The notes under the pieces: generated by a model | Seen by the model: the letters and a program-made list of their open reading frames with translations, nothing else | What the model was told of the DNA's origin: nothing | Database searches by the model: none | NCBI RefSeq assembly: GCF_903645315.1 | Contig: NZ_CAHJXL010000001.1 | Span: forward strand, 2,945,501-3,009,500 | Direction: 5' to 3' | DNA from: Victivallis sp. Marseille-Q1083 | GTDB lineage: Bacteria; Verrucomicrobiota; Lentisphaeria; Victivallales; Victivallaceae | DNA: 64,000 nt | Shown: piece by piece, positions 1 through 64,000 of the stretch | Layout: the number at the start of each line of letters is the position of its first letter | Numbering within the stretch: position 1 is the first letter of the stretch | Made by a program: the position numbers and the translations under genes

Positions 1-940
1 CGTTGGTCCAGTCTTCCTGCGGCATCAGGCAGAGTTGAATGCCTTCGGTCTCATTGGCGGCCAGGCTGAGCCGCCCCGGCGTCTTGCCGTCCAGGCCCTG
101 TTCGGGGAACACCCGGGTGATGCCGTCCGCCCAGGCGGTCAATACGCCATCCGGCGAAGCGGCCAGTTCCGCCTGCGCGGCGATCAGGCCGCGCAGCCGT
201 TCCAACTGCGGCAGCAATGACTGCAGCGCCACCTGCGCGGTATAACGCGGCGACGGCGCCCCGGCCTGTTTGAAGTCCGCCAGCGCCTCGGCATAGGCGG
301 TTTCCACCGCTTCCCGGCGCTGCTGCAGTCCGGCGTCCGGACTGGCCGGCTGCCGGAGTGATTTTTCATAAGGGGTTTGCCATTCCGCCGCGGTTTTCAG
401 GCGCTCCAGGTGCAATGGACCGTGCAGCGTCAGGTCGGCGAAACCGTATTGGCGCGGTTCTTTCGGGTCGGTCAGGAAGAAATGAAGCTCTTCGACCGGC
501 AGCTCGGTGGTCAGGCGCCGATTGACCGGCAATGTCACGGTATTCCAGCCGGGGGATAATTTCAATGGCAGGTATGAACGGCTGCCGCCCTGGTTCAGGA
601 CGCACAATTGCAGGGTGTTGTCTTCGGTTGCCGCCGGGTTGTAAATTTTTACCGTCAGGCGGTCGTACAGAATCCAATTCTTCTCCGGCAGCGCTTCCCC
701 GCGCAGAATCAGCGCCGGCCAGCGCTCTTCCCCGGCCTCGTAATCGACCAGGAAGCCGGCCGGCGCCTGATCGTCGTCCGTTGCCATCAATTCGCCCTTC
801 GCCGCCCGCAGCGAAAGTTTTTCAATTGCGCCCGGCGACCGGAAATCATTGAGCACCAACGGATCTTCCGCCTGCAAAGCTCGCAGGGACACTGCCCCGG
901 CAATCATCGTCAGCAACACCGCCAACCACCATCGTTTCAT
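1..940 (-). CDS. Exported GH123/DUF4091-like glycoside hydrolase, C-terminus beyond window
   Basis: The reading frame is open from the ATG at 940 to the left edge (313 codons), so the C-terminal part is missing. The start has a GGGAGA ribosome site about 9 nt upstream and a signal peptide (MKRWWLAVLLTMIAGAVS). Residues about 28-180 look like a beta-sandwich carbohydrate-binding region. Around residues 290-305 the motif LAANETEGIQL resembles the entry to the DUF4091/GH123 fold, as in the complete proteins at 54361-56640 and 21970-24486 here. The catalytic Asp-Glu pair would lie outside the window. It follows the pseudopilin at 1094-1795 on the same strand, separated by a strong hairpin. The family assignment rests on that N-terminal resemblance only. 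Confidence 0.6.
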   Translation of the reverse strand, partial: MKRWWLAVLLTMIAGAVSLRALQAEDPLVLNDFRSPGAIEKLSLRAAKGELMATDDDQAPAGFLVDYEAGEERWPALILRGEALPEKNWILYDRLTVKIYNPAATEDNTLQLCVLNQGGSRSYLPLKLSPGWNTVTLPVNRRLTTELPVEELHFFLTDPKEPRQYGFADLTLHGPLHLERLKTAAEWQTPYEKSLRQPASPDAGLQQRREAVETAYAEALADFKQAGAPSPRYTAQVALQSLLPQLERLRGLIAAQAELAASPDGVLTAWADGITRVFPEQGLDGKTPGRLSLAANETEGIQLCLMPQEDWTN

Positions 941-954
941 AGTCTTCTCCCATG

Positions 955-988
955 TTTCATGAAAATTACCGTCGGAAACGAGTCCGAC
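955..988. repeat. Short inverted repeats upstream of the GH123-like gene
   Basis: TTTCATGAAA is a perfect 10-bp palindrome at 955-964. GTCGGA/TCCGAC is a 6-bp inverted repeat with a 6-nt loop at 971-988. Both lie between the pseudopilin-end hairpin and the ATG at 940. They could be operator half-sites or RNA hairpins; neither role is shown. Confidence 0.3.
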
Positions 989-1000
989 TGTATTGTATTG

Positions 1001-1047
1001 CCAATTCGGACGAAAGCAAGAACGATCTCTTGCGATGTCCGAATTGG
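1001..1047 (-). other. Strong intercistronic hairpin after pseudopilin A
   Basis: CCAATTCGGAC at 1001-1011 pairs with GTCCGAATTGG at 1037-1047 (11 bp, perfect), and an inner GCAAGA/TCTTGC stem adds 6 bp. It starts 46 nt after the pseudopilin stop on the minus strand. No T-run follows it, so a stabilising or processing hairpin is as likely as a terminator. Confidence 0.7.
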
Positions 1048-1093
1048 CATTTAGAATTCTGAAAAGGCATTCTGCCCGTTTATCCGGCTCCGG

Positions 1094-1795
1094 TCAATTG
1101 GTGTATTCCCTGACGACGCCGTCGACCACCAGCGTTGTGAAGTCGAGGTCGCGGAATTGTCCGACGCTCTGGGCTTCGGCGTGGCCGTCGGCGAAAGCGA
1201 TATTGCCGGTGCTGCCGTGATTGAGGCTGGCCGCCGCATTTTCCGACGTGGCATAGGGATAGAAATTGAAGTGTCCTCTGCCTTGCTCCGCCCCGGAAGC
1301 GATGAGGGTATCGGCGAGAAGCGGAGTTTTGGTCGGCTGTTTCATCCGGGAAAGAGCGTAAAAAGCGTAATACCAGCTTGGATTGCCGAACATGGCGAAA
1401 TCACCCCAGTTTTCCTTGTATTTGTTATAGAAAGTCAAATCGTCCTTCAAATTGAGGACGCCGTAAGTCCGGAAGGGTCCCCGCCAGTCGTTCTCGTAAT
1501 CGACTTTCTGAACCGAAGGACAGAAAAAAACCGACTGGTCGACGTACTTGTTCTCATTCAGCGCCTGGTTCCAGGTCAATTCGATTTTTTTGTCGTAGAA
1601 ATAGACCAGCATGATGTCCTGGCTGTCGTTGGCATAAAGTTGAGTGCCGAGCATGTTCTGCTTCAGATTGTTGAGGCAGGTGATGCTCAAAGCCTTCTGT
1701 TTGGCCTTGCCCAAGGCCGGCAGCAGCATGCTGGCAAGAATCGCAATGATCGCAATTACAACCAGCAACTCGATCAGCGTAAACCTCTTCTTCAT
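1094..1795 (-). CDS. Type II secretion-type pseudopilin with H-X9-DG motif (cassette A)
   Basis: This 233-residue exported protein starts [17 protein letters not shown], the class III prepilin signal: a short basic leader, Phe at mature position 1, Glu at position 5 and a hydrophobic helix. The C-terminal third carries [12 protein letters not shown], an exact H-X9-DG motif known from planctomycete and lentisphaerate prepilin-like proteins. The residue before the expected cleavage site is Arg, not the usual Gly. The start has a GGAG ribosome site. A near-consensus promoter lies upstream at 1994-2022, and a GH123-like gene follows on the same strand. The likely role is a cell-surface or secretion-system minor pilin, possibly matched to that enzyme; this is inference. 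Confidence 0.9.
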
Positions 1796-1965
1796 CTGGT
1801 TCTCCTTGGATAGTTTGTCCTTTTACGATTTATCGACCCGCCGGTTAAATAGCCGGCAACAATCCGGAACGGCAAAATATTCTCCTCGGTACATGGCGGC
1901 GGATCGGGACACGAAGTCAATTTCGAAATCGCATTGTAAATCCGGTTTCGATTTTCCTGTAACGA

Positions 1966-1980
1966 ACTGTTCCGATACAG
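1966..1980. promoter_or_regulatory. Operator-like site ACTGTTNNNNTACAG
   Basis: ACTGTTCCGATACAG lies about 13 bp downstream of the -10 of the cassette A promoter. It matches the site at 10386-10400 in the promoter of the repressor gene 9219-10349 at 11 of 15 positions with identical spacing. It may bind that repressor; inference from the match alone. Confidence 0.45.
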
Positions 1981-1993
1981 CATCCATATAGAT

Positions 1994-2022
1994 AGTATAT
2001 CAAAAAATTCGGCAAAAGTCAA
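1994..2022 (-). promoter_or_regulatory. Sigma70-type promoter for pseudopilin A
   Basis: Read on the minus strand, TTGACT at 2022-2017 is followed by a 17-bp spacer and TATACT at 1999-1994, close to the sigma70 consensus. Confidence 0.75.
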
Positions 2023-2129
2023 TCCCCCCTTTACAGAAAACTCGAAAATTACCTGAAATTATGTTTGAAATAAAAAAATTCTCCGGCCCAATATCCATTG
2101 GCCGGAGAATTTGCGTTGAAAACATTCAC

Positions 2130-5100
2130 TCAGAAACCGGTTGCCGCTTCCGCCGTCGTATTGTCCAGAAGATTGATCACCTTGAATTTCCATGCGCCGG
2201 GCATCGGTTCCAACCCGGGATCGACGAGGATTTCAGTCCTGTCCCTGCCGGCGTGGTTGCCGGTCGCCGGCCGGTAGAGCGTGCCGTCCGGCTGATAAAC
2301 TTCCAGCCGGAACAGCCCGGCGACGCCCGGATTGGCGACTATCGCCTTGACGCAGCGGCCGTCCCGCTCCAGGGTCAGCGAATACGGCTGCGCCGGTTCC
2401 GGCAGCAGCGCCAGCAGCCGGACGCCGTACGAGTCCAGCGCGGTTTCAAACCGGTCGGCCCGGCCGAGCGGCCGGCGTTCCAGTAGATCGTAGAGATAAT
2501 ACTCCCGGTCGAACTGCAGAACGGCATCCTTGCGTTCCTCCCGGCCGACTTTGGCGCGGGTCAAACCGACGTATTCATTGCCGTCGAGCCGGTAGCGCCC
2601 CAGTTCGGCGTTCGGCGGCAGCCGTACCAGCCAGTCAGCCGGTACGCCGGCATATTGCAGCGCCGTCCGGAACAGTTCGACCGCCGGGTCGCCGGCCGCC
2701 GCCTTATCCCGGATGTAGCGGTAATTGTTCGGCAGGAAGTTCAACAGCAGATGGCCGTCCTTGCCGATCATCAGCCGCCGGTCGGCGGCGAACTGCGGCC
2801 GGCCGTCAAGCACTTCGAGGTCCGGGTCGCCGATTTCCAGCTCGACGGTCCGGCCGTCGATGGTCAGGAATTCGCCCGGCTTGCCGCCGAAGGCGCTGCG
2901 AAACTTCGCATCGACCCCGAAAATCTCCCGGAACGGATTGTCCCGGCGGGCCACGCCATTTTCGTAGCAGCCGCCCGGCAGCACGTCGGCGATCAATTTG
3001 CCGCCGGCAGCGACATAACGCTCGATCGCCTCGATGTCGGCGTCGCTCATCGCCTGGGCCAGCGGCAGGATCAGGTACGGCGACACCGCCGGATCGAGTT
3101 CCGGCAATTCCTCCGGTCCGACCACCAGCGGGCCCGGATAGCCGAGGTTGGCCAGCACGGCGGTCCAGCCGCCGAAGTCGCGATGGTAATTGCGTTTGTC
3201 GGCCACCATGTAATGCAGGAAATCGGAAGCGTCGCTGGTCAGCATCGCCGGGATCGAAAAATACAGCGCAAACGGCGAAGCGACCCGGTTGGCCGGCTCG
3301 GTGATGACGTCGAGGCCGGACTGCCTGATTTCGGCGATCATCGCCTTGAGCTGCAAACCGTAATCGACAATCTTCAAATCGCCGTGGCGCAGCAGATAAC
3401 CGTTGGCCCAGTTGCCGTTGTCCCGCAGGCCGTTCAGGATTTCCCGGTAATTTTTCTCCCGGATTTCCGGAATCGGCGCATGGTAACCGGTCCAGTCGCC
3501 GAGACCGGCGCCCGGGGCGGCAAAGCTGCGCAGCACGTCGTCCAGGCCGGTATTCAACTGATCGTAAATCACCACCCGGTCCAGATATTTCAGCATTTCA
3601 TGCCAGTCGAAGCCGGTGTACAGATTGGTCAGCACCATGCCGGAAATCGCCAGCCTGCCGTCCGGATCGGCGGCTTTCATCGTCTCATACTGGGTTCTGA
3701 CCGCGTTGGTCACCGAAGTGAACATGAAATGGCGATGGTCGATGAACGAGGCGAATCGCTGTTTTTCAATCGCTTCGGCCGCCATATCCGGTTTCACCTC
3801 GTCCCAGGCGGCGAACTCGGTCCGCCAGGCGGCGTTCAACTCGTCCAGCGACGCATAACGCTGCTGCAGCCACTGGCGGAACGCCGCCAGGCACCACGGC
3901 GACTGGCAGTAATCGTTCGGCAGGTCCCAGTGGTACAGGGAACACTCATCGCCGATAAAATAGGAATTGGGGTGATAATCGGCCAGCTTCTCCACTTGCT
4001 GGCGGACGCTCTGGCAGACCTGCTGCAGATAGTCCGGGTCGCGCAGGCAATTTTCCCTGACACTGTGGCCGGGCTGGGACACATTACTCCAATCCCGGAT
4101 CGCGTAAATTCCCATCGGAATATAATTGATATTGCTGCGCAGCGCCGCTTCGGCCGCGGTCCGCTGCAGATCAAGATTGGCCAACTCGCCGCTATAGCCG
4201 AGCACCTCGTCGAACCCCATCTCGACCAGCGCCCGATGGTATTCGTCGGCGAAATAGTTCGAACAGGACCCCCAGCAGGCAAAGCTCAAGCCGGATCGCG
4301 GCGGCAGCTGCGTCGTCCAGGTCGCCTCGGCCCGGTCCAGCACCCGGCCGTCCCGGCGCAGCGTCGCCGTCAGGGTGCTCATCGTCGTCTCCGGCCGTAC
4401 TTCCGGCTCAACGGCAAAGGGCAATTCCGGCGGCAAGTCGTCGAACAGCCGGCGATACAGCACCCGGCCGTAACGGTCCACGCTTTTCAGTTCCAGCTCG
4501 GCCCCGGCAACGTCGCCCCGGAACCGGATATTGCCGGCGACCGGTTCGCCGCCGCCGAAAGATTTTTTCGCCAACGCGAACGCTTCCAGCGCCGCTGCCG
4601 CCGGCCGGTTCTGCACGACGGTATACCAGTCGGCGGTATGGCCGTCGACTTTCAGAAAAACGTTGTAAAAGTAATCGCCGTCCAGCGTCATCTTTTCTAG
4701 CGGCAGCACCAGCGGCAATTCGTTGCGGCCGGCCTGCAGCGCCGCTTCCGATTCGGCGCAGTCGACCACTTCGCCGTATTTGTCCCGGACTTCCAGCGTC
4801 ACCGTTCCTTCGGCGGCGGCGACTGCCGCGACTTCCAGGGTCAGTTGATCCTCCCCGGCGTCCAGGCCGGTGATTTCGGCCGGCAGAGCCGTCTGCGCCG
4901 CCAGCCGGACCGCCCGCAGAATCTGCGAAAAGTGATAGTCGTAGTAATTGAACCGGCTGCCGACGGCGAAATCGGGATTCGGGATCATTCCGTAACTGTC
5001 GATCATCCACTCGCGCGGATTCTGATTCAAGCGATAATTGACCGAAACCACCTTGCCTTTGCCGCAGTCGTACACCTTCAACGGCATCGCCGCCGGATCC

Positions 5101-6773
5101 GCGTCGGTCCGGATCGCCGCCAGCTTGTCATAGGGTACCGCCCGGTTCAATTTGACCGTCTCCGCTTCGTTGTACCGCAGTGCCAGGCCGGTCGAATCGA
5201 TGCCGAACGGCGGGTCGACGAAAACCAGACCGACGCCCGATTCAATTTTCGCCTTGATCTTTTCCTTGACCTCGTCCGGCAGGATTTCCCAGCGGATCGC
5301 CGAGGAAATCATGATGACGTCATAATCGGCGTCGATCACCTGCCGCGCATAGACGGCCGGGTCCGGCGCCAGCCAACTGCGGTTGTCATTGACATCGAAT
5401 GCCATTTGATGCGGATAAGCCACCTCGACCAGTTCGAGGTCGAAGTTGCCGCGCACCGTCAGCTCGGCGCTGTCGTGATGGCTCCAGGCGGTGGCGAACA
5501 GCAGCAATCTGGTTTTCTCTGCCGCGTCGGCGTCCCAGCGGATGATTTCCCGCCGAAAATCGGTGAACAATGCGGCATATTCCGGCGTGAAGGTGAATAT
5601 TTTGTCCTTCTCCGCCACCGGCGCCGGCCGGTGGCCGGCATCGAAACTTCTGGTCAGGACGGCGATTCGACGGCCGTCGGCCGCCGTCAGCTCCAGAGAA
5701 ACGACCGGCTCATCATCCGGGCACGGCAATTCCACTGCGACCTCCCGCAATGCCGGCAGCGTAATCCGCCGGCTTTCCTCGCCGCAGCGCACCGTAATTT
5801 CGCCGTAATCGCGATCGCTCCGCAACGCCGCCGTCAGCTTTCCGCCCGCCCGTTTCAAACCGGCGGCGATATGGTTGTCGGCCGCCTCCACCGACCGGCA
5901 GCCGTACAGCGGCGTGACACGATAGGAGAAGCGGAAGATGAAGTCGAACAGCGGGTCTTCCTGCTCCGGCCGAATCATCGCCTTGCCCTCCGCCAGCGGC
6001 CGGATTTTCAGGTCGGAAGTCAGGAAGTCCAGACTGGGTTGCTGCGGCCCGGTCGGCAGCCAGTTGTAGAAATTGCGCAAAGCCGGGTAATCGACTTCCA
6101 ACAACACTCCGTCGTCGGCGTCGTTCAGCGCCGCCGCCCAGCCGGCCGCCGGCTGATTGGTGACGATATCGCCGGTCGTCTCCGGCCAGCGGAGCGGCTC
6201 CAGCACCGCTTCGCCGTCGTTGAAATCCGGCCAGCTCGAACGCTGCGCGAATGGATAATAGTAGCGCATCGACGTTGTGCCGGCCGGGAACGGCACGGTG
6301 ACGAACCAGAGGTTGCCGAGAAAGTCCCGGGAGCCGGGGTTGTCGGCCGCATAGGCGACCTCCAGGCTGGCGGCATCCTCCCGCAGGGTGTAGGTTTTGA
6401 CCAGGTGCAGCGGAGAATCGCCGTTTTCCAGCGTGATGAAGCTGCCGCCGTCCCGGTCTCCGAAATCGACGACCTGCCAGGCCGCGCCGGAAGTCAGATT
6501 GATGCGGCTGCCGCGGTCGCGCAACTGTTCCAGCCCGAAGCCGCTGCCGGCCGGGGCATCGCCCTCCGAACCGGGCGAAAACAAATTCGCTTTGCCCGGC
6601 TGGCGAAAGCTCTCCACCCGGCCGCCGGCCGCCGGATTGACGACGGCTTCGACCAGTCGATTGGAGAGGCGGTAAAGCGTATTGCCGTCCTGCTCCACCG
6701 CGGCAATCTCCGCTGCCGCTTCCCAACTCAGCGCCAACGAAACGAACATCAAAAATCTTTTCCAGAAAACCAT
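2130..6773 (-). CDS. Giant exported GH42-like multidomain glycoside hydrolase (cassette B)
   Basis: About 1547 residues with an N-terminal signal (MVFWKRFLMFVSLALSWEAAA). An upstream in-frame start at 6791 adds six residues; the internal ATG gives a better signal peptide and neither has a clear ribosome site. Order of parts: a beta-sandwich region (about 30-400), a ThuA/amidotransferase-like segment (DYDVIMISS, about 490-600), further beta domains, then a TIM barrel (about 860-1200) with a GH42/GH-A layout and the acidic motif FIGDECSLYHW. A beta-galactosidase trimerisation-like region follows (SPYLILPLAQAMSDADIEAI, about 1290-1400), then a C-terminal beta domain. GH42 enzymes are normally 650-800 residues, so this is about twice the usual size. 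It sits directly downstream of pseudopilin B. Substrate unknown; a beta-galactoside or similar is only an analogy. Confidence 0.8.
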   Translation of the reverse strand: MVFWKRFLMFVSLALSWEAAAEIAAVEQDGNTLYRLSNRLVEAVVNPAAGGRVESFRQPGKANLFSPGSEGDAPAGSGFGLEQLRDRGSRINLTSGAAWQVVDFGDRDGGSFITLENGDSPLHLVKTYTLREDAASLEVAYAADNPGSRDFLGNLWFVTVPFPAGTTSMRYYYPFAQRSSWPDFNDGEAVLEPLRWPETTGDIVTNQPAAGWAAALNDADDGVLLEVDYPALRNFYNWLPTGPQQPSLDFLTSDLKIRPLAEGKAMIRPEQEDPLFDFIFRFSYRVTPLYGCRSVEAADNHIAAGLKRAGGKLTAALRSDRDYGEITVRCGEESRRITLPALREVAVELPCPDDEPVVSLELTAADGRRIAVLTRSFDAGHRPAPVAEKDKIFTFTPEYAALFTDFRREIIRWDADAAEKTRLLLFATAWSHHDSAELTVRGNFDLELVEVAYPHQMAFDVNDNRSWLAPDPAVYARQVIDADYDVIMISSAIRWEILPDEVKEKIKAKIESGVGLVFVDPPFGIDSTGLALRYNEAETVKLNRAVPYDKLAAIRTDADPAAMPLKVYDCGKGKVVSVNYRLNQNPREWMIDSYGMIPNPDFAVGSRFNYYDYHFSQILRAVRLAAQTALPAEITGLDAGEDQLTLEVAAVAAAEGTVTLEVRDKYGEVVDCAESEAALQAGRNELPLVLPLEKMTLDGDYFYNVFLKVDGHTADWYTVVQNRPAAAALEAFALAKKSFGGGEPVAGNIRFRGDVAGAELELKSVDRYGRVLYRRLFDDLPPELPFAVEPEVRPETTMSTLTATLRRDGRVLDRAEATWTTQLPPRSGLSFACWGSCSNYFADEYHRALVEMGFDEVLGYSGELANLDLQRTAAEAALRSNINYIPMGIYAIRDWSNVSQPGHSVRENCLRDPDYLQQVCQSVRQQVEKLADYHPNSYFIGDECSLYHWDLPNDYCQSPWCLAAFRQWLQQRYASLDELNAAWRTEFAAWDEVKPDMAAEAIEKQRFASFIDHRHFMFTSVTNAVRTQYETMKAADPDGRLAISGMVLTNLYTGFDWHEMLKYLDRVVIYDQLNTGLDDVLRSFAAPGAGLGDWTGYHAPIPEIREKNYREILNGLRDNGNWANGYLLRHGDLKIVDYGLQLKAMIAEIRQSGLDVITEPANRVASPFALYFSIPAMLTSDASDFLHYMVADKRNYHRDFGGWTAVLANLGYPGPLVVGPEELPELDPAVSPYLILPLAQAMSDADIEAIERYVAAGGKLIADVLPGGCYENGVARRDNPFREIFGVDAKFRSAFGGKPGEFLTIDGRTVELEIGDPDLEVLDGRPQFAADRRLMIGKDGHLLLNFLPNNYRYIRDKAAAGDPAVELFRTALQYAGVPADWLVRLPPNAELGRYRLDGNEYVGLTRAKVGREERKDAVLQFDREYYLYDLLERRPLGRADRFETALDSYGVRLLALLPEPAQPYSLTLERDGRCVKAIVANPGVAGLFRLEVYQPDGTLYRPATGNHAGRDRTEILVDPGLEPMPGAWKFKVINLLDNTTAEAATGF

Positions 6774-6816
6774 TTGAAAGAACCATTCCATTCCAGGGAT
6801 TCAGCTTGATAAATCA

Positions 6817-6854
6817 GGCGCTCCGAACGGGACGGTGTCCGCCTTCGGAGTGCC
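6817..6854 (-). other. Strong intercistronic hairpin after pseudopilin B
   Basis: GGCGCTCCGAA at 6817-6827 pairs with TTCGGAGTGCC at 6844-6854 (11 bp, one G-U), and an inner GGAC/GTCC stem extends it. It begins 38 nt after the pseudopilin stop and ends before the GH42-like start. No T-run follows on the minus strand, so it is not a canonical terminator. Confidence 0.65.
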
Positions 6855-6892
6855 TCCACCAATATACCGCCAGAAGACCGGCGCAGCGAATA

Positions 6893-7564
6893 TTACGGGA
6901 TATCGAGTCCCAGCACCGGATAATAGGACAGATCGTACAGGCGCTGCTGCGGCTCGATGGCCTGCCGGAATGAAAATCCTTCACAGTGTCCGTCGACAAA
7001 AGCGACATTGAGATAGTTGCTGTGGCGGAACGCCGTGTCCGGCCAGCCGGTGAACCGCTGGTTCCACAGCCCCGGCCAGCCGTGACCGTTTTCGACATCG
7101 CTGTACAGAAGCGCCTGGGTGGGATTCTTCACATTGGAGAGCTTATACGGCTGGCAGGTGACATAAGCGTTGGCGGTATCATCCCAGCTTCCGCCAACCC
7201 ACATATTCATGCCATAGGTATAAAAAGTTCTGTTGCCGGAATAACTTGGACACTCCATCGCCGCATGGTCACCCTGCTTGTAAGTGTTCCAGGCGACAAT
7301 TTTGACTCCCATGTAATCTGCCAGTTGTTCAAACCAGTCACCATTGGAACCCCAACTGTAATAAACAAGTGCTTGCGGTGCCGAATCATTGTTGTCATTG
7401 GCGTACATGTTGGTCGCCAACCCCAGCTGTTTGAGGTTGCTGGTGCATTTGATCGCCACCGCCTTGGCTTTGGCCTTGCCCAGGGCCGGCAGCAGCATAC
7501 TGGCGAGAATCGCGATGATAGCGATTACGACCAGCAGTTCGATCAGTGTGAATTTCTTTTTCAT
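6893..7564 (-). CDS. Pseudopilin with H-X9-DG motif (cassette B)
   Basis: This 223-residue protein starts [17 protein letters not shown] and carries [12 protein letters not shown] near the C terminus, the exact H-X9-DG spacing. The residue before the predicted cleavage site is Lys. The start is set by GGAGG 9 nt upstream. Only 18 bp separate the start from the 15-bp target duplication of the IS at 7598-9202, so its ribosome site survived but its link to the upstream repressor gene was cut. With the IS and one duplication removed, the gene begins about 34 nt after the repressor stop, as an operon partner. It may now depend on a promoter within the IS or on read-through across it. Confidence 0.9.
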
Positions 7565-7582
7565 CTTGTTTTCCTCCTTTTG

Positions 7583-7597
7583 TAGGGTTGATTAATG
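7583..7597. repeat. IS target-site duplication, left copy
   Basis: TAGGGTTGATTAATG directly abuts the left inverted repeat and recurs exactly at 9203-9217. Confidence 0.9.
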
Positions 7598-9202
7598 TGC
7601 ATTCTGCGAAATACATTAAATTATTTATTTTTAACTATTTACAATGCATTGAAATTTGAAAAATCCTCCAACTGAAATTATATTGTAATCTTCTAGCAAT
7701 CAAAATCATAACTCCAGAAGGAGGAATAAAAACCAATGCAACTATCTTTATTCTGCGATTATCGCGGGTACGCCAACTCCAAATACGAGAGCCTGTTTCT
7801 TGCGCTGGAAGAATCTCATACTAGTGTCGCTAAGAAGAAAGGTCCTGGTCGTATCGGCTATGGAGATTTGGCTTACCTCAAAGCATACGTTTACAAGCAC
7901 GCGGAGGAAATCAAAAGCATTCCGGAGCTCTTGCGCAATCTGCAACGGAATCCGGTGATCTGCGAAATGATCGGTTTCCAGTATGATTCGCTGCCGGACT
8001 CGTCCCGTTTTTATACATTCCTGAGCAAGACAAAAAACTCCGAAATCCAGGCGATTCATCATGCGGCGGTTCAGTCGCTGATCGGCGGCGGCGTGGTTTC
8101 GCTTGACGTCCTGATCGTCGATTCCAAACCGGTCATGGCCAATACCAAGCACAACAATCCCAAAAATCCGAGTCGCTCATTGGATAAAGAGGATAAAATC
8201 CCCCGCAATCCCAAAGCGACTCTCGGCTATTATTCTTACTTGAAACAGCCATTCGGCACGGGCAAGCAATTCAGCTTTTTCTGGGGCTTCCGGACGCACG
8301 TATTGGTCTCCGAAGAAGGCGTTCCGCTGGTCGAAATCACCAAGCCGAACAACATCTCCGACGAACAGATTGCGCACTCGCTCTTACGCAAACTCAAACG
8401 GGTCTACGGACAGAAGAAAGGCCGAGTTTTTATCGCCGATTCCGCCTATGACCACCGCCAATTCTACGACTTTATCAAGGACGAAATCAAAGGCCAAGCA
8501 TGCATCCCAATCAATCCGCGCAACCAGCAAGCGGCCAAACTTCTCGGCGAAAAAGGCTGTCCCATCTGTCCCGGCGGACTCGAAATGAAATATTCATGCA
8601 TCACCAAGAGCGAAGGCCGCACCCGCAAGAAATTCCGCTGTCCGATCATCGCCGGAACGCGCCCGGAAAAAGCCGAATTACCTGGCCAATGCCCTTGCAA
8701 TCATCAACGATTCTGTACCGGCAGCCGCTATGGCTGTACCGCTTACATCGACGTTACCGATGATGCACGCGCCCAGGTCCCGCGCCAAAGCGCATGGTAC
8801 AAAGAGACTTATACCAAACGTACCGGCGTCGAACGCTATTTCTCGCGCCTCGGCTCGCGCGAGGTCGAACAGACCACGCATTTCAATTACCGAGCCATCC
8901 GCAACCAGATGAGCATTGCACATCTGACGCTCGCGCTCACCGCCGTCGCCGCCGCATTCATTCTCGAACAGCCGGACAAAATCCGCTGTTACAAATCGTT
9001 TGCTGACGCCGCATAGCTTCGCGATAATCTCAAATTTTTCAATCAACCCCGGCGAATTCACATCCGCCTTAATTCTTCACGCCTTTTTTCAGCGATTTTT
9101 TACCCAATTCTGCACCAACTCGTACTGTTTGCTTGTTTTCAAAGCTTTTGCCGGTGGCTCAAACTGCTTCCTGTTCACTTTTCCTCTATTTCGCAGAACT
9201 CA
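7598..9202 (+). mobile_element. Insertion sequence, 1605 bp, 16-bp inverted ends, 15-bp target duplication
   Basis: The ends are TGCATTCTGCGAAATA (7598-7613) and its partner TGAGTTCTGCGAAATA read inward from 9202 to 9187, matching at 14 of 16 positions. Both are flanked without a gap by the same 15 bp (7583-7597, 9203-9217). A single DDE transposase gene fills the interior. The exact duplication and intact gene suggest a recent insertion. A 15-bp duplication is longer than most DDE elements make. Some groups (IS1634-like, IS1202-like) make long ones, but I cannot place the family without a search. Confidence 0.92.
7736..9016 (+). CDS. DDE transposase of the IS (IS4/IS5-like fold)
   Basis: This 426-residue transposase is the only gene of the element. 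The DDE triad is visible: Asp about 129 in LIVDSKPV, Asp about 235 in FIADSAYDH, and Glu about 368 in YTKRTGVERYF. The last block resembles the Y-x2-R-x3-E signature of IS4-type enzymes, though the expected following Lys is Gly. A Cys-rich insert (CPICPGGL and further Cys pairs, about 282-340) lies between the second Asp and the Glu and may bind zinc. The start has AAGGAGG about 11 nt upstream. No frameshift or stop interrupts it, so the element may be active. Confidence 0.92.
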   Translation: MQLSLFCDYRGYANSKYESLFLALEESHTSVAKKKGPGRIGYGDLAYLKAYVYKHAEEIKSIPELLRNLQRNPVICEMIGFQYDSLPDSSRFYTFLSKTKNSEIQAIHHAAVQSLIGGGVVSLDVLIVDSKPVMANTKHNNPKNPSRSLDKEDKIPRNPKATLGYYSYLKQPFGTGKQFSFFWGFRTHVLVSEEGVPLVEITKPNNISDEQIAHSLLRKLKRVYGQKKGRVFIADSAYDHRQFYDFIKDEIKGQACIPINPRNQQAAKLLGEKGCPICPGGLEMKYSCITKSEGRTRKKFRCPIIAGTRPEKAELPGQCPCNHQRFCTGSRYGCTAYIDVTDDARAQVPRQSAWYKETYTKRTGVERYFSRLGSREVEQTTHFNYRAIRNQMSIAHLTLALTAVAAAFILEQPDKIRCYKSFADAA

Positions 9203-9217
9203 TAGGGTTGATTAATG
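9203..9217. repeat. IS target-site duplication, right copy
   Basis: TAGGGTTGATTAATG, identical to 7583-7597. It begins one base downstream of the repressor stop codon (9221-9219, minus strand). Confidence 0.9.
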
Positions 9218-9218
9218 C

Positions 9219-10349
9219 TTACATCTCGTCTGTTCGGTTATCATGGGACCAGCCGGTTGAATTGCCGGTGATAATTTGCGGCGGTAAAAAAATCCTTTCC
9301 GAAGGCAGCGGCCGTTTCCAGCGGCAGTAATCGACGATCCGGCTGATCATTTCCCGGCCGATCTGCCGGAAAGGCGGCGTGACGCGGCTGCAGATCGGAC
9401 AGACCGACGAGGCGCCGATGTACATGAAATCGATTTCCCGGCCGGGCTGCAGGTTCAATTTCGAAACCGCATTGTATAAAGGCTCCAAATGATCGCTGTT
9501 ATAGAACAGGAAGTCAGGCTTTTCCCGCCGCAGGAATGCGACAATCTCGTCCTCCGCTGCCACCACCGGAAAAGGCACCTCCTGCAGCGCGCCATCCGGC
9601 ACCGGCAGACCGGCGGCTCTTCCCAGCCGGCAGTATTCCAGCGTCCGCCAGTGCAGGAACGGCACATCGTCCGACGTTCTCGGCACTGCGATGCAGCCGC
9701 ACTTGCGGTAGCCGCGCGACTTGATCGTGTCGACCAGGCATTCGACCAGTTCCCGGTCGCTGTAGCCGACCGCCAGTTCAGGCTCGCGATATTCCGCCGG
9801 CGCCCCGAATTGAACTGTCGCCACCACCGCCACCTCGTTGGCGGCAACGGAACGCAGCTTGCGCCGTTGGTCGCCGTAGAAGATTGCCGCGTCGTAGCCG
9901 GCCAGGCGCTGCAACTGCCCGTTCAAGGCGAAATTGTCTTCCGCTTCCGGAAAATATTCCAGATGGATGTGGGTGTTGTGCGCAATCCCGACTTCCAGCA
10001 TGCCGCGGTAGATCTCGGTGTTGGCGTGCCAGTTGCCGACCGGCAGCACTTCCGGCAGAATCCCCACTTCCGGGAAAACCAGGATCACCCGCAGCGGCTT
10101 GTTGTCCACCGTATTGCTCCGGCTGACGAAAACCCCTCTGGCCGGCTCCCGGATGATCAGGCTGTCCTTCTCCAGCAATTCCAGCGCCTGGTTGACTACC
10201 CGGTCGCTGATCTTGAACTCCCTGGCCAGCACGCGAATGCTGTCGAGCTTCTTGCCGGCCGGATAACGGCCGGAGGAGATGCGCTCGAGCAGAATCTTAT
10301 AGAGCTGCTGGGGCAGTGGCGTCGATCGGTCTTTCTGCAATACTTCCAT
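9219..10349 (-). CDS. GntR-type HTH / LacI-type sensor repressor (cassette B)
   Basis: 376 residues. Residues about 8-75 form a GntR-like winged helix (PLPQQLYKILLERISSGRYP, then a recognition-helix region ending in GVFVSR). Residues about 85-365 look like a LacI/periplasmic-binding sensor that would bind a sugar. A near-consensus promoter with a palindrome just downstream suggests autoregulation. On the same strand downstream stood pseudopilin B and the GH42-like gene before the IS separated them. The palindrome also occurs at cassette A, so this protein may control both. Ligand unknown. Confidence 0.85.
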   Translation of the reverse strand: MEVLQKDRSTPLPQQLYKILLERISSGRYPAGKKLDSIRVLAREFKISDRVVNQALELLEKDSLIIREPARGVFVSRSNTVDNKPLRVILVFPEVGILPEVLPVGNWHANTEIYRGMLEVGIAHNTHIHLEYFPEAEDNFALNGQLQRLAGYDAAIFYGDQRRKLRSVAANEVAVVATVQFGAPAEYREPELAVGYSDRELVECLVDTIKSRGYRKCGCIAVPRTSDDVPFLHWRTLEYCRLGRAAGLPVPDGALQEVPFPVVAAEDEIVAFLRREKPDFLFYNSDHLEPLYNAVSKLNLQPGREIDFMYIGASSVCPICSRVTPPFRQIGREMISRIVDYCRWKRPLPSERIFLPPQIITGNSTGWSHDNRTDEM

Positions 10350-10385
10350 TTTTTTTCGGCTTGCTTTGATTTCAAAAACACATCA

Positions 10386-10401
10386 ACTGTTGTACTACAG
10401 T
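10386..10401. promoter_or_regulatory. Operator-like palindrome of the cassette B repressor
   Basis: ACTGTTGTACTACAGT is an inverted repeat (ACTGT/ACAGT with central GTAC) lying at the expected transcription start, 6 bp past the -10. A binding site there would block transcription. The same ACTGTTNNNNTACAG pattern occurs at 1966-1980. Confidence 0.5.
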
Positions 10402-10406
10402 CAATA

Positions 10407-10435
10407 ATTATAGCAAGAAAATGGAAAAAAGTCAA
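10407..10435 (-). promoter_or_regulatory. Consensus promoter for the cassette B repressor
   Basis: On the minus strand, TTGACT (10435-10430), a 17-bp spacer ending in TTGC, and TATAAT (10412-10407): a full -35 plus an extended -10. Confidence 0.85.
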
Positions 10436-10548
10436 CCCCCCTACAGAAAATTTCCGATTATTTTTATTTATTTTTATTTGTTTTTGACCTGTGCAGAGCC
10501 AATCGATTTTCCGTATTGTCATTGTACCGGCCGCGGCCGCGCGAAAGA

Positions 10549-10583
10549 GAAAGCGGGAAGCAAATTTTTTGCTTCCCGCTTTC
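10549..10583. terminator. Long perfect hairpin between repressor and phosphoesterase
   Basis: GAAAGCGGGAAGCAAA (10549-10564) and TTTGCTTCCCGCTTTC (10568-10583) form a perfect 16-bp stem with a 3-nt loop. It lies 27 bp past the stop of the phosphoesterase (minus strand). No T-run follows on either strand, so the terminator call is tentative. Confidence 0.55.
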
Positions 10584-10610
10584 GACTGCGCTCCTGCGGG
10601 ACGGCTTCGC

Positions 10611-11792
10611 TCAGGGAATCAGTTGCAGCGCTTCTTCCCCCCCTCCCTGGCGGTCCTGGTTGACGAAGCGCACTTCGGCCCGGCCCGGCGTCAGCGCCAC
10701 CGCCGCACCGGTAAACTGGCTGCGGTCCTTGCCGGGCAGCGAACCGACCACCACCGGACAGGGCTGTCCCAGGTGGTCGAGTTCATCGCCGACATGGGTG
10801 ATGTACAAATCGTGGATATGGCCGGACAGCATCAACTGGGGATGGACATTCTCCGCCAGCAGCCGGCACCATTCCCGATAGAGCTCCTGCTCGATGTCGA
10901 ACGGCGGTTTCAGTACCTGCGAAAACGGCACATGCGAAACCACCAGCCGGTATTCGACGCCGGGCGCCGCGTATTCGTTGCCGGCATCGGCGATCACCTG
11001 TTTGAGGAATGCCGTTTCGCGCTGCCGGAAGGCGTGGCAGGCCATCGTGTTGCCGTATTCCGGATGATCGTCCGGTTTGTCCTCGCCGCAGTCCAGCACG
11101 ATTCCCCAGACCGGTCCGAGCCGGAAGGTAAAATAGGAATTGCCGTTCAGCGTCGGGGTGTGTTCCGCCAATTTTTCCGCATAAATGCCGCGGAGGTCGT
11201 GATTGCCGCGGGAAAAGACCACCGGGATTTCCCCTTTGGAGATATTGCCGGCGATGGCGTGGATGGTGGTGAAATTCTGAATGTCGCCGCTGTCTTCCGG
11301 AATGTCGCCGTTCAGGATCAGCAGATCGAGGTCGGCTCCGAAATATCCGGCCGCCGCGACCGGGGCGTCGATCCGGTTGTGCGCGTCGGCGATATGAAAG
11401 ATCCGGATGTCATCTCCCCGGACCGGCCGGAAAGAAAATTCCAGCTTGTTCACTTCGCTGGTTTTGGAAAAATAAGGCAGGCGCTCTTCCACTTCGCGAT
11501 AGCAGATCGTGTAATGGCCGGCATCGTCCAAATCCTTCATCGGCACGGTCATCCGGTGGGTCGTGGTGGCGGAGCGCAGGATGCCGCAGGATTCGTCGTA
11601 ATATTCATTGCCGTTCACCTCGCACCACATCAGGGTTTCCTGCTTGACCGGCACCAGAATCTGATATTCGTCGCCGACGGCGTATACCACCGGATAAGTG
11701 CTGAAGATCGTTTCGGGAAGTTCGGCAGCACCCATTGCGCCGCCGCATAGCATTCCCAGAGCCGCCGCAGTAAGACACGACAATTTTTTCAT
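10611..11792 (-). CDS. Exported calcineurin-like metallophosphoesterase
   Basis: 393 residues with a signal peptide (MKKLSCLTAAALGMLCGGAM). After an N-terminal beta domain (about 25-140), the metallophosphoesterase motifs appear in order: HIADAHN (D-x-H, about 150), LNGDIPE (G-D), RGNHDLR (G-N-H-D, about 213), then SHVPF and SGHIHDLYITH (G-H-x-H, about 310-325). These bind the two-metal centre. The protein presumably acts outside the cytoplasmic membrane on phosphate esters. It has its own transcription unit and a hairpin downstream. Substrate not inferable. Confidence 0.85.
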   Translation of the reverse strand: MKKLSCLTAAALGMLCGGAMGAAELPETIFSTYPVVYAVGDEYQILVPVKQETLMWCEVNGNEYYDESCGILRSATTTHRMTVPMKDLDDAGHYTICYREVEERLPYFSKTSEVNKLEFSFRPVRGDDIRIFHIADAHNRIDAPVAAAGYFGADLDLLILNGDIPEDSGDIQNFTTIHAIAGNISKGEIPVVFSRGNHDLRGIYAEKLAEHTPTLNGNSYFTFRLGPVWGIVLDCGEDKPDDHPEYGNTMACHAFRQRETAFLKQVIADAGNEYAAPGVEYRLVVSHVPFSQVLKPPFDIEQELYREWCRLLAENVHPQLMLSGHIHDLYITHVGDELDHLGQPCPVVVGSLPGKDRSQFTGAAVALTPGRAEVRFVNQDRQGGGEEALQLIP

Positions 11793-11938
11793 TGATTTTC
11801 TTTCTGTTGTTTGATGATAATAGGTTGCGCCTGTTTTACGATTGAAAAAGAGAGATACCGCGAAATCCGGGTCAATTTAGCATGAACTGTCTAGTTTGTC
11901 CAGTCGGAATTGCCGAATGCGGTCGATGCCGATGCCGG

Positions 11939-12262
11939 TCATTCTTCAAAACAGCACCAGAAACACCGGTCGAGATCGACATTGCCGTTGGGACGGAATG
12001 CCACGTTTTCCCGCCGGAGCAGAGCGGCCTGTTCCGGCCAGCCGGGCGCGCAGCGGCCGGCGGCATTGACCACCCGGTGACAGGGCAGTTTCAGCTTCGA
12101 CGGCGCTTCGCGCAGAAATTTGCCGACCAGCCGGGGATGTCTGGGATGACCGGCCAGGAAGGCGAGTTGTCCATAAGTGGCGACCCAGCCCTGCGGAATT
12201 ACCTTCACCAGAGCATAGACCTGCTGCCGGAACTCTTCCTGTACCATCGGACTTCCACTCAT
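11939..12262 (-). CDS. MGMT-family / alkyltransferase-like DNA repair protein
   Basis: About 107 residues covering only the DNA-binding, active-site domain of O6-alkylguanine methyltransferases: VPQGWVATYGQLA type helix-turn-helix entry and the PCHRVV motif with the acceptor Cys. Alkyltransferase-like proteins are also this short but usually carry Trp in place of that Cys, so this one may still transfer alkyl groups. The ATG at 12262 overlaps the stop of the upstream repressor (TGATG), implying coupled translation; a GTG at 12265 and an ATG at 12244 are alternatives, the last with a GGAAG site. Coupling to a sugar-type repressor is odd. Confidence 0.75.
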   Translation of the reverse strand: MSGSPMVQEEFRQQVYALVKVIPQGWVATYGQLAFLAGHPRHPRLVGKFLREAPSKLKLPCHRVVNAAGRCAPGWPEQAALLRRENVAFRPNGNVDLDRCFWCCFEE

Positions 12263-13305
12263 CACTGCCGGGAAGGCGGCTGGGTGCTCGCTTTGAACAG
12301 GCAGGAAGTCGGCAGCAGGATTTTCTGCGGCTCGCCGGAGCGGGCGAGCAGCTCCAGCGCCCGGCTGATGCTTTCCTTGACCGGCAGCACGACGGTGCTG
12401 ATTTCGTCGCCGCCGTGCTCCATGCCGCCGAGCGCGGCGATGCTGATATCCTTGCCGACCTGGTAGCCGGCCGCGGTGAACGCCTTGGCCAGTTTGGCGG
12501 CGTAATAGTGCTGGATGAGCAGGACGGCGGTGCAGTTCCGGTAAATTTCGTCGAGCAGGCTTTTTTCAAAAATAAAATCGTGGACCAAAATAAGCTTGAT
12601 CAGACGGTTTTCGACATAATGACCGTGGCGGTGCAGCATTTCGGCATAAGCCGCCAGTACGGTCATGCACGGGATGATGTCCTCGTCCATGATCATGATT
12701 TGGCGGTGTCCGAGCTCGAACAGATGCGCCAGCATGGTCCGGACGCCGCCGGCGAGATCGGCGTTGATGCAACTGAACGGCCCGCCCTGCAGCCAGAAAT
12801 CGTTGATGATGACTGTATTGATCGATTTTTCCTGCAGCAGCTTCCAGATTTCCGGCTCGTTGGTGACCGAAAACGGAAACCGGATCATGTCGTGGCACGG
12901 CACCGCCGGCAATTGCCGGATGAAGGCGGCTTCGCCGGTGCCGTCGCCGATCAGCGGCCGGATGTTCCGCTCGGTCAGTTGATGCGACAGTTCGGCGAGC
13001 ATCGAGACGTGGAGCGGATTGTAACTGGAGTGCATCGGAAAGGCGACGGTCCGCAAGCCGCCGGGCTGGCGGCGGTCGGCGACGAAGGTGCCGACACCGT
13101 TGCGGCGGACCAGATGCCCTTTGTCGGCCATCTTCAGCAGCGCCAGATTGACGGTGGCGAGCGAGACGCCGTAGCGGTCGGCCAACTGCCGGTTGACCGG
13201 GATGCGGTCGCCGGGCTTCAGCCTGCCGGATTTGATCTGGCCGACCAGATCGGCTTCCACCCGGTCGGTACAGCGAATTTTCGGATTTTTAGTCGGTGTC
13301 GCCAT
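12262..13305 (-). CDS. GntR-type HTH / LacI-type sensor repressor upstream of cassette C
   Basis: About 347 residues. The frame is open to 13374, but that start lies inside the promoter, so the ATG at 13305 (MATPTKNPKIRCTDRVEADL) is preferred. Residues about 15-80 are a GntR-like winged helix (DRIPVNRQLADRYGVSLATV); the rest is a LacI-like ligand domain. It is divergent from pseudopilin C (13786), with about 480 bp between, and could control that cassette. Its stop overlaps the MGMT-like gene. Confidence 0.83.
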   Translation of the reverse strand: MATPTKNPKIRCTDRVEADLVGQIKSGRLKPGDRIPVNRQLADRYGVSLATVNLALLKMADKGHLVRRNGVGTFVADRRQPGGLRTVAFPMHSSYNPLHVSMLAELSHQLTERNIRPLIGDGTGEAAFIRQLPAVPCHDMIRFPFSVTNEPEIWKLLQEKSINTVIINDFWLQGGPFSCINADLAGGVRTMLAHLFELGHRQIMIMDEDIIPCMTVLAAYAEMLHRHGHYVENRLIKLILVHDFIFEKSLLDEIYRNCTAVLLIQHYYAAKLAKAFTAAGYQVGKDISIAALGGMEHGGDEISTVVLPVKESISRALELLARSGEPQKILLPTSCLFKASTQPPSRQ

Positions 13306-13349
13306 CTTAATTTTCCGGGACCTTTTACAGTGATTGCTACTTTTTATAA

Positions 13350-13378
13350 AGTATAGCATATTTTGAAAAAACAATCAA
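13350..13378 (-). promoter_or_regulatory. Promoter for repressor 12262-13305
   Basis: Minus strand: TTGATT (13378-13373), 17-bp spacer ending TGC, TATACT (13355-13350). The palindrome TACTTTTTATAAAGTA overlaps the -10 and is a candidate autoregulatory site. Confidence 0.7.
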
Positions 13379-13634
13379 GTGCCGCGGCGAGGTTTTTTTG
13401 AAAAATTTCTGACGTTTTATTAGAAAGCTTGTGAAGATAAAAATAATTTTCGAAAAAATTCAGCTTTGAAATCAATTTTTTTCCCTTTCGAAAAGTCTGC
13501 CTGCCAGTTGGAATAAAAGCTGTTAATTATATATAATATGTTTGAAATGAATATTTTTTAATATTTATTTTTTATGTGTTTTGTCTTGAATTTTTGGTAA
13601 GCTAATAAAAAAGTGGTTTTTTTATGAAAAGCTA

Positions 13635-13663
13635 TTGACATTTCTGCGGAATTTTGCTATAAT
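13635..13663 (+). promoter_or_regulatory. Consensus promoter for cassette C
   Basis: TTGACA at 13635-13640, 17-bp spacer ending TTGC, TATAAT at 13658-13663: perfect hexamers and an extended -10. The leader to the ATG at 13786 is about 115 nt. Confidence 0.88.
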
Positions 13664-13785
13664 TAAAACATGGAACCAATTGGCTGCTGAACCGGTAGGG
13701 TCGACTGGTCAAGAGTTATCGGCCGAAAATTGATCGGAATCAAAAAATTCCGACCACCAAACAGTATGGAAGGAAAAGTGAAAAG

Positions 13786-14535
13786 ATGAAAAAGTGTTTT
13801 ACATTGATCGAATTGTTGGTAGTAATCGCTATTATAGCAATTCTTGCCAGTATGTTGCTGCCGGCATTGGGCAAGGCGAAAAGCAAAGCGCTGGATATCT
13901 CCTGCCGGAGCAATTTGAAGCAGCTCGGTTTGCTCAATGTGCTGTATATCGACGACTACGACGGCTGGGCGATGTCAGCGCGGATTCCGAGAGCGGGGCA
14001 GGCGAACAGTTGCTGGGGTGCGTCCGTCTGGAGTGTGACGCTCGCCGAAGATTACGGCGCGGCCGGCAACCTGTTTGTCTGCCCCGCCAGCTCGGGCAAA
14101 TGGGATGAGGATGACATTGCCCATGGAAATCAAAGCATCGGCCTGTCGTTTAATACGTTCGGCTATGGTATTGGGCACGGCGGCCAGAATCCGGTGAAAT
14201 TTGCCGCTCCCGGCGAATTGTCGCATGGTTCCTCGCCGGTTGTTTTCGCCGATACGCCCTCGCATCTGGAATTCAACAGCGACAAAGCCGCCGGCGCGTA
14301 TTTTGCGGCGGAAATCATAACCGACCGGGACGACATCGACAATGCGTTCTGGCCGATGCTCGGCAGCGGAGACGGGGGGTATCACTGGTATCCGATGAGC
14401 AGCCGGCATAACCTGAGGGTCAATGTCGGCATGTATGACGGCAGCGCGACTCAGTTGATGCGCCGCGAGTGTGGCGCCAGGTACGTGGAGCTGTTCCGGC
14501 CGATTCAGGTGGATGGCTCGTGGAAATTTAATTAA
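13786..14535 (+). CDS. Pseudopilin with H-X9-DG motif (cassette C)
   Basis: 249 residues beginning [17 protein letters not shown]; the residue before the cleavage site is Cys. The C-terminal motif [12 protein letters not shown] keeps the exact H-X9-DG spacing. The start has AAGGAAAAG just upstream. Only 28 bp separate its stop from the following hydrolase gene, so the two should share a transcript. It is expressed from a perfect promoter and probably regulated by the divergent repressor. Confidence 0.9.
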
Positions 14536-14563
14536 GATACCGCTGACAGAGTATGGGATAATT

Positions 14564-16609
14564 ATGTTGTTCAAAAGAATATTGTTCCTCATATTGATGC
14601 CCGCAGTCGGCCTGGCGGTGAAGCCGGAGGATTTTTCCGGCTATAAGGCTGCGGTCCTGCCGCAGGTGAGGAAAACCAATCTGCTGGAAGATCCGGCGTT
14701 CAGCGATGTCGGCTGCTGGAAGGGGCTGCGCTCCGGGGTCGGCATTGAAAATGGCTGCGGCCGAAACCAGACAGCTGGTTTGAAGTACGATCGCACATTG
14801 CCGGATGAATACGTGATCTCCTATCAGAATGTAGTTTTGCAGCCCGGAACATCTTATCGTTTCGGAGTCTGGATCAAAACCGAAGGCGAGCTTGAAGGGG
14901 ATGGCGCGGCTTTGTGCATGGAGCACTACGACCGCAACGGCAGCTGGCGTTCAACCGCGCATTCCTCCTCCCGAGTAACTGATGCTTCTCATTGGCAATG
15001 GATAGAAGGGACGCTTGCCACGCCTCCGGAAGCGGAAGGGGAGTTGGTTTATCGCTTTTCCTGTTACATGATGAAAGGGACGACCGGACTGGCGTTTTTT
15101 GATGACGCGGTGGTCGAGGAGATCGCCGAATCCGGATGGCTTATTGCACAGACATGGCCGACCCATAGCGTTTGTCCGGCCTCCGACGGCAAACTCAAAC
15201 TCTCTTGCCTCAAGGCCGGAGACACCGGACGGGAAATCGTTTACGAAGAGCTGGTCTGCCTGGGACGCTTGTCTGTCGATGGCGGAGGAGTCGTGGAAAG
15301 GACGGCGGAACTTAATGCCAGTGGCTGCGTAACCTTGCAATTCGGCAAGCTTGCACCCGGCAGGGGAGAACTGGAAATAATCATTGCCGATCCGCAAAGC
15401 AGAAGTTTCATCGGGCGTCAGAAATGGCCTGTTTCCATCGAAGCGCGCGACAGCGCCGGAGTTCAGATTGATGAACATGGCCGTACCCTGGTAAATGGAA
15501 AACCTTTCATGCCGATCGGGCTTTACTGCTACGACCTGCAAAAAGAGGATTTGGATTGCATTGCCGATTCGGCTTTTAACACAGTGCTGCCGTATGGAAG
15601 TTTGGATTTGCGTTTCAACGGCTCGTCTTTCACGCATCGGGCGGCGATCCGCGAGGTCCTGGATTATTGTGAGCAAAAGGGTTTGAAGCTGATTTTCGCC
15701 TTGAAGGACCTTTTGCCGGCTCCGGTTGTTGCTTCGCCGGTTGCGGAGTGGAACGGGATCGAGGGCGGTGATGAAATTGTGAAACGGGTTGTCGAAAGCC
15801 TTGGCGACCATCCCGCCATTCTGGCGTGGTATATTTGCGATGAGGCCGATGTCAACCAGCTGGACACTCTTGTCGCCCGGCGGCGGCTGATGAATTGCCT
15901 GGATCCCTCGCGCCCATCGCTGGCGGTTTTCTACCAGATCGAATCCATTCCCTGCTATCTTCCCTGTTCGGACATTCTCGGTCTCGATCCGTATCCGATC
16001 GCCCGCAACGCCTGCAACCAGATGACGGTGGTCGAACAGGCTATGAATTGGGGTGAACGCTGCGGCATGCCGCTCTGGACGGTTCCGCAGATCTACAACG
16101 CCGGCCTCTACGATCCGGAGGTCCGGGAAGGCGATACCGCGAAGTTCTACCGGGAATACACCGACCCGACCGAACATCAGATGCTGGCGATCGTCCTGCG
16201 CGAAGTGATTGCCGGCGCCAAAGGTTTTATCTTTTATTCCTATTTCGACCTGCGGCCGGGCCGCGGTCCCGATTCGAAGCAATTCGAACGGCGCTGGCCG
16301 GAAGTCTGCCGGGTGGCGTCGATTCTGAAATCGCTGGAGCCGTTCATCCTGAGCACGGCGGCCGGACCGGCCGTGACAATCGAACCGCGCCGGGGGGAGG
16401 TACGGGCCCGCTGCCTGGCGGATCAGGCCGGCCGGCACCGGCTGTTGGTGACCGGCAACGGGCCGGGAAGGTCGGAGGCGCTGCTGGAACTGCCGGAAGA
16501 GTTCGGGTCTTTTCAATCCACCACCGGCAATACGGAAAATCTTGGCGGCGGCCGATACCGTTTTGCCGGGGAAAATATCTCGTGTGATTGGTTGATCGAA
16601 ACCCGCTGA
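14564..16609 (+). CDS. Exported TIM-barrel (clan GH-A-like) glycoside hydrolase (cassette C)
   Basis: About 681 residues. An in-frame start at 14471 exists, but the ATG at 14564 gives a clean signal peptide (MLFKRILFLILMPAVGLA) right after pseudopilin C. Residues about 35-190 resemble a CBM4/9-type jelly roll (LLEDPAFSDVGCWKG). From about 310 the motif VNGKPFMPIGLYCYD opens a GH2/GH5-like barrel, with ILAWYICDEADVN as the likely acid/base strand (Glu in CDEAD) and GFIFYSYFDLR near the barrel end. A paralogue with the carbohydrate-binding domain moved to the C terminus is at 37597-39618. Family and substrate are uncertain. Confidence 0.78.
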   Translation: MLFKRILFLILMPAVGLAVKPEDFSGYKAAVLPQVRKTNLLEDPAFSDVGCWKGLRSGVGIENGCGRNQTAGLKYDRTLPDEYVISYQNVVLQPGTSYRFGVWIKTEGELEGDGAALCMEHYDRNGSWRSTAHSSSRVTDASHWQWIEGTLATPPEAEGELVYRFSCYMMKGTTGLAFFDDAVVEEIAESGWLIAQTWPTHSVCPASDGKLKLSCLKAGDTGREIVYEELVCLGRLSVDGGGVVERTAELNASGCVTLQFGKLAPGRGELEIIIADPQSRSFIGRQKWPVSIEARDSAGVQIDEHGRTLVNGKPFMPIGLYCYDLQKEDLDCIADSAFNTVLPYGSLDLRFNGSSFTHRAAIREVLDYCEQKGLKLIFALKDLLPAPVVASPVAEWNGIEGGDEIVKRVVESLGDHPAILAWYICDEADVNQLDTLVARRRLMNCLDPSRPSLAVFYQIESIPCYLPCSDILGLDPYPIARNACNQMTVVEQAMNWGERCGMPLWTVPQIYNAGLYDPEVREGDTAKFYREYTDPTEHQMLAIVLREVIAGAKGFIFYSYFDLRPGRGPDSKQFERRWPEVCRVASILKSLEPFILSTAAGPAVTIEPRRGEVRARCLADQAGRHRLLVTGNGPGRSEALLELPEEFGSFQSTTGNTENLGGGRYRFAGENISCDWLIETR

Positions 16610-16633
16610 CTTCACTGATTGAATAGGATGGAA

Positions 16634-19051
16634 ATGTTGAAAATGAAAATAATGATGTGGTTGCCGGTGATGTTTGCCGGTCTGGCTGCCGTTGCCGCCG
16701 CCGATATCACCGGCCGGGTGACGGATGCCGACACCGGTGGGGGACTGGCGGGAGTGATTGTTTCCAATTGCGCGGAAGCGGCCGTCACCGATGCGGCCGG
16801 AGCATATGTGCTGCCGCGGCATGCCGACACGCGTTTTGTCACCGTCGTCACGCCCGCCGACCGCAGTGCGGAAACGTTTTTCCAGCGGGTAACGGTCGAT
16901 TCGGATACGAGTTACGACTTCAAGCTGCAGCGCCGGCCGAAATTCGATTCGTTCTGTTTCGTGCAAATGTCCGATACGGAGGCGGAGGGTTCTCCGGTCG
17001 TGATGGATTGTTTCGACCGGATCCGCCGCTTTGCCAGAAACTGCGGCGCGGCGTTCGTGATTCATACCGGGGACATTCACACCACGGAGGACATGCGCAT
17101 GCACGCCGCTTCCGTCAATCGCCGGGGATTCGGCCTGCCGGTCTACCATGTGCTCGGCAACCACGATTTGAAGTCGGAAGGGCGGGGCGAGGCTTTTTAC
17201 GAGGACACGCTGGGACCGATCTATTATGCTTTCGAGGAGGGAAATGTGCTGTTCGTCATTTTGCCGAAATACCTGGACGGCGATATGGCGCCGGGATTCA
17301 CCGAAACGGATGTCGCGAAGTACCTTCACAATCTGATGGCGCTGGTGCCGGAAACGCGCCCGGTCGTCTTCGTCAGTCATTATCCGGAAATTCTTGCCGC
17401 CGACGGCGTGGCCGGTGCCGGCACGCCGTATCCGACCGATCTGAAAAAATGGAACCTGAAGGGCTGGATTTACGGGCACACCCATTACAGCCGGGTTGCT
17501 TCGCTGCCGTTCGGACTGAAAACCTGGTCGAGCTGCATTTCCACCAAGGGAGGCGGTTCCGGTGAAGCGGCGAGCTATCGTTATTACCATGTGGCGGCGG
17601 ACGGAACGCTTTCTTCCCGCGTTGTTCCGATGTTTGTGGAGAAACTGCTGGATGTGCGCATTTCACCGGCGGCGGACGGCGGCGGTTATACGGTGGCTGC
17701 CGCTGCCGGTGATTCCAGCACCCTGATTACCGGACTTGAGATGATTGCAACCGGGACGGACGGCGAAAGTGAAAGGCTGGCGATGACGCGTCGCGGACCG
17801 TGGCTCTGGACGGCCGTCTACCCTTTTGAGCCGGAGCGCTCGTACACGGTTGAAGTGGTCGCGACGCTGAATTCCGGAGAGACGATCCGGAAGACCGTCC
17901 CGTTTCCGGCGCCGATTTCGCGGACGGCCTCCCTGGAACTTGAACGAATCGCCTGGTTTCCCGGTCATGTTCACTGGGGTGCGCCGGCTTTCGGCGACGG
18001 CATGATTTTTGCCGGCATCAACGATGACGACGACGGCACGAACAGCGGAATTGCGGCGCTTGATGCCGCCACCGGCCGGCTCCGCTGGAAATTGCCGGTC
18101 GCCGCCGGTATCCGCAACTCCGTCTGCTACGATGCCGGTACGGTATATGCCGCCGATACCGACTCCAATTTATATGCCGTGGAAGCGGAAACCGGCATCC
18201 TGCGCTGGAAGTCTTCGCCGGGGCCGGTTCTGTTCGATCATAAGAACAGCAACGGAATCGTGCTGGCCGACGGAATTCTCTATGGCGGCTTCGGCCGCTA
18301 TCTGCGGGCGGTGGAGGCCGCCACCGGCCGGGAATTGTGGCGCAGCGCCTTGTCCCAATGGGACCCGTCAACCGATCCGCCGCAGGTGATCGACGGCAAA
18401 CTGATCATTTCGAATTCCGGGCATGGCTGGATACTGGCGGCATTGGACGCCGCCACCGGGAGCTTGGTGTGGAAACTGGAGCTGGATCGCTATCACTTCC
18501 AGGTGCGGACCAGCCGCCTGGCGGATGGCAATCTTCTGATGGTTTCGTCTGCCCGGTCCGCCATCGTGGAACCGGAGACGGGCAGGATGATTGCCGCCAC
18601 CTCGGAGGAGTTGGGCGGAGACGAACTGCTGTCGATGTCCGCCTCGGCTCCGCTGGTCGGCGACGGCCTGATTTATGTCGGCGTCGACTGGGAAGGGGTG
18701 GGCGCCTTCGATTTCCAATCGCTCCGGCGGCGCTGGACATCGGTGGAAACCGCCGGCGTTCCGGGCGTTTCCAGGCTGGCGACCCAGGTTTACAGCCGGT
18801 TGGAAAAGATTGTCGAATCCGCTCCATTGCTGCTTGGCAGTCGGTTGCTGTTCGCCGGCATGGATGGCGTTCTCTACGAATGTTCGGCTGCCGACGGCGT
18901 GCTTGAGGGCCGGCTTGACCTCGGTGTGCCGGTTAGCGCTTCCCCGCTGGTCGCCGCCGGCCGGGTTTATCTCGTGGATTATGCCGGGCGGGTATTCATC
19001 TTCAAGCTTCGCGGAGATTTGACGGCGGCCGGTGACTTTCGCCTGAAATAA
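16634..19051 (+). CDS. Exported phosphoesterase with regulatory-like N domain and PQQ-type beta-propeller
   Basis: About 805 residues. AGGA sits 6 nt before the chosen ATG at 16634; TTG 16619 and ATG 16628 are in frame. After the signal peptide comes a carboxypeptidase-regulatory-like fold (ITGRVTDADTGGGLAGV, about 25-90). A calcineurin-like phosphoesterase follows (about 110-330: HTGDIHTTED, LGNHDLK, SHYPE, YGHTHYSR). The C-terminal half (about 430-800) has repeated AxDAxTGxxxWK units, for example ALDAATGRLRWKLPV and ALDAATGSLVWKLEL, typical of PQQ-binding-like propeller blades. It lies 24 bp after the hydrolase, in cassette C. It may handle phosphorylated glycans or teichoic-type polymers; no substrate evidence. 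Confidence 0.85.
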   Translation: MLKMKIMMWLPVMFAGLAAVAAADITGRVTDADTGGGLAGVIVSNCAEAAVTDAAGAYVLPRHADTRFVTVVTPADRSAETFFQRVTVDSDTSYDFKLQRRPKFDSFCFVQMSDTEAEGSPVVMDCFDRIRRFARNCGAAFVIHTGDIHTTEDMRMHAASVNRRGFGLPVYHVLGNHDLKSEGRGEAFYEDTLGPIYYAFEEGNVLFVILPKYLDGDMAPGFTETDVAKYLHNLMALVPETRPVVFVSHYPEILAADGVAGAGTPYPTDLKKWNLKGWIYGHTHYSRVASLPFGLKTWSSCISTKGGGSGEAASYRYYHVAADGTLSSRVVPMFVEKLLDVRISPAADGGGYTVAAAAGDSSTLITGLEMIATGTDGESERLAMTRRGPWLWTAVYPFEPERSYTVEVVATLNSGETIRKTVPFPAPISRTASLELERIAWFPGHVHWGAPAFGDGMIFAGINDDDDGTNSGIAALDAATGRLRWKLPVAAGIRNSVCYDAGTVYAADTDSNLYAVEAETGILRWKSSPGPVLFDHKNSNGIVLADGILYGGFGRYLRAVEAATGRELWRSALSQWDPSTDPPQVIDGKLIISNSGHGWILAALDAATGSLVWKLELDRYHFQVRTSRLADGNLLMVSSARSAIVEPETGRMIAATSEELGGDELLSMSASAPLVGDGLIYVGVDWEGVGAFDFQSLRRRWTSVETAGVPGVSRLATQVYSRLEKIVESAPLLLGSRLLFAGMDGVLYECSAADGVLEGRLDLGVPVSASPLVAAGRVYLVDYAGRVFIFKLRGDLTAAGDFRLK

Positions 19052-19070
19052 TTGCTCGCCGTTTGACGGT

Positions 19071-19433
19071 TTGAACGATAACGGCCGCCCCCGAAACATT
19101 GAGCGCTCCGGCCTGGCTTGGCACATCCGGCTTGACGGCCGGCCGGCGCTGGCGGCGGAACTGCCGGCCTGGCCGTTGCCGGCTTCGCTGTTAGTGGCGA
19201 TCCGGCATTTGCTGCTGGGATCGATCACCGTCTATCAGGCGGCGGTGCTGCAACAGGACGGAATGGTGACCATTTTCGGCTGCGACGTGCTGATGAATCT
19301 GGTGTTGGTCGGCTCAATTTATCTGGTTTGCCGCATGGAACGCAACTGTGTCACGGAACTGGTGCCCGGCCGGCCGCTGCCGGAATGTTGGCGGTTGATC
19401 CGGCGCCGGTTTTTCAGCGGTAAATTTTCTTGA
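19071..19433 (+). CDS. Small hypothetical protein, possible membrane fragment
   Basis: 120 codons starting with TTG at 19071, 19 bp after the phosphoesterase stop. Codon usage (GC-rich third positions) resembles neighbouring genes. There are two hydrophobic stretches (LLVAIRHLLLG and DVLMNLVLVGSIYLV). No convincing ribosome site and no family recognised. Its end overlaps the convergent sialidase-like gene by 20 bp. It could be a real small membrane protein, a remnant, or chance. Confidence 0.35.
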   Translation: MNDNGRPRNIERSGLAWHIRLDGRPALAAELPAWPLPASLLVAIRHLLLGSITVYQAAVLQQDGMVTIFGCDVLMNLVLVGSIYLVCRMERNCVTELVPGRPLPECWRLIRRRFFSGKFS

Positions 19434-20595
19434 TGCGCAAATCCTGGAGCACGGCATCCCGGCCGCCGCCGCAGCAATAGGCGAGCAGCAGCCCGTCCGG
19501 CACGAACTCGATGGCGATATAACAGTAGCCGTGGTCCGGTTCGCTTTCGAGCAGTTGATGATCGTGCCAGGTTTCGCCTTCATCCGCACTGCGGGCCAGC
19601 ACCAGCGGCGTCCGCCCCCAGCTGGCATCCCGGCGTTCGATGGCCCAGCGCGGCGAATGGTCGTTCCAAACGGCGATCAGATCGCCGTGTTCCGGGTCGC
19701 GTTTGATCGACATCGGCGATTCCGACGAGCGGAAGCGGTTGTTTTTGACCGCCGTTTCCCAGGTCAGTCCCTGATCGCCGGAGCAGGCGGTGTATTGGGC
19801 GCCGTCATTGGTGCGGAACCAGATCATCAGCCGTCCGCCGGATAGCTCGACAACGCCGGGCTCCTGAAAACCGCTGCCGAGCCGGGAGGGCGGCAGCAGC
19901 CATTGGGGCGCCTCCCGCCAACTGTCGCCGTTGTCGTCGGAATAATAGACCAGTCCGATGCCGCGGATGTCGACTCCTTTCCGGCCGTCATCGTCGGTGT
20001 GTGCCCGGTGCAGGGCGACCGGATAGAGCAGTCGGCCGCTTTTCAACTGGACCAGCCGGTCGTTGTTGCCGACGTAATAGCCGGGCGTCGGAATGATCGA
20101 AACCGGTTCGCTCCAGGTTTTGCCCTCGTCGGCCGAATGACGCAGTTGCGGCCGGCAGTCCAGGTAGCCGTCCGCCGTCAGCGCCTTGCGCAGATAAACC
20201 ATCGCCAGCCGGCCGTCGGCCAGCCGCAGCAGCGAAACGCTCATGACGTTCTGTCCTTCATTCGGCACGACAATTTCATCCTCTGCCGTCCAGCTGTCGC
20301 CGTTGTCGTCCGAATAGCGCGCCGCCAGGCAGGCGGCGGCATGGTCGGACCAGCTATCGCCGTAAAATTTGGTATAGATGAACATGATCCGGCCGTCCTT
20401 CAACGTGATGAAGGCGCCTTCCGAGTTGCGGGGATTGCCGGCTTGGTGCGGCAATTCCAGGACGGTTTTCTGCTCCATTGAGACATCTCCCTTCGATGCG
20501 GCCGGCAAACTGCCGGCGGTTGCCGCCGCCGGAGCCGGCAGAAAGAACGACAGACCGCCCACGGCGGCGAACAGCAAGGCAACACCTGATTTCAT
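19414..20595 (-). CDS. Exported sialidase-like (BNR/Asp-box) protein
   Basis: 393 residues with signal peptide (MKSGVALLFAAVGGLSFFLP) and a GGAG site before the ATG. Two or more Asp-box repeats are visible (SDDNGDSWT about residue 93 and SDDNGDSWR about 222), with degenerate copies (SADEGKTWS, SADEGETWH). These mark the six-bladed sialidase propeller. The N-terminal block NSEGAFITLKDGRIMFIYT is typical of exo-sialidase-like families in gut bacteria. The Arg triad cannot be assigned by eye, so true sialidase activity is likely but not certain. It lies 182 bp downstream of repressor D and may be part of that regulon. Confidence 0.82.
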   Translation of the reverse strand: MKSGVALLFAAVGGLSFFLPAPAAATAGSLPAASKGDVSMEQKTVLELPHQAGNPRNSEGAFITLKDGRIMFIYTKFYGDSWSDHAAACLAARYSDDNGDSWTAEDEIVVPNEGQNVMSVSLLRLADGRLAMVYLRKALTADGYLDCRPQLRHSADEGKTWSEPVSIIPTPGYYVGNNDRLVQLKSGRLLYPVALHRAHTDDDGRKGVDIRGIGLVYYSDDNGDSWREAPQWLLPPSRLGSGFQEPGVVELSGGRLMIWFRTNDGAQYTACSGDQGLTWETAVKNNRFRSSESPMSIKRDPEHGDLIAVWNDHSPRWAIERRDASWGRTPLVLARSADEGETWHDHQLLESEPDHGYCYIAIEFVPDGLLLAYCCGGGRDAVLQDLRIKKIYR

Positions 20596-20777
20596 CGGTT
20601 TCTCCGGGACGGTTTCAGTTGATTGTCGGTTCGATGGACAATACTGTAATCGCCGAGGGCTCCGGTTGCCAACCGCCGGAACCGGATTTTGCGCAGAATT
20701 TTTACCACCGGTTCCTCCCGGCCGCCTTGACCGCTCCGCCCCGGCGTGAATTTTCGCTTTTCGTTTTCCCGGCCGGG

Positions 20778-21980
20778 TCAGTGCAGGGCGATGGTCAACG
20801 CCGGATTCGGCCGTCCGACCGAAGAACGCGTGATCAAGTTGACCGGATGGTATTTGCGATGATTCTGTTCACTGCAACCGTTGGCGCGGTGGTCCAGCAG
20901 CAAATCGACCGCGCCGCGGCCGGCTTCGTAAAACGGCAGCCGGAAAGTCGTCAGCGGCGGCTCCGATTCCCGCGATTCCGGCAGGTCGCCGAAGCCGACG
21001 ACGGAAAAATCCCGGGGAATTTTTTTACCGCAATCCTGCAGAATCCGCATGGTTTCCAGCGCCGTGACGTCATTGTTGCATAGCAGCAGGGTCGGCTGTT
21101 GCGGCAGTTGGATCAGCCGGGCGATTTTATCCGCCAGCTTTTCTGCCATGTGGTAGTCGTTGAACGTGATGATCCAGTCGTCGTGGATTTCGATCCCGGC
21201 ATTGCGCAGGTCGGGCAGGCAATCGCGGATATCGCCGAAATCATAATAACAATACATATGTCGCCGCCAGTAATCCGGCTGAATGATCGCCAGCCGCCGG
21301 TGGCCGAGTTCCCGCAGGTACTGGGTGAACAGTTTCAACCAGCGCGGATAATCGTAACGAATCGCTCCCAGCGCCGGGGAACTGTGTTCGGCGGCGAGAA
21401 AAACCTGTGGAATTTTATCGAGTTCCAGCAGCTTTTCCAGCACCGGGTCTTCGTCGTAGCCGCGGTCGCCGAGATGGACGATGCCGCGGATTTCCCCGGC
21501 CAACCGGCGCAGTTGCGGGTCGATTTCCCCGGCGTCAGCATCCGGTTCCGGCAGTTGGAGCATCCGGACGGCATAATCCAGCTCCGAAGCCCGGTCGATG
21601 ATGCCGTTGAAAAAGCTGCTGCGGATATATTGGCTGGCTTTGATATTGACGTATTCGGAATAGGGCATCGGCAGGACCACGCCGAGGACTTTGCCCGGTT
21701 CCGTTTCGCGCGACGGCGGCGTCAGCAGGTAGCGCCGGCTGCCTTCCGGCCGTTCCAGCAAACCGTCGTCCAGGAGACGCTGATACGCTTTGTGGATCAG
21801 CGACCGGTCCAGGCCGGCATACAAGGCCAGTTGCCGTTCCGGCAGCAGGGCTTTGCCGCTCAGGGCGGCGCGGTTGCGGCGCAACTGGCCGGTCAGATGG
21901 CGGTACAAGGCGTCGGCGGAAGTCGGTTGCCGGAGCTCCGGCTGGTCCAGCAGCGGATTGAAGTATTGATCATTTTTCAT
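20778..21980 (-). CDS. GntR-type HTH / LacI-type sensor repressor (cassette D)
   Basis: About 400 residues from the ATG at 21980, which has AGGA about 9 nt upstream; the longer in-frame start at 22025 is less likely. Residues about 15-85 form a winged helix (ALLPERQLALYAGLDRSLIH), followed by a LacI-like sensor (GVVLPMPYSEYVNIKASQ to the C terminus). It overlaps the end of the GH123-like gene by 11 bp, so the two are translationally coupled. Unlike B and E, the repressor is last in the operon. A candidate operator is the TTGGTTGAA motif near 25429-25635. Confidence 0.85.
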   Translation of the reverse strand: MKNDQYFNPLLDQPELRQPTSADALYRHLTGQLRRNRAALSGKALLPERQLALYAGLDRSLIHKAYQRLLDDGLLERPEGSRRYLLTPPSRETEPGKVLGVVLPMPYSEYVNIKASQYIRSSFFNGIIDRASELDYAVRMLQLPEPDADAGEIDPQLRRLAGEIRGIVHLGDRGYDEDPVLEKLLELDKIPQVFLAAEHSSPALGAIRYDYPRWLKLFTQYLRELGHRRLAIIQPDYWRRHMYCYYDFGDIRDCLPDLRNAGIEIHDDWIITFNDYHMAEKLADKIARLIQLPQQPTLLLCNNDVTALETMRILQDCGKKIPRDFSVVGFGDLPESRESEPPLTTFRLPFYEAGRGAVDLLLDHRANGCSEQNHRKYHPVNLITRSSVGRPNPALTIALH

Positions 21981-24486
21981 GGTTATTTTCCTGGTGTTGG
22001 CGGGACTGATGAAAACTGCGGACATCGAATTCCGGTCCCCACGGATCGACGTCCTGAATTTCCGAGGAGACGATTGCCTGGATCAGCCGGTCGCGATAGG
22101 CGGCCAGTTCGGCCGGCAGACAACTGAAATCGGCCAGATGCCGGACCAGTTGTGCGGGGATGACGGCCGTCTCCCTGGCTGTTTTCAGCCATTGGAGCTG
22201 TTCGGCGGAAGACCGGCCGGCCGGCAGCGCTTCGGTCGCGGCGATCTGGGCGTTGAGAATGCACAGATAGGCGAAATCCTCCAGACCGTCCCGGTAATTT
22301 TCCAGCCGGATGCCGGCCAGCGGCTGGTCGTCCGGGCCGGGATAGGCGAGCAACCCGTCGCCGTGGTGATTGTACCAGCTTTCCGGCCACCACGACGTGT
22401 AGGGGCCGTCGGTGATCGGCTGGTTGTCCCACCAGATGCGCAGCGCATAATAGAGAAAGCCGTCCGGCTGGAATTTTTCACTCATCACTCCCATCAGCAG
22501 CCGGGCGGTCATCGCCGGCTGCTCGATGAACCAGTTGATATGCGGCGGAACCGGAAAGTTGCAGATATAGTACCAGACCCGGTTGCCTCGGGCGCGGCTT
22601 CGTTCCACTGCGGAGCGGTCCCGGGCGTAGCGTTCGGTTTTCGGCACCCAGATGTCGACGGAATTGATTCGGCCGTCGGTACCGAGTGAATGATCCCAGG
22701 CGGTGGTCATGATCGCCACTTCCGGAAAGGCTTCGTGCAGAGCCGCCGCACAGGTTTCCAGATTGTCGAAATCGGCGGCCTCCACTTCATCGAAACCGTA
22801 GATGTAGGCGTGGTTCAGCACGCCGAGCGCTCTGGATTGTTCATAAAGCGGCCGGAACCGGGCCAGCAGTTTGCCGACGTCGATTTGACGGGTGGCCGGG
22901 TCGAGTGCGTCGCCCGGAATGTTGCCGAGGTTGAAGGCGACCAGCCGTCTTTCGCGATGCAGCCGTTCGATAATTTCAAAATCCGGCGCGTCACGCCGGT
23001 AAAGATCGTCCATGCCGATCAGATAATCGTCGAGAAAATGGCTCCAGCGCCGGCGCTTTTCCGGATCCTTCGACAGTTTGTCGGTGCCGAAACTGATGAC
23101 GCTCGGCAGCGGTGAATGGCGCGGCAGCGTGAAGGGCAGCACTTCGATTTCCAGTTGCAGGGTACGCCAGCGTTCGCCGTCTTTTAAAATTTCAAGTTTG
23201 GCGGTATAGCGGCCGGGCGCCTGATCTTCCGGGGCCCGCACCCGCAGCCAGAAACTCTGCAGATCGCCGGCGGCAATGTCGCAGCCGGTCATGAAATCGA
23301 GAATCGGGTCGGGATACCAGCCGACGATCGGCGCGTCGAACGGCGCCAGCTTGGTGGTCTGGACGAAACCGACGACCGACGCAGTCAGCGCGCCGTCCGG
23401 AAACGCCATGCCGTCGGCCCGTTGCGGCGTGCCGCATTGCAGTTCGATCCGGGTGTCACGGGTCAGCGGCAGCGCCAGCAATTGCGCCGCTTCGGTTTCA
23501 TTGCGGGCCAGGCGGATGAGGTGATGGTCGCCGACTGCGGCGGCAAACGGCAGCAGCCGGGGCGGATATTTGGTCATTGCATCGGAGAACGCCAGCAGCA
23601 GATCCGGATCGTCTTGAAACAACCGGTCGTTGTCCTGCTTCAACTGCAGCAGGGAAGCAGCCCGCTTCATATTCTGGCGGCTGTTTTGAAATGCGATGAT
23701 TGCCGCGTCGTCGTCGACGCCGTCATAGTTGTTCTGAATGACTTTGGCCAGTGCATTCAGACATTCCTGGTGGGTGCGGTCGAATTCACCGATCAGGAAT
23801 TGTTTGTATGGTTCGGTCAAGGCGCTGCTGTGAATCGGGACTTTGGTCGGATAAAATTCTTCGCTGACCGCGGCTTTCCACGGCGTCATCCATTTGCGCA
23901 GCCGGTTTTTGACTTCCCGGGAATAGGGAGCGGGTTTTTCCCCAGTTTTGAGCAGCCGGAAATTGTCGAAATAAACTTCGGCCGGAAAAGCGCGCCGCAT
24001 GCTGTAAAAATAAAATTGTCCGATTGGTTCGGCGCCGAAGCGCGCATTCAGTTCCGCCAGCGGCAGGACGACCCGTTTCAATTGATAAGGACGTATTTTC
24101 AATTCATAATACGGCCCGGCGTCGCGGGCGATGCCGGCGGGACCGATATGCATGCCGAACTGGACTCCGTAGGGCGTCGGATTGAAAAGATCGAACGCCA
24201 GTTGATCGTACGCCTGAAAGCTGCCGAGATCACCGTGGAAGGAAAAGGCCGGATAGGCGGGGGCGCCGTCGGTCCAGCGCGGCGTGGTGAAGCATAGGCT
24301 GCGGTTTCCGGCGGTGGCGAAGGTTTCCGTCAATTCCAGACGGCTGCCGCCGGCGGTTTCCGGCGACAATTGCCAATGGGCTGCCGCATCGTCCCGGTCG
24401 AAATCGATCAACGGGGCCGGGGCGCACAGCATGGCGGAAGCGCCGAACAGGGCGAGGAGGGAGACGATGGCTAAAAAGTATTTCAT
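21970..24486 (-). CDS. Exported GH123/DUF4091-like glycoside hydrolase (cassette D)
   Basis: 838 residues with signal peptide (MKYFLAIVSLLALFGASAML). A jelly-roll-like region covers about 25-190, a helical stretch 200-320, and a DUF4091/GH123-type barrel the remainder. The Asp-Glu pair in YIYGFDEVEAADF matches the position of the GH123 catalytic pair (stabilising Asp, acid/base Glu). Later barrel blocks WYYICNFPVPPHINW and the C-terminal LENYRDGLEDFAYLCIL are typical of this group. GH123 enzymes remove beta-linked GalNAc, but many DUF4091 proteins are uncharacterised. It follows pseudopilin D after a strong hairpin. Confidence 0.83.
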   Translation of the reverse strand: MKYFLAIVSLLALFGASAMLCAPAPLIDFDRDDAAAHWQLSPETAGGSRLELTETFATAGNRSLCFTTPRWTDGAPAYPAFSFHGDLGSFQAYDQLAFDLFNPTPYGVQFGMHIGPAGIARDAGPYYELKIRPYQLKRVVLPLAELNARFGAEPIGQFYFYSMRRAFPAEVYFDNFRLLKTGEKPAPYSREVKNRLRKWMTPWKAAVSEEFYPTKVPIHSSALTEPYKQFLIGEFDRTHQECLNALAKVIQNNYDGVDDDAAIIAFQNSRQNMKRAASLLQLKQDNDRLFQDDPDLLLAFSDAMTKYPPRLLPFAAAVGDHHLIRLARNETEAAQLLALPLTRDTRIELQCGTPQRADGMAFPDGALTASVVGFVQTTKLAPFDAPIVGWYPDPILDFMTGCDIAAGDLQSFWLRVRAPEDQAPGRYTAKLEILKDGERWRTLQLEIEVLPFTLPRHSPLPSVISFGTDKLSKDPEKRRRWSHFLDDYLIGMDDLYRRDAPDFEIIERLHRERRLVAFNLGNIPGDALDPATRQIDVGKLLARFRPLYEQSRALGVLNHAYIYGFDEVEAADFDNLETCAAALHEAFPEVAIMTTAWDHSLGTDGRINSVDIWVPKTERYARDRSAVERSRARGNRVWYYICNFPVPPHINWFIEQPAMTARLLMGVMSEKFQPDGFLYYALRIWWDNQPITDGPYTSWWPESWYNHHGDGLLAYPGPDDQPLAGIRLENYRDGLEDFAYLCILNAQIAATEALPAGRSSAEQLQWLKTARETAVIPAQLVRHLADFSCLPAELAAYRDRLIQAIVSSEIQDVDPWGPEFDVRSFHQSRQHQENNHEK

Positions 24487-24526
24487 TTCAATTGTAACTG
24501 GTTAAGATTGCTTGGCACGGAAGGCC

Positions 24527-24566
24527 CCCGCCGGAGACCGGAGCTTTCCGTCCGGTCTCCGGCGGG
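24527..24566 (-). other. Strong intercistronic hairpin after pseudopilin D
   Basis: CCCGCCGGAGACCGGA (24527-24542) and TCCGGTCTCCGGCGGG (24551-24566) form a perfect 16-bp GC-rich stem with an 8-nt loop. It starts 24 nt past the pseudopilin stop, and no T-run follows before the next gene at 24486. Confidence 0.8.
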
Positions 24567-24590
24567 CAGACGATGAAAGGCGATCCGTCA

Positions 24591-25361
24591 TCAGTAGAAC
24601 GTCCCGTTCGGCCAGTCGGCGTAGTACCAACTGTTCGTCCACTGAATCGGCGAGAAATGCCGGTCGCGCAGCGACACCGCTTCGCGTCCGCCGAAGTCGC
24701 GGGCGCTGCCGTCGGCCAGACAGGCATTGAACTTCTGGTTGTGACGCAGCGCAATCTGGTAAGCGGTGCCGCCGTCGGCCGGCGTGGAATAAAGCTGGTC
24801 CGGCTTGCCGCTGGAAACGGAGGCGGCCGAAAACAGCGGCCCGTAGCAGCCGTTGTATTCCCTGTTGGCGTAGGAATCGGCGAACAGCACCGGCGAACCG
24901 CCGTTTTTACCGTATTCGTCGAGAATTTTGCTCATCTTGATATGCGGATAATTGTGCGTGGCCGGGTTCCATTCATAGCCGGTCACCATTGCGTTGAGGC
25001 CGATGGAGGTGTTGCCCTGAAACTCCGCCGTGTCGCTGTCATCCCAGTCGTTGCCGGCGCCGGCCGGACAATATTGCACTTCCGGCGAAATGCCGTAGTG
25101 ATCGGAAACGTAGATCGCCCAGTCCCGTACTCCGAAGTCGCCTCGGGTGGCGTAAGGCATCGCGTAATCGTCGAAATCCATCGTGTAAAAGACGAACGCC
25201 ACGCCGAGCTGTTTGTGATTGGAACGGCATTTGATGCCCTGGGCCGCCGCTTTGGCTTTGCCGAGGGCCGGCAGCAGCATGGAGGCGAGGATGGCGATGA
25301 TCGCAATCACGACCAGCAGTTCAATGAGCGTGAAAGTGAGTGACCGATGTTTTCCCGACAT
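24591..25361 (-). CDS. Pseudopilin with H-X9-DG motif (cassette D)
   Basis: About 256 residues from the ATG at 25361 ([18 protein letters not shown]), which has AAGGAAAGGATC upstream. The in-frame start at 25436 lies upstream of the -10 and is rejected. The residue before the cleavage site is Thr; Glu at position 5 is kept. [12 protein letters not shown] gives the exact H-X9-DG motif. First gene of cassette D, followed by a hairpin and the GH123-like gene. Confidence 0.9.
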
Positions 25362-25415
25362 TTTTGATGATCCTTTCCTTTGGTGAATATGCCAGTGAAT
25401 TTTGGTTTGTTGAAA

Positions 25416-25444
25416 AGTATAGCAAGATTCAACCAAAAAGGCAA
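25416..25444 (-). promoter_or_regulatory. Promoter for cassette D with internal operator half-site
   Basis: Minus strand: TTGCCT (25444-25439), 17-bp spacer, TATACT (25421-25416), with TTGC before the -10. The spacer contains TTGGTTGAA, half of the palindrome at 25605-25635. Confidence 0.7.
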
Positions 25445-25604
25445 TATCCCGGTCAGGAAATTGCGCATTTTTTTTGAAAAAAATTATGATTAAAAAATGG
25501 TTGAATTTTGGTTTTTAAATGGTTATTATATTTTATAACATATTTGTATTTAATCTATTATGAATTTATTTCCCGGTGTTTTATTGTACCGGATTCCTGA
25601 ATTA

Positions 25605-25635
25605 TTTTCAACCAAATGATTGATTTGGTTGAAAA
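25605..25635. promoter_or_regulatory. Perfect 13-bp inverted repeat, candidate operator
   Basis: TTTTCAACCAAAT (25605-25617), 5-nt spacer, ATTTGGTTGAAAA (25623-25635). It lies about 125 bp before the PHP gene start. Half-sites recur at 25429-25436 within the cassette D promoter and near 25499-25505. A likely binding site of a dimeric repressor, perhaps the product of 20778-21980. Confidence 0.6.
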
Positions 25636-25758
25636 AGCTGTTTTGGAGGAAAAATATTGTGAAAAATGGTGTTGCCCCGACCGGCCCGCCGCTTGCATCG
25701 GCGGGAGAGTAATTCTATTTTTTCTTCAAAGAAACTTACCAAAAATGGAAAGGAAAAG

Positions 25759-27135
25759 ATGATGAGATGGTTTCTCGGATTATTGCTGCTGCTGACAATG
25801 ACAAGGGCAGATGCCTGGGACAACGATGATTTCGACCTTTATCCGATCGTCGTTCGGGCCGGCCGGGTCAACCGGCTGACCATTGATTGCAAAGATGCCG
25901 GTCTGCTGCGGGAACCGGAACGGCTGGTGATCGACTATGTGCGCGGTGACGGCATGTTCGATCATCGAACCTATGCCTATTATGACAGCCATCGCGAGAT
26001 TCCGTTTGAAATCATCGATGAAACGACGCTGGCGCTGGAGCTGAATTTCGACGGTGAAATGGAGTATGCTTTTCGCATTTTCCGCCTCGAAGGCGACACG
26101 CGGCAGCCGCGGCAACTGGCGAATTTGAAGGTTTATGCTCTGCGGGAAGACCTCTGGCGGCTGCGTCCCTGGAAAGGGGATGTCCATATGCACAGCCGTT
26201 ATTCCGACGGCAAGGGAGAGCCGGCCGAGGTGGCGGCCTATGCCCGGTGCAAGGGGCTCGATTTCATGGCCCTGAGCGACCATGTGGCCTACCGGCCGTC
26301 GCTGCTGGCGATCGAGGCGATGGCGGCTCTGCCGACCGAATTGCGATGTTATCCGGGCGAGGAGGTGCATGCGCCGCGCAATCCGGTCCATATCGTCAAT
26401 TTTGGCGGCAGCTTCGGCGTCAGCGACTGGTTCCGGGATCATCCGGAGGAGTATCAGGCTGCTTTTCAGGCCAAACTGGCGACGATTCCAGCCGACGACA
26501 ATCAGGTGGCCAGGGAAGACGTCGCTTCCAGTGAAGTGGTTTTCGATCAAATCCGCGCCGGCGGCGGGATAGCGATTTTCAGCCATCCCTATTACCGGAT
26601 GGCCAACCGGGTGTACATCATGGACGATACTGCCGAATGGATACTGAAACGCCGGAATTTCGATGCCGTCGAATTGATCGGCGGTTATGAAAAAAGCGCC
26701 ACCGAGGACAATGCGCTGATGTTGTCGCGTTATCTGCAACTGCTGCGGGACGGCAATCACCTTCCGGTGGTCGGCGCCAGCGATGGCCACACTTACGATC
26801 CGGAGAGTTTCTTCTACTGGTATTATACGATCGTCTTTGCGCCGTCGGTTGATTTTGGCGAGCTGTCCGCCGCCATTCTTGACCATCGTTCGGTTGCGGT
26901 GGAGAATGTCGATGGCCGGGATTTGCGGGTATGGAATGCCGATTTCCGGTTGGCGCGTTACGCCTACTTTCTGCTGCATGAGTATTTCCCAAAACACGAC
27001 GCACTCTGCCGCGAGGAGGGAGAACTGCTGTTGCGGGCGGTCCGGGGCGACGAAACGGCGGTGCCGGAGTTGGACGCACGGCGCTACGCCGTCGCCGAAC
27101 TGATGAAAAAGTACTTTCAGGCCGACGGCAAATGA
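25759..27135 (+). CDS. Exported PHP-domain metal-dependent phosphoesterase-like protein
   Basis: About 458 residues starting at ATG 25759 (MMRWFLGLLLLLTMTRADA, a signal peptide) with AAAGGAAAAG upstream; a longer frame from 25666 is unlikely. Residues about 30-135 are an N-terminal beta domain. The PHP core follows: GDVHMHSRYSDGKGEP (H-x-H and S-D-G), FMALSDHVAY, PGEEVHAP, then FSHPYYRM and GASDGHTY, which are metal-ligand motifs. CehA/McbA-type PHP proteins hydrolyse phosphoesters or related bonds. It sits divergently from cassette D and shares operator-like sites, so it may belong to the same regulon. Confidence 0.85.
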   Translation: MMRWFLGLLLLLTMTRADAWDNDDFDLYPIVVRAGRVNRLTIDCKDAGLLREPERLVIDYVRGDGMFDHRTYAYYDSHREIPFEIIDETTLALELNFDGEMEYAFRIFRLEGDTRQPRQLANLKVYALREDLWRLRPWKGDVHMHSRYSDGKGEPAEVAAYARCKGLDFMALSDHVAYRPSLLAIEAMAALPTELRCYPGEEVHAPRNPVHIVNFGGSFGVSDWFRDHPEEYQAAFQAKLATIPADDNQVAREDVASSEVVFDQIRAGGGIAIFSHPYYRMANRVYIMDDTAEWILKRRNFDAVELIGGYEKSATEDNALMLSRYLQLLRDGNHLPVVGASDGHTYDPESFFYWYYTIVFAPSVDFGELSAAILDHRSVAVENVDGRDLRVWNADFRLARYAYFLLHEYFPKHDALCREEGELLLRAVRGDETAVPELDARRYAVAELMKKYFQADGK

Positions 27136-27141
27136 GCGGAT

Positions 27142-27855
27142 TTAAAAGACGCCCAGCCGGCCGAGCAGCACCGGCAGCGCCACTTCGGTGCGGAGGATGC
27201 GCGCGCCGAGCCGCACGGGCCGGCAGCCGGCGGCGGTGAGCCGGTCGACTTCGTAATCGGTGAAACCGCCTTCCGGGCCCAGGACCAGCGAAACCGGGCC
27301 TTCGAGTCCGCCCGGACAGCGGTTGTCGGTATAGGGATGGGCGACCAGTGCCGTCGTTCCGGCCAGGATGGCCGGCAGGGCATCCTCAACGAACGGTTTG
27401 AAGGAGCGGTGAAACGCGATGGCCGGCGTGAGCGTATCGCCGGATTGTTCGAGCGCCGCCAGAATTTCATCGGAGAGCGCCTCCGGCTGGAGCCGCGGGC
27501 TGGACCAGTAACTTTTTTCCACCTTGAAGCAGTGGATGAAATGAAATTCTTTGACGCCGATGGTAATGCCGGCATGGAGAACTTTTTTGAGCGTCTGGGG
27601 CCGGGGCAGGGCGATGACCAGCTTGCATGCCGGCGGTGCCGGCGGCGGCGAATTCAGCGTCACCGCCAGCTCCGCGGCTTCCGCCGAACAGCGGAGCAGT
27701 TCGCCGCAGCCGCGCCGGCCGTTGAGCAAACCGACTTTGCAGCATTTGCCGGGCGTAGCGCGCAGGACGTCGCGCAGGTGCTCCAGCCGGCGCCCGGTCA
27801 GGCGCGCCAGGCCGGGGCCGATGAAATCTTCCGTTTGCAGAATGATTAAGTTCAC
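27142..27855 (-). CDS. rsmE: 16S rRNA (uracil1498-N3)-methyltransferase
   Basis: 237 residues, normal for RsmE, which methylates U1498 of 16S rRNA with S-adenosylmethionine. The SPOUT C-terminal knot is visible in SLVLGPEGGFTDYEVDRL and the final VRLGARILRTEVALPVLL. The N-terminal PUA-like domain includes RLTGRRLEHLRDVLR. It ends 6 bp from the convergent PHP gene stop and is divergent from acpS. Confidence 0.93.
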   Translation of the reverse strand: MNLIILQTEDFIGPGLARLTGRRLEHLRDVLRATPGKCCKVGLLNGRRGCGELLRCSAEAAELAVTLNSPPPAPPACKLVIALPRPQTLKKVLHAGITIGVKEFHFIHCFKVEKSYWSSPRLQPEALSDEILAALEQSGDTLTPAIAFHRSFKPFVEDALPAILAGTTALVAHPYTDNRCPGGLEGPVSLVLGPEGGFTDYEVDRLTAAGCRPVRLGARILRTEVALPVLLGRLGVF

Positions 27856-27904
27856 CGGATGATCCGCCGTAAATTTCTTTCGTAAATTGTTTTTTCGAAG
27901 CTAT

Positions 27905-27932
27905 AGTATACCGGAAAAGTTTGAAAAAGCAA
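27905..27932 (-). promoter_or_regulatory. Promoter for rsmE
   Basis: Minus strand: TTGCTT (27932-27927), 16-bp spacer, TATACT (27910-27905). The plus strand carries TATAGT at 27902-27907, which may serve acpS, so the two promoters would overlap. Confidence 0.55.
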
Positions 27933-27954
27933 CAGATCGGATGAGGAAACTGCA

Positions 27955-28344
27955 ATGATTATCGGGCTGGGGACGGATATCGTGGAAATCGAGCGGGTGC
28001 GGAAATTGTTGAACGGTTCCATCGGCGAAGCGTTCCTGGAGCGGGTTTATTCCGCCGGCGAGCTGGCGGCCGGCCGGGAACGCGGCAGTGGCGGTTACGA
28101 ATATTACGCCGGCCGCTGGGCGGCCAAGGAGGCGTTGTCCAAGGCGCTGGGATGCGGCATCGGCGAAAACTGTCATTGGCAGGACATTGAAATCGGCAAC
28201 GACGCCATCGGCCGGCCGTTGGTGACGCTGGGCGGGGCGGCGGCGGAAACCTTGTATCGCCTGCATCCGAACGCCACGGTTCACCTGAGCATTTCCCACG
28301 AGCGCCGCTATGCGACGGCGATGGTGATCATCGAGGCAAATTGA
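27955..28344 (+). CDS. acpS: Holo-[acyl-carrier-protein] synthase
   Basis: 129 residues, the usual AcpS length. It transfers 4'-phosphopantetheine from CoA to acyl carrier protein. The Mg-binding start IIGLGTDIVEIERVRKLL and the second motif GRWAAKEALSKALG (Glu and Lys) are clear, as is LSISHERRYATAMVI at the C terminus. AGGA lies 10 nt before the ATG. Convergent with the ABC transporter, 4 bp apart. Confidence 0.94.
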   Translation: MIIGLGTDIVEIERVRKLLNGSIGEAFLERVYSAGELAAGRERGSGGYEYYAGRWAAKEALSKALGCGIGENCHWQDIEIGNDAIGRPLVTLGGAAAETLYRLHPNATVHLSISHERRYATAMVIIEAN

Positions 28345-28348
28345 ACGG

Positions 28349-30196
28349 TTATTGCTCCAGTTCTTTGCCGATGGCGGCCGCTTCCTGCGCCGAAATCTCA
28401 TGCGACTGCAAAAGATTCATCCGGTAATAAATGCCCTGTCGCGCCAGCAGCTCCTCATGGCTGCCGATTTCGGCGATTTCACCATGCTGCAGTACGACGA
28501 TGCGGTTGGCGTTGCGGATCGTCGACAGCCGGTGCGCGACGATGAAGGTGGTCCGGCCTTTGATCAGGCGGTCCAGCGCTTCCTGGATCAATGCTTCCGA
28601 TTCGACGTCCAGTGCGGAGGTCGCTTCGTCCAGCAGCAGGACGCGCGGATTGCGGAGCAGGGCGCGGGCGATGGCGATCCGCTGCTTCTGGCCGCCGGAG
28701 AGCCGGGCGCCGTTCTCTTTGACCCGGGTGTTCAGTCCTTCCGGCAGCGAACCGATGAACTCGGCCAGATTGGCGCTGCTGACGGCCTGTTCGAGGGCTT
28801 CCTCGGTGACGTTGGAGGCGCCGTAGACGATGTTGTCGCGGATTGTGCCGTCGAACAGCAAGGTTTCCTGGCTGACCACCGAGAGGAAGCGCCGGTAGCT
28901 GCGCAGGTCGATGTCGTTCATATTGTGGCTGTCGACCAGAATTCGTCCGGCGGTGGGGCGGATGAAACCGATCAGCAATTGCATGATCGTCGATTTGCCC
29001 GAGCCGGAAGGGCCGACCAGCGCGATGGTTTCTCCGGGCTTGATCTGCAAACTGAAATCGCGGATCGCATAGGATGCGTCGTTTTCGTAACTGAAAGTGA
29101 CATGGTCGAATTCATAATAGCCGTCCAATTGGTGAACCGCCGGTTTGCCGGCGTTCATTTCAAGGTCCGGACATTCCAGCACCTCGCCGATCGAACGGAC
29201 CGATTCCAATCCTTTGCTGATGGCCGGGATGGTGTTCAATAACTGCATGACCGATCCGGTGATGGAGCCGAAGTAAGTGGACAATAACACGATGTCGCCG
29301 ACTTCGATCTGAATGACGCCGCCGCGCCGCAGCATGACGGCGGCGAACAGGGTGATCATGTTGAACAGCATGAAGGTCACCCAGTTCACCGAGTTGAAGA
29401 TGGCGTTGAGAAAGTCGAGCCGCAGGCCGCGTATTTTCACCTCTTCCAGCTTGGCATTGACCCGGTTGAGTTCGTCGTCCTCGATGTTGTGCGCCCGGGT
29501 GATCTGGATCATCCGGAGCATTTCGATCACTTTGCCGGACATCGATTCGACGCTGAGGCGGAACTCCTGGTTGTAGCGCTGCATACGGCGGTTCATCACT
29601 TTGCAGATCAGCACCGCCAGCGGCACGGTGGCCAGGTAAAAGATGATGAAAAGCGGCGCCCGGCAGGCGGTGACCGTCAGCGCCACGGCGAATGTGATGA
29701 GGATTTGCGGCAGGCTTTCGACCAGCATCCTGGTCAGCATTTCGATATTTTCGACGTCGCGCAGCACTTTGGTCTGCAGCACGCCGAGCTTGTTGTTGGT
29801 GTGATAGGGGATGGACAGGTGCTGCAGCCGGGTGCACAGCGAGGTCCGCAGATTCATTTCGACTTTGCGCGTCACCTTGCTCAACACCCGGACGAACCAG
29901 ACGTGGGTCGGGACGTTCTGGACGATGGCGGCGGCGCCGACCAGGAAATTCAACAAAATCAGCCAATCGGCATTCGGCGCTTCGGAATCCCATAAATTGA
30001 TGATGTTGGCGGTGACGATCGGCATGATCCAGACCGGCGCCGCCTTCAGAACGTACAGCAGTCCGGCGTAAATCAGCCGGCCGATGTCTTCCCGGTAGAA
30101 TTTGATGTAGTTGCGGAAAATCTTATCCTTGCTGTATTCCAGATGCAGCAGTTCGGGGGAGAACTTTTTCGGGGACTTGTTTTCCTTGGACTCCAT
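28349..30196 (-). CDS. ABC exporter, MsbA-like (fused membrane and ATPase domains)
   Basis: 615 residues: an N-terminal membrane domain with about six transmembrane segments (about 35-340) and a C-terminal ATPase. Walker A GPSGSGKST, signature LSGGQKQR, Walker B VLLLDEATS and the H-loop IVAHRLSTIR are all intact. Such half-transporters act as homodimers. It is the last gene after waaA and thiC, so a lipid A/lipooligosaccharide flippase role is plausible; multidrug or peptide export cannot be excluded from sequence alone. Confidence 0.88.
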   Translation of the reverse strand: MESKENKSPKKFSPELLHLEYSKDKIFRNYIKFYREDIGRLIYAGLLYVLKAAPVWIMPIVTANIINLWDSEAPNADWLILLNFLVGAAAIVQNVPTHVWFVRVLSKVTRKVEMNLRTSLCTRLQHLSIPYHTNNKLGVLQTKVLRDVENIEMLTRMLVESLPQILITFAVALTVTACRAPLFIIFYLATVPLAVLICKVMNRRMQRYNQEFRLSVESMSGKVIEMLRMIQITRAHNIEDDELNRVNAKLEEVKIRGLRLDFLNAIFNSVNWVTFMLFNMITLFAAVMLRRGGVIQIEVGDIVLLSTYFGSITGSVMQLLNTIPAISKGLESVRSIGEVLECPDLEMNAGKPAVHQLDGYYEFDHVTFSYENDASYAIRDFSLQIKPGETIALVGPSGSGKSTIMQLLIGFIRPTAGRILVDSHNMNDIDLRSYRRFLSVVSQETLLFDGTIRDNIVYGASNVTEEALEQAVSSANLAEFIGSLPEGLNTRVKENGARLSGGQKQRIAIARALLRNPRVLLLDEATSALDVESEALIQEALDRLIKGRTTFIVAHRLSTIRNANRIVVLQHGEIAEIGSHEELLARQGIYYRMNLLQSHEISAQEAAAIGKELEQ

Positions 30197-30247
30197 GAGC
30201 GAATCTCCCAGAATGGTTGAGCATTTGAAAACGGGAAACCGGACCCG

Positions 30248-31549
30248 TCAATCCAGTTCCCGGCTGATGCGCATCGAACAGAAATCCGGGCCGCACATCG
30301 TGCAGAACCGGTCGTCGCCGTGCGGTTTGCCGCCCGCCTGGCTGCTTTCCTCGATGGCCTCCCGGCGCAATTCCCGCGCCCGGTCCGGATCGAGCGCCAG
30401 CTCGAATTGTTTTTCCCAATCGAAATCGGCGCGCGCCTGGCTGATGGCGTCGTCGCGTTTGCGGGCGAACGGCCGTTTGCGGGCGATATCGGCGGCATGG
30501 GCGGCGATCTTGTAGGCGATGACGCCGTTGCGGACATCTTCGGCGTTCGGCAGGCCGAGGTGTTCCTTCGGCGTGACATAGCAGAGCATCGCCGCCCCGT
30601 AATAAGCGCCGAGCGTGCCGCCGATGGCGCTGGTGATGTGATCGTAACCGGGCGCGCAGTCGATGACCACCGGGCCGAGGATATAAAACGGCGCATCGTC
30701 GCAGAGCTGCTGCTCTTTTTTCATGTTCATTTCGATTTCGTCGAGCGGAATGTGGCCGGGCCCCTCGACCATCGCCTGCACGTCGGCGGCGCGGCAGCGG
30801 CGCACCAGGTCGCCGAGCACCTTCAGTTCGGCGAATTGCGCCTCGTCGCTGGCGTCGGCCAAGCAGCCGGGCCGCATGCCGTCGCCGAGCGACAAAGTGA
30901 CGTCATACGCCGCGCAGATTTCCAGAATGCGGTCGAACAACGTGTAGAACGGATTTTCGCAGTGATTTTTCTGCATCCACCGGGCCAGGATCGAGCCGCC
31001 GCGGCTGACGATGCGCAGCAGCCGTTTTCTGGCCAGCGGAATGTGGTCGTACAGCAACCCCGGATGAATGGTCATGTAATCGACGCCCTGTTCCGCCTGG
31101 TCCTGGATGACTTCGAGGATCAGCTCCCCGGTCAGCTTGTCGGCGCTCTTGGCGCGGGCCAGCGCCTCGTAAACCGGCACCGTGCCGATCGGGGCCGGAC
31201 TGTTCTCGACGATCAATTTGCGGATTTGGACGATATTGGCGCCGGTACTCAGGTCCATGACCGTGTCGGCGCCGTATTTCAGCGCGGCGCGCAGCTTGGC
31301 CAGCTCCTGCTGCGGGCAGCTCGACAATGTCGAATTGCCGATGTTGGCGTTGATTTTGGTCGTCAATTGCCGGCCGATGCCGATCGGTTGAAGGGCGTGG
31401 TGATGGATGTTGGCCGGAATGACGATGGTTCCGGCGGCGACGCCGGCGCGGATGAATTCCGGTTCCAGGTATTCTTTGGCGGCGACGGCGGCGATTGCCG
31501 GCGTGATTTCGCCGGCTTTGGCGCGACTCATTTGGGTATTTATTTTCAA
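30248..31549 (-). CDS. thiC: Phosphomethylpyrimidine synthase
   Basis: 433 residues. ThiC is the radical SAM enzyme that rearranges aminoimidazole ribotide into the thiamine pyrimidine. Motifs: [32 protein letters not shown], and the C-terminal [4Fe-4S] ligands CTMCGPDFC. The start is a TTG overlapping the waaA stop (31546-31549), set by a strong GGAGG 7 nt upstream inside waaA; the next ATG (31531) has no ribosome site. I see no room for a TPP riboswitch, which often precedes thiC. Its position between two envelope genes is unusual. Confidence 0.94.
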
Positions 31550-32829
31550 AGCGTTTCCTCCAGTAGCTTGATCACTTTGGCGGTGGCGCCGGCGTGCCGG
31601 GCGACGGCCGCATAGGCGCGTTCGCCGAGTTGACGGCGTTGAGCCGCGTCGGCGAACAGTTGGGTCAGGACCGGCTGCAGCCGGTCGTCGTTTTCGACCA
31701 GGCGGACGGCATCCGCTTCGGTCAGAATCTGCAGGATAAAACGGAAATTGCGCAGAACGCTGCCGGTGACGATCGGTTTGGCCAGCAGGGCCGGTTCGAT
31801 GAGGTTATGGCCTTCGTCCTGCCCGGCCAGGCTTTTGCCCATGACCACGACGTCGGCGGCGGCCATCAGTTTCAGCATTTCGCCGGTGGTGTCCGCCAGC
31901 AGGCAATCGACCGGTTCGGCCGCCGCGGCTTCCCGGCTGCGGCGGGCGAACTTGAGCGACTGCTTCTGCAGCATGGCGGCGATTTCACTGCCGCGCTCGG
32001 CATGGCGCGGCACCAGCACCAGGCGCAACGGCGGGAAGGCCGGCTGTAAATTCCGGAACACCGAGGCGATCAACTCCTCTTCGCCCGGATGGGTGCTGGC
32101 GCCGAGCAGGATCAGATGGGGACCCGGACCGAAATACCGATTCAGGTCGACCGGCTGCAGATCGGCCGGCACCGGCTGGTCGAATTTTAAATTGCCGACC
32201 GGAACGACTGCCGCCGCCGGCGAAACGTGCCGGAAGCGTTCGGCGTCCGCTTCGCTCTGTGTCGCGATCAGGTCGAACTCTTCCAGCAGCGGCCGGAAAA
32301 ATTTCCGGAACCGGTAATAACCCCGGGAAGAGCGGTCGGACATCCGGGCGTTGACCAGCGCCAGCGAACAGCCGACCCGCTTCGCTTCATAGATCAGCGC
32401 CGGCCAGATTTCGGTTTCCAGAATGACCAGCAGCGACGGCTGGACGAGCGTCATCGTCCGGCGGACGAACGGGAAGAAATCGATTGGACAGAAGATGACT
32501 TCGACCCCTTCCGGCGCTTTGCTGCGGGCCAGCGCCTGGCCGGTCGTCGTCGTCGTGGACAGGACGAATTTGTGATCGGGGTAAGTCGCCTGGTAATGTT
32601 TCAGCAGTGCCAGGGCGATGACCGTTTCGCCGACGCTGACCGAATGCAGCCAGATGGCGCCGCGGCCGGACGCCAGCCGGGCCCGGCGCTCGGGAGAAAA
32701 ATGGCCGAAACGTTCGGCGAAGGTCGTTTTCCAGCCGGGCCGCCGCCATAATTTATAGAGCAGGCCGGGCAGAAACAACAGAAAGCCGATCGGAAACAGG
32801 ATATGATAAATCAACAACATGAAACGCAT
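31546..32829 (-). CDS. waaA: 3-deoxy-D-manno-octulosonic acid (Kdo) transferase
   Basis: About 427 residues. The N-terminal membrane anchor ([20 protein letters not shown]) is followed by the GT30 motifs: [10 protein letters not shown] with the catalytic Glu, [28 protein letters not shown] and [16 protein letters not shown]. It adds Kdo to lipid A precursor at the inner membrane, indicating lipopolysaccharide. The ATG at 32829 has AAGAGATG upstream; the in-frame ATG at 32847 would leave almost no leader after the promoter at 32864-32891. Confidence 0.92.
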
Positions 32830-32863
32830 ATTTTCATCTCTTAACATAAAAACGGTTTCAGGG

Positions 32864-32891
32864 AATATACCGCTTCCGGCCGGGTTTTCAA
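32864..32891 (-). promoter_or_regulatory. Promoter for waaA-thiC-ABC exporter
   Basis: Minus strand: TTGAAA (32891-32886), 16-bp spacer, TATATT (32869-32864). Confidence 0.6.
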
Positions 32892-32916
32892 TTGTGTTGC
32901 GCCAGAAAGCGGCGAT

Positions 32917-32937
32917 TTCCGGGCGGAATGCCCGGAA
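32917..32937 (-). terminator. Hairpin downstream of the zinc-ribbon gene
   Basis: TTCCGGGC (32917-32924) pairs with GCCCGGAA (32930-32937), 5-nt loop. It lies 85 nt after the stop at 33023 and upstream of the waaA promoter. No T-run. Confidence 0.4.
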
Positions 32938-33022
32938 CCCGCTGCACCGGAGTTTGGAGCCGGCGAAATGTTCCGGCGCGGCCGGTCAAGACGCGGTTCC
33001 GGCGGTGCACCTCCGGTTCCGT

Positions 33023-34072
33023 TCAGAATTCGTCGTTCCTGCCGCTCCTGGCCGCCAGTTGGTAGGCTGAAATGAGCGCCAATGCGGCCCAGAGCAGGTC
33101 ATGGGCGCTGAAAAAAATTTTGAAAATTTCCAACCGGTCCGACAACGTATAGGAGGCCAGCCGCATCGCCGTGTCATCCCGGGCGGCCCGGCTGCGTAAT
33201 TCGTCCAGATCTGACGGCTGCAGGGCGATGACCTGCTCCCACTGTTCGTCGTACAAGGTTTGGTATTGCTGAATATATTCGGATAGCTGCCGGTATTCTT
33301 CTTCACTCAGGTCGTCCGCCCGCGCCTGGAAGGCATCGATTTCCTCCTTCGTCAATGACGGAGTATATTCGCCATCGGTGATTTTCTGGCCGATCAGATA
33401 GAAAACCAGCGGCTGAGTCTGCTGAAATTGCCGGTACTCATCACGCTGCTCGTCCGTCCAGTTCGCCATCCGGTTGGCTGCTTCATCGAAATTGGCGGCG
33501 GTCTGTCTCTTCGCCTCCTGCTCCGCCTGTTGATACATCGCCCAATCGGCATCAATTCCTTCGGCTTTCAACTGATTCAATTTCTGGTCTGGATCGGGCA
33601 GTTCCCCGGCTTTGACCAGCTCATTGGCCAGCAGCGCCGGCAGGGTATCGTCTTTCACAAAATAGCGGGTTTGCATCTCTTCGCGGACAGAGGCCCGGAT
33701 CTGGTATTCCACCGTCAGGATTTTGCCGACGGCCAAACCGGCCAGCGCCAGCAGAATTGCCACCATTCCGGTCCGCAAACTGCGCTCCGGGGTCAGTTTC
33801 CGGACCGCAAAACCGGTGGCAACGCCGATGGCGATGGCCAGCCAACTGCTTTCGACGTTGCTGACGACGACGATGGCCGCCCAGATCATACCGCAGATCA
33901 GCGAGATGGCGAGGCCGATTGCCACGGCCAGGCCGAACCGGCCGGCCGTCTTCAGGGCAGTTCCACTGTCTTTCAGATTCAGAAGAGTGCCGCAGTTGCG
34001 GCAGACGCGGGCATCCGGCGCCAGCGGGAAACCGCACTGCGGACATTGGGGCTCGTCATTTCGATGAATCAT
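33023..34072 (-). CDS. Zinc-ribbon membrane protein of unknown function
   Basis: 349 residues. An N-terminal zinc ribbon (CPQCGFPLAPDARVCRNCG, four Cys) is followed by two or three membrane segments (about 45-115: FGLAVAIGLAISLICGMIWA, GMVAILLALAGLAVGKIL). A charged, helix-rich region (about 125-310, Glu/Gln-rich) and a final hydrophobic segment (LLWAALALISAYQLA) complete it. No family recognised; such zinc-ribbon proteins are often membrane scaffolds. Own promoter 200 bp upstream. Confidence 0.75.
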   Translation of the reverse strand: MIHRNDEPQCPQCGFPLAPDARVCRNCGTLLNLKDSGTALKTAGRFGLAVAIGLAISLICGMIWAAIVVVSNVESSWLAIAIGVATGFAVRKLTPERSLRTGMVAILLALAGLAVGKILTVEYQIRASVREEMQTRYFVKDDTLPALLANELVKAGELPDPDQKLNQLKAEGIDADWAMYQQAEQEAKRQTAANFDEAANRMANWTDEQRDEYRQFQQTQPLVFYLIGQKITDGEYTPSLTKEEIDAFQARADDLSEEEYRQLSEYIQQYQTLYDEQWEQVIALQPSDLDELRSRAARDDTAMRLASYTLSDRLEIFKIFFSAHDLLWAALALISAYQLAARSGRNDEF

Positions 34073-34276
34073 GAAATACTCCTCGTTATTTGTAAACTGG
34101 CCGGAATACGGCTGAAATATTGAAGACGGTCATCGGCGGAGCGGCGCCGTCCAATTCGCCGCCGCAAGCGTTCCGGCGGGCCAGCGGGGGGATGACCGTG
34201 GCAGCCGTGTCCGGCAGTTGTTTCAGTAAATGTTTCAAAATCGTTCTTTTGCCTGATTCTGCGGTTTTCGACTGAG

Positions 34277-34305
34277 AATATAGGGTTCCGGCGAAGAATA
34301 GTCAA
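34277..34305 (-). promoter_or_regulatory. Promoter for the zinc-ribbon gene
   Basis: Minus strand: TTGACT (34305-34300), 17-bp spacer, TATATT (34282-34277). Confidence 0.65.
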
Positions 34306-34411
34306 GTCCATTGTCCGAAATCGGAAAAAAGTTAGGCCGGCATTAAGAAAATGTTGAATTGTACCAGTGCTGCATGTCTTTTAATTGACGGCGAAAAATA
34401 CGCTGGCAATG

Positions 34412-34590
34412 ATCTGTAAAAGAATTGTGTATCATTTGTAATAAATCTGTATTCATTTTGTGTAGCAATCTGTATAAGTTTATCATTTATAGCTAGTTGT
34501 TGAATAAAAAAATCGTTTTATTTTCGCTTTTCCCTTATACAGATATTGACATTGTAATGAAAATTTGCTATACTATCCCTTGTAACAGAT
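34412..34590. promoter_or_regulatory. Cluster of ATCTGTATAAG-like operator sites
   Basis: Sites: ATCTGTAAAAG (34412-34422), ATCTGTATTC (34445-34454), ATCTGTATAAG (34468-34478), its exact complement CTTATACAGAT (34534-34544) just before the -35, and CTTGTAACAGAT (34579-34590) just after the -10. Sites bracketing the promoter suggest autorepression by the product of 34613-35827. Confidence 0.55.
34546..34574 (+). promoter_or_regulatory. Consensus promoter for cassette E
   Basis: TTGACA (34546-34551), 17-bp spacer ending TTGC, TATACT (34569-34574), with operator-like repeats on both sides. Confidence 0.85.
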
Positions 34591-34612
34591 ATAGCACATA
34601 GGATATACAATC

Positions 34613-35827
34613 ATGTACCGTCGGCTTACCAAATCACAATCGATCGTCGAAGCGGTCACCAATGCGATTACCAAAGGGGAATTGAAAAATGGTGAACGGT
34701 TGCAGTCGATCCGTCGGCTGGCGGCGCAATTCGAGACCAGCCCGCCGGTGGTGCAGAGCGCGCTGGACATTCTGGAGCGCAACGATCTGATCATCCGCAA
34801 GCCGCGCAGCGGAGTGGTGGTGAAGCCGCATTTTCCCGGCGGCGGTTCGAACAGCGGGAAAGTTTTGCTCTGCCTGCCGGCCAGTTGCCATATCATGCAG
34901 AACATGTGCCGATTGCTGGAAACCAAATTGAAAGGCAAGCCGGTCGCTTCCGAGCAGGAGTTGCACCGGTCGATCAGCAAGATACTGCCGCCGATCGGCC
35001 AGTTGTACCAGGACATCTTCGAACTGGTGCATGAGCGGCTGAATCTGAACGGCTTGCTGCCGGTGCTGGCCAGCCACGACCTGATCATGAAGCCGATGCC
35101 GAATCCGGCGCTGATGAACCATTTGAATGCGGCGCTGGAGGACGATTTGCAGGCGGCGATCGTGTTCGGCAAGGACTATATCGACAATCCGATTTTACAG
35201 AATTTTCCACCGCTGCGTTCGATTTTCCTGTTCGAGCTGGATTACCCGGAAATTCCCGGCAATGCGGTGCTGCTCGATTTCGAGCAGGCCTTCTATATGA
35301 TGACGGCGCATCTGGCGAAACTCGGCCGGAAACGGATCATGTTTTCGGTTTCCGAGCCGCACCGGTCGCCGACCCAGCCGGGCTGGAACAACCAGCACCA
35401 TTTCCTGATGATCTACGGCGGCTACGAACGGGCGCTGCGGGAGTACAATCTGGCCAATTACAATGTGAAATTCACCGGCATCTACGGCAGCTATATCACC
35501 AAAAAGGTGCTGGCCGACATCATGAGCGCGCCGAACCCGCCGGACGCGATCATGTGCCACATGGATTTCTGCGCCCTGAATTTCATCAAGGCGGCGCAGG
35601 AGCTGGGCATCCGGGTGCCGGAGGACCTGGCGATCACCGGGTTTTTCAACACCGCCTGGTCGGATTATTCGCCGGTGAAGATCACGACGGTCGGTTTCGA
35701 CACCGAGGAGTTGGTCAACGCGGCGGTGGCGCTGGCCCGCGACCTGCCGGCGGAGCGGCGGGTGATTTACCTGAAACCGCAGTTGTGCATCAAGGACTCC
35801 TGCGGCGCGACTCTGGACTTGCTGTAG
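34613..35827 (+). CDS. GntR-type HTH / LacI-type sensor repressor (cassette E)
   Basis: 404 residues. The N-terminal winged helix (KSQSIVEAVTNAITKGELKN, then LQSIRRLAAQFETSPPVV) ends in KPRSGVVVKP at about 75; a LacI-like sensor fills the rest (HMDFCALNFIKAAQELGIR, RVPEDLAITGFFNTAW are typical). AGGAT lies 9 nt before the ATG. First gene of cassette E, with two pseudopilins and a hydrolase downstream on the same strand. Confidence 0.86.
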   Translation: MYRRLTKSQSIVEAVTNAITKGELKNGERLQSIRRLAAQFETSPPVVQSALDILERNDLIIRKPRSGVVVKPHFPGGGSNSGKVLLCLPASCHIMQNMCRLLETKLKGKPVASEQELHRSISKILPPIGQLYQDIFELVHERLNLNGLLPVLASHDLIMKPMPNPALMNHLNAALEDDLQAAIVFGKDYIDNPILQNFPPLRSIFLFELDYPEIPGNAVLLDFEQAFYMMTAHLAKLGRKRIMFSVSEPHRSPTQPGWNNQHHFLMIYGGYERALREYNLANYNVKFTGIYGSYITKKVLADIMSAPNPPDAIMCHMDFCALNFIKAAQELGIRVPEDLAITGFFNTAWSDYSPVKITTVGFDTEELVNAAVALARDLPAERRVIYLKPQLCIKDSCGATLDLL

Positions 35828-35877
35828 AAAGCGAAAAAAAGAAAATGGCCGCTGCACAATATTGGAATCGGGCGAAG

Positions 35878-35902
35878 GCATTTTGCCGGCGCAACAAAAT
35901 GC
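35878..35902 (+). other. Hairpin between repressor E and pseudopilin E1
   Basis: GCATTTTG (35878-35885) pairs perfectly with CAAAATGC (35895-35902), 9-nt loop, 51 nt after the repressor stop. No T-run; it may be a processing or attenuation site that separates repressor and pilin expression. Confidence 0.45.
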
Positions 35903-35985
35903 TTGAAAGTCCGGTTTCAATAGGCGCGGGCGATTGTTTGGGCAACCTGAAAATCATTCAACATCTCTAAGAAAGGGTGAAAAAA

Positions 35986-36732
35986 ATGAGGAAACAAAGT
36001 TTTACATTGATTGAATTGCTTGTCGTAATCGCGATCATTGCTATTTTGGCCAGCATGCTGCTGCCGGCGCTTTCACAGGCCAAAGCGAAGGCGCAGGCGA
36101 TCAAATGCGTCAGCAATCTCAAACAGATCGGTTTGATGATGCAGATGTATGCCGGCGATTTCGATGATATGATCATCATGAATGCTCCCTGGTCCGGAGA
36201 TCCCTATACCTATGTGTTCAGTGAAGGCGGTTATGGCCTTTCGAAGGATCTGGTTTGTCCGAGCAATTCCGGCAAGGGGGAAATGAACCTCGATGGCGAG
36301 GATGAATTCAACAATCCGGCTTATCCGGCGCTGTTCTATTGGCTTGATGAGGCTTACAATGCGCCGGGATCTTTCAAGACGTCCAACTTGAGTACGGTGA
36401 AATGCGCCTGGACGGATATTACCGTCGGCTCGTCGAATTTGGCCGTCGCGGCGGACGGAGCTGCTTCCGACGGCGCTTCGGTCTGGCCGAATTGTTTTCT
36501 GGACTATAATTTCGACGAAGAAGGGTATTACAGTGCCCCTTACTTGATTCATTCGAACCGGTCCAATGTCGCTTTTCTGGACGGCAGCGCCCGTTCCATT
36601 ACGCTCGGTGGATTCAAAAGCGGCGCGGGGCGGGCGCCGTATATTCTGCCCTGCACCGGCGGCCGTGAAGCCAAGGCGTTCTATAAAGTGTTGCTGAGCG
36701 ACAACAAAGTGATCACCGGGTGGGAGCTGTAA
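35986..36732 (+). CDS. Pseudopilin E1 with H-X9-DG motif
   Basis: About 248 residues from ATG 35986 ([18 protein letters not shown]), with AAAGGGTG upstream; a GTG at 35977 is in frame. Ser precedes the cleavage site. [12 protein letters not shown] is the H-X9-DG motif. Across the first 45 codons it is nearly identical at DNA level to the next gene, indicating a recent tandem duplication, while the middle regions have diverged. Confidence 0.9.
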
Positions 36733-36742
36733 GGAAGAGGCG

Positions 36743-36766
36743 GCCCGGGGCTCCGGAACCCCGGGC
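36743..36766 (+). other. GC-rich hairpin after pseudopilin E1
   Basis: GCCCGGGG (36743-36750) and CCCCGGGC (36759-36766), 8-nt loop, starting 11 nt after the stop. No T-run follows, and pseudopilin E2 starts 54 nt later. Confidence 0.6.
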
Positions 36767-36820
36767 TGGCCGGAAAACAGCCGAGTCGCAAGTTGAGGAT
36801 TGAAAATAGAAAGACAAAAG

Positions 36821-37585
36821 ATGAAAAGACAAAAATTTACATTGATTGAACTCCTGGTTGTGATCGCGATCATCGCCATTCTCGCCAGCATGCTGCTGCC
36901 GGCGCTCTCACAGGCCAAAGCGAAGGCGCAGGCGATCAAATGTGTCAGCAATCTCAAACAGATCGGGTTGATGATGCACAGTTATGCGATCGACAATGAC
37001 GACATGATCATCATGAACATGATGTGGGGCGGACAATCCTATGTCGAAGCTTTTCATGACGGCGGATATGGTATGACAAAGGGATTGGTCTGCCCGGTCA
37101 ACTCCGGCGACGGGGAGATGACGCTGGAGGAGCCGGACCGGTTGACCAACCCGGCCTATCCGGCTGTCTATTACTGGGAAGAAGGAGCCGGTTCCTTCAA
37201 GACGACGGCTTTGGCCGATACGGTCTGCCTGTGGAGCAATGGCGTTAAAGTCGGGGTATCCAATTTTGTCATCGCGGCCGACGGCGTGACGAAAAGTGAC
37301 GGCCGGATGTATCCGAACGCTTTTCTCTACTACTATCCGGATGCCGGTTACAGTTGCGCTCCCTATCTGTGCCATTCGGGACGCGCCAATACGGCCTTTC
37401 TGGACGGCAGTGTCCGTTCCGTCACTCTGGCGCAGTATAAAGCCAACATCCACGGCGGCACGCCGTATATTCTGCACCGCTATGGCGGCAGAGAAGCGAA
37501 TTTGTTTTACGATGTCGTCGACAAAGATGGTAAAATTGCCCGGGGCTACAGCTATGATTCGTTGAATTATATCGATGAGTTTTAA
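36821..37585 (+). CDS. Pseudopilin E2 with H-X9-DG motif
   Basis: About 254 residues from ATG 36821 ([18 protein letters not shown]); a TTG at 36800 is in frame. Lys precedes the cleavage site. [12 protein letters not shown] is the H-X9-DG motif. Tandem paralogue of E1; both share blocks such as [22 protein letters not shown] in the middle. Its stop is 11 bp before the hydrolase start, so it is tightly coupled. Confidence 0.9.
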
Positions 37586-37596
37586 GAGGACGTCAT

Positions 37597-39618
37597 ATGA
37601 AATGGTATCAAATTCCAATGCTGCTGGGATGTCTTGTCTGCAGCTGTCCGGCGAGTCCGGCGGCGGTGACGCCGCAGACGATGCAGTTGAGTCTGGAGCC
37701 CAAGGCCGCCGGGAAGCCGATGGTTCTGCTGGGACAGAATTATTACACCGATGAAACGGAGGCCCGCCTTCTGGTGGCTGGAGCCGGCCTGGCCGGCGGC
37801 AGCTTCCGCCTGGCGGATGAGACGGCAACTTTGTTGAATACGGCGCTGGCCAGCGACTACCAGTTGCTGCCGTTGCCGATTGAAAAGCTGCCGGAAGGCC
37901 GGCGGCTTTTCCAATGGCAGCTGCAATTGCCAGGCGGCCGGGAAACCCTGCAGGGAACGCTGGCGTTCGAAAAGCTGCCGCCGAAGCCGCATACGGTGAA
38001 GATCAACCGGATATCGCGCGGCTTGATCGTCGACGGCAAACCGTTTTTTCCGGGCGGATTTTACACTTACTCTGAAGCGTGCGCCGTCACGTCCGGGCAG
38101 GTGGCGGATGCGGCGTTCGGGCTGTTCAATGTCGTCAGTCCCTACCAGACCATCACGTCCGATACGCTGGACAACCGTTTGAAATTCCTGGACGAATGCG
38201 CCGGGCATGGTCTCAAGGTGCATTACCAGCTCCAGAGCGTCGTCGACGATACTGCGGTGAAGCCGGACGATCCGGAATATCGGCGCAAAATGGCGCAATT
38301 GGAAGCTGAAGTGCTGGCGGTGCGGGAGCATGAGGCTTTGCTGGCCTGGTATATCAGCGACGAACCGACCGGACACGGTGCGACGCCGGAGGGATTGCAG
38401 GCGGTCTATGAGACGATTCGCCGGCTCGATCCTTATCATCCGATCAGCGTGGTGTTCATGTCGCCGAGCGCGGCGGTGAAATTTGCCGACGGCTTCGACC
38501 TGTCGATGGCCGATCACTATCCGGTGCCGTGGGGGCCGCCGTTGGGGCCGGTCGCCGAATATACCTGGTGGGGGTTGCGGCCGGGTAAACCGTGCTGGAC
38601 GGTGCCGCAGGCGTTCGGCGGCGCGGAGTGGTGGGAACGGGAACCGACCGCGCAGGAGATGCGCGGCATGGTGTACTCCGCCGTCGCCGCCGGCACGACC
38701 GGCATCCAGTATTTCATCCGCCGCTGGCCGAACGGTTTTCCGAAATCCCGGGTGCTGTGGGGCGAATGTATCAATTTGAATCTGGAACTGCAGGAGCTGG
38801 CGCCGTTTCTGTTGAGTGAGGAAGATTATGTCCCGGTGGCGGTGGCGGGGGAGGCCGGCGATCGTTCCGGGATCGAGAAGATGTCCGAGGCGAAATTCGT
38901 CGTCGCCTCCGGCTGGCGGCGGGCCGGTTCATTGCTGGTGATCGCGGTCAATTATGAGAACCGGCCGAAACCGATTGAATTGTCCCTGCCGGGTTGTGGC
39001 TGGAATGGCGAGGCGGAAGTCAAATTCGAAACCGGCCGCCGGGTGGCGGTCGAAAACGGCCGATGGCGGGATTTCATTGACGGTTACGGCGTGCGGATCT
39101 ATCAGTTGGAGCTGGCGCCGCAGAGGTTTGACCGGGTGAAAATCGATCCGGCCAATTTGACCGCTGATCCGAGCTTTGAAGCCAATACCCAGGTGGGGAC
39201 GCCGGACAGTTGTTATTTCTGGTGCAATCTGGAACCGGAAAAACAGGGCGGCACTGTCTATGTCGATCCGACTGAAGCAATTCATGGTTTTCATGCCCTG
39301 CGCGTTATGGTACCGCGGCGGGAAGCGGCATTCTTCCTCGATCCCTACCCGTTGCGCAATCTCGAAACCGGCAAACCGCTGCGGTTCGGCATCTGGGCCA
39401 AAACGCAGCCGGGAAAAGAATTCCGCTTCGGCTTCACGCCGGTCGGCAGCCGGGGGGCCGGTGAAAAAGTGGAATTTACCGCTGTCGACTGCTGGCAGAA
39501 ATTCGAATGTGATTTTATTCCGGACAGTTCGACTGTCCGCTGGCAGCTTGAGTTCGATTCGCCGGGCGTCGCCTGGTTCGATTTGATGGAAGTGACGCCG
39601 GTGGCGGAAGGAGAATAA
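37597..39618 (+). CDS. Exported TIM-barrel (clan GH-A-like) glycoside hydrolase (cassette E)
   Basis: 673 residues with signal peptide (MKWYQIPMLLGCLVCSCPAS) and GAGG 8 nt before the ATG. After a beta region, RGLIVDGKPFFPGGFYTYSE opens the barrel. LLAWYISDEPTGHGATPEG carries the likely acid/base Glu, and MADHYPVPWGPP and CWTVPQAFGG follow in the order seen in the cassette C enzyme. A C-terminal jelly-roll carbohydrate-binding domain (ADPSFEANTQVGTPDSCYFW, about 530-665) completes it. Paralogous to 14564-16609 but with the binding domain at the opposite end. Followed by a textbook terminator. Confidence 0.8.
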   Translation: MKWYQIPMLLGCLVCSCPASPAAVTPQTMQLSLEPKAAGKPMVLLGQNYYTDETEARLLVAGAGLAGGSFRLADETATLLNTALASDYQLLPLPIEKLPEGRRLFQWQLQLPGGRETLQGTLAFEKLPPKPHTVKINRISRGLIVDGKPFFPGGFYTYSEACAVTSGQVADAAFGLFNVVSPYQTITSDTLDNRLKFLDECAGHGLKVHYQLQSVVDDTAVKPDDPEYRRKMAQLEAEVLAVREHEALLAWYISDEPTGHGATPEGLQAVYETIRRLDPYHPISVVFMSPSAAVKFADGFDLSMADHYPVPWGPPLGPVAEYTWWGLRPGKPCWTVPQAFGGAEWWEREPTAQEMRGMVYSAVAAGTTGIQYFIRRWPNGFPKSRVLWGECINLNLELQELAPFLLSEEDYVPVAVAGEAGDRSGIEKMSEAKFVVASGWRRAGSLLVIAVNYENRPKPIELSLPGCGWNGEAEVKFETGRRVAVENGRWRDFIDGYGVRIYQLELAPQRFDRVKIDPANLTADPSFEANTQVGTPDSCYFWCNLEPEKQGGTVYVDPTEAIHGFHALRVMVPRREAAFFLDPYPLRNLETGKPLRFGIWAKTQPGKEFRFGFTPVGSRGAGEKVEFTAVDCWQKFECDFIPDSSTVRWQLEFDSPGVAWFDLMEVTPVAEGE

Positions 39619-39628
39619 TAATTGGGAG

Positions 39629-39687
39629 ATGCCGGCGGCGGCCGGCCGATTACCCGTCACCACGGCGGCCGCCGCCGGCATTTTTTT
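39629..39687 (+). terminator. Rho-independent terminator of cassette E
   Basis: Stem ATGCCGGCGGCGGCCG (39629-39644) with CGGCCGCCGCCGGCAT (39666-39681), 21-nt loop, then a run of T to 39687. Confidence 0.92.
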
Positions 39688-39881
39688 GATCCGCTGACTG
39701 ATTGCGGCGGATTTTGTCCCTCTTCCGTTCAGTGAAATGGAAGAGGGATTGATTTTGAAAATTGTATTTTCCGGTTGCCGCAGTATATTATAAGCTTTTT
39801 CAAAACGTCCGGGCATATTCCGGGGGAGGAATCGGGCGCATTTTTTTAAGTGGAATTCTTGTTTTATTGCGGGTTGTCGAC

Positions 39882-41570
39882 ATGTTTCATCCTTACAGCT
39901 TTTCCGAATTGAAATCTTATTCCTGGCAGAAATTTTCCAGCGATCTGTTCGCCGGTGTCACAGTGGGAGTGGTGGCGCTGCCGCTGGCCATGGCGTTTGC
40001 CATTGCGTCCGGCTTTTCACCGGAACGGGGGATTTATACCGCCATCGTCGCCGGCTTTCTGATTTCGTTGTTCGGCGGCAGTAAAGTACAGATTGGCGGA
40101 CCGACCGGCGCTTTCATCGTCATCATTTCGTCAATCTATCTGAAATTCGGCGATGCCGGATTGCTGATGGCGACTCTGTTGGCCGGTGTGATCCTGGTGC
40201 TGTTCGGCCTCTGCCACATGGGGGCGTTGATCAAATTCATTCCGTTTCCGGTGACCACCGGTTTCACTTCCGGCATTGCCGTGGTGATTTTCATGACTCA
40301 GGTCAACGATCTGCTGGGGTTGAAGCTGACCGGCCTGCCGGCGGATATGTGGGGTCGGGTCGGCTGTTATGCCGCCAATTTCCACCGGATCGACTGGCCG
40401 ACTGTGGCAGTCAGTTCCTCGACGATTCTGGTCATCGTTCTGGTACGGCGCTTCCTGCCGCGCTGGCCGGCGATGCTGATCGGCATGCTGGCGGCGACGG
40501 TATTGGCGACCGGCTGCGGACTGGAGGTCGAAACCATCGGTTCGCGGTTTGGGGCTTTGCCGCGTACACTGCCGGAACCAGCGTTGGCTTTTCCGGACTG
40601 GAGCACCCTGCTGCAACTGATCATGCCGGCGTTTACCATTGCCCTGCTGGCCGGGATTGAATCGCTGCTCAGTGCGACGGTGGCCGACGGCATGACCGGT
40701 GACCGGCACCGCCCGAACACCGAACTGATCGCTCAGGGCCTGGGGAATATCGGCGCAGTTTTGTTCAACGGAATTCCGGCCACCGGCGCGATTGCCCGGA
40801 CCGCCACCAATATCAAAAGCGGCGGCCGGACGCCGGTGGCCGGCATGATCCATGCGGTGACTTTGGCCGGGATTTTATTGCTGCTGGCGCCGCAGGCCGG
40901 AATGATTCCGCTGGCCTCGCTGGCCGGCATCATGATGGTGGTCTGTTACAATATGAGTGAATATCATACTTTTCTGCGGATGTTCCGCGGACCGAAGAGT
41001 GATTGGGTGGTGATGTTGACGACGTTCCTGCTGACGGTGTTGGTGGATCTGGTGGCGGCGGTGGAAGTCGGGGTGGTGCTGGCGGCGCTGCTGTTTATCC
41101 GGCGGATGGCGGAAATCGCCAATGTCAGCGCGATTACCGGAGAACTGGGGACGGATAAATTGTCGGACCCGGATGATCCGGATGCGATCGCCGGCCGGGA
41201 AGTGCCGGAGCATGTCGTGGTGTTTGAAGTGCAGGGACCGTTTTTCTTCGGTGCGGTTGATGAATTCAAAGATGCGGTGATGGCAGTTTTCCATCGGGAG
41301 AGTCGGGTCATTATTTTACGGATGCGGCAGGTGCCGGCCATCGATGCGACGGGCTTGAATGTGCTGGCGGACTTTTTGAAACAGTGCCGCAAGGACAATA
41401 TTATTTTGATTCTTTCCGGCGTCCGGCCGGATTCGCAGCCGATGTGTGCGTTGGCGCATTATGGCCTGAGCGAAGGAATCGGGGCGGACAATATCTGTCC
41501 GCATATCGACAAGGCTTTGGAGCGGGCCAGAATATTATTGAAGGAGCTTCCGGCCGGGCGGCGAGCTTGA
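39882..41570 (+). CDS. SulP-family anion transporter with STAS domain
   Basis: About 562 residues from ATG 39882 (MFHPYSFSELKSYSWQKFSS); the frame is open from 39762, but the extension looks non-coding. The SulP core has about 10-12 membrane segments. LFAGVTVGVVALPLAMAFAI is the SLC26/SulP signature region, and GGPTGAFIVIISSI follows. A cytoplasmic STAS domain (about 440-550) has the VVFEVQGPFFFGAVDEF start and MRQVPAIDATGLNVL. SulP proteins move sulfate, bicarbonate or dicarboxylates; the substrate is not inferable here. Confidence 0.88.
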   Translation: MFHPYSFSELKSYSWQKFSSDLFAGVTVGVVALPLAMAFAIASGFSPERGIYTAIVAGFLISLFGGSKVQIGGPTGAFIVIISSIYLKFGDAGLLMATLLAGVILVLFGLCHMGALIKFIPFPVTTGFTSGIAVVIFMTQVNDLLGLKLTGLPADMWGRVGCYAANFHRIDWPTVAVSSSTILVIVLVRRFLPRWPAMLIGMLAATVLATGCGLEVETIGSRFGALPRTLPEPALAFPDWSTLLQLIMPAFTIALLAGIESLLSATVADGMTGDRHRPNTELIAQGLGNIGAVLFNGIPATGAIARTATNIKSGGRTPVAGMIHAVTLAGILLLLAPQAGMIPLASLAGIMMVVCYNMSEYHTFLRMFRGPKSDWVVMLTTFLLTVLVDLVAAVEVGVVLAALLFIRRMAEIANVSAITGELGTDKLSDPDDPDAIAGREVPEHVVVFEVQGPFFFGAVDEFKDAVMAVFHRESRVIILRMRQVPAIDATGLNVLADFLKQCRKDNIILILSGVRPDSQPMCALAHYGLSEGIGADNICPHIDKALERARILLKELPAGRRA

Positions 41571-41671
41571 AATCCCGGTGATTTTCCCGATTTTTTTCAT
41601 AAGTCCGGTTTGACAAATTCATCCGGCGGCAGTAATGTAATCAGGTCAACCGGCTTATCCGGGCTTGACGA

Positions 41672-41758
41672 GCCGAAGTGGCGAAACTGGCAGACGCGCT
41701 AGACTCAAAATCTGGTGATGGCGACATCGTGTGGGTTCGAGTCCCACCTTCGGTACCA
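41672..41758 (+). tRNA. tRNA-Leu(CAA)
   Basis: An 87-nt class II tRNA with CCA encoded. Acceptor GCCGAAG pairs with CTTCGGT; the anticodon stem CTAGA/TCTGG encloses loop CTCAAAA (anticodon CAA, reads UUG). There is a long variable arm (TGATGGCGACATCGT) and T arm GTGGG-TTCGAGT-CCCAC. All arms close. Confidence 0.96.
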
Positions 41759-41770
41759 ATGAATATCAAT

Positions 41771-41805
41771 GACTTACAGTAAAAAATACTGTAAGTCTTT
41801 TTTTT
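41771..41805 (+). terminator. Rho-independent terminator of tRNA-Leu
   Basis: GACTTACAGTA (41771-41781) pairs perfectly with TACTGTAAGTC (41787-41797), 5-nt A loop, then eight T. Confidence 0.93.
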
Positions 41806-42065
41806 GTAGATAGAGGATAATAAAGGCTGATAAAGTACAATAGATGTGTTGAAAGTACACCAGTAAAAAATCTTCATAAATTTTACACATTTTGAAATTC
41901 CCATCCTCATTTTTCTGCATAAATCGTCTTCACAATTGAAAATTTGATTTAACCTGAACGTTTCGTGCAATATTCAGTCTGACCGGAGCGAAATAAACCC
42001 GAAGAAGCGCCGGATGTCCGGCGCCGGATTTTGCGCCGGGAGCCGGGGCTGCCGTTGCCTTTCCG

Positions 42066-42383
42066 GTGGTGCCGTTTGAAAATTTCACTCTGACGATCGA
42101 GGCGGCGCGGCACGATGATTTTGTTCACACCTATGTTGCAAAGGTGTGGAAGAAAACGGCGGCCGGCTCCTGGCTTCCGGCCGGCGAGTTTCAGTTCTTT
42201 TCCGATTTTTATCGCGGTTTGGACCGGGTGGCGGATCCGCTCTGCGTCACGGTGCCCGGGGAAAATTTCGACGGCAACTGTGATTACCGGCTGGAAATCG
42301 TTCCGGAGGAGTCTTTCGGGCGGCGGGGCGCCGAATCGGTCTGGGTCGAATTCCATACGCCGGACAAACAGGAAAAGCTCTGA
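42066..42383 (+). pseudogene. Small orphan coding fragment, possibly the C-terminal end of a lost gene
   Basis: The frame is open from about 41981, and the first plausible start is GTG at 42066 with no good ribosome site. The 105 residues have normal coding composition (for example WVEFHTPDKQEKL at the end and RLEIVPEESFGRRGAE). The pattern of a beta-rich tail without a signal or start suggests the C-terminal remnant of a larger protein, perhaps an exported phosphoesterase; that identification is weak. Its place just after a tRNA gene fits a deletion or mobile-element scar. A genuine short protein remains possible. Confidence 0.4.
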
Positions 42384-42454
42384 TCGCATGGAGGCAATCA
42401 GGTAAGCAACGATGCGCCGTTCCGCCCGCGAGCCGGGGGGAACGGCGGTCGGGT

Positions 42455-43486
42455 TCAGGGAATGCGCAATTTCCAGGTGTGTTCAGCCAGGAAGCCCAGC
42501 AGGATCAGCAAGCCGCCGATCAACGCCAGCGTCGGCGCGAACTCCTTGTATTCGACATATTTCGGCTGCTCGAACGAAGTCTTTTCCAGTTGACTGATTT
42601 CGTTCATCGCCTCTTCGAAGCCCTTGGCGTCGGCGGCGTGGAAGTATTTGCCGTTGGAGATCTTGGCGATATCCTGCAGCAACTCCTCGTCGAACTGGTC
42701 GGGAGCCGGTTCGAACCGCATCTGGCCGAACAGCTCCTGCATCGCGTAGGCGTTGTTGCTGCCGATGCCGACCGTATAGATGATCACATTGCTGTTATGG
42801 GCCAGCTCGGCGGCCTGGCGCGGCGTAATCCGGTTGTCGACATTGTTGCTGCCGTCGGTGAACAGCACCAGGACGCGGCGCGGCGCATCGCTGTCTTCCA
42901 GCCGTTTGGTGCCGCTGGCGATCGGTCCGGCGATGCCGGTCCGGTTGCCGATGGCGCCGGGCTCCAGCCGTTTCAGGTTGGCCAGCAGCCAGGCGTGGTC
43001 CAGCGTCGGCGGCGCGATGTTGTACGGCTGTTCGGCGAAGCCGATCAGGCCGATCCGGTCGTTGACCCGCTTGTCGATGAACTTGCCGAGCTCCTCCTTG
43101 GCCACTTCCAGCCGGTTTTTGACGCTGCCGTTGTTGATCGCCCGGACCAGTTGCTCGGTGGTGGTGATGTTGGTCGGGACATCGAATACCTGCATGCTGC
43201 CGGACAAATCCAGCGCCAGGACGATATCGATGCCTTCGGCTTTGATCACCACTTTTTCGTCGCCGATCCGGGGCCGGGCCAGCGCGACGATCAGCAAAAC
43301 GGCGCCGAACAGGCTGCACCAGAACGGCCAGCCGGCCGGATGACGCCGGCGGCCGCCGGCGGCCTGAAACGCCTTGACGCTGGAAATCCGGAACGACGGC
43401 ATCGGCCGGTAGTGCCAGAGGTAGTAGAACAGCGGCAACAGCAGCAGCAGGGCCAGCAACACATAACGATAAGCGAAACTGATCAT
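42455..43486 (-). CDS. BatA-like von Willebrand factor A domain protein
   Basis: 343 residues: two N-terminal membrane segments (YVLLALLLLLPLFYYLW and SLFGAVLLIVALARP), a VWA domain (about 85-300) with an intact MIDAS motif DLSGSM and FTDGSNN, and a C-terminal membrane segment (LALIGGLLILLGFLAEH). It is typical of BatA in the aerotolerance-type operon, an inner-membrane complex working with a MoxR AAA+ ATPase. It overlaps the preceding BatD-like gene by 4 bp (ATGA). Last gene of the four-gene operon. Confidence 0.88.
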   Translation of the reverse strand: MISFAYRYVLLALLLLLPLFYYLWHYRPMPSFRISSVKAFQAAGGRRRHPAGWPFWCSLFGAVLLIVALARPRIGDEKVVIKAEGIDIVLALDLSGSMQVFDVPTNITTTEQLVRAINNGSVKNRLEVAKEELGKFIDKRVNDRIGLIGFAEQPYNIAPPTLDHAWLLANLKRLEPGAIGNRTGIAGPIASGTKRLEDSDAPRRVLVLFTDGSNNVDNRITPRQAAELAHNSNVIIYTVGIGSNNAYAMQELFGQMRFEPAPDQFDEELLQDIAKISNGKYFHAADAKGFEEAMNEISQLEKTSFEQPKYVEYKEFAPTLALIGGLLILLGFLAEHTWKLRIP

Positions 43487-44499
43487 GCCTGACCTCCTTC
43501 CGGCCCATTGGCCGGGTTTTCCGCTTCCGGCGCCGGCCGGGTGGCGTCGACCAGTTGTTCCGCCTTGTCCAGCGCCTGGTTCAGCAGTTGGACGTCCGGC
43601 GCGGCTTTGGCGAACTTGACCAGATCGGCGGCCAGCATGAATTCGCGCAGACTGTATTGCTGTCCGGCCGGCAGCGGCGAATCGCTGCGTTCCATGCTCT
43701 GCAGAAATTCACCGGTGGTCTGCCGGGTAGCCGGCAACTCGAAACGCTGTTCCAGATAATTGCGGACGATATCGGTCAGCATCCCGAAACCGCCGGACAA
43801 ATCAGCGTCCCGGCTGTGCAGGTAATCGCGCAGCGAATGAAGTTTTTCCAGCGCCAGTTCCCACGGCGACAGGATGCGTTCGGTCAATTGCCGGCGACGG
43901 AAGTGGAGCCACGCCAGCAACGCCAGAACGATGATCAAAGCGATGACCGCCGCCGGCAGGCGCCAGGAAATTCCGCTGCTTTCCGTTTCCGGCGCCAGTT
44001 CGCCGGCCAGCGACAACGCTTCGCCTTTGGCAACCGGTCTGGGTTCGGACTGCAGCGCCGGCAATTCCAGCGTGATCGTTTCCGGCTGCGAACTGTCGGC
44101 GCGGTCGTTGGCCAGCATGATCTTGAGGCTGCCGGCCGGAATTTCCCCGGTCCGGTAGGTTTTCAGCTCAAAGGTGATTTCCCAGACTGTATTGCCCCAT
44201 TGCCGGGCGGTCTTTTCGATGGTCGGCTGGTTGACCAGCGTCGCGCCGGCGCCGGGAACGACCTCGGCGGTCACCGGCCGCAGATGCCAGGGAGCCAGCA
44301 GTTCGACCCTGCCGCTGACCGGTTCGCCGAGAGTGACGTCGGTTCCCGGCGTCATTTCGACCGCCGTCGTCACCGAAAGCGGTTTGTCCCGGTAGTAGTT
44401 GACCGCATACGTGACCGCCAGCGCGACGATCAACAGGACGGCCGCTCCCAGCAGCAGCAACGCATATTTCAATAATTTTCTTTTCCAATCGGCTGTCAT
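43483..44499 (-). CDS. BatD/DUF4381-like membrane protein
   Basis: 338 residues: N-terminal anchor (YALLLLGAAVLLIVALAVTY), a periplasmic beta domain (about 40-180), a second membrane segment (LPAAVIALIIVLALLAWLHF, about 188-207) and a cytoplasmic helical tail. The topology and operon position match BatD-type proteins, although sequence motifs are weak. Start at 44499, 17 bp after the DUF58 gene. Confidence 0.7.
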   Translation of the reverse strand: MTADWKRKLLKYALLLLGAAVLLIVALAVTYAVNYYRDKPLSVTTAVEMTPGTDVTLGEPVSGRVELLAPWHLRPVTAEVVPGAGATLVNQPTIEKTARQWGNTVWEITFELKTYRTGEIPAGSLKIMLANDRADSSQPETITLELPALQSEPRPVAKGEALSLAGELAPETESSGISWRLPAAVIALIIVLALLAWLHFRRRQLTERILSPWELALEKLHSLRDYLHSRDADLSGGFGMLTDIVRNYLEQRFELPATRQTTGEFLQSMERSDSPLPAGQQYSLREFMLAADLVKFAKAAPDVQLLNQALDKAEQLVDATRPAPEAENPANGPEGGQA

Positions 44500-44516
44500 A
44501 ATGGCTTACCTCCTGC

Positions 44517-45398
<882 letters not shown>

Positions 45399-45443
45399 GA
45401 AAAGATTCCTCCTTGCGGACTAAAAAGCTGCAAACGGCCCGGT

Positions 45444-45459
45444 TTCCCGTCGCCGGGAA
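45444..45459 (-). other. Short hairpin between moxR and DUF58 gene
   Basis: TTCCCG (45444-45449) pairs with CGGGAA (45454-45459), 4-nt loop, 12 nt past the moxR stop. No T-run. Confidence 0.3.
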
Positions 45460-45470
45460 GGCGGTTCGCA

Positions 45471-46493
45471 CTACGGCGTGCGCAGTTCGTCGAGCAGCAT
45501 TTTGACCACGGCGTCGGAATCCAGATTTTCCGCTTCCGCCTCGTAACTCAAGATGACGCGGTGGCGGAGAATGTCCGGCGCGACGTCCTTGACATCCTGC
45601 GGGATGACGTAGCTGCGTCCGGCCATGAAGGCCATGCCCTTGGCGGCGATGACCAGCGCGATGGCGGCGCGCGGCGAAGCGCCGAAATCGATGAATTCCT
45701 TCAGTTGATCCAGTTTGGCGCCGCTCTGACGCTCGGAGAGTTCGTCGAGGTGGCCGGGCCGGGTGGCGATGGTCAGGTCGAGGATGTATTCGATGATCTT
45801 TTCGTCGATGTAAATCTGGTCGACACACTGGCGGGCGGCGATGACGTCTTCCAGTTTGGCGGCCGGCTGGACAGCCAGAGTCAGCGACGGGTGGGCCATG
45901 CGTTCGAGGACCGAGCGTTCTTCGTTACGCTTCGGGTAATCGACTTTCAGTTTGAACATGAAACGGTCGACCTGGGCTTCCGGCAGCGGATAGGTGCCTT
46001 CCTGTTCGATCGGGTTCTGGGTGGCCATGACCAGGAACGGCTGCGGCACCTGGAAGGTTTCCCCGGCGATGGTGACCTGTTTTTCCTGCATGCACTCCAG
46101 CAGGGCGCTCTGGACCTTGGCCGGCGCCCGGTTGATTTCATCGGCGAGTACGATATTGGCGAACACCGGACCGAGCTTGGTGCTGAAGGAGTGTTCGTCG
46201 GCATTGTAGATGCGGGTGCCGATCAGGTCGGCCGGCAGCAGATCCGGGGTGAATTGAATGCGGGAGAAACTGCCGTTCAAGGCCTGCGCCAGCGTTTTGA
46301 CTGCCAGCGTTTTGGCCAGCCCCGGCACACCTTCGAGCAATACGTGGCCGTCGGCGACCAGCGCCAGCAGCAGGCGGTTGAGCAGATGTTCCTGACCGGC
46401 GATAATCCTGCCGAGTTCACTTTTCAACGGCTGCAGAAAGGCGGATTTTTCCTGGACGACGGCTTGCAGTTGCTGAATGTCATATTGCTGCAT
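45471..46493 (-). CDS. MoxR-family AAA+ ATPase
   Basis: About 340 residues from ATG 46493, chosen because AGGAGG is 8 nt upstream; the longer in-frame start at 46562 lacks a site. Walker A GVPGLAKT, Walker B IVLADEINRAP, sensor region MATQNPIEQEGTYPLPEAQ and the Arg-rich VDRFMFKLKVDYP are clear. MoxR proteins act as chaperone-like ATPases that mature or activate VWA partners. First gene of the Bat-type operon. Confidence 0.93.
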   Translation of the reverse strand: MQQYDIQQLQAVVQEKSAFLQPLKSELGRIIAGQEHLLNRLLLALVADGHVLLEGVPGLAKTLAVKTLAQALNGSFSRIQFTPDLLPADLIGTRIYNADEHSFSTKLGPVFANIVLADEINRAPAKVQSALLECMQEKQVTIAGETFQVPQPFLVMATQNPIEQEGTYPLPEAQVDRFMFKLKVDYPKRNEERSVLERMAHPSLTLAVQPAAKLEDVIAARQCVDQIYIDEKIIEYILDLTIATRPGHLDELSERQSGAKLDQLKEFIDFGASPRAAIALVIAAKGMAFMAGRSYVIPQDVKDVAPDILRHRVILSYEAEAENLDSDAVVKMLLDELRTP

Positions 46494-46714
46494 AATCATT
46501 TCCTCCTGTAAAATTTTTATGCCGGAAACCAGAGAATCATATTTTTTTCCAGACAACGGCAAATCCTGCCGCGTTCACCCGCAACTCCGGCATTTTGAAA
46601 AATACAGCCGGATTCTCAGGCAAACGGCCGGAAAATTCTATTTACGCAATCGATGATTCTCTCCTGTAACAAAAAAATAATACCACCGGCCGGCCGATTA
46701 TGCAAATCTTTTTT
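46494..46714. other. Intergenic region upstream of moxR
   Basis: 221 bp with AT-rich patches between the moxR start and the stop of the next gene on the same strand. I could not fix a promoter and see nothing else. Confidence 0.35.
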
Positions 46715-47335
46715 TCAAAAATCCGCCGATTCGCGGCGGAAGTCACGGAGTTTGTTCCGCAGGTTATCGCTGAGCGCCAGACCGGCCGGCGGTCGCCGGA
46801 GGAGAACGACGCCGTCGAGCAGTTGAAAATCGGCCAGAACGGCGGAATATTCTTCGAGCTGGTCCAGCGGCACCTGGCCGGGGGCGTTGGCCAGATGCAG
46901 CAGCAGCCTGGCGCACCGCCGGCTGTCGCAGAACAGCCAGCGCACCGCGTATCGCCAGGCCCGCAGGGCCGTGAAGAATAAAAATGGACTCAGCAACAGG
47001 ATGATCACCAGTCCTCCGCCGGAGAGGTTGCCGGGGTAAGGCCGAAACAACGGCTCGGGCGAGGTGACAAAGGAATCGTCATTCTCGTACTTCCTCTTGT
47101 ACCACAGGTAAAAAACGGTGATCAGGAGGAAATTCAAACCGAGCGTCAGCCAGGAGTTTTCGGCCGGTTCGACCGGATACTGATGGCGTATGAGCCGGCC
47201 GGACAGGAAGAGAACCGGCAGCCACACCGCCGCGCAACCGATCATTGCCAGCCCTCCGCCCAGAATGCCGAGACCGATTTGGCGCCGGCGCTCCCGCTGC
47301 CAGAATTGCGATATTTCATTCAATCCATAAGACAT
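46715..47335 (-). CDS. Membrane protein of unknown function
   Basis: About 206 residues from ATG 47335, chosen for GGGAGG 6 nt upstream; the frame reaches 47494, past its promoter. Three hydrophobic segments (IGLGILGGGLAMIGCAAVWL, LTLGLNFLLITVFYLWY, LVIILLLSPFLFFTALRAW) and a soluble C-terminal domain of about 80 residues. No family recognised. Confidence 0.7.
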   Translation of the reverse strand: MSYGLNEISQFWQRERRRQIGLGILGGGLAMIGCAAVWLPVLFLSGRLIRHQYPVEPAENSWLTLGLNFLLITVFYLWYKRKYENDDSFVTSPEPLFRPYPGNLSGGGLVIILLLSPFLFFTALRAWRYAVRWLFCDSRRCARLLLHLANAPGQVPLDQLEEYSAVLADFQLLDGVVLLRRPPAGLALSDNLRNKLRDFRRESADF

Positions 47336-47374
47336 TGCGGACCTCCCGAATGAATGGTCGATAATCCCAGCGCC

Positions 47375-47403
47375 ATTATAATGACAAAAAGAAGCATTTG
47401 CAA
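47375..47403 (-). promoter_or_regulatory. Promoter for gene 46715-47335
   Basis: Minus strand: TTGCAA (47403-47398), 17-bp spacer, TATAAT (47380-47375). Confidence 0.65.
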
Positions 47404-47443
47404 GCCGGAACCGGTATTTTTTCGCGTAATTTTGCCGCGGCAT

Positions 47444-47472
47444 TTGATCTTTGGCGGTCAGAACCCTATAGT
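47444..47472 (+). promoter_or_regulatory. Promoter for the prepilin peptidase
   Basis: TTGATC (47444-47449), 17-bp spacer, TATAGT (47467-47472), about 40 nt upstream of the start. Confidence 0.6.
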
Positions 47473-47518
47473 GAGTGGGAATAAAAATCATCAATAAAAT
47501 TCGGAGTCGTCTTCAATT

Positions 47519-48349
47519 ATGCCCTGGGATAACGGTTTGTATGAGGTCTGGCTGGGATTCGCCCTGGTGTTCGGCTGCTGCATCGGCAGTTTTCTGAATG
47601 TTTGCATCTGGCGGATTCCGCTGGGGGAATCGGTGGTGTTCGCGCCGTCGCATTGCCCGAAGTGCGGTCACCACATCAGATGGTATGAAAACATTCCTTT
47701 GATCAGTTATCTGGGGCTGCGCGGCAAATGCAGCCAATGCCGCCAGCCGATCACCATCCGCTATTTCCTGGTGGAATTGTTGACCGGGCTGTTGTTTGTC
47801 GGCGCTTTTGCGGTCTCGGCGGAGCTGCCGCTGCCGCTGCCGGCGCTGGCGTTGAGCGCCGGTTTGATCATGATGGCGTTGCCGGCGGCGTTCATCGATG
47901 TCGAGCACCGCTTGATCCCCAACAAACTGACCTGTCCGATGATGGTGTTCGCCGTGCTGGTCGCCTGGCTGGAACCGGCCTGGTGGCAAGAGGATTCGCG
48001 CTGGGCAGCGGCCGTATGGTCGATCGGTTCGGGGCTGGCGGCCTGGGCGGTCATGGCGGCGCTGGCCTGGCTCGGCCGCCGGATTTTCAAAGCGGAAGCG
48101 CTGGGTGGCGGCGATGTCAAATTTATCGCCGCGGTGGCGGCGGCGACCGGCTGGCAGGGGGCGCTGGTGACGCTGACGGTCGGTTCTTTTCTGGGGACGC
48201 TGTACGGCATCGGCCTGATGATCCGGCAGTGGAAAAGCCGGAAAGATTGGAAACGTTTGACGGTGCCGTTCGCGCCGTTTCTGGCGGTGGGCGTCTACGT
48301 CTGGATGACGCTGGGACGGTACTGTTACGAATTGCTGCTGGTCAGGTAA
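47519..48349 (+). CDS. pilD: Type IV prepilin peptidase (leader peptidase / N-methyltransferase)
   Basis: 276 residues with about eight membrane segments. The N-terminal cytoplasmic loop has the zinc pattern HCPKCGHH and KCSQCRQP. Both catalytic aspartates of the A24 family are visible: AAFIDVEHRLIPNKL and LGGGDVKFIAAV. The enzyme removes the short leader of class III prepilins and methylates the new N terminus. It is the only processing enzyme in the window for the seven pseudopilins, whose leaders lack the usual Gly before the cut. Ends in a terminator at 48387-48423. Confidence 0.93.
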   Translation: MPWDNGLYEVWLGFALVFGCCIGSFLNVCIWRIPLGESVVFAPSHCPKCGHHIRWYENIPLISYLGLRGKCSQCRQPITIRYFLVELLTGLLFVGAFAVSAELPLPLPALALSAGLIMMALPAAFIDVEHRLIPNKLTCPMMVFAVLVAWLEPAWWQEDSRWAAAVWSIGSGLAAWAVMAALAWLGRRIFKAEALGGGDVKFIAAVAAATGWQGALVTLTVGSFLGTLYGIGLMIRQWKSRKDWKRLTVPFAPFLAVGVYVWMTLGRYCYELLLVR

Positions 48350-48386
48350 GTCGCCGGATGACAGCATGAGATTGCATGGGAGGATT

Positions 48387-48423
48387 CGGCGTTTCGGTGA
48401 GGCGGAATGCCGATTTTTTTTTT
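48387..48423 (+). terminator. Rho-independent terminator after pilD
   Basis: CGGCGTT (48387-48393) pairs with AATGCCG (48406-48412, one G-U), followed by ten T. Confidence 0.8.
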
Positions 48424-48464
48424 ACTGAGAAGTCAACAGGGCTGAAAAAGGAGCACAAAAGCGT

Positions 48465-51080
48465 ATGGCGGAGCGGCTGAAATCCGATTTGCGGGCGGAA
48501 AATTTGCGTTGTGAATATTTGGCTGCGCCGGTGGGCGTCGATGCCGCCCGGCCGCGGTTGAGCTGGTGTTTGAGCGCGCCGCCGGAACACGATGCCAACC
48601 GGCGCCAGACCGCCTGGCAGGTGACGGCGGGGGAGTCGGCGGCGGCGCCCGACTCGCTGTTCGATTCCGGCAAAGTAGCCGGCTCGCAGACCAATGCGGT
48701 GCTTTATGACGGCAAACCATTGCGTTCGCATCAGCGGGTTTTCTGGCGGGTGCGGGTTTGGGATGAAAATGATGCCGTGTCCGGGTGGAGCGAAACGCAG
48801 TGCTGGAGTTGCGGCTATTTGAACGGTGAAACGATCGGCGGGGAGTGGATCGGCCGGCCAATGCCGGAATCGTCCCGGCAGGAGAACCGGAGTTATCCGG
48901 CGGCGACCTACTTGCGCAAGGAATTCGTTCTGGCCCGTCAGCCGGTCCGCGGCGTCGTTTATTTTTCGGCATTGGGTATTTTCGAGGGCCATTTGAACGG
49001 CCGGCGGCTGGGCGACGAATATTTCCTGCCGGGCTGGACCGATTACCGGCAGCGGGCGTATGTGCAGGCCTACGATGTCAGTGAACAGTTGACGGCGGGG
49101 TGCAATGTGCTGGGCGGCATCGTCGCCGATGGCTGGTTCCGCGGCAATATCAGCAATCTCGGACCGGGGTTTTACGGCTGGCAGACCCGGCTGCGGGCGG
49201 AATTGGTGGTGTTTTATCCGGACGGCGGGACGGAGCGGATTGCAAGCGATGCTTCCTGGTTCGTGAGCACCGGGCCGGAGCTGGAAGCGGATATGCAGCA
49301 CGGGGAGACCTGCGACGCCCGGCTGGCGATGCCGGGCTGGGATGCGCCGGGATTCGATGCCCGGAATTGGGCGTCGGCGGTGACCGGCAGCGAGGTGGCG
49401 CCGCAATTGTCCGCCTATGCCGGCGCTCCGGTCAGAGTGCTGGCGGAATTGCCCGCCGTCGCGGTGACCGAGCCGAAACCTGGCGTGAAAGTGTTCGATT
49501 TCGGCCAGAATTTCGCCGGCTGGGCGCGTTTGAAGGTGTCTGCTGCGCCCGGCACGCAAATCGAGTTGAAATTCGGTGAAATGCTCAATGCCGACGGCAC
49601 GGTTTACCGCGAGAATCTGCGCAGTGCCCGCAGTTGTGACATCTATATCTGCCGGGGCGGCGGTGTCGAGGAATGGGCGCCGAAATTCGTCTATCACGGC
49701 TTTCGTTACGTCGAAGTGACCGGCTGGCCGGCCGATGGCGAGCTGACCGGCATTGTCGCCGGTTCCGATTTACCGCCCGCCGGCGGTTTCGAATGTTCCA
49801 ACGGCCTGATTAACCGGATTTTTCTCAACACGTTATGGGGGCAGAAATCCAATTATTTCGAACTTCCGACCGATTGTCCGCAGCGCGACGAACGGATGGG
49901 CTGGACCGGCGACACCCAGATTTTCGTCCGGACCGGCAGCTACAACCAGGAGACGGCGCGGTTGTTCAACAAATACATCGTCGACCTGGTCGATGCTCAG
50001 CAGCCGGACGGCGCTTTTCCCAATATGGCGCCGGCGCCATACGCGGACTGGTGGTCGCCGGGGTGGGGGGAGGCCGGCGTGATCGTGCCGTGGACGATGT
50101 ATGAGTTTTATGCGGACCGGCAATTTCTGCGAATCAGTTATGAGGCGATGAAGAAGCATATCCGTTTCTGCCTGGACCAAAGCGAGGACGGGATTATGCC
50201 GGACGAAGGGTTTGGCGACTGGCTGGCGATTGGAGAGGAAACACCGAAATCGCTGATCGGTACCGCCTATCTGGCCCGGGCCGCCGATTTGACGGCGCGA
50301 AGTGCGGCGGCGCTGGACAAACCGGAGGAGGCGCGGCAGTTCCGGACGCTTTTCGAACGGCTTCGCGCGGCATTTCAACGCCGTTTTGTCGCCTCCGACG
50401 GCACCGTTGGCAGCGACTCCCAGACTTCTTATCTGCTGGCGATCTGTTTTCATCTGCTGACGCCGGAACAACGGCAGGCGGCCGGAGAACATCTGCTGGC
50501 CGCGCTGGCCCGTAACGGCAACCGGCTGGCGACCGGCTTCCTCGGCGTCAATGTGCTGTTGCCGGGGTTGACGGCGATCGGGGCGACGGCGCTGGCCTAT
50601 CGACTGCTGCAGAGCCGGGAATTTCCATCCTGGGGGTATTCGATCGACCAGGGCGCGACGACGATCTGGGAGCGCTGGAACAGCTATACGCTTGAAAACG
50701 GTTTCGGTCCGGTGGAGATGAATTCCTTCAACCATTATGCCTACGGCGCCTGCGTCGAATGGATTTACCGGGTCGTACTGGGCATCGAGCCGCTGGAACC
50801 GGGCTTCGGCCGGGTCCGCCTCCGGCCGCAACCGGGACCGGGAGTCGAGTGGGCGGCCGGACACTACCGTTCGCTGCAGGGTCTCATCGGAGTTTCCTGG
50901 CGTAACCGGGAAGGGGCGTTTGAACTCAATTTGACCATACCGGTCAACACGACCGCGTTGGTGGTGTTGCCCGGCCGGGCCGCCGAGGCGGAATGGAACG
51001 GCAGAACTGTGAAAATTGCCGGTGAACCGGCCGGTATTGAAGTCGGCTCCGGCGTCCATCATTTCAGCCGGAAGTGGTAG
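48465..51080 (+). CDS. Alpha-L-rhamnosidase, GH78
   Basis: 871 residues, no signal peptide, so probably cytoplasmic. N-terminal Bac_rhamnosid domains (about 10-420: ENLRCEYLAAPVGVDAARPR, then CWSCGYL) precede the (alpha/alpha)6 barrel. The barrel holds the family signature DCPQRDERMGWTGD with catalytic acids and further conserved WGYSIDQGATTIWERWNSY and NSFNHYAYGACVEWIYR. A C-terminal beta domain ends it. It releases L-rhamnose from oligosaccharides taken up by the cell. AGGAG lies 11 nt upstream of the ATG. Convergent with the fucose isomerase gene. Confidence 0.93.
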   Translation: MAERLKSDLRAENLRCEYLAAPVGVDAARPRLSWCLSAPPEHDANRRQTAWQVTAGESAAAPDSLFDSGKVAGSQTNAVLYDGKPLRSHQRVFWRVRVWDENDAVSGWSETQCWSCGYLNGETIGGEWIGRPMPESSRQENRSYPAATYLRKEFVLARQPVRGVVYFSALGIFEGHLNGRRLGDEYFLPGWTDYRQRAYVQAYDVSEQLTAGCNVLGGIVADGWFRGNISNLGPGFYGWQTRLRAELVVFYPDGGTERIASDASWFVSTGPELEADMQHGETCDARLAMPGWDAPGFDARNWASAVTGSEVAPQLSAYAGAPVRVLAELPAVAVTEPKPGVKVFDFGQNFAGWARLKVSAAPGTQIELKFGEMLNADGTVYRENLRSARSCDIYICRGGGVEEWAPKFVYHGFRYVEVTGWPADGELTGIVAGSDLPPAGGFECSNGLINRIFLNTLWGQKSNYFELPTDCPQRDERMGWTGDTQIFVRTGSYNQETARLFNKYIVDLVDAQQPDGAFPNMAPAPYADWWSPGWGEAGVIVPWTMYEFYADRQFLRISYEAMKKHIRFCLDQSEDGIMPDEGFGDWLAIGEETPKSLIGTAYLARAADLTARSAAALDKPEEARQFRTLFERLRAAFQRRFVASDGTVGSDSQTSYLLAICFHLLTPEQRQAAGEHLLAALARNGNRLATGFLGVNVLLPGLTAIGATALAYRLLQSREFPSWGYSIDQGATTIWERWNSYTLENGFGPVEMNSFNHYAYGACVEWIYRVVLGIEPLEPGFGRVRLRPQPGPGVEWAAGHYRSLQGLIGVSWRNREGAFELNLTIPVNTTALVVLPGRAAEAEWNGRTVKIAGEPAGIEVGSGVHHFSRKW

Positions 51081-51287
51081 AGGGGCGGCTCCCGCTTTGT
51101 CGGCGCCGAACTCTTTCCTGGCAAGACTTCCCGGAACCGGCCCGCAAAATGCCGGTCCCGGGAAACGTTCAGAAAGCCGCCCGGCCTGACCGGACGGCTA
51201 TTCCTGTAGACCAGCCGGCCGGCTGAAATCGCGAAGTGATAGTCGGCCACCTCAAGCGGAATGAAAAAACCTGCACACGGCGTTAAT

Positions 51288-53084
<1,797 letters not shown>

Positions 53085-53239
53085 GATTTGCACTCTCCTG
53101 ACGATTGGTTGAAAATACGCTGAAAAATTTAAAAATTCTTCATTTGTTCACGTCAAACTACATATAAGGGCGACAGCGGTTTTTTACAAATGGAAATCTT
53201 TTTTTTTACAACTTTATTTGCGAAAAGCCGCCGTCAGAT

Positions 53240-53245
53240 TATATT
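53240..53245 (+). promoter_or_regulatory. Possible -10 of promoter for gene 53281-54300
   Basis: TATATT, 16 bp after TTGCGA at 53218-53223. The -35 match is only moderate. Confidence 0.4.
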
Positions 53246-53280
53246 GGACGAACGAATGATTGACGATGATCGGGGGATAT

Positions 53281-54300
53281 ATGAAACGTCTGTACCGGAT
53301 AGTGCTGGTTATCATTGGAATCGGAATGTCGCTGCCGGCGGCGGATGGCGCGGTCGGTTCGATGAATACGATGTTGGAGTCTGTCATCACCGCCGCCGAC
53401 CGGGTGCGGGTGCGCAGCGGCGGCACCTGCCACCGGGTGCCGCCGGAGGAGGTGACGCTGGCGGAAATCAGCGGATCGGCGGAGTTGCGGGAGTTGTTCA
53501 AATTGCTGGCGGTCAATGAGCAGGCCGGTTTTTTCAGTTGCAGCTGCTGCGGCAATCCCAGCCTTGAGTTTTACAAGGGCAATCAGTTGCTGGCGGTGCT
53601 GGGCATGCACCACGGCCGGGCGGTCCGCTGGGGCGGCAGCTACTGGCCGGGCGATGGTCTGCTGCTGAACGGCCGCGGCCTGGTTGAATTTCTGGCGGAG
53701 CATGGCGTCAAGGAGCCGCGGGAAGAACTGGACCGTTATGAGCAGTGGCAGAAGCAGTTGAAGGACAACTTCAGCGCGTGGGAGGCGGAAACGCCGGAAA
53801 TTCTGAAGCCGGTCATGCCGCAGATTGCCCGCGGCATTTTTCAGGAGCAGTACCACGCTCTGATGAAAAAAGCCTACAAGGACCGCGACGAACGGCTGCG
53901 CGCTTTGCTGCGCTGGTACGGCAGCGGCTTGCATCTGTGGGCGATGCACGTTCAGTTCGAATACATTCCGGCGTTGATGCTGCGGCATTATTCGACGTTT
54001 TCATTGGTCAAGGCGCTGAATGCCGAAGCGCTGAAGACGATGATGGAACAGGAGGATACCCGGGCGGATGCCGAAAAAATTCTCAACGGCGCGGCGCTGT
54101 ACTTCAGCAATTATGTCTTTCTGGACAAACACCAGCAGGAGCTGCAGTTCGTCCCGGACGAATTGCGGATCGAAATGCTGGAAAGCGCGATGCGGAGCAG
54201 CGACGGTGAATTTTTCGACCGGGTCGACCGGGTGTTGAATCCGCCGCCGGAGATTACTGAGGATGAACTCGAAGAAGTGCTGCCTGCTGTCGGCGATTGA
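53281..54300 (+). CDS. Exported protein of unknown function
   Basis: 339 residues from ATG 53281 (GGGGG just upstream), with signal peptide (MKRLYRIVLVIIGIGMSLPA). A Cys motif FFSCSCCGNPSLEFYKGNQL at about 90 resembles a short beta-hairpin with potential disulfides or metal binding. The rest is charged and helical, rich in Glu/Arg, ending in a disordered acidic tail (PPPEITEDELEEVLPAVGD). No family recognised and no operon partner. Confidence 0.7.
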   Translation: MKRLYRIVLVIIGIGMSLPAADGAVGSMNTMLESVITAADRVRVRSGGTCHRVPPEEVTLAEISGSAELRELFKLLAVNEQAGFFSCSCCGNPSLEFYKGNQLLAVLGMHHGRAVRWGGSYWPGDGLLLNGRGLVEFLAEHGVKEPREELDRYEQWQKQLKDNFSAWEAETPEILKPVMPQIARGIFQEQYHALMKKAYKDRDERLRALLRWYGSGLHLWAMHVQFEYIPALMLRHYSTFSLVKALNAEALKTMMEQEDTRADAEKILNGAALYFSNYVFLDKHQQELQFVPDELRIEMLESAMRSSDGEFFDRVDRVLNPPPEITEDELEEVLPAVGD

Positions 54301-54316
54301 GCCGTCGGAAGAAACG

Positions 54317-54355
54317 CCGTCCGCCGAAAAAGGTTTCGGCGGACGGATTTTTTTT
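54317..54355 (+). terminator. Rho-independent terminator of gene 53281-54300
   Basis: CCGTCCGCCGAAA (54317-54329) pairs perfectly with TTTCGGCGGACGG (54334-54346), 4-nt loop, then eight T (54348-54355). Convergent with cassette F, so it may serve both directions. Confidence 0.92.
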
Positions 54356-54360
54356 CACGT

Positions 54361-56640
54361 TCAGAACAGATTGTCTCCTTCCGGCTTTTCACGGAACAAT
54401 TTCACCTGTTCAATGACAATTTCATTGGCCGTGCGGCCGCGAAACATCCAGATTTCCAGTTCGTTGAATCCTTCTCCCGGCGCGGTGCCGGTCGGATTGA
54501 ATGGAAACGCCAACACGGCGCGGCCTTGTCCTTCCAGTTGCAGCTGCAGACCGTCGACGGCACCCCGGGGACCGTGAAGCTTCAGCATGGCCGAAGTAGC
54601 CTCGGTCATCGGATTGGACACCGTGAGCTGGATCCAGCGGTATTCGGCGGTGTCGCCGGTCAATTTCAGCCGGACATTCGGAAATTCGGTGGTCGTATCG
54701 AACCGGAACCCTTTGATCACGCTACCCGGCAAATCGAACATCGTCACTGCTGAGTCCTGCCACGGCCGGTAATATTCCTCCGCAAAACTGAAAACGGTCT
54801 CATGCCGCTGCCGGCCGCTGTCCGGCCAGTACTGCCGCGACAATTTCAATTCCTTTCCTTCCTTCCGTACCGTGACCGTCAGCCGAACCGGCTGCTCGAC
54901 CGGCAACTGGAACGCCGCCGCATCTCCGGTCAGTTCCAGTTCGGCGCCGGTAGCCGGGTCAGTCGCCTGCACAACCACGTCGCAATCCGGTTCGGCGACC
55001 ACCTGGTACTGCAGCAGCGTGCCTTTCGGCACCAGCCCTTCCGCCTGGGAGGCGATCAGGAAAGCATCCGGCCCGCCCTGTGCCATCGCAGTCAGTTCAT
55101 TGATGACATCGAGCCGCATCGTCTCCAGCGTTTCGATCTCCCGGTTGAATGAGGCCAGATCGGACGCGGAGCGATTGGTCACCTCGAATATGCGCCGTTC
55201 GGCCAAACCCGGATCGAGCTTCAAATTTCTCAGCACCCGCCGGCAAGCCTCTTTGTACATCGTCAGCAGATCGAAATCTTCCTGGCCCTGCTTGATCATT
55301 TCCAGCCGGATCGTCGGCACCGGGTCGTCATCGACCGTCTCGCCCGGATAGATCAGGTAGCCGTCGCCGTTGGCGCCGGGAAACGCCGCCGGATCGTTCC
55401 AGAGGTCCCGTTCGATATATTTTTCCTGGACCGGGTCCCATTTTTTCCAGATATTGATCGCCCAATACAAAGTACCTTCGATGCCGTACTTGGCTTGAAA
55501 AATCGACATCATCCGCGGGCTGATGCCGTCATCGTTGATGAAATATCCCGGATAGGGCGGCGGCGGAAACACACAGGTATACCACCACACCTGCTCGCCG
55601 CGCGCCTGCCGCTGCTGGTAATAATTCGGATTGTAACCGGCGACTATCGGACACCAGATATCGACCTTTCCTTCCAGTTCCTCGGCGGTGCCATTGTTGA
55701 TCGTCAGCAGGAAACGGACATCCGGCGCCAGTTTGTGCAGCGCGTCGGCGTAATCGGCACATTCCCGATAGCGTTCCCGGGGCGGTTCATCCAACGTGTA
55801 GACATAACCTTTGTCCAGCAGATTTTTCTGCCGCAGCCAATCGCACAATTCGACGAAACGCTGCGGATTGGCCGGGTCGTACGGAATACGGAAGCTGTTG
55901 ACAACCGGATTGTTCAAATATTTCTCAGCTGCCGGCGAATCCAGCGGTACCGGCAAATCATCCGGCGGCAAACGGTAGCGGAGCATGAAATCGTAAATGC
56001 GTTCATAGAGTTTTTGCAACGCCGGCGAATCTGGAGTGAGCCCGTACGGCGCGGCAAGCTGTTCGCCGCCCCAGATCGGAAAGGCGCTCCCTGCCGTCGG
56101 CGTATCGGGCAGATTCAGTGGACGGACATCGACGGAAACCGGCGTCGCATGAGTTTTGCCGTTCACGTCGGCGGTAATTTCCCCTCGGTAAATTCCCTCC
56201 GGAGTATCTTTCGGCACCTGGATATCGACATAAATGCTCTGCAGCATACCCGGCGCCACCGTAAAAGATTCGCCGCCATAAGCAGGCAGGGCATCCGGAT
56301 ACCAGGTCGGCGTTTTGATGAATTCCCGGCAGCAGATGTAATGGGCTTTGCGCAGTTGGATCGCCTCGGGCGTGATCTGGCGGCCGTCCGGGCCGTCCAG
56401 TGCGCTCATCGCCACCTTCGTCACCTGCAAGGGATCCGCCGTCGCCTTGAAAATCAGTTGAAAGGCCTCCGATTCGTTGCCGAGCGCCGTCAGTTCCACC
56501 GGCGCGGGCGTTCCCTGCACATCGGCGTCACGGGTGTATTTGCACATCATATTGGCGGGGAACACTTCGCTGTCGGCGGCGGCGAGCAGGCCGCCGCCCA
56601 ACAGGATGCCGCCCAACAGACAATGGAATAAGTTCATCAT
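54361..56640 (-). CDS. Exported GH123/DUF4091-like glycoside hydrolase (cassette F)
   Basis: About 759 residues. The ATG at 56640 (signal MMNLFHCLLGGILLGGGLLA) has GGGA 9 nt upstream; in-frame TTG/ATG at 56658/56655 overlap the pseudopilin stop. The N-terminal beta domain (about 30-180: ALGNESEAFQLIFKA) leads into the barrel. KGYVYTLDEPPRERYREC holds the Asp-Glu pair at the GH123 catalytic position, and WWYTCVFPPPPYPGYF, GTLYWAINIWKKW and IRLEMIKQGQEDFDLL follow as in the cassette D enzyme. A C-terminal beta domain covers about 600-755. GalNAc-releasing activity is plausible but unproven. Confidence 0.84.
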   Translation of the reverse strand: MMNLFHCLLGGILLGGGLLAAADSEVFPANMMCKYTRDADVQGTPAPVELTALGNESEAFQLIFKATADPLQVTKVAMSALDGPDGRQITPEAIQLRKAHYICCREFIKTPTWYPDALPAYGGESFTVAPGMLQSIYVDIQVPKDTPEGIYRGEITADVNGKTHATPVSVDVRPLNLPDTPTAGSAFPIWGGEQLAAPYGLTPDSPALQKLYERIYDFMLRYRLPPDDLPVPLDSPAAEKYLNNPVVNSFRIPYDPANPQRFVELCDWLRQKNLLDKGYVYTLDEPPRERYRECADYADALHKLAPDVRFLLTINNGTAEELEGKVDIWCPIVAGYNPNYYQQRQARGEQVWWYTCVFPPPPYPGYFINDDGISPRMMSIFQAKYGIEGTLYWAINIWKKWDPVQEKYIERDLWNDPAAFPGANGDGYLIYPGETVDDDPVPTIRLEMIKQGQEDFDLLTMYKEACRRVLRNLKLDPGLAERRIFEVTNRSASDLASFNREIETLETMRLDVINELTAMAQGGPDAFLIASQAEGLVPKGTLLQYQVVAEPDCDVVVQATDPATGAELELTGDAAAFQLPVEQPVRLTVTVRKEGKELKLSRQYWPDSGRQRHETVFSFAEEYYRPWQDSAVTMFDLPGSVIKGFRFDTTTEFPNVRLKLTGDTAEYRWIQLTVSNPMTEATSAMLKLHGPRGAVDGLQLQLEGQGRAVLAFPFNPTGTAPGEGFNELEIWMFRGRTANEIVIEQVKLFREKPEGDNLF

Positions 56641-56654
56641 GCTTTTTTTTCCCA

Positions 56655-57398
56655 TCAATTATGATTGTGGCGGCTCCATTTGCTGCCGGCGTAGTCCCCC
56701 CACCAGAGATTGCCGAGGTTACCGTCCAGGCAGGCCCGTTCGGTCGTCGCCCGGGAAGCCGGTCCGAGCCGGTACGCTGCGGCATGACCGTCCGCCCAAA
56801 CCAGATTGACCGCATTGTTATGCCGGAACCACAGGACGCCCACGCCGGCTGCATCGGCAGTCAGCATATAATTCCCTTTTTCGGTATTCTCGAAATTATA
56901 AACCGTATCGCCGTGCATGATCGTATTCGACGGCTGTCCGAGCCCGGATAGTTTGGCCGGCTCATTGCTGATTCTGCTATAGGGCAGGCTCATATCGAAG
57001 GTGGCGCCCAGAAAATAATAATTGTAACCGTAATCCACATAGTTGTTCCAGCCTGCGTACGGATCGCCGAGTTCCGATTTATCGACTCCCTGGGCGCTGG
57101 AACCCGGACAGAAAAAGATGTCGGCCGACCCCAGGTAGTTGCCGACCATCAGCAGCCCCATCCAGCCGATTCCCCCCCACGGAGAATCTTTGTAATTTAT
57201 CGAATGGACCGTCAGCGAATCATTGTTGTCTCCGGCATACATGATCTGTGCCAGACCGACCTGTTTCTGATTGCTGACGCATTTGATCGCCTGGGCGGCT
57301 GCCTTGGCTTTGCCCAGAGCCGGCAACAGCATGCTGGCGAGAATGGCAATGATCGCGATGACGACCAGCAATTCTATCAGTGTGAATTTTCTTGACAT
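56655..57398 (-). CDS. Pseudopilin with H-X9-DG motif, internal start within the LacI frame (cassette F)
   Basis: 247 residues from ATG 57398 ([19 protein letters not shown]), with AAGGAAG at an 8-nt spacing, so it has its own initiation signals. The frame continues upstream without a stop into the LacI repressor. Lys precedes the cleavage site. [12 protein letters not shown] is the H-X9-DG motif. A prepilin signal must be N-terminal to work in export, so the internal start is the likely functional one. Its stop overlaps the alternative starts of the GH123-like gene. Confidence 0.88.
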
Positions 57399-58475
57399 TT
57401 TTTTTACTTCCTTTTTGGTTGAGGATGTTGATTGATATTGATCTGGTTTCCTGATTTCCGGTTTCACAATTTGAGGAAAGACGGCGGAAGCGGATTCCTG
57501 CATCAGAGCCGCGACGATCTGTTCCAGAGGATGTTCCGCCGACAGGATCGGATAGATGCAGCTTTGGGCCGCGTGGGTATAGTTGAACCCGGCCAAAGCA
57601 ATCCTTCGACCGGTCCGCCGGTAATGCTCCAGCAGTACCGGCGCCGCGCCGACCGCAAATGCGTCGGAATAGAGAAAAATGGCATCGACATCCGGACATT
57701 CCGCCAGAAGGCGTTCGGCCGCCTGTTGGCCGCAGAGCCGGCTTTCGGTGAAAAAATTTCCACTGTGCCGGATATCGAACGGCAGCAGGTGCAGCATTTT
57801 CTTTTGAAGCGTCGTCCGGCCATACTCCGGAAACGCCCGGCACAGACCGAGGAAACGCTGCTCATCCGGATCGACCGCCAACTGAAAGAAAGCAATGTTT
57901 TTATATCCCTCCCGGCGCCACAGTTCGATCATCTCGCAAACGGCCCCCGCAGTATCCGAATAAACGCCCGCGTAGCCGGCCGGCAACGGCAGCGTTTCAT
58001 AATAGACGGTCATCCGGCCGTAGCGCCTGATCTCCCGGTCAAGTTTTTCCATTCCGAAAGGATGGCCGATGAAAATGAAACGCTCCACCCCGTAATCGAG
58101 CAGTTTCTGAATCCGGCGCATATTCTGTCCGGCATTGTGTTCCCCGCTGCAGAAATAACAGGAATAATCGAGCTCCTCGTATCGCTTGAACAAGGTCAGA
58201 ATGATCCGCTGAATGTGGTCATCCAATTCCATCTGATTCATGCTCAACACCGTGGCGACCGATTTCAACGGTTCGCCGCGCATGATTTTAACCCCGACAT
58301 TCGGGCGGTAGCCCAGTTCCCGGGCCAGTTTGCGTACCCGCGATTTATTCGCTTCCGAGCAAAAATCGACGGTCTTGTTGTTCAGAATCTGCGAGACCGC
58401 CGTCACCGAAAGCCCGGCATTTTCGGCAATCGTCTTCAGGGTTACCCGTTTCTGTTTGACATTCTCTACTTGCAT
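56655..58475 (-). CDS. LacI-family repressor in one open frame with the downstream pseudopilin
   Basis: One uninterrupted 606-codon frame. Residues 1-60 are a LacI-type helix-turn-helix ([20 protein letters not shown]), and about 60-340 a periplasmic-binding-like sensor. It aligns along its length with the neighbouring repressor 58642-59694 until [11 protein letters not shown]. The paralogue ends about 20 residues later, but here [20 protein letters not shown] runs straight into the pseudopilin start at residue 360. Either the repressor lost its stop codon, giving a 606-residue fusion beside a separately initiated pilin, or a sequence error removed a stop. A palindrome over the transcription start suggests autoregulation. 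Confidence 0.8.
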
Positions 58476-58507
58476 TCGGTGGCATCCAAACGAACTTTAA
58501 TATTTAA

Positions 58508-58523
58508 TATGAAATGCTTCATA
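58508..58523. promoter_or_regulatory. Operator-like palindrome of LacI repressor F
   Basis: TATGAAATGCTTCATA, with TATGAA/TTCATA arms, lies 5 bp past the -10. Together with flanking bases it matches the site at 59724-59735: the shared minus-strand sequence is TGAARCATTTCATATTAAAT. Confidence 0.65.
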
Positions 58524-58528
58524 CCGAT

Positions 58529-58557
58529 ATTATAGCAAAAAAAATTTCAAAAGTCAA
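58529..58557 (-). promoter_or_regulatory. Consensus promoter for cassette F
   Basis: Minus strand: TTGACT (58557-58552), 17-bp spacer ending TTGC, TATAAT (58534-58529). Confidence 0.85.
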
Positions 58558-58641
58558 TAGGTGGAGCGAAAAAAGCGTCAATTTTTTCCGGGTCCCGTCC
58601 CGAACGCCTGCAGCGGCGATTTTATCTGCCTTGAAAGACGA

Positions 58642-59694
58642 TCAGAACGGCAGCGGCGACGGCAGCCGAAGCTCGGGCTGCACGGTGATAACCGTTTCAC
58701 CGCCGGTGAAATCGTCCATCAAAGCCCGGGTAATCTGTTCGAGCGGATGAGCGGCCGAGAGGATCGGATAAACGCTGCTCTGAACGGCATGGGTATAATT
58801 GAAGCCGGCCAGCGCGATCGCCCGCCCGGTCGTCAGATAATGGCGCAGCAGCACCGGCGCCGCTCCGACCGCGAAGGCGTCGGAATAGAGGAAAATCGCC
58901 TCGATCTCCGGTTGCTCCGCCAGGATTTTTTCAGCCGCCCGTTGGCCGCAGAGCCGGCTTTCCGTAAAAAAATCCCCGCTGTGCCGGATGTCGAACGGCA
59001 GCAGATGCAGCATTTTCTGCTGCACCGTCGCCGCGTCGTATTCCGGAAAGGCCCGGCACAAACCGATGAATCGCTGGTCGTCCGGGTCGACCGCCAACTG
59101 GAAAAAAGCCAGTTTCTCATGTCCCTGCCGCCGCAGCCACCGCACCATTTCGCAAACCGTCGCCGCCGTATCGGAGTGGACGCGCCAGTAACCGGAGCCG
59201 GCCAGCGGCACCGTTTCATAATAGACGGCCGTCCGGCCGCAACGCCTGATTTCGGCATCCAACTGCTCCACCCCGAACGGTCGACTGAGAAAGATAAAAC
59301 GTTCGACGCCGTAATCGAGCAGCTTCTGAATCCGGCCCATATTCTGTGCGGCATTGCATTCGCCACTGCAGAAATAACAGGAATAGTCGAGCGCCTCGTA
59401 CTTCTTGAACAAGGTCAGGATAATTCGTTGAATATGGTCTTCCAGCTCCATCTGGACCATGCTGAGCACCACCGCGACCGATTTCAGCTTCTCGCCGCGC
59501 ATGATTTTGACCCCGACGTTCGGCCGGTAACCCATCTCCCGGGCGATGCTCCTGACCCGCTGCTTGTTCGCTTCCGAACAGAAATCGACCGGCTTGTCGT
59601 TCAAGATCTGCGAAACCGCCGCGATGGAAAGTCCGGCGCGTTCGGCAATCATCTTCAATGTCACCCGTTTCGGCTTCGATTCCTGTACCGGCAT
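58642..59694 (-). CDS. LacI-family repressor, paralogue of the cassette F repressor
   Basis: 350 residues. The LacI helix-turn-helix RVTLKMIAERAGLSIAAVSQ and the following [15 protein letters not shown] are nearly the same as in the neighbouring repressor, so DNA targets are probably shared; the sensor domain has the same blocks ([20 protein letters not shown]). It ends normally with a stop after LRLPSPLPF. It has its own promoter and operator-like site. No target gene follows directly: the next gene downstream is repressor F, 166 bp away. A recent gene duplication. Confidence 0.9.
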   Translation of the reverse strand: MPVQESKPKRVTLKMIAERAGLSIAAVSQILNDKPVDFCSEANKQRVRSIAREMGYRPNVGVKIMRGEKLKSVAVVLSMVQMELEDHIQRIILTLFKKYEALDYSCYFCSGECNAAQNMGRIQKLLDYGVERFIFLSRPFGVEQLDAEIRRCGRTAVYYETVPLAGSGYWRVHSDTAATVCEMVRWLRRQGHEKLAFFQLAVDPDDQRFIGLCRAFPEYDAATVQQKMLHLLPFDIRHSGDFFTESRLCGQRAAEKILAEQPEIEAIFLYSDAFAVGAAPVLLRHYLTTGRAIALAGFNYTHAVQSSVYPILSAAHPLEQITRALMDDFTGGETVITVQPELRLPSPLPF

Positions 59695-59723
59695 TCCGCG
59701 CTATCCTGTTTTACGATTTAATA

Positions 59724-59735
59724 TGAAATGTTTCA
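59724..59735. promoter_or_regulatory. Operator-like palindrome of the second LacI repressor
   Basis: TGAAATGTTTCA (arms TGAAA/TTTCA) lies just past the -10, with the same flanking TTTAAT as at 58503-58508. Confidence 0.6.
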
Positions 59736-59743
59736 CTTAGAAA

Positions 59744-59771
59744 AAAATAGTTGATTTCCCGGCAAAGTCAA
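59744..59771 (-). promoter_or_regulatory. Promoter for the second LacI repressor
   Basis: Minus strand: TTGACT (59771-59766), 16-bp spacer, TATTTT (59749-59744); weaker than the cassette F promoter. Confidence 0.6.
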
Positions 59772-59816
59772 CCGGAAAAAACGGGAAAACCGCCATTTTG
59801 CCGATCCGCAGCGGCG

Positions 59817-60449
59817 TCAGTCAAACCGCGGCTGCCAATGCGGATCGGCGGCCGCCTGGAAACACATCGCAATCTGCTCGGCGGTATTTTTTTCGAGCGC
59901 CAGCGGCGGCAGCGCCTCCAGCGGGAAAAAATCGCTGGAGGCGGTTTCGATATTGGCTTTGAATTCTCCGCCGCGCAGCCGGCACAGGATGAAAATTTTG
60001 CAGATGCCGTAGGCGTAACGCGGCGGATTGTGCCGGTTGCGGTCCTGCACGGCGATCAACCGTTCCGGCATCACATCGAGTCCGGATTCCTCCAGCGCTT
60101 CCTTGACCGCGTTGTCGCCGACCGACTGGTTGACGTCGACCCAGCCGCCCGGCAGCGACCAGCTGCCGTTGCGCTCTTCGACCAGCAGAATCCGGCCGTC
60201 CCGGAAAATGGCGGCCCGGGTATCCAGTTTCGGCGTTTGAAAGCCAGTCTCGTTGCAGAACAGGTTCTTTACCGTTTCCAGCGACAAACCGGATTTCACG
60301 CTCAACATTTCGGCGGCAATTTCCCGGATGCGCCGGAACCGTTCCAGATCGAACGGATCCTGGGAATAGGTCACCCCCGCCTGGCCGATGAACTGCAGCT
60401 CCACCGCCCAGTCCAGCCAGGGCGGCTCCAGCAGAGTCTGTTCCGGCAT
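59817..60449 (-). CDS. NUDIX hydrolase
   Basis: 210 residues. An N-terminal helical domain of the type preceding some ADP-ribose/ADP-sugar NUDIX enzymes (about 10-65) is followed by the NUDIX box SWSLPGGWVDVNQSVGDNAV with KEALEESG (E-x-x-E-E, Arg replaced by Lys). GGWVDV is typical of this subfamily. It presumably cleaves nucleoside diphosphate sugars or ADP-ribose. It starts 6 bp after the GH110-like stop, so the two are co-transcribed; a link to sugar-nucleotide handling is possible. Confidence 0.87.
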   Translation of the reverse strand: MPEQTLLEPPWLDWAVELQFIGQAGVTYSQDPFDLERFRRIREIAAEMLSVKSGLSLETVKNLFCNETGFQTPKLDTRAAIFRDGRILLVEERNGSWSLPGGWVDVNQSVGDNAVKEALEESGLDVMPERLIAVQDRNRHNPPRYAYGICKIFILCRLRGGEFKANIETASSDFFPLEALPPLALEKNTAEQIAMCFQAAADPHWQPRFD

Positions 60450-60455
60450 GATGAT

Positions 60456-62381
60456 CTACTCCGCCGCCGGCCGGATGGCGATTTCCGCCGGGTCGGTCAA
60501 TTTGAACAGCAGGTCGCCGGCCGGGTCGAACGGTTCGGCCAGGTGATTGCCGGCAATCGTCACGTCGGCGACATGTTCGAAAAAGAACAAATGGCGATTC
60601 CAGTGGAATGGCGGAAATTCGTCGTTCCGCCGCACCGTATTGCCGGCAAAAGTCAGATGTTCGATCGACTTCGCGTAGAGAAGCGGCCGGTCGAAGGAAT
60701 CGAATTCGTTGTCGCAGATCCGGACGTTGGCGTGAAAATACGTCTGGCCGGCCGTCAGTACCGGAATCTCCGGATAGATCGAAATGACCGCGTTGGTGAA
60801 CTGGTAGTTGGCGGTCAGGACATTGATGAAGCGGTTGCGGCGGATTTCGACATCCGTGCAGGCGCCGGTTTCGAACCAGCCGTTGCAGTCGCCGCACAGC
60901 AGAATGGCGGTGCCGTGGACGTGATCGAATACATTGTCTTCGCAGATTACTTCGCGCGGCGTGCTGAACAATGCGCCGCGGGCCCGGTTGTTGCGGACCA
61001 GGTTGTTCTGGAACAGCACGCGCGGCGACCAGGTCAGGTTCTCCACTCCGTAACCGGCCGCCGTTCCGGCCGGCTCCGGCAATTCATCGGCGAATTCCAG
61101 GATGAACTCCCTGGCGCCATGCGCCGTCGGCGCATCGGCCGGCCGGATGGCGGTCAGGCGATTGACGCCGCCGGCTTTTTCCATGCTGGCGGCCCGGATC
61201 AACTGGACTTCATCCCCCGGCTCACCCCAATCGAAGCCCCAGCTCTGCTCGTGCATATAACGGGCGCGCACCGTATGATTGTCCGTTTTTTCCAGAATTT
61301 TCAAGTAAGTGCCGTGGACGTTGATCGCATCATCCGCCATCGCCTCGTAACTGCCATTTTTCGAAACGATCGATCCCCTGCAGCCGGAGAAGTGAGTCGC
61401 GTCCGCCCGGGTCGTGAAATAACGTTCACTGCCTTCCCGGCGCCAGACCCGGAAGCCGTCGAGCAGGATGTTCTCGCTCATCTGCGCCAGCAGGCCCATG
61501 CCGTCGGCATAATGAAGCGTCAGGTTTTCAAGGCGGCTGTTGTCGGCATGGTGGAGAAAAATCCCCGGCGCCGGCCGCGTATGGAGAAACACGAACCGCT
61601 GCCCCGGCCGCCAGGCGCAATTGGATTTTCTGATCCGCAGCCGATACGGCTCGAGCTCCTCCACCGTTTCCGGCCGAAAAACCGGATCGGCGCATTGGTA
61701 GGTCAACCGGCCGTCCGGTTCGAACTGCATCCCGCCGCCCGCCTCATAGCGGTAATCGTCGCCGGTGAAAAACAATTTGCCGTCGACGAGCTCATAGGCG
61801 CCGCGCGGCAGGATTTCGGCGAAGTAATCCCCGGACTGTTCATCGCGTTCCCGGATCACCAGCTGCCGCGCAGTCGGCTCGGCGCTGTCGATGACGAAAT
61901 TCCGCAGCGTGCAGTTGTCGCAATCGACCATTGAAAAAGCGATCATCCGCCCATGAAACCGGATTTCGGCGCCATTGCCGTCCAGCGTGACGTTGACCAG
62001 CTTCTCCAACGGGAGGCAGACCGCTTTCGACGGCGTCTGGTCATGATTGGAAATGAAATAATTGCGGCTATTTTCCGCGCTTGGATAAAAATGGTAAATT
62101 CCCGGCGCGAAGTTGACGACGATCCGATCGTATTTACGGCAATTTTCCTGCAGAAAGGCGATAAGTCCGGCAGCGGCGGGCGCGGCGTTTTCCGGCTGAT
62201 CGGGAATACCGCCGAACTGCTGGAACGAAACGGTCAAAACGTTCATGTTCTGTATATTTACCTGTTGTTCTGAATTTTCAGAAGTTGTTGTTAATGAAAA
62301 ATCCCCGGCAGAAGCTGCCCAGAGGCAGCTTAATCCGTAGAAGCCGATGCAAGAAAAGACGAATCTATTGAATAGGCTCAT
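60456..62381 (-). CDS. Exported GH110-like alpha-1,3-galactosidase (right-handed beta-helix)
   Basis: About 641 residues with signal peptide (MSLFNRFVFSCIGFYGLSCL). A parallel beta-helix is evident from repeated short strands (VNVTLDGNGAEIRFHG, CTLRNFVIDSAEP, SRLENLTLHYADGMGLLAQM). Blocks like DATHFSGCRGSIV and MADDAINVHGTYLKI are those I associate with GH110, the family that cleaves terminal alpha-1,3-galactose, as in the blood group B antigen. Length fits the family (about 600-650). AAGGAAG precedes the ATG at 62381 (a GTG lies 3 nt earlier). Family call made by eye; catalytic Asp residues not verified. Confidence 0.78.
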   Translation of the reverse strand: MSLFNRFVFSCIGFYGLSCLWAASAGDFSLTTTSENSEQQVNIQNMNVLTVSFQQFGGIPDQPENAAPAAAGLIAFLQENCRKYDRIVVNFAPGIYHFYPSAENSRNYFISNHDQTPSKAVCLPLEKLVNVTLDGNGAEIRFHGRMIAFSMVDCDNCTLRNFVIDSAEPTARQLVIRERDEQSGDYFAEILPRGAYELVDGKLFFTGDDYRYEAGGGMQFEPDGRLTYQCADPVFRPETVEELEPYRLRIRKSNCAWRPGQRFVFLHTRPAPGIFLHHADNSRLENLTLHYADGMGLLAQMSENILLDGFRVWRREGSERYFTTRADATHFSGCRGSIVSKNGSYEAMADDAINVHGTYLKILEKTDNHTVRARYMHEQSWGFDWGEPGDEVQLIRAASMEKAGGVNRLTAIRPADAPTAHGAREFILEFADELPEPAGTAAGYGVENLTWSPRVLFQNNLVRNNRARGALFSTPREVICEDNVFDHVHGTAILLCGDCNGWFETGACTDVEIRRNRFINVLTANYQFTNAVISIYPEIPVLTAGQTYFHANVRICDNEFDSFDRPLLYAKSIEHLTFAGNTVRRNDEFPPFHWNRHLFFFEHVADVTIAGNHLAEPFDPAGDLLFKLTDPAEIAIRPAAE

Positions 62382-62406
62382 CACGCTTCCTTGAAAACGT
62401 TTTTGT

Positions 62407-62436
62407 ATAATAAACAGAGGTTCGGAGAAAAATCAA
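62407..62436 (-). promoter_or_regulatory. Promoter for GH110-like/NUDIX operon
   Basis: Minus strand: TTGATT (62436-62431), 18-bp spacer, TATTAT (62412-62407). Confidence 0.55.
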
Positions 62437-62646
62437 GAAAGGAAATCGTGATAGGCTTAAAAAAGGTGATGGCCGAAATTATAATATTCCTGCAAGGGAA
62501 ATGATTGGTCGCCAAAGAACTATTTGGAAGGGGCATGCCGCTTACCGGATGGCCGGCATGCGTTGAAACGGCCGTCAAGTCCGGCGCAAACCCAATGGCG
62601 GCTGCCGCCGGCCCGTGCTCCGCCGATCGGTGTCCCGAATGAACAA

Positions 62647-62675
62647 TTGCATTCCGCCGGACTCGGATGTATATT
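62647..62675 (+). promoter_or_regulatory. Promoter for the PTS gene
   Basis: TTGCAT (62647-62652), 17-bp spacer, TATATT (62670-62675), 74 bp before the start codon. Confidence 0.55.
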
Positions 62676-62749
62676 AAGCCGTTTGTGTTTTTATTATGTA
62701 CAAGTGGCTCGCCGCCATGGAGTACCAACGTTTCAAGACAGGATTCGAC

Positions 62750-64000
62750 ATGTTCAGCAAAGTTTTACCCTTTCTCCAGAATCTGGGCAAGGCCCTGATG
62801 CTCCCCATCGCCGTGCTGCCGATCGCCGGGCTGATGCTCCGGCTCGGTCAGGAAGACCTTTTGAATATTCCGTTCATGGCCAAATCCGGCGGCGTGCTGT
62901 TCGACAACCTGCCGCTGCTGTTCGCCATCGGCGTCGCGGTCGGCTTTTCGGTCGATGCCGCCGGAGCGGCGGCACTGGCCGGCGTCGTCGCTTATTTCAC
63001 GTTGACCACCGCGCTGACGGCGATCAGCAGCGGCGCGGATATGGGAGTCCTGGCCGGTATCCTCTCCGGCATCATCGGCGGACTGATGTACAACCGCTTT
63101 CATAAACTTACGCTGCCGCCCTGGCTGGCCTTTTTCAGCGGCAAGCGTTTCGTACCGATCATTTCGGCGTTGACCGCGCTGGCGCTGGCCGGAGCGATGT
63201 CGCTCATCTGGCCGCCGATCCAGCACGCCATCAATCTGGTCGGCAACTGGATGGTCAATGCCGAAGCGCTGGGGGCGACGGTTTACGGCATCCTCAACCG
63301 GCTGCTGCTCTCGGTCGGTCTCCATCAAATCCTCAACACGCTCTGCTGGTTCAAATTCGGCACCTTCACCGATGCCGCCGGCAAAGTATTTGAAGGGGAT
63401 TTGCACCGTTTCTTCGCCGGCGATCCGTCCGCCGGAATGTTCATGACCGGTTTCTTTCCGGTGATGATGTTCGGTCTGCCGGCCGTGGCGCTGGCCTTCT
63501 ATTTGACTACCGACAAAAAGCGGCGGCCGGAAGTGGCCGGTTTGCTGTTCTCGCTGGTACTGACCGCCTTTCTGACCGGCATCACCGAACCGTTGGAATA
63601 CACCTTCATGTTCCTGGCTCCGCTGCTCTATGTGGTCCATGCGTTGCTGACCGGTGCGGCTCTGGCCATTTCCCAGCTGGTCGGTTACAAAGCCGGCTTT
63701 ACGTTTTCGGCCGGGTTAATCGATTTACTTCTCTCCTGGGGCAAGTCTACCAAGCCGTATACAATCCTGTGGATGGGACCGCTGTTTTTCGGGTTGTATT
63801 TCTTCATATTTTATTTCGCCATCAAATGGTTCAAGCTGAAAACGCCCGGCCGGGAACCGCTCGACCGGGACGATGCCGCCGATGAAGCCGCCGCCGAACC
63901 GCCGGTGCCGGGCGGCGACCGCTACGAGCAACTGGCCGTCGGTTACATCCGGGCGCTCGGCGGTCTGGACAATCTCAGGACCATCGACAACTGCATCACC
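62750..64000 (+). CDS. PTS EIICB permease, N-acetylglucosamine/glucose type (3' end beyond window)
   Basis: The frame is open from ATG 62750 (AGGA 10 nt upstream) to the right edge, 417 codons. The EIIC domain (about 1-375) has about ten membrane segments and the hallmark GITEPLEYTFMFLAPLLYV; the start MFSKVLPFLQNLGKALMLPI is typical of NagE-like permeases. After a Pro/Ala linker the EIIB domain begins, YIRALGGLDNLRTIDNCIT, with the phosphorylated Cys at the very end of the window. Such proteins import and phosphorylate GlcNAc or glucose. Whether an EIIA domain is fused cannot be seen. Confidence 0.9.
   Translation, partial: MFSKVLPFLQNLGKALMLPIAVLPIAGLMLRLGQEDLLNIPFMAKSGGVLFDNLPLLFAIGVAVGFSVDAAGAAALAGVVAYFTLTTALTAISSGADMGVLAGILSGIIGGLMYNRFHKLTLPPWLAFFSGKRFVPIISALTALALAGAMSLIWPPIQHAINLVGNWMVNAEALGATVYGILNRLLLSVGLHQILNTLCWFKFGTFTDAAGKVFEGDLHRFFAGDPSAGMFMTGFFPVMMFGLPAVALAFYLTTDKKRRPEVAGLLFSLVLTAFLTGITEPLEYTFMFLAPLLYVVHALLTGAALAISQLVGYKAGFTFSAGLIDLLLSWGKSTKPYTILWMGPLFFGLYFFIFYFAIKWFKLKTPGREPLDRDDAADEAAAEPPVPGGDRYEQLAVGYIRALGGLDNLRTIDNCIT

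Follow-up and report, generated by a model that had tools for sequence, protein, structure and literature searches.

Why would a bacterium place a pilin gene next to a repressor with a sugar-binding domain and an exported hydrolase, and do so again and again in the same genome? This question is raised by a 64 kb stretch of DNA from Victivallis sp. Marseille-Q1083, the whole of which we call the window (Table 1). A first-pass annotation had noticed seven pseudopilins in six loci there, and all of them are present. It had also claimed that each locus joins a pilin to an exported glycoside hydrolase. Large exported enzymes do lie on the same strand 3' of the pilin at all six loci (gaps of 143, 153, 28, 104, 11, and 14 nt), and the assignments to GH123 (three enzymes) and GH42 (one) stand; the GH123_cat domain of the gene cut by the window's edge (2–940) falls just outside (contig positions 2944191–2944847, in an open frame of 865 aa). 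The enzyme at 14564–16609, however, which had been called GH-A-like, has no Pfam or NCBIfam match in a profile scan. Repressors had been reported for most loci and occur at five of the six; the pilin at 1094–1795 is without one of its own.

Table 1. Features of the six pilin loci and the prepilin peptidase gene, in coordinates of the 64 kb window.
Cassette	Feature	Position	Strand	Basis
A'	Exported GH123-like enzyme, N-terminal part, runs off the window	2..940	-	GH123_cat 65.7 bits
A'	H-X9-DG pseudopilin	1094..1795	-	Motif, N-terminus, profile matches
A	Exported GH42-like hydrolase, ~1540 aa	2130..6791	-	Pfam GH42 57 bits, E 2e-15
A	H-X9-DG pseudopilin	6893..7564	-	Motif, N-terminus, profile matches
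A	IS element between repressor and pilin	7597..9203 (ends approximate)	transposase 7736-9016 +	DDE_Tnp_1
A	Repressor, GntR-HTH and sugar-binding domain (Peripla_BP_3)	9219..10349	-	Pfam GntR 47 bits, Peripla_BP_3 29 bits
B	Divergent repressor, GntR and Peripla_BP_3	12262..13305	-	Pfam
B	H-X9-DG pseudopilin	13786..14535	+	N-terminus, profiles, predicted structure
B	Exported enzyme, GH-A-like by distant similarity alone	14564..16609	+	BLAST group with 37597-39618
B	Next gene, metallophosphoesterase and PQQ beta-propeller	16634..19051	+	Pfam
C	GntR-like repressor, 3' of its enzyme	20778..22025	-	Peripla_BP_3 83.5 bits; GntR HTH 17.5 bits, below Pfam cut-off
C	Exported GH123 enzyme	21970..24486	-	GH123_cat 3e-20
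C	Strong hairpin in pilin-enzyme spacer, without U-run	24487..24590	-	-48.6 kcal/mol
C	H-X9-DG pseudopilin	24591..25361	-	N-terminus, profile matches
D	Repressor, GntR and Peripla_BP_3	34613..35827	+	Pfam
D	H-X9-DG pseudopilin, first of tandem	35986..36732	+	Profile matches
D	H-X9-DG pseudopilin, second of tandem	36821..37585	+	Profile matches
D	Exported GH-A-like enzyme	37597..39618	+	Weak GH2_C/GH42
	Prepilin peptidase (Peptidase_A24), sole one found in genome	47519..48349	+	Profile search
E	Exported GH123 enzyme	54361..56640	-	GH123_cat 8e-25
E	H-X9-DG pseudopilin, own ATG and Shine-Dalgarno-like site	56655..57398	-	Sequence, profile matches
E	LacI repressor, frame continuous without stop into pilin	57399..58475	-	Pfam, frame analysis
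E	LacI repressor	58642..59694	-	73% identical to LacI 57399-58475

By sequence and predicted fold, the cassette pilins appear to be type IV pilin-like proteins. All seven share the same N-terminal motif, reach the cut-off of TIGR02532, and carry a literal H-X9-DG near the C-terminus. The bare H-X9-DG pattern is also found in two non-pilin genes. For the pilin at 13786–14535 the predicted structure has a pilin fold, a long N-terminal helix plus a beta sheet. The families H-X9-DG-CTERM (TIGR04294) and DUF1559 / SBP_bac_10 (PF07596) likewise have a pilin helix at the N-terminus and H-X9-DG at the C-terminus, but they are sequence models without a regulator–pilin–hydrolase arrangement. TIGR04294 (cut-off 19 bits) is reached by four window pilins, the other three being unlisted at E 0.01; the gathering score of PF07596 (23.3 bits) is reached by only two (23.9 and 26.2 bits), with two below it (19.9 and 21.5 bits) and three without a match at E 0.01. 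The Verru_Chthon cassette protein D (TIGR02596) is, by the name of its model, also of pilin type and belongs to a cassette in Verrucomicrobiota, but the window pilins match its N-terminal part alone and score 20.6–24.5 bits against a cut-off of 70. The T2SS pseudopilins GspG/H/I/J have the same N-terminus, and T2SS machinery is present in this genome. The cassette pilins differ from them in adjoining regulators and enzymes, in being longer (about 200–260 aa), in their number of matches (at least 150), and in scores far below the equivalog cut-offs (GspG 23–33 bits versus 88.85; GspH 25–28 bits versus 80).

Our results confirm that the cassette pattern is real and show that it is wider than the window. 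The genome holds 246 pilin candidates; all 150 that were scored match the pilin profile, which gives at least 150 pilins, and motif density implies about 168. With seven pilins where 2.2 would be expected per 64 kb, the window is pilin-rich. We considered whether it is a special cluster and rejected this: the pattern runs through the genome, and the window is simply one place rich in it.

The first-pass annotation had proposed to compare the neighbours of pilins with shuffled gene order, and the enrichment turns out to be strong. We sampled 1.84 Mb of the same genome, evenly spaced and outside the window (28,003 bases are N). Directly 3' of the pilin, 36 of 60 cases have an exported protein on the same strand, against an average of 11.6 in label shuffles; directly 5', 34 of 64 have a LacI, GntR, or AraC regulator, against an average of 3.7. 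Size-matched genes have an exported protein of at least 300 aa directly downstream in 31 of 359 cases and a regulator upstream in 12 of 365, compared to 32 of 60 and 34 of 64 for pilins. Gene calls and signal peptides come from custom scripts that flag 342 of 1463 non-pilin genes as exported, false positives included, and the same rule was applied to the controls. Chance is excluded genome-wide as the cause of the cassette layout, and the link between regulator and pilin is as strong as that between enzyme and pilin. The genes are also close together, with median gaps of 55 nt between regulator and pilin and 57.5 nt between pilin and enzyme, and 29 of 30 pilin-linked LacI/GntR regulators contain Peripla_BP_3.

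The layout is a tendency. Among 66 pilins with both neighbours scored, 19 have both a regulator and an exported gene of at least 300 aa, and 10 have neither. Some pilins stand in tandem, and others have no exported enzyme behind them. Of 195 exported genes of at least 300 aa, just 32 have a pilin immediately before them on the same strand; hence, export as such needs no cassette pilin. Stop-codon read-through from pilin into enzyme was considered since two pilin matches had a frame of more than 1100 aa with one TGA. We rejected it because only 10 of 38 pilin–enzyme gaps are in frame, about the third expected by chance.

The same gene order recurs in relatives. In Victivallis vadensis, an exported gene follows the pilin in 16 of 21 cases and a regulator precedes it in 16 of 23; in a genome from another family of the order (G053), the counts are 6 of 7 and 6 of 7. 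Around the sampled pilins of other Verrucomicrobiota the layout hardly recurs, although the 80 loci named are the best of 396 relatives rather than a random sample and were grouped by their record titles, and the contrast with Lentisphaeria may be exaggerated because the regulator models were built mainly from this genome. A literature search, largely of journals open without subscription, found no description of a repressor–pilin–hydrolase cassette, and pilin and secretion terms do not occur in PMC6388578 or PMC10880615; PMC6617341 yielded a single passage, on an unrelated matter. A close likeness, which lends outside support to the reading proposed below, comes from another Verrucomicrobiota bacterium, Verruconatronum alginivorum. 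According to passages of that study, a pulG-like pseudopilin with 67 genomic homologues lies in an operon with polysaccharide lyases, and the operon appeared upregulated on alginate, with one proteome per treatment (PMC13274419). It shares with our cassettes a pseudopilin that has many homologues in the genome and stands beside genes for carbohydrate-cleaving enzymes, but the same passages describe no genome-wide repressor–pilin–hydrolase cassette (PMC13274419).

Which enzymes stand behind the pilins? Among 51 downstream genes we find GH123 (8), DUF4838 (6), DUF6259 (6), and GH42 (3), and the commonest families are of glycosidase type, likewise in relatives. In 60 exported genes away from pilins, glycosidase-type families are few among the 25 commonest families. 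All our Pfam tallies consist of the 25 commonest families (of 33 downstream, 35 in relatives, 125 in exported controls, and 231 in another tally), so that less common glycosidases may have gone unseen in the controls. The genome has 38 GH123 domains, compared to 6 in V. vadensis. A pilin lies just upstream of 24 of them, where random placement gives 1.8, and downstream of 3; 14 have none of the 150 listed pilins upstream. All six GH42 paralogues of this genome (52–100% identity) have a pilin upstream, as do seven of the eight DUF6259 homologues with enough upstream sequence (10 loci).

The first-pass annotation read this pairing as recognition: each pilin would be a dedicated secretion adaptor for the neighbouring hydrolase. 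The order of pilin, then enzyme, fits this idea, and some pairs look co-inherited, among recent duplicates as well as between genera (48% for the enzyme and 46% for the pilin at L275 and L267). Within the genome, pilin and enzyme similarities correlate across 49 pairs, one of which has a pilin-like protein in the enzyme position (Mantel r=0.26, p=0.0002), but the correlation fades when near-duplicates are removed (p=0.09). Across genomes it is absent (r=0.003, p=0.39). When each pilin is compared with its best match, the enzymes beside the two are homologous in 0 of 17 cases across genomes and in 5 of 32 within the genome, where 3.0 are expected. Pilins are even swapped between similar enzymes: one GH42 copy is 62–66% identical to its three closest paralogues, yet its pilin is only 33–34% like theirs. 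Pilin sequence thus does not track the enzyme family, as the second check proposed by the first-pass annotation would require. The pairing is one of position, with no detectable sequence recognition, and the claim of one pilin per enzyme by recognition is not supported. We consider dedicated adaptors very unlikely. The missing correspondence also weakens the case for a specific role of pilins in export.

We propose instead, with about as much belief as doubt, that the cassettes are substrate-induced, PUL-like operons that yield a hydrolase together with a pseudopilin, the latter being an exchangeable part of T2SS or type IV pilus fibres. Gene order, short gaps, and sensor domains point to such induction. 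Local control of the pseudopilin gene and of the gene for the exported glycosidase that follows would lie with a repressor of LacI or GntR type that has a sugar-binding domain. The two genes would be co-transcribed, and pilin and enzyme made together, once the cognate glycan or one of its breakdown products is present. The enzyme would cross the inner membrane via its signal peptide. After cleavage by the one prepilin peptidase found in the genome, the pilin would join a fibre of one of the T2SS or type IV pilus systems, for which genes exist in several sets (four GspG genes, a gsp operon, 12 T2SSE-type ATPase matches, and 11 secretin matches). There it may help to export, hold, or present hydrolytic activity at the cell surface, as an exchangeable module that is tied to its operon by position and is not sequence-matched to an enzyme family.

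In Bacteroidota, PULs of the SusC/SusD type unite in one locus a local sugar-responsive regulator, exported glycosidases, and an accessory component at the surface, many times per genome. Our cassettes also repeatedly join a sugar-sensing regulator, an accessory component, and an exported glycosidase, but a pseudopilin takes the accessory place and a single enzyme often appears to follow it. A Pfam scan of 30 of the 45 window genes gave no SusC/SusD match.

The comparison invites another reading, in which the pilin takes a SusD-like role: its variable domain would bind polysaccharide and capture glycans at the surface, uninvolved in enzyme export. Beyond the N-terminus, pilin sequences do differ greatly (mean column identity 18% in the pilin alignment), their link to sugar-sensing regulators is as strong as that to enzymes, and their failure to track the enzyme family is expected if they track the glycan instead. 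However, in a limited look the structural matches listed for the predicted pilin model are all type IV pilins, with no lectin-like fold among them. Pilins do not clearly track regulators either. Although similarities correlate (Mantel r=0.28, p=0.003), only 3 of 31 best hits agree, alike regulators (similarity 0.44 to 0.6) are paired with unlike pilins, and we took no support from this comparison. Glycan capture seems to us possible but somewhat unlikely.

One could also argue that the pilins are largely passengers, parts of a repressor–pilin–promoter unit that multiplies by duplication and recombination and happens to drive enzyme genes. The modules look shuffled, and tandem pilins, pilins with neither neighbour, and an IS-linked orphan repressor copy would all agree with this. 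It is nevertheless very unlikely, for the following reasons. First, pilin frames are intact, and the H, DG, and Cys positions are conserved in diverged copies. Second, V. vadensis and a genome of another family show the same gene order. Third, a pseudopilin is part of an alginate-induced operon elsewhere, according to passages of that study (PMC13274419).

Our proposal of PUL-like operons has to accommodate a peculiarity of the cleavage site. Prepilin peptidases canonically require Gly (or Ala) at position -1. Phe1 is present in 70 of 71 pilins of this genome and Glu5 in all 71 (the search motif requires Glu5), but position -1 is Gly in one and Ala in one of the 71, which departs from the canonical substrate. 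Processing of the cassette pilins is therefore only putative, which counts against our proposal. Unexpectedly, Gly(-1) is mostly lost throughout the order, and T2SS-operon pseudopilin sites are no exception, with Gly in only 7 of 53 cases. The loss challenges the rule by which prepilins are recognized and leads us to expect a prepilin peptidase whose specificity has changed.

Why do Lentisphaeria carry so many pseudopilins? Tentatively, and with more doubt than confidence, we suggest that they use glycans by means of "pilin PULs": scores of sugar-repressed operons per genome would each add an exchangeable pilin to a common T2SS or pilus fibre, so that the surface fibre is recomposed for each glycan, and a clade-wide change in prepilin peptidase recognition, which made Gly(-1) unneeded, would have freed more than 100 leader sequences to vary. 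The genome-wide tendency of repressor, pilin, and glycosidase to follow each other ties pseudopilins to carbohydrate foraging, which can be tested cassette by cassette, and suggests that pilus subunits take part in the use of complex sugars by these bacteria. The cassettes also offer a way to seek substrates and new glycosidases in a lineage with gut members.

Three details of individual cassettes deserve mention. In cassette E, a LacI repressor and the pilin form an in-frame fusion of 606 aa, which could be taken for a membrane-tethered repressor. We judge it more probably an accident, because the pilin starts at an ATG of its own with a Shine-Dalgarno-like site and the linker resembles an ordinary regulator–pilin spacer, because no other unbroken frame of that size occurs around the 150 pilin matches, and because this LacI, its 73% identical neighbour aside, finds no match above 37% identity in 60 related genomes. 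The IS element that splits cassette A has copies at 97–100% identity in four sampled stretches. Finally, the hairpin in cassette C reaches a z of -5.2 against 60 simple shuffles.

The direction of the cassette is strong. Exported proteins of at least 300 aa lie directly downstream of the pilin in 32 of 60 cases, against 6 of 64 on its immediate upstream side, and regulators (LacI, GntR or AraC) lie upstream in 34/64 and downstream in 5/60. These neighbour counts concern pilins outside the window in a sample of our own genome, Victivallis sp. Marseille-Q1083 (92 evenly spaced stretches of 20 kb, 1.84 Mb; 1534 genes called, window included). Without the length threshold, the next gene encodes a same-strand exported protein in 36/60 cases against a mean of 11.6 in 2000 shuffles of the pilin labels (maximum 21), which is the far-above-chance neighbour enrichment that the first-pass annotation had proposed to look for. 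Shuffled means were 7.3 for exported proteins of at least 300 aa and 3.7 for regulators (maxima 15 and 11). Skipping tandem pilins changes the observed counts to 37/59, 33/59 (at least 300 aa) and 35/64 (regulators). Size-matched control genes have such an exported protein downstream in 31/359 cases and a regulator upstream in 12/365 (Fisher 1e-14 and 9e-23). Both neighbours are visible for 66 pilins: 19 of these combine a regulator with an exported protein of at least 300 aa, 16 have the regulator only, 21 the exported protein only and 10 neither. Seen from the regulators (sample and window), a pilin is the neighbour of 18/28 GntR, 13/28 LacI and 6/24 AraC genes.

All seven pilins and six pilin-enzyme pairs originally named are present in the window, and the observation extends to the whole genome (4.82 Mb in five contigs, 99.7% complete). 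A profile built from the seven pilins matches 150 of 150 scored candidates, with 246 candidates genome-wide; the N-terminal motif finds 64 pilins outside the window in the sample, which scales to about 168 per genome. The window itself is pilin-rich (7 versus 2.2 expected; Poisson 0.008, for one preset window). The original enzyme assignments stand overall, with two caveats: one GH-A-like assignment (14564-16609) comes through distant BLAST linkage only, and the catalytic domain of the third GH123 gene (2-940) lies beyond the window.

Pfam matches in 51 genes behind pilins include GH123 (8), DUF4838 and DUF6259 (6 each, and both presumably glycosidase-like), GH42 (3) and CBM9 (3). The 25 commonest of the 231 Pfam families in 98 random genes include no glycosidase family; 60 exported genes without a pilin within three genes yielded GH123 twice and melibiase once among the 25 commonest of 125 families. 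The pilin-linked LacI/GntR regulators (17 GntR and 13 LacI by their HTH) carry the sensor domain Peripla_BP_3 in 29 of 30 cases. A test independent of gene calling agrees with the neighbour counts: at least 24 of the 38 GH123 domains in the genome are preceded within 3.2 kb by a pilin on the same strand (a lower bound, as 150 listed pilins were used) and 3 have one downstream, where random placement gives 1.8 (maximum 7 in 2000). The best-scoring GH123, in a 551-aa frame, has none of the 150 within that distance upstream on its strand. Victivallis vadensis, of the same family, has 6 GH123 domains versus these 38.

One could also argue that each pilin serves one particular enzyme, as first proposed, in which case pilin sequences should track the adjacent enzyme family. 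Inside our genome, similar pilins do tend to go with similar enzymes (Mantel r 0.26, p 0.0002), yet p rises to 0.09 once near-duplicate enzymes are removed, and the best-matching pilin has the same enzyme family in 5/32 cases (3.0 expected). Across genomes (48 x 53 cassettes) the signal is absent (r 0.003, p 0.39; best matches agree in 0/17, 1.3 expected), which leaves the one-pilin-one-enzyme reading unsupported. Some pairs look co-inherited, for example L275 of our genome and L267 of the genus Victivallis (enzymes 48%, pilins 46%). GH42 paralogues keep an upstream pilin in 6/6 cases; the GH42 enzyme of locus L263 shares 62-66% identity with the three paralogues nearest to it, while its pilin is only 33-34% like theirs. 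The pairing is positional, not by sequence.

The arrangement recurs in relatives. In 400 kb of V. vadensis with 24 pilins, exported proteins follow in 16/21 cases and regulators precede in 16/23 (shuffled maxima 10 and 8). A genome from another family (G053) gives 6/7 for both, equalled by at most 1 in 2000 shuffles. G046 gives 3/4 and 1/4, numbers too small for a test, and 40 kb of G057 contain no pilin. Matches in 29 downstream genes of relatives include GH42, GH39, GH2, GH5, DUF4838, heparinase-like and CBM9. Among 80 named loci (selected as the best of 396 relatives, not a random sample), an exported ORF of at least 500 aa lies behind 21/36 Lentisphaeria pilins, 3/49 pilins of other Verrucomicrobiota and 2/5 at four unassigned loci; regulators occur at 15/36, 1/52 and 1/6. 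Rough initial counts of pilins and of LacI genes in 13 genomes remain correlated after genome size is allowed for (partial rank r 0.67, p 0.012).

Our genome has four GspG genes, 12 T2SSE and 11 secretin matches and a gsp operon running from GspD to GspK (named from gene order and N-termini; GspG, ATPase and secretin alone by model), and therefore a filament system for the cassette pilins exists. Prepilin peptidases usually require glycine at position -1. In 71 pilins of our genome this residue is glycine once (K 30, N 11, S 8, R 6). Pseudopilins of T2SS operons in this order share the loss, with Gly at 7/53 and Ala at 3/53 sites (L276-L289, L291, L292; a hand count around 17 GspG loci in 11 of 12 genomes, some sites excluded). 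Among the selected best 80 of 396, Gly or Ala occurs in 57/57 other Verrucomicrobiota pilins versus 6/43 in Lentisphaeria. With glycine so scarce in the cassette pilins and the T2SS pseudopilins alike, the specificity of the prepilin peptidase seems altered in this clade, or the site goes unused. The single prepilin peptidase gene of the genome lies within the window.

A sugar-controlled type of pilin-hydrolase operon is the best account of these data, and the function of the pilins is one we infer. In Verruconatronum alginivorum, an operon apparently upregulated on alginate includes a pulG-like pseudopilin that has 67 homologues, and a second pseudopilin is upregulated as well (one proteome replicate per treatment; PMC13274419). 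A literature search of limited reach found no description of a genome-wide repressor-pilin-hydrolase cassette.

Coordinates of individual features (window positions unless a locus is named)
Feature	Position	Remark
GH123 gene, third in window	2-940	
Pilin-enzyme gap hairpin	941-1093	strong
IS copy	7597-9203	between repressor and pilin
IS copy	L014, about 2980-4589	between repressor and pilin
IS with cassette A GntR gene	L058:3549-6226	98.5% identical copy
GH-A-like enzyme gene	14564-16609	
Gene behind cassette B	16634-19051	metallophosphoesterase fused to PQQ beta-propeller
Pilin-enzyme gap hairpin	24487-24590	strong
LacI-pilin frame	56655-58475	606 aa
LacI paralogue	58642-59694	tandem

Strong hairpins occur in several of the gaps between pilin and enzyme, and they may fix the ratio of pilin to enzyme message; compared with simple shuffles, z falls as low as -5.2 and averages -1.5 in 24 gaps. 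The 24487-24590 hairpin, the one whose sequence was read, has no U-run. Copies of one IS element are present in two different cassettes, and the L058 copy has no pilin or enzyme adjoining. In one further cassette, LacI repressor and pilin share a frame without a stop. This is probably an accident, because the pilin has a start site of its own; the LacI paralogue, 73% identical, has a normal end.
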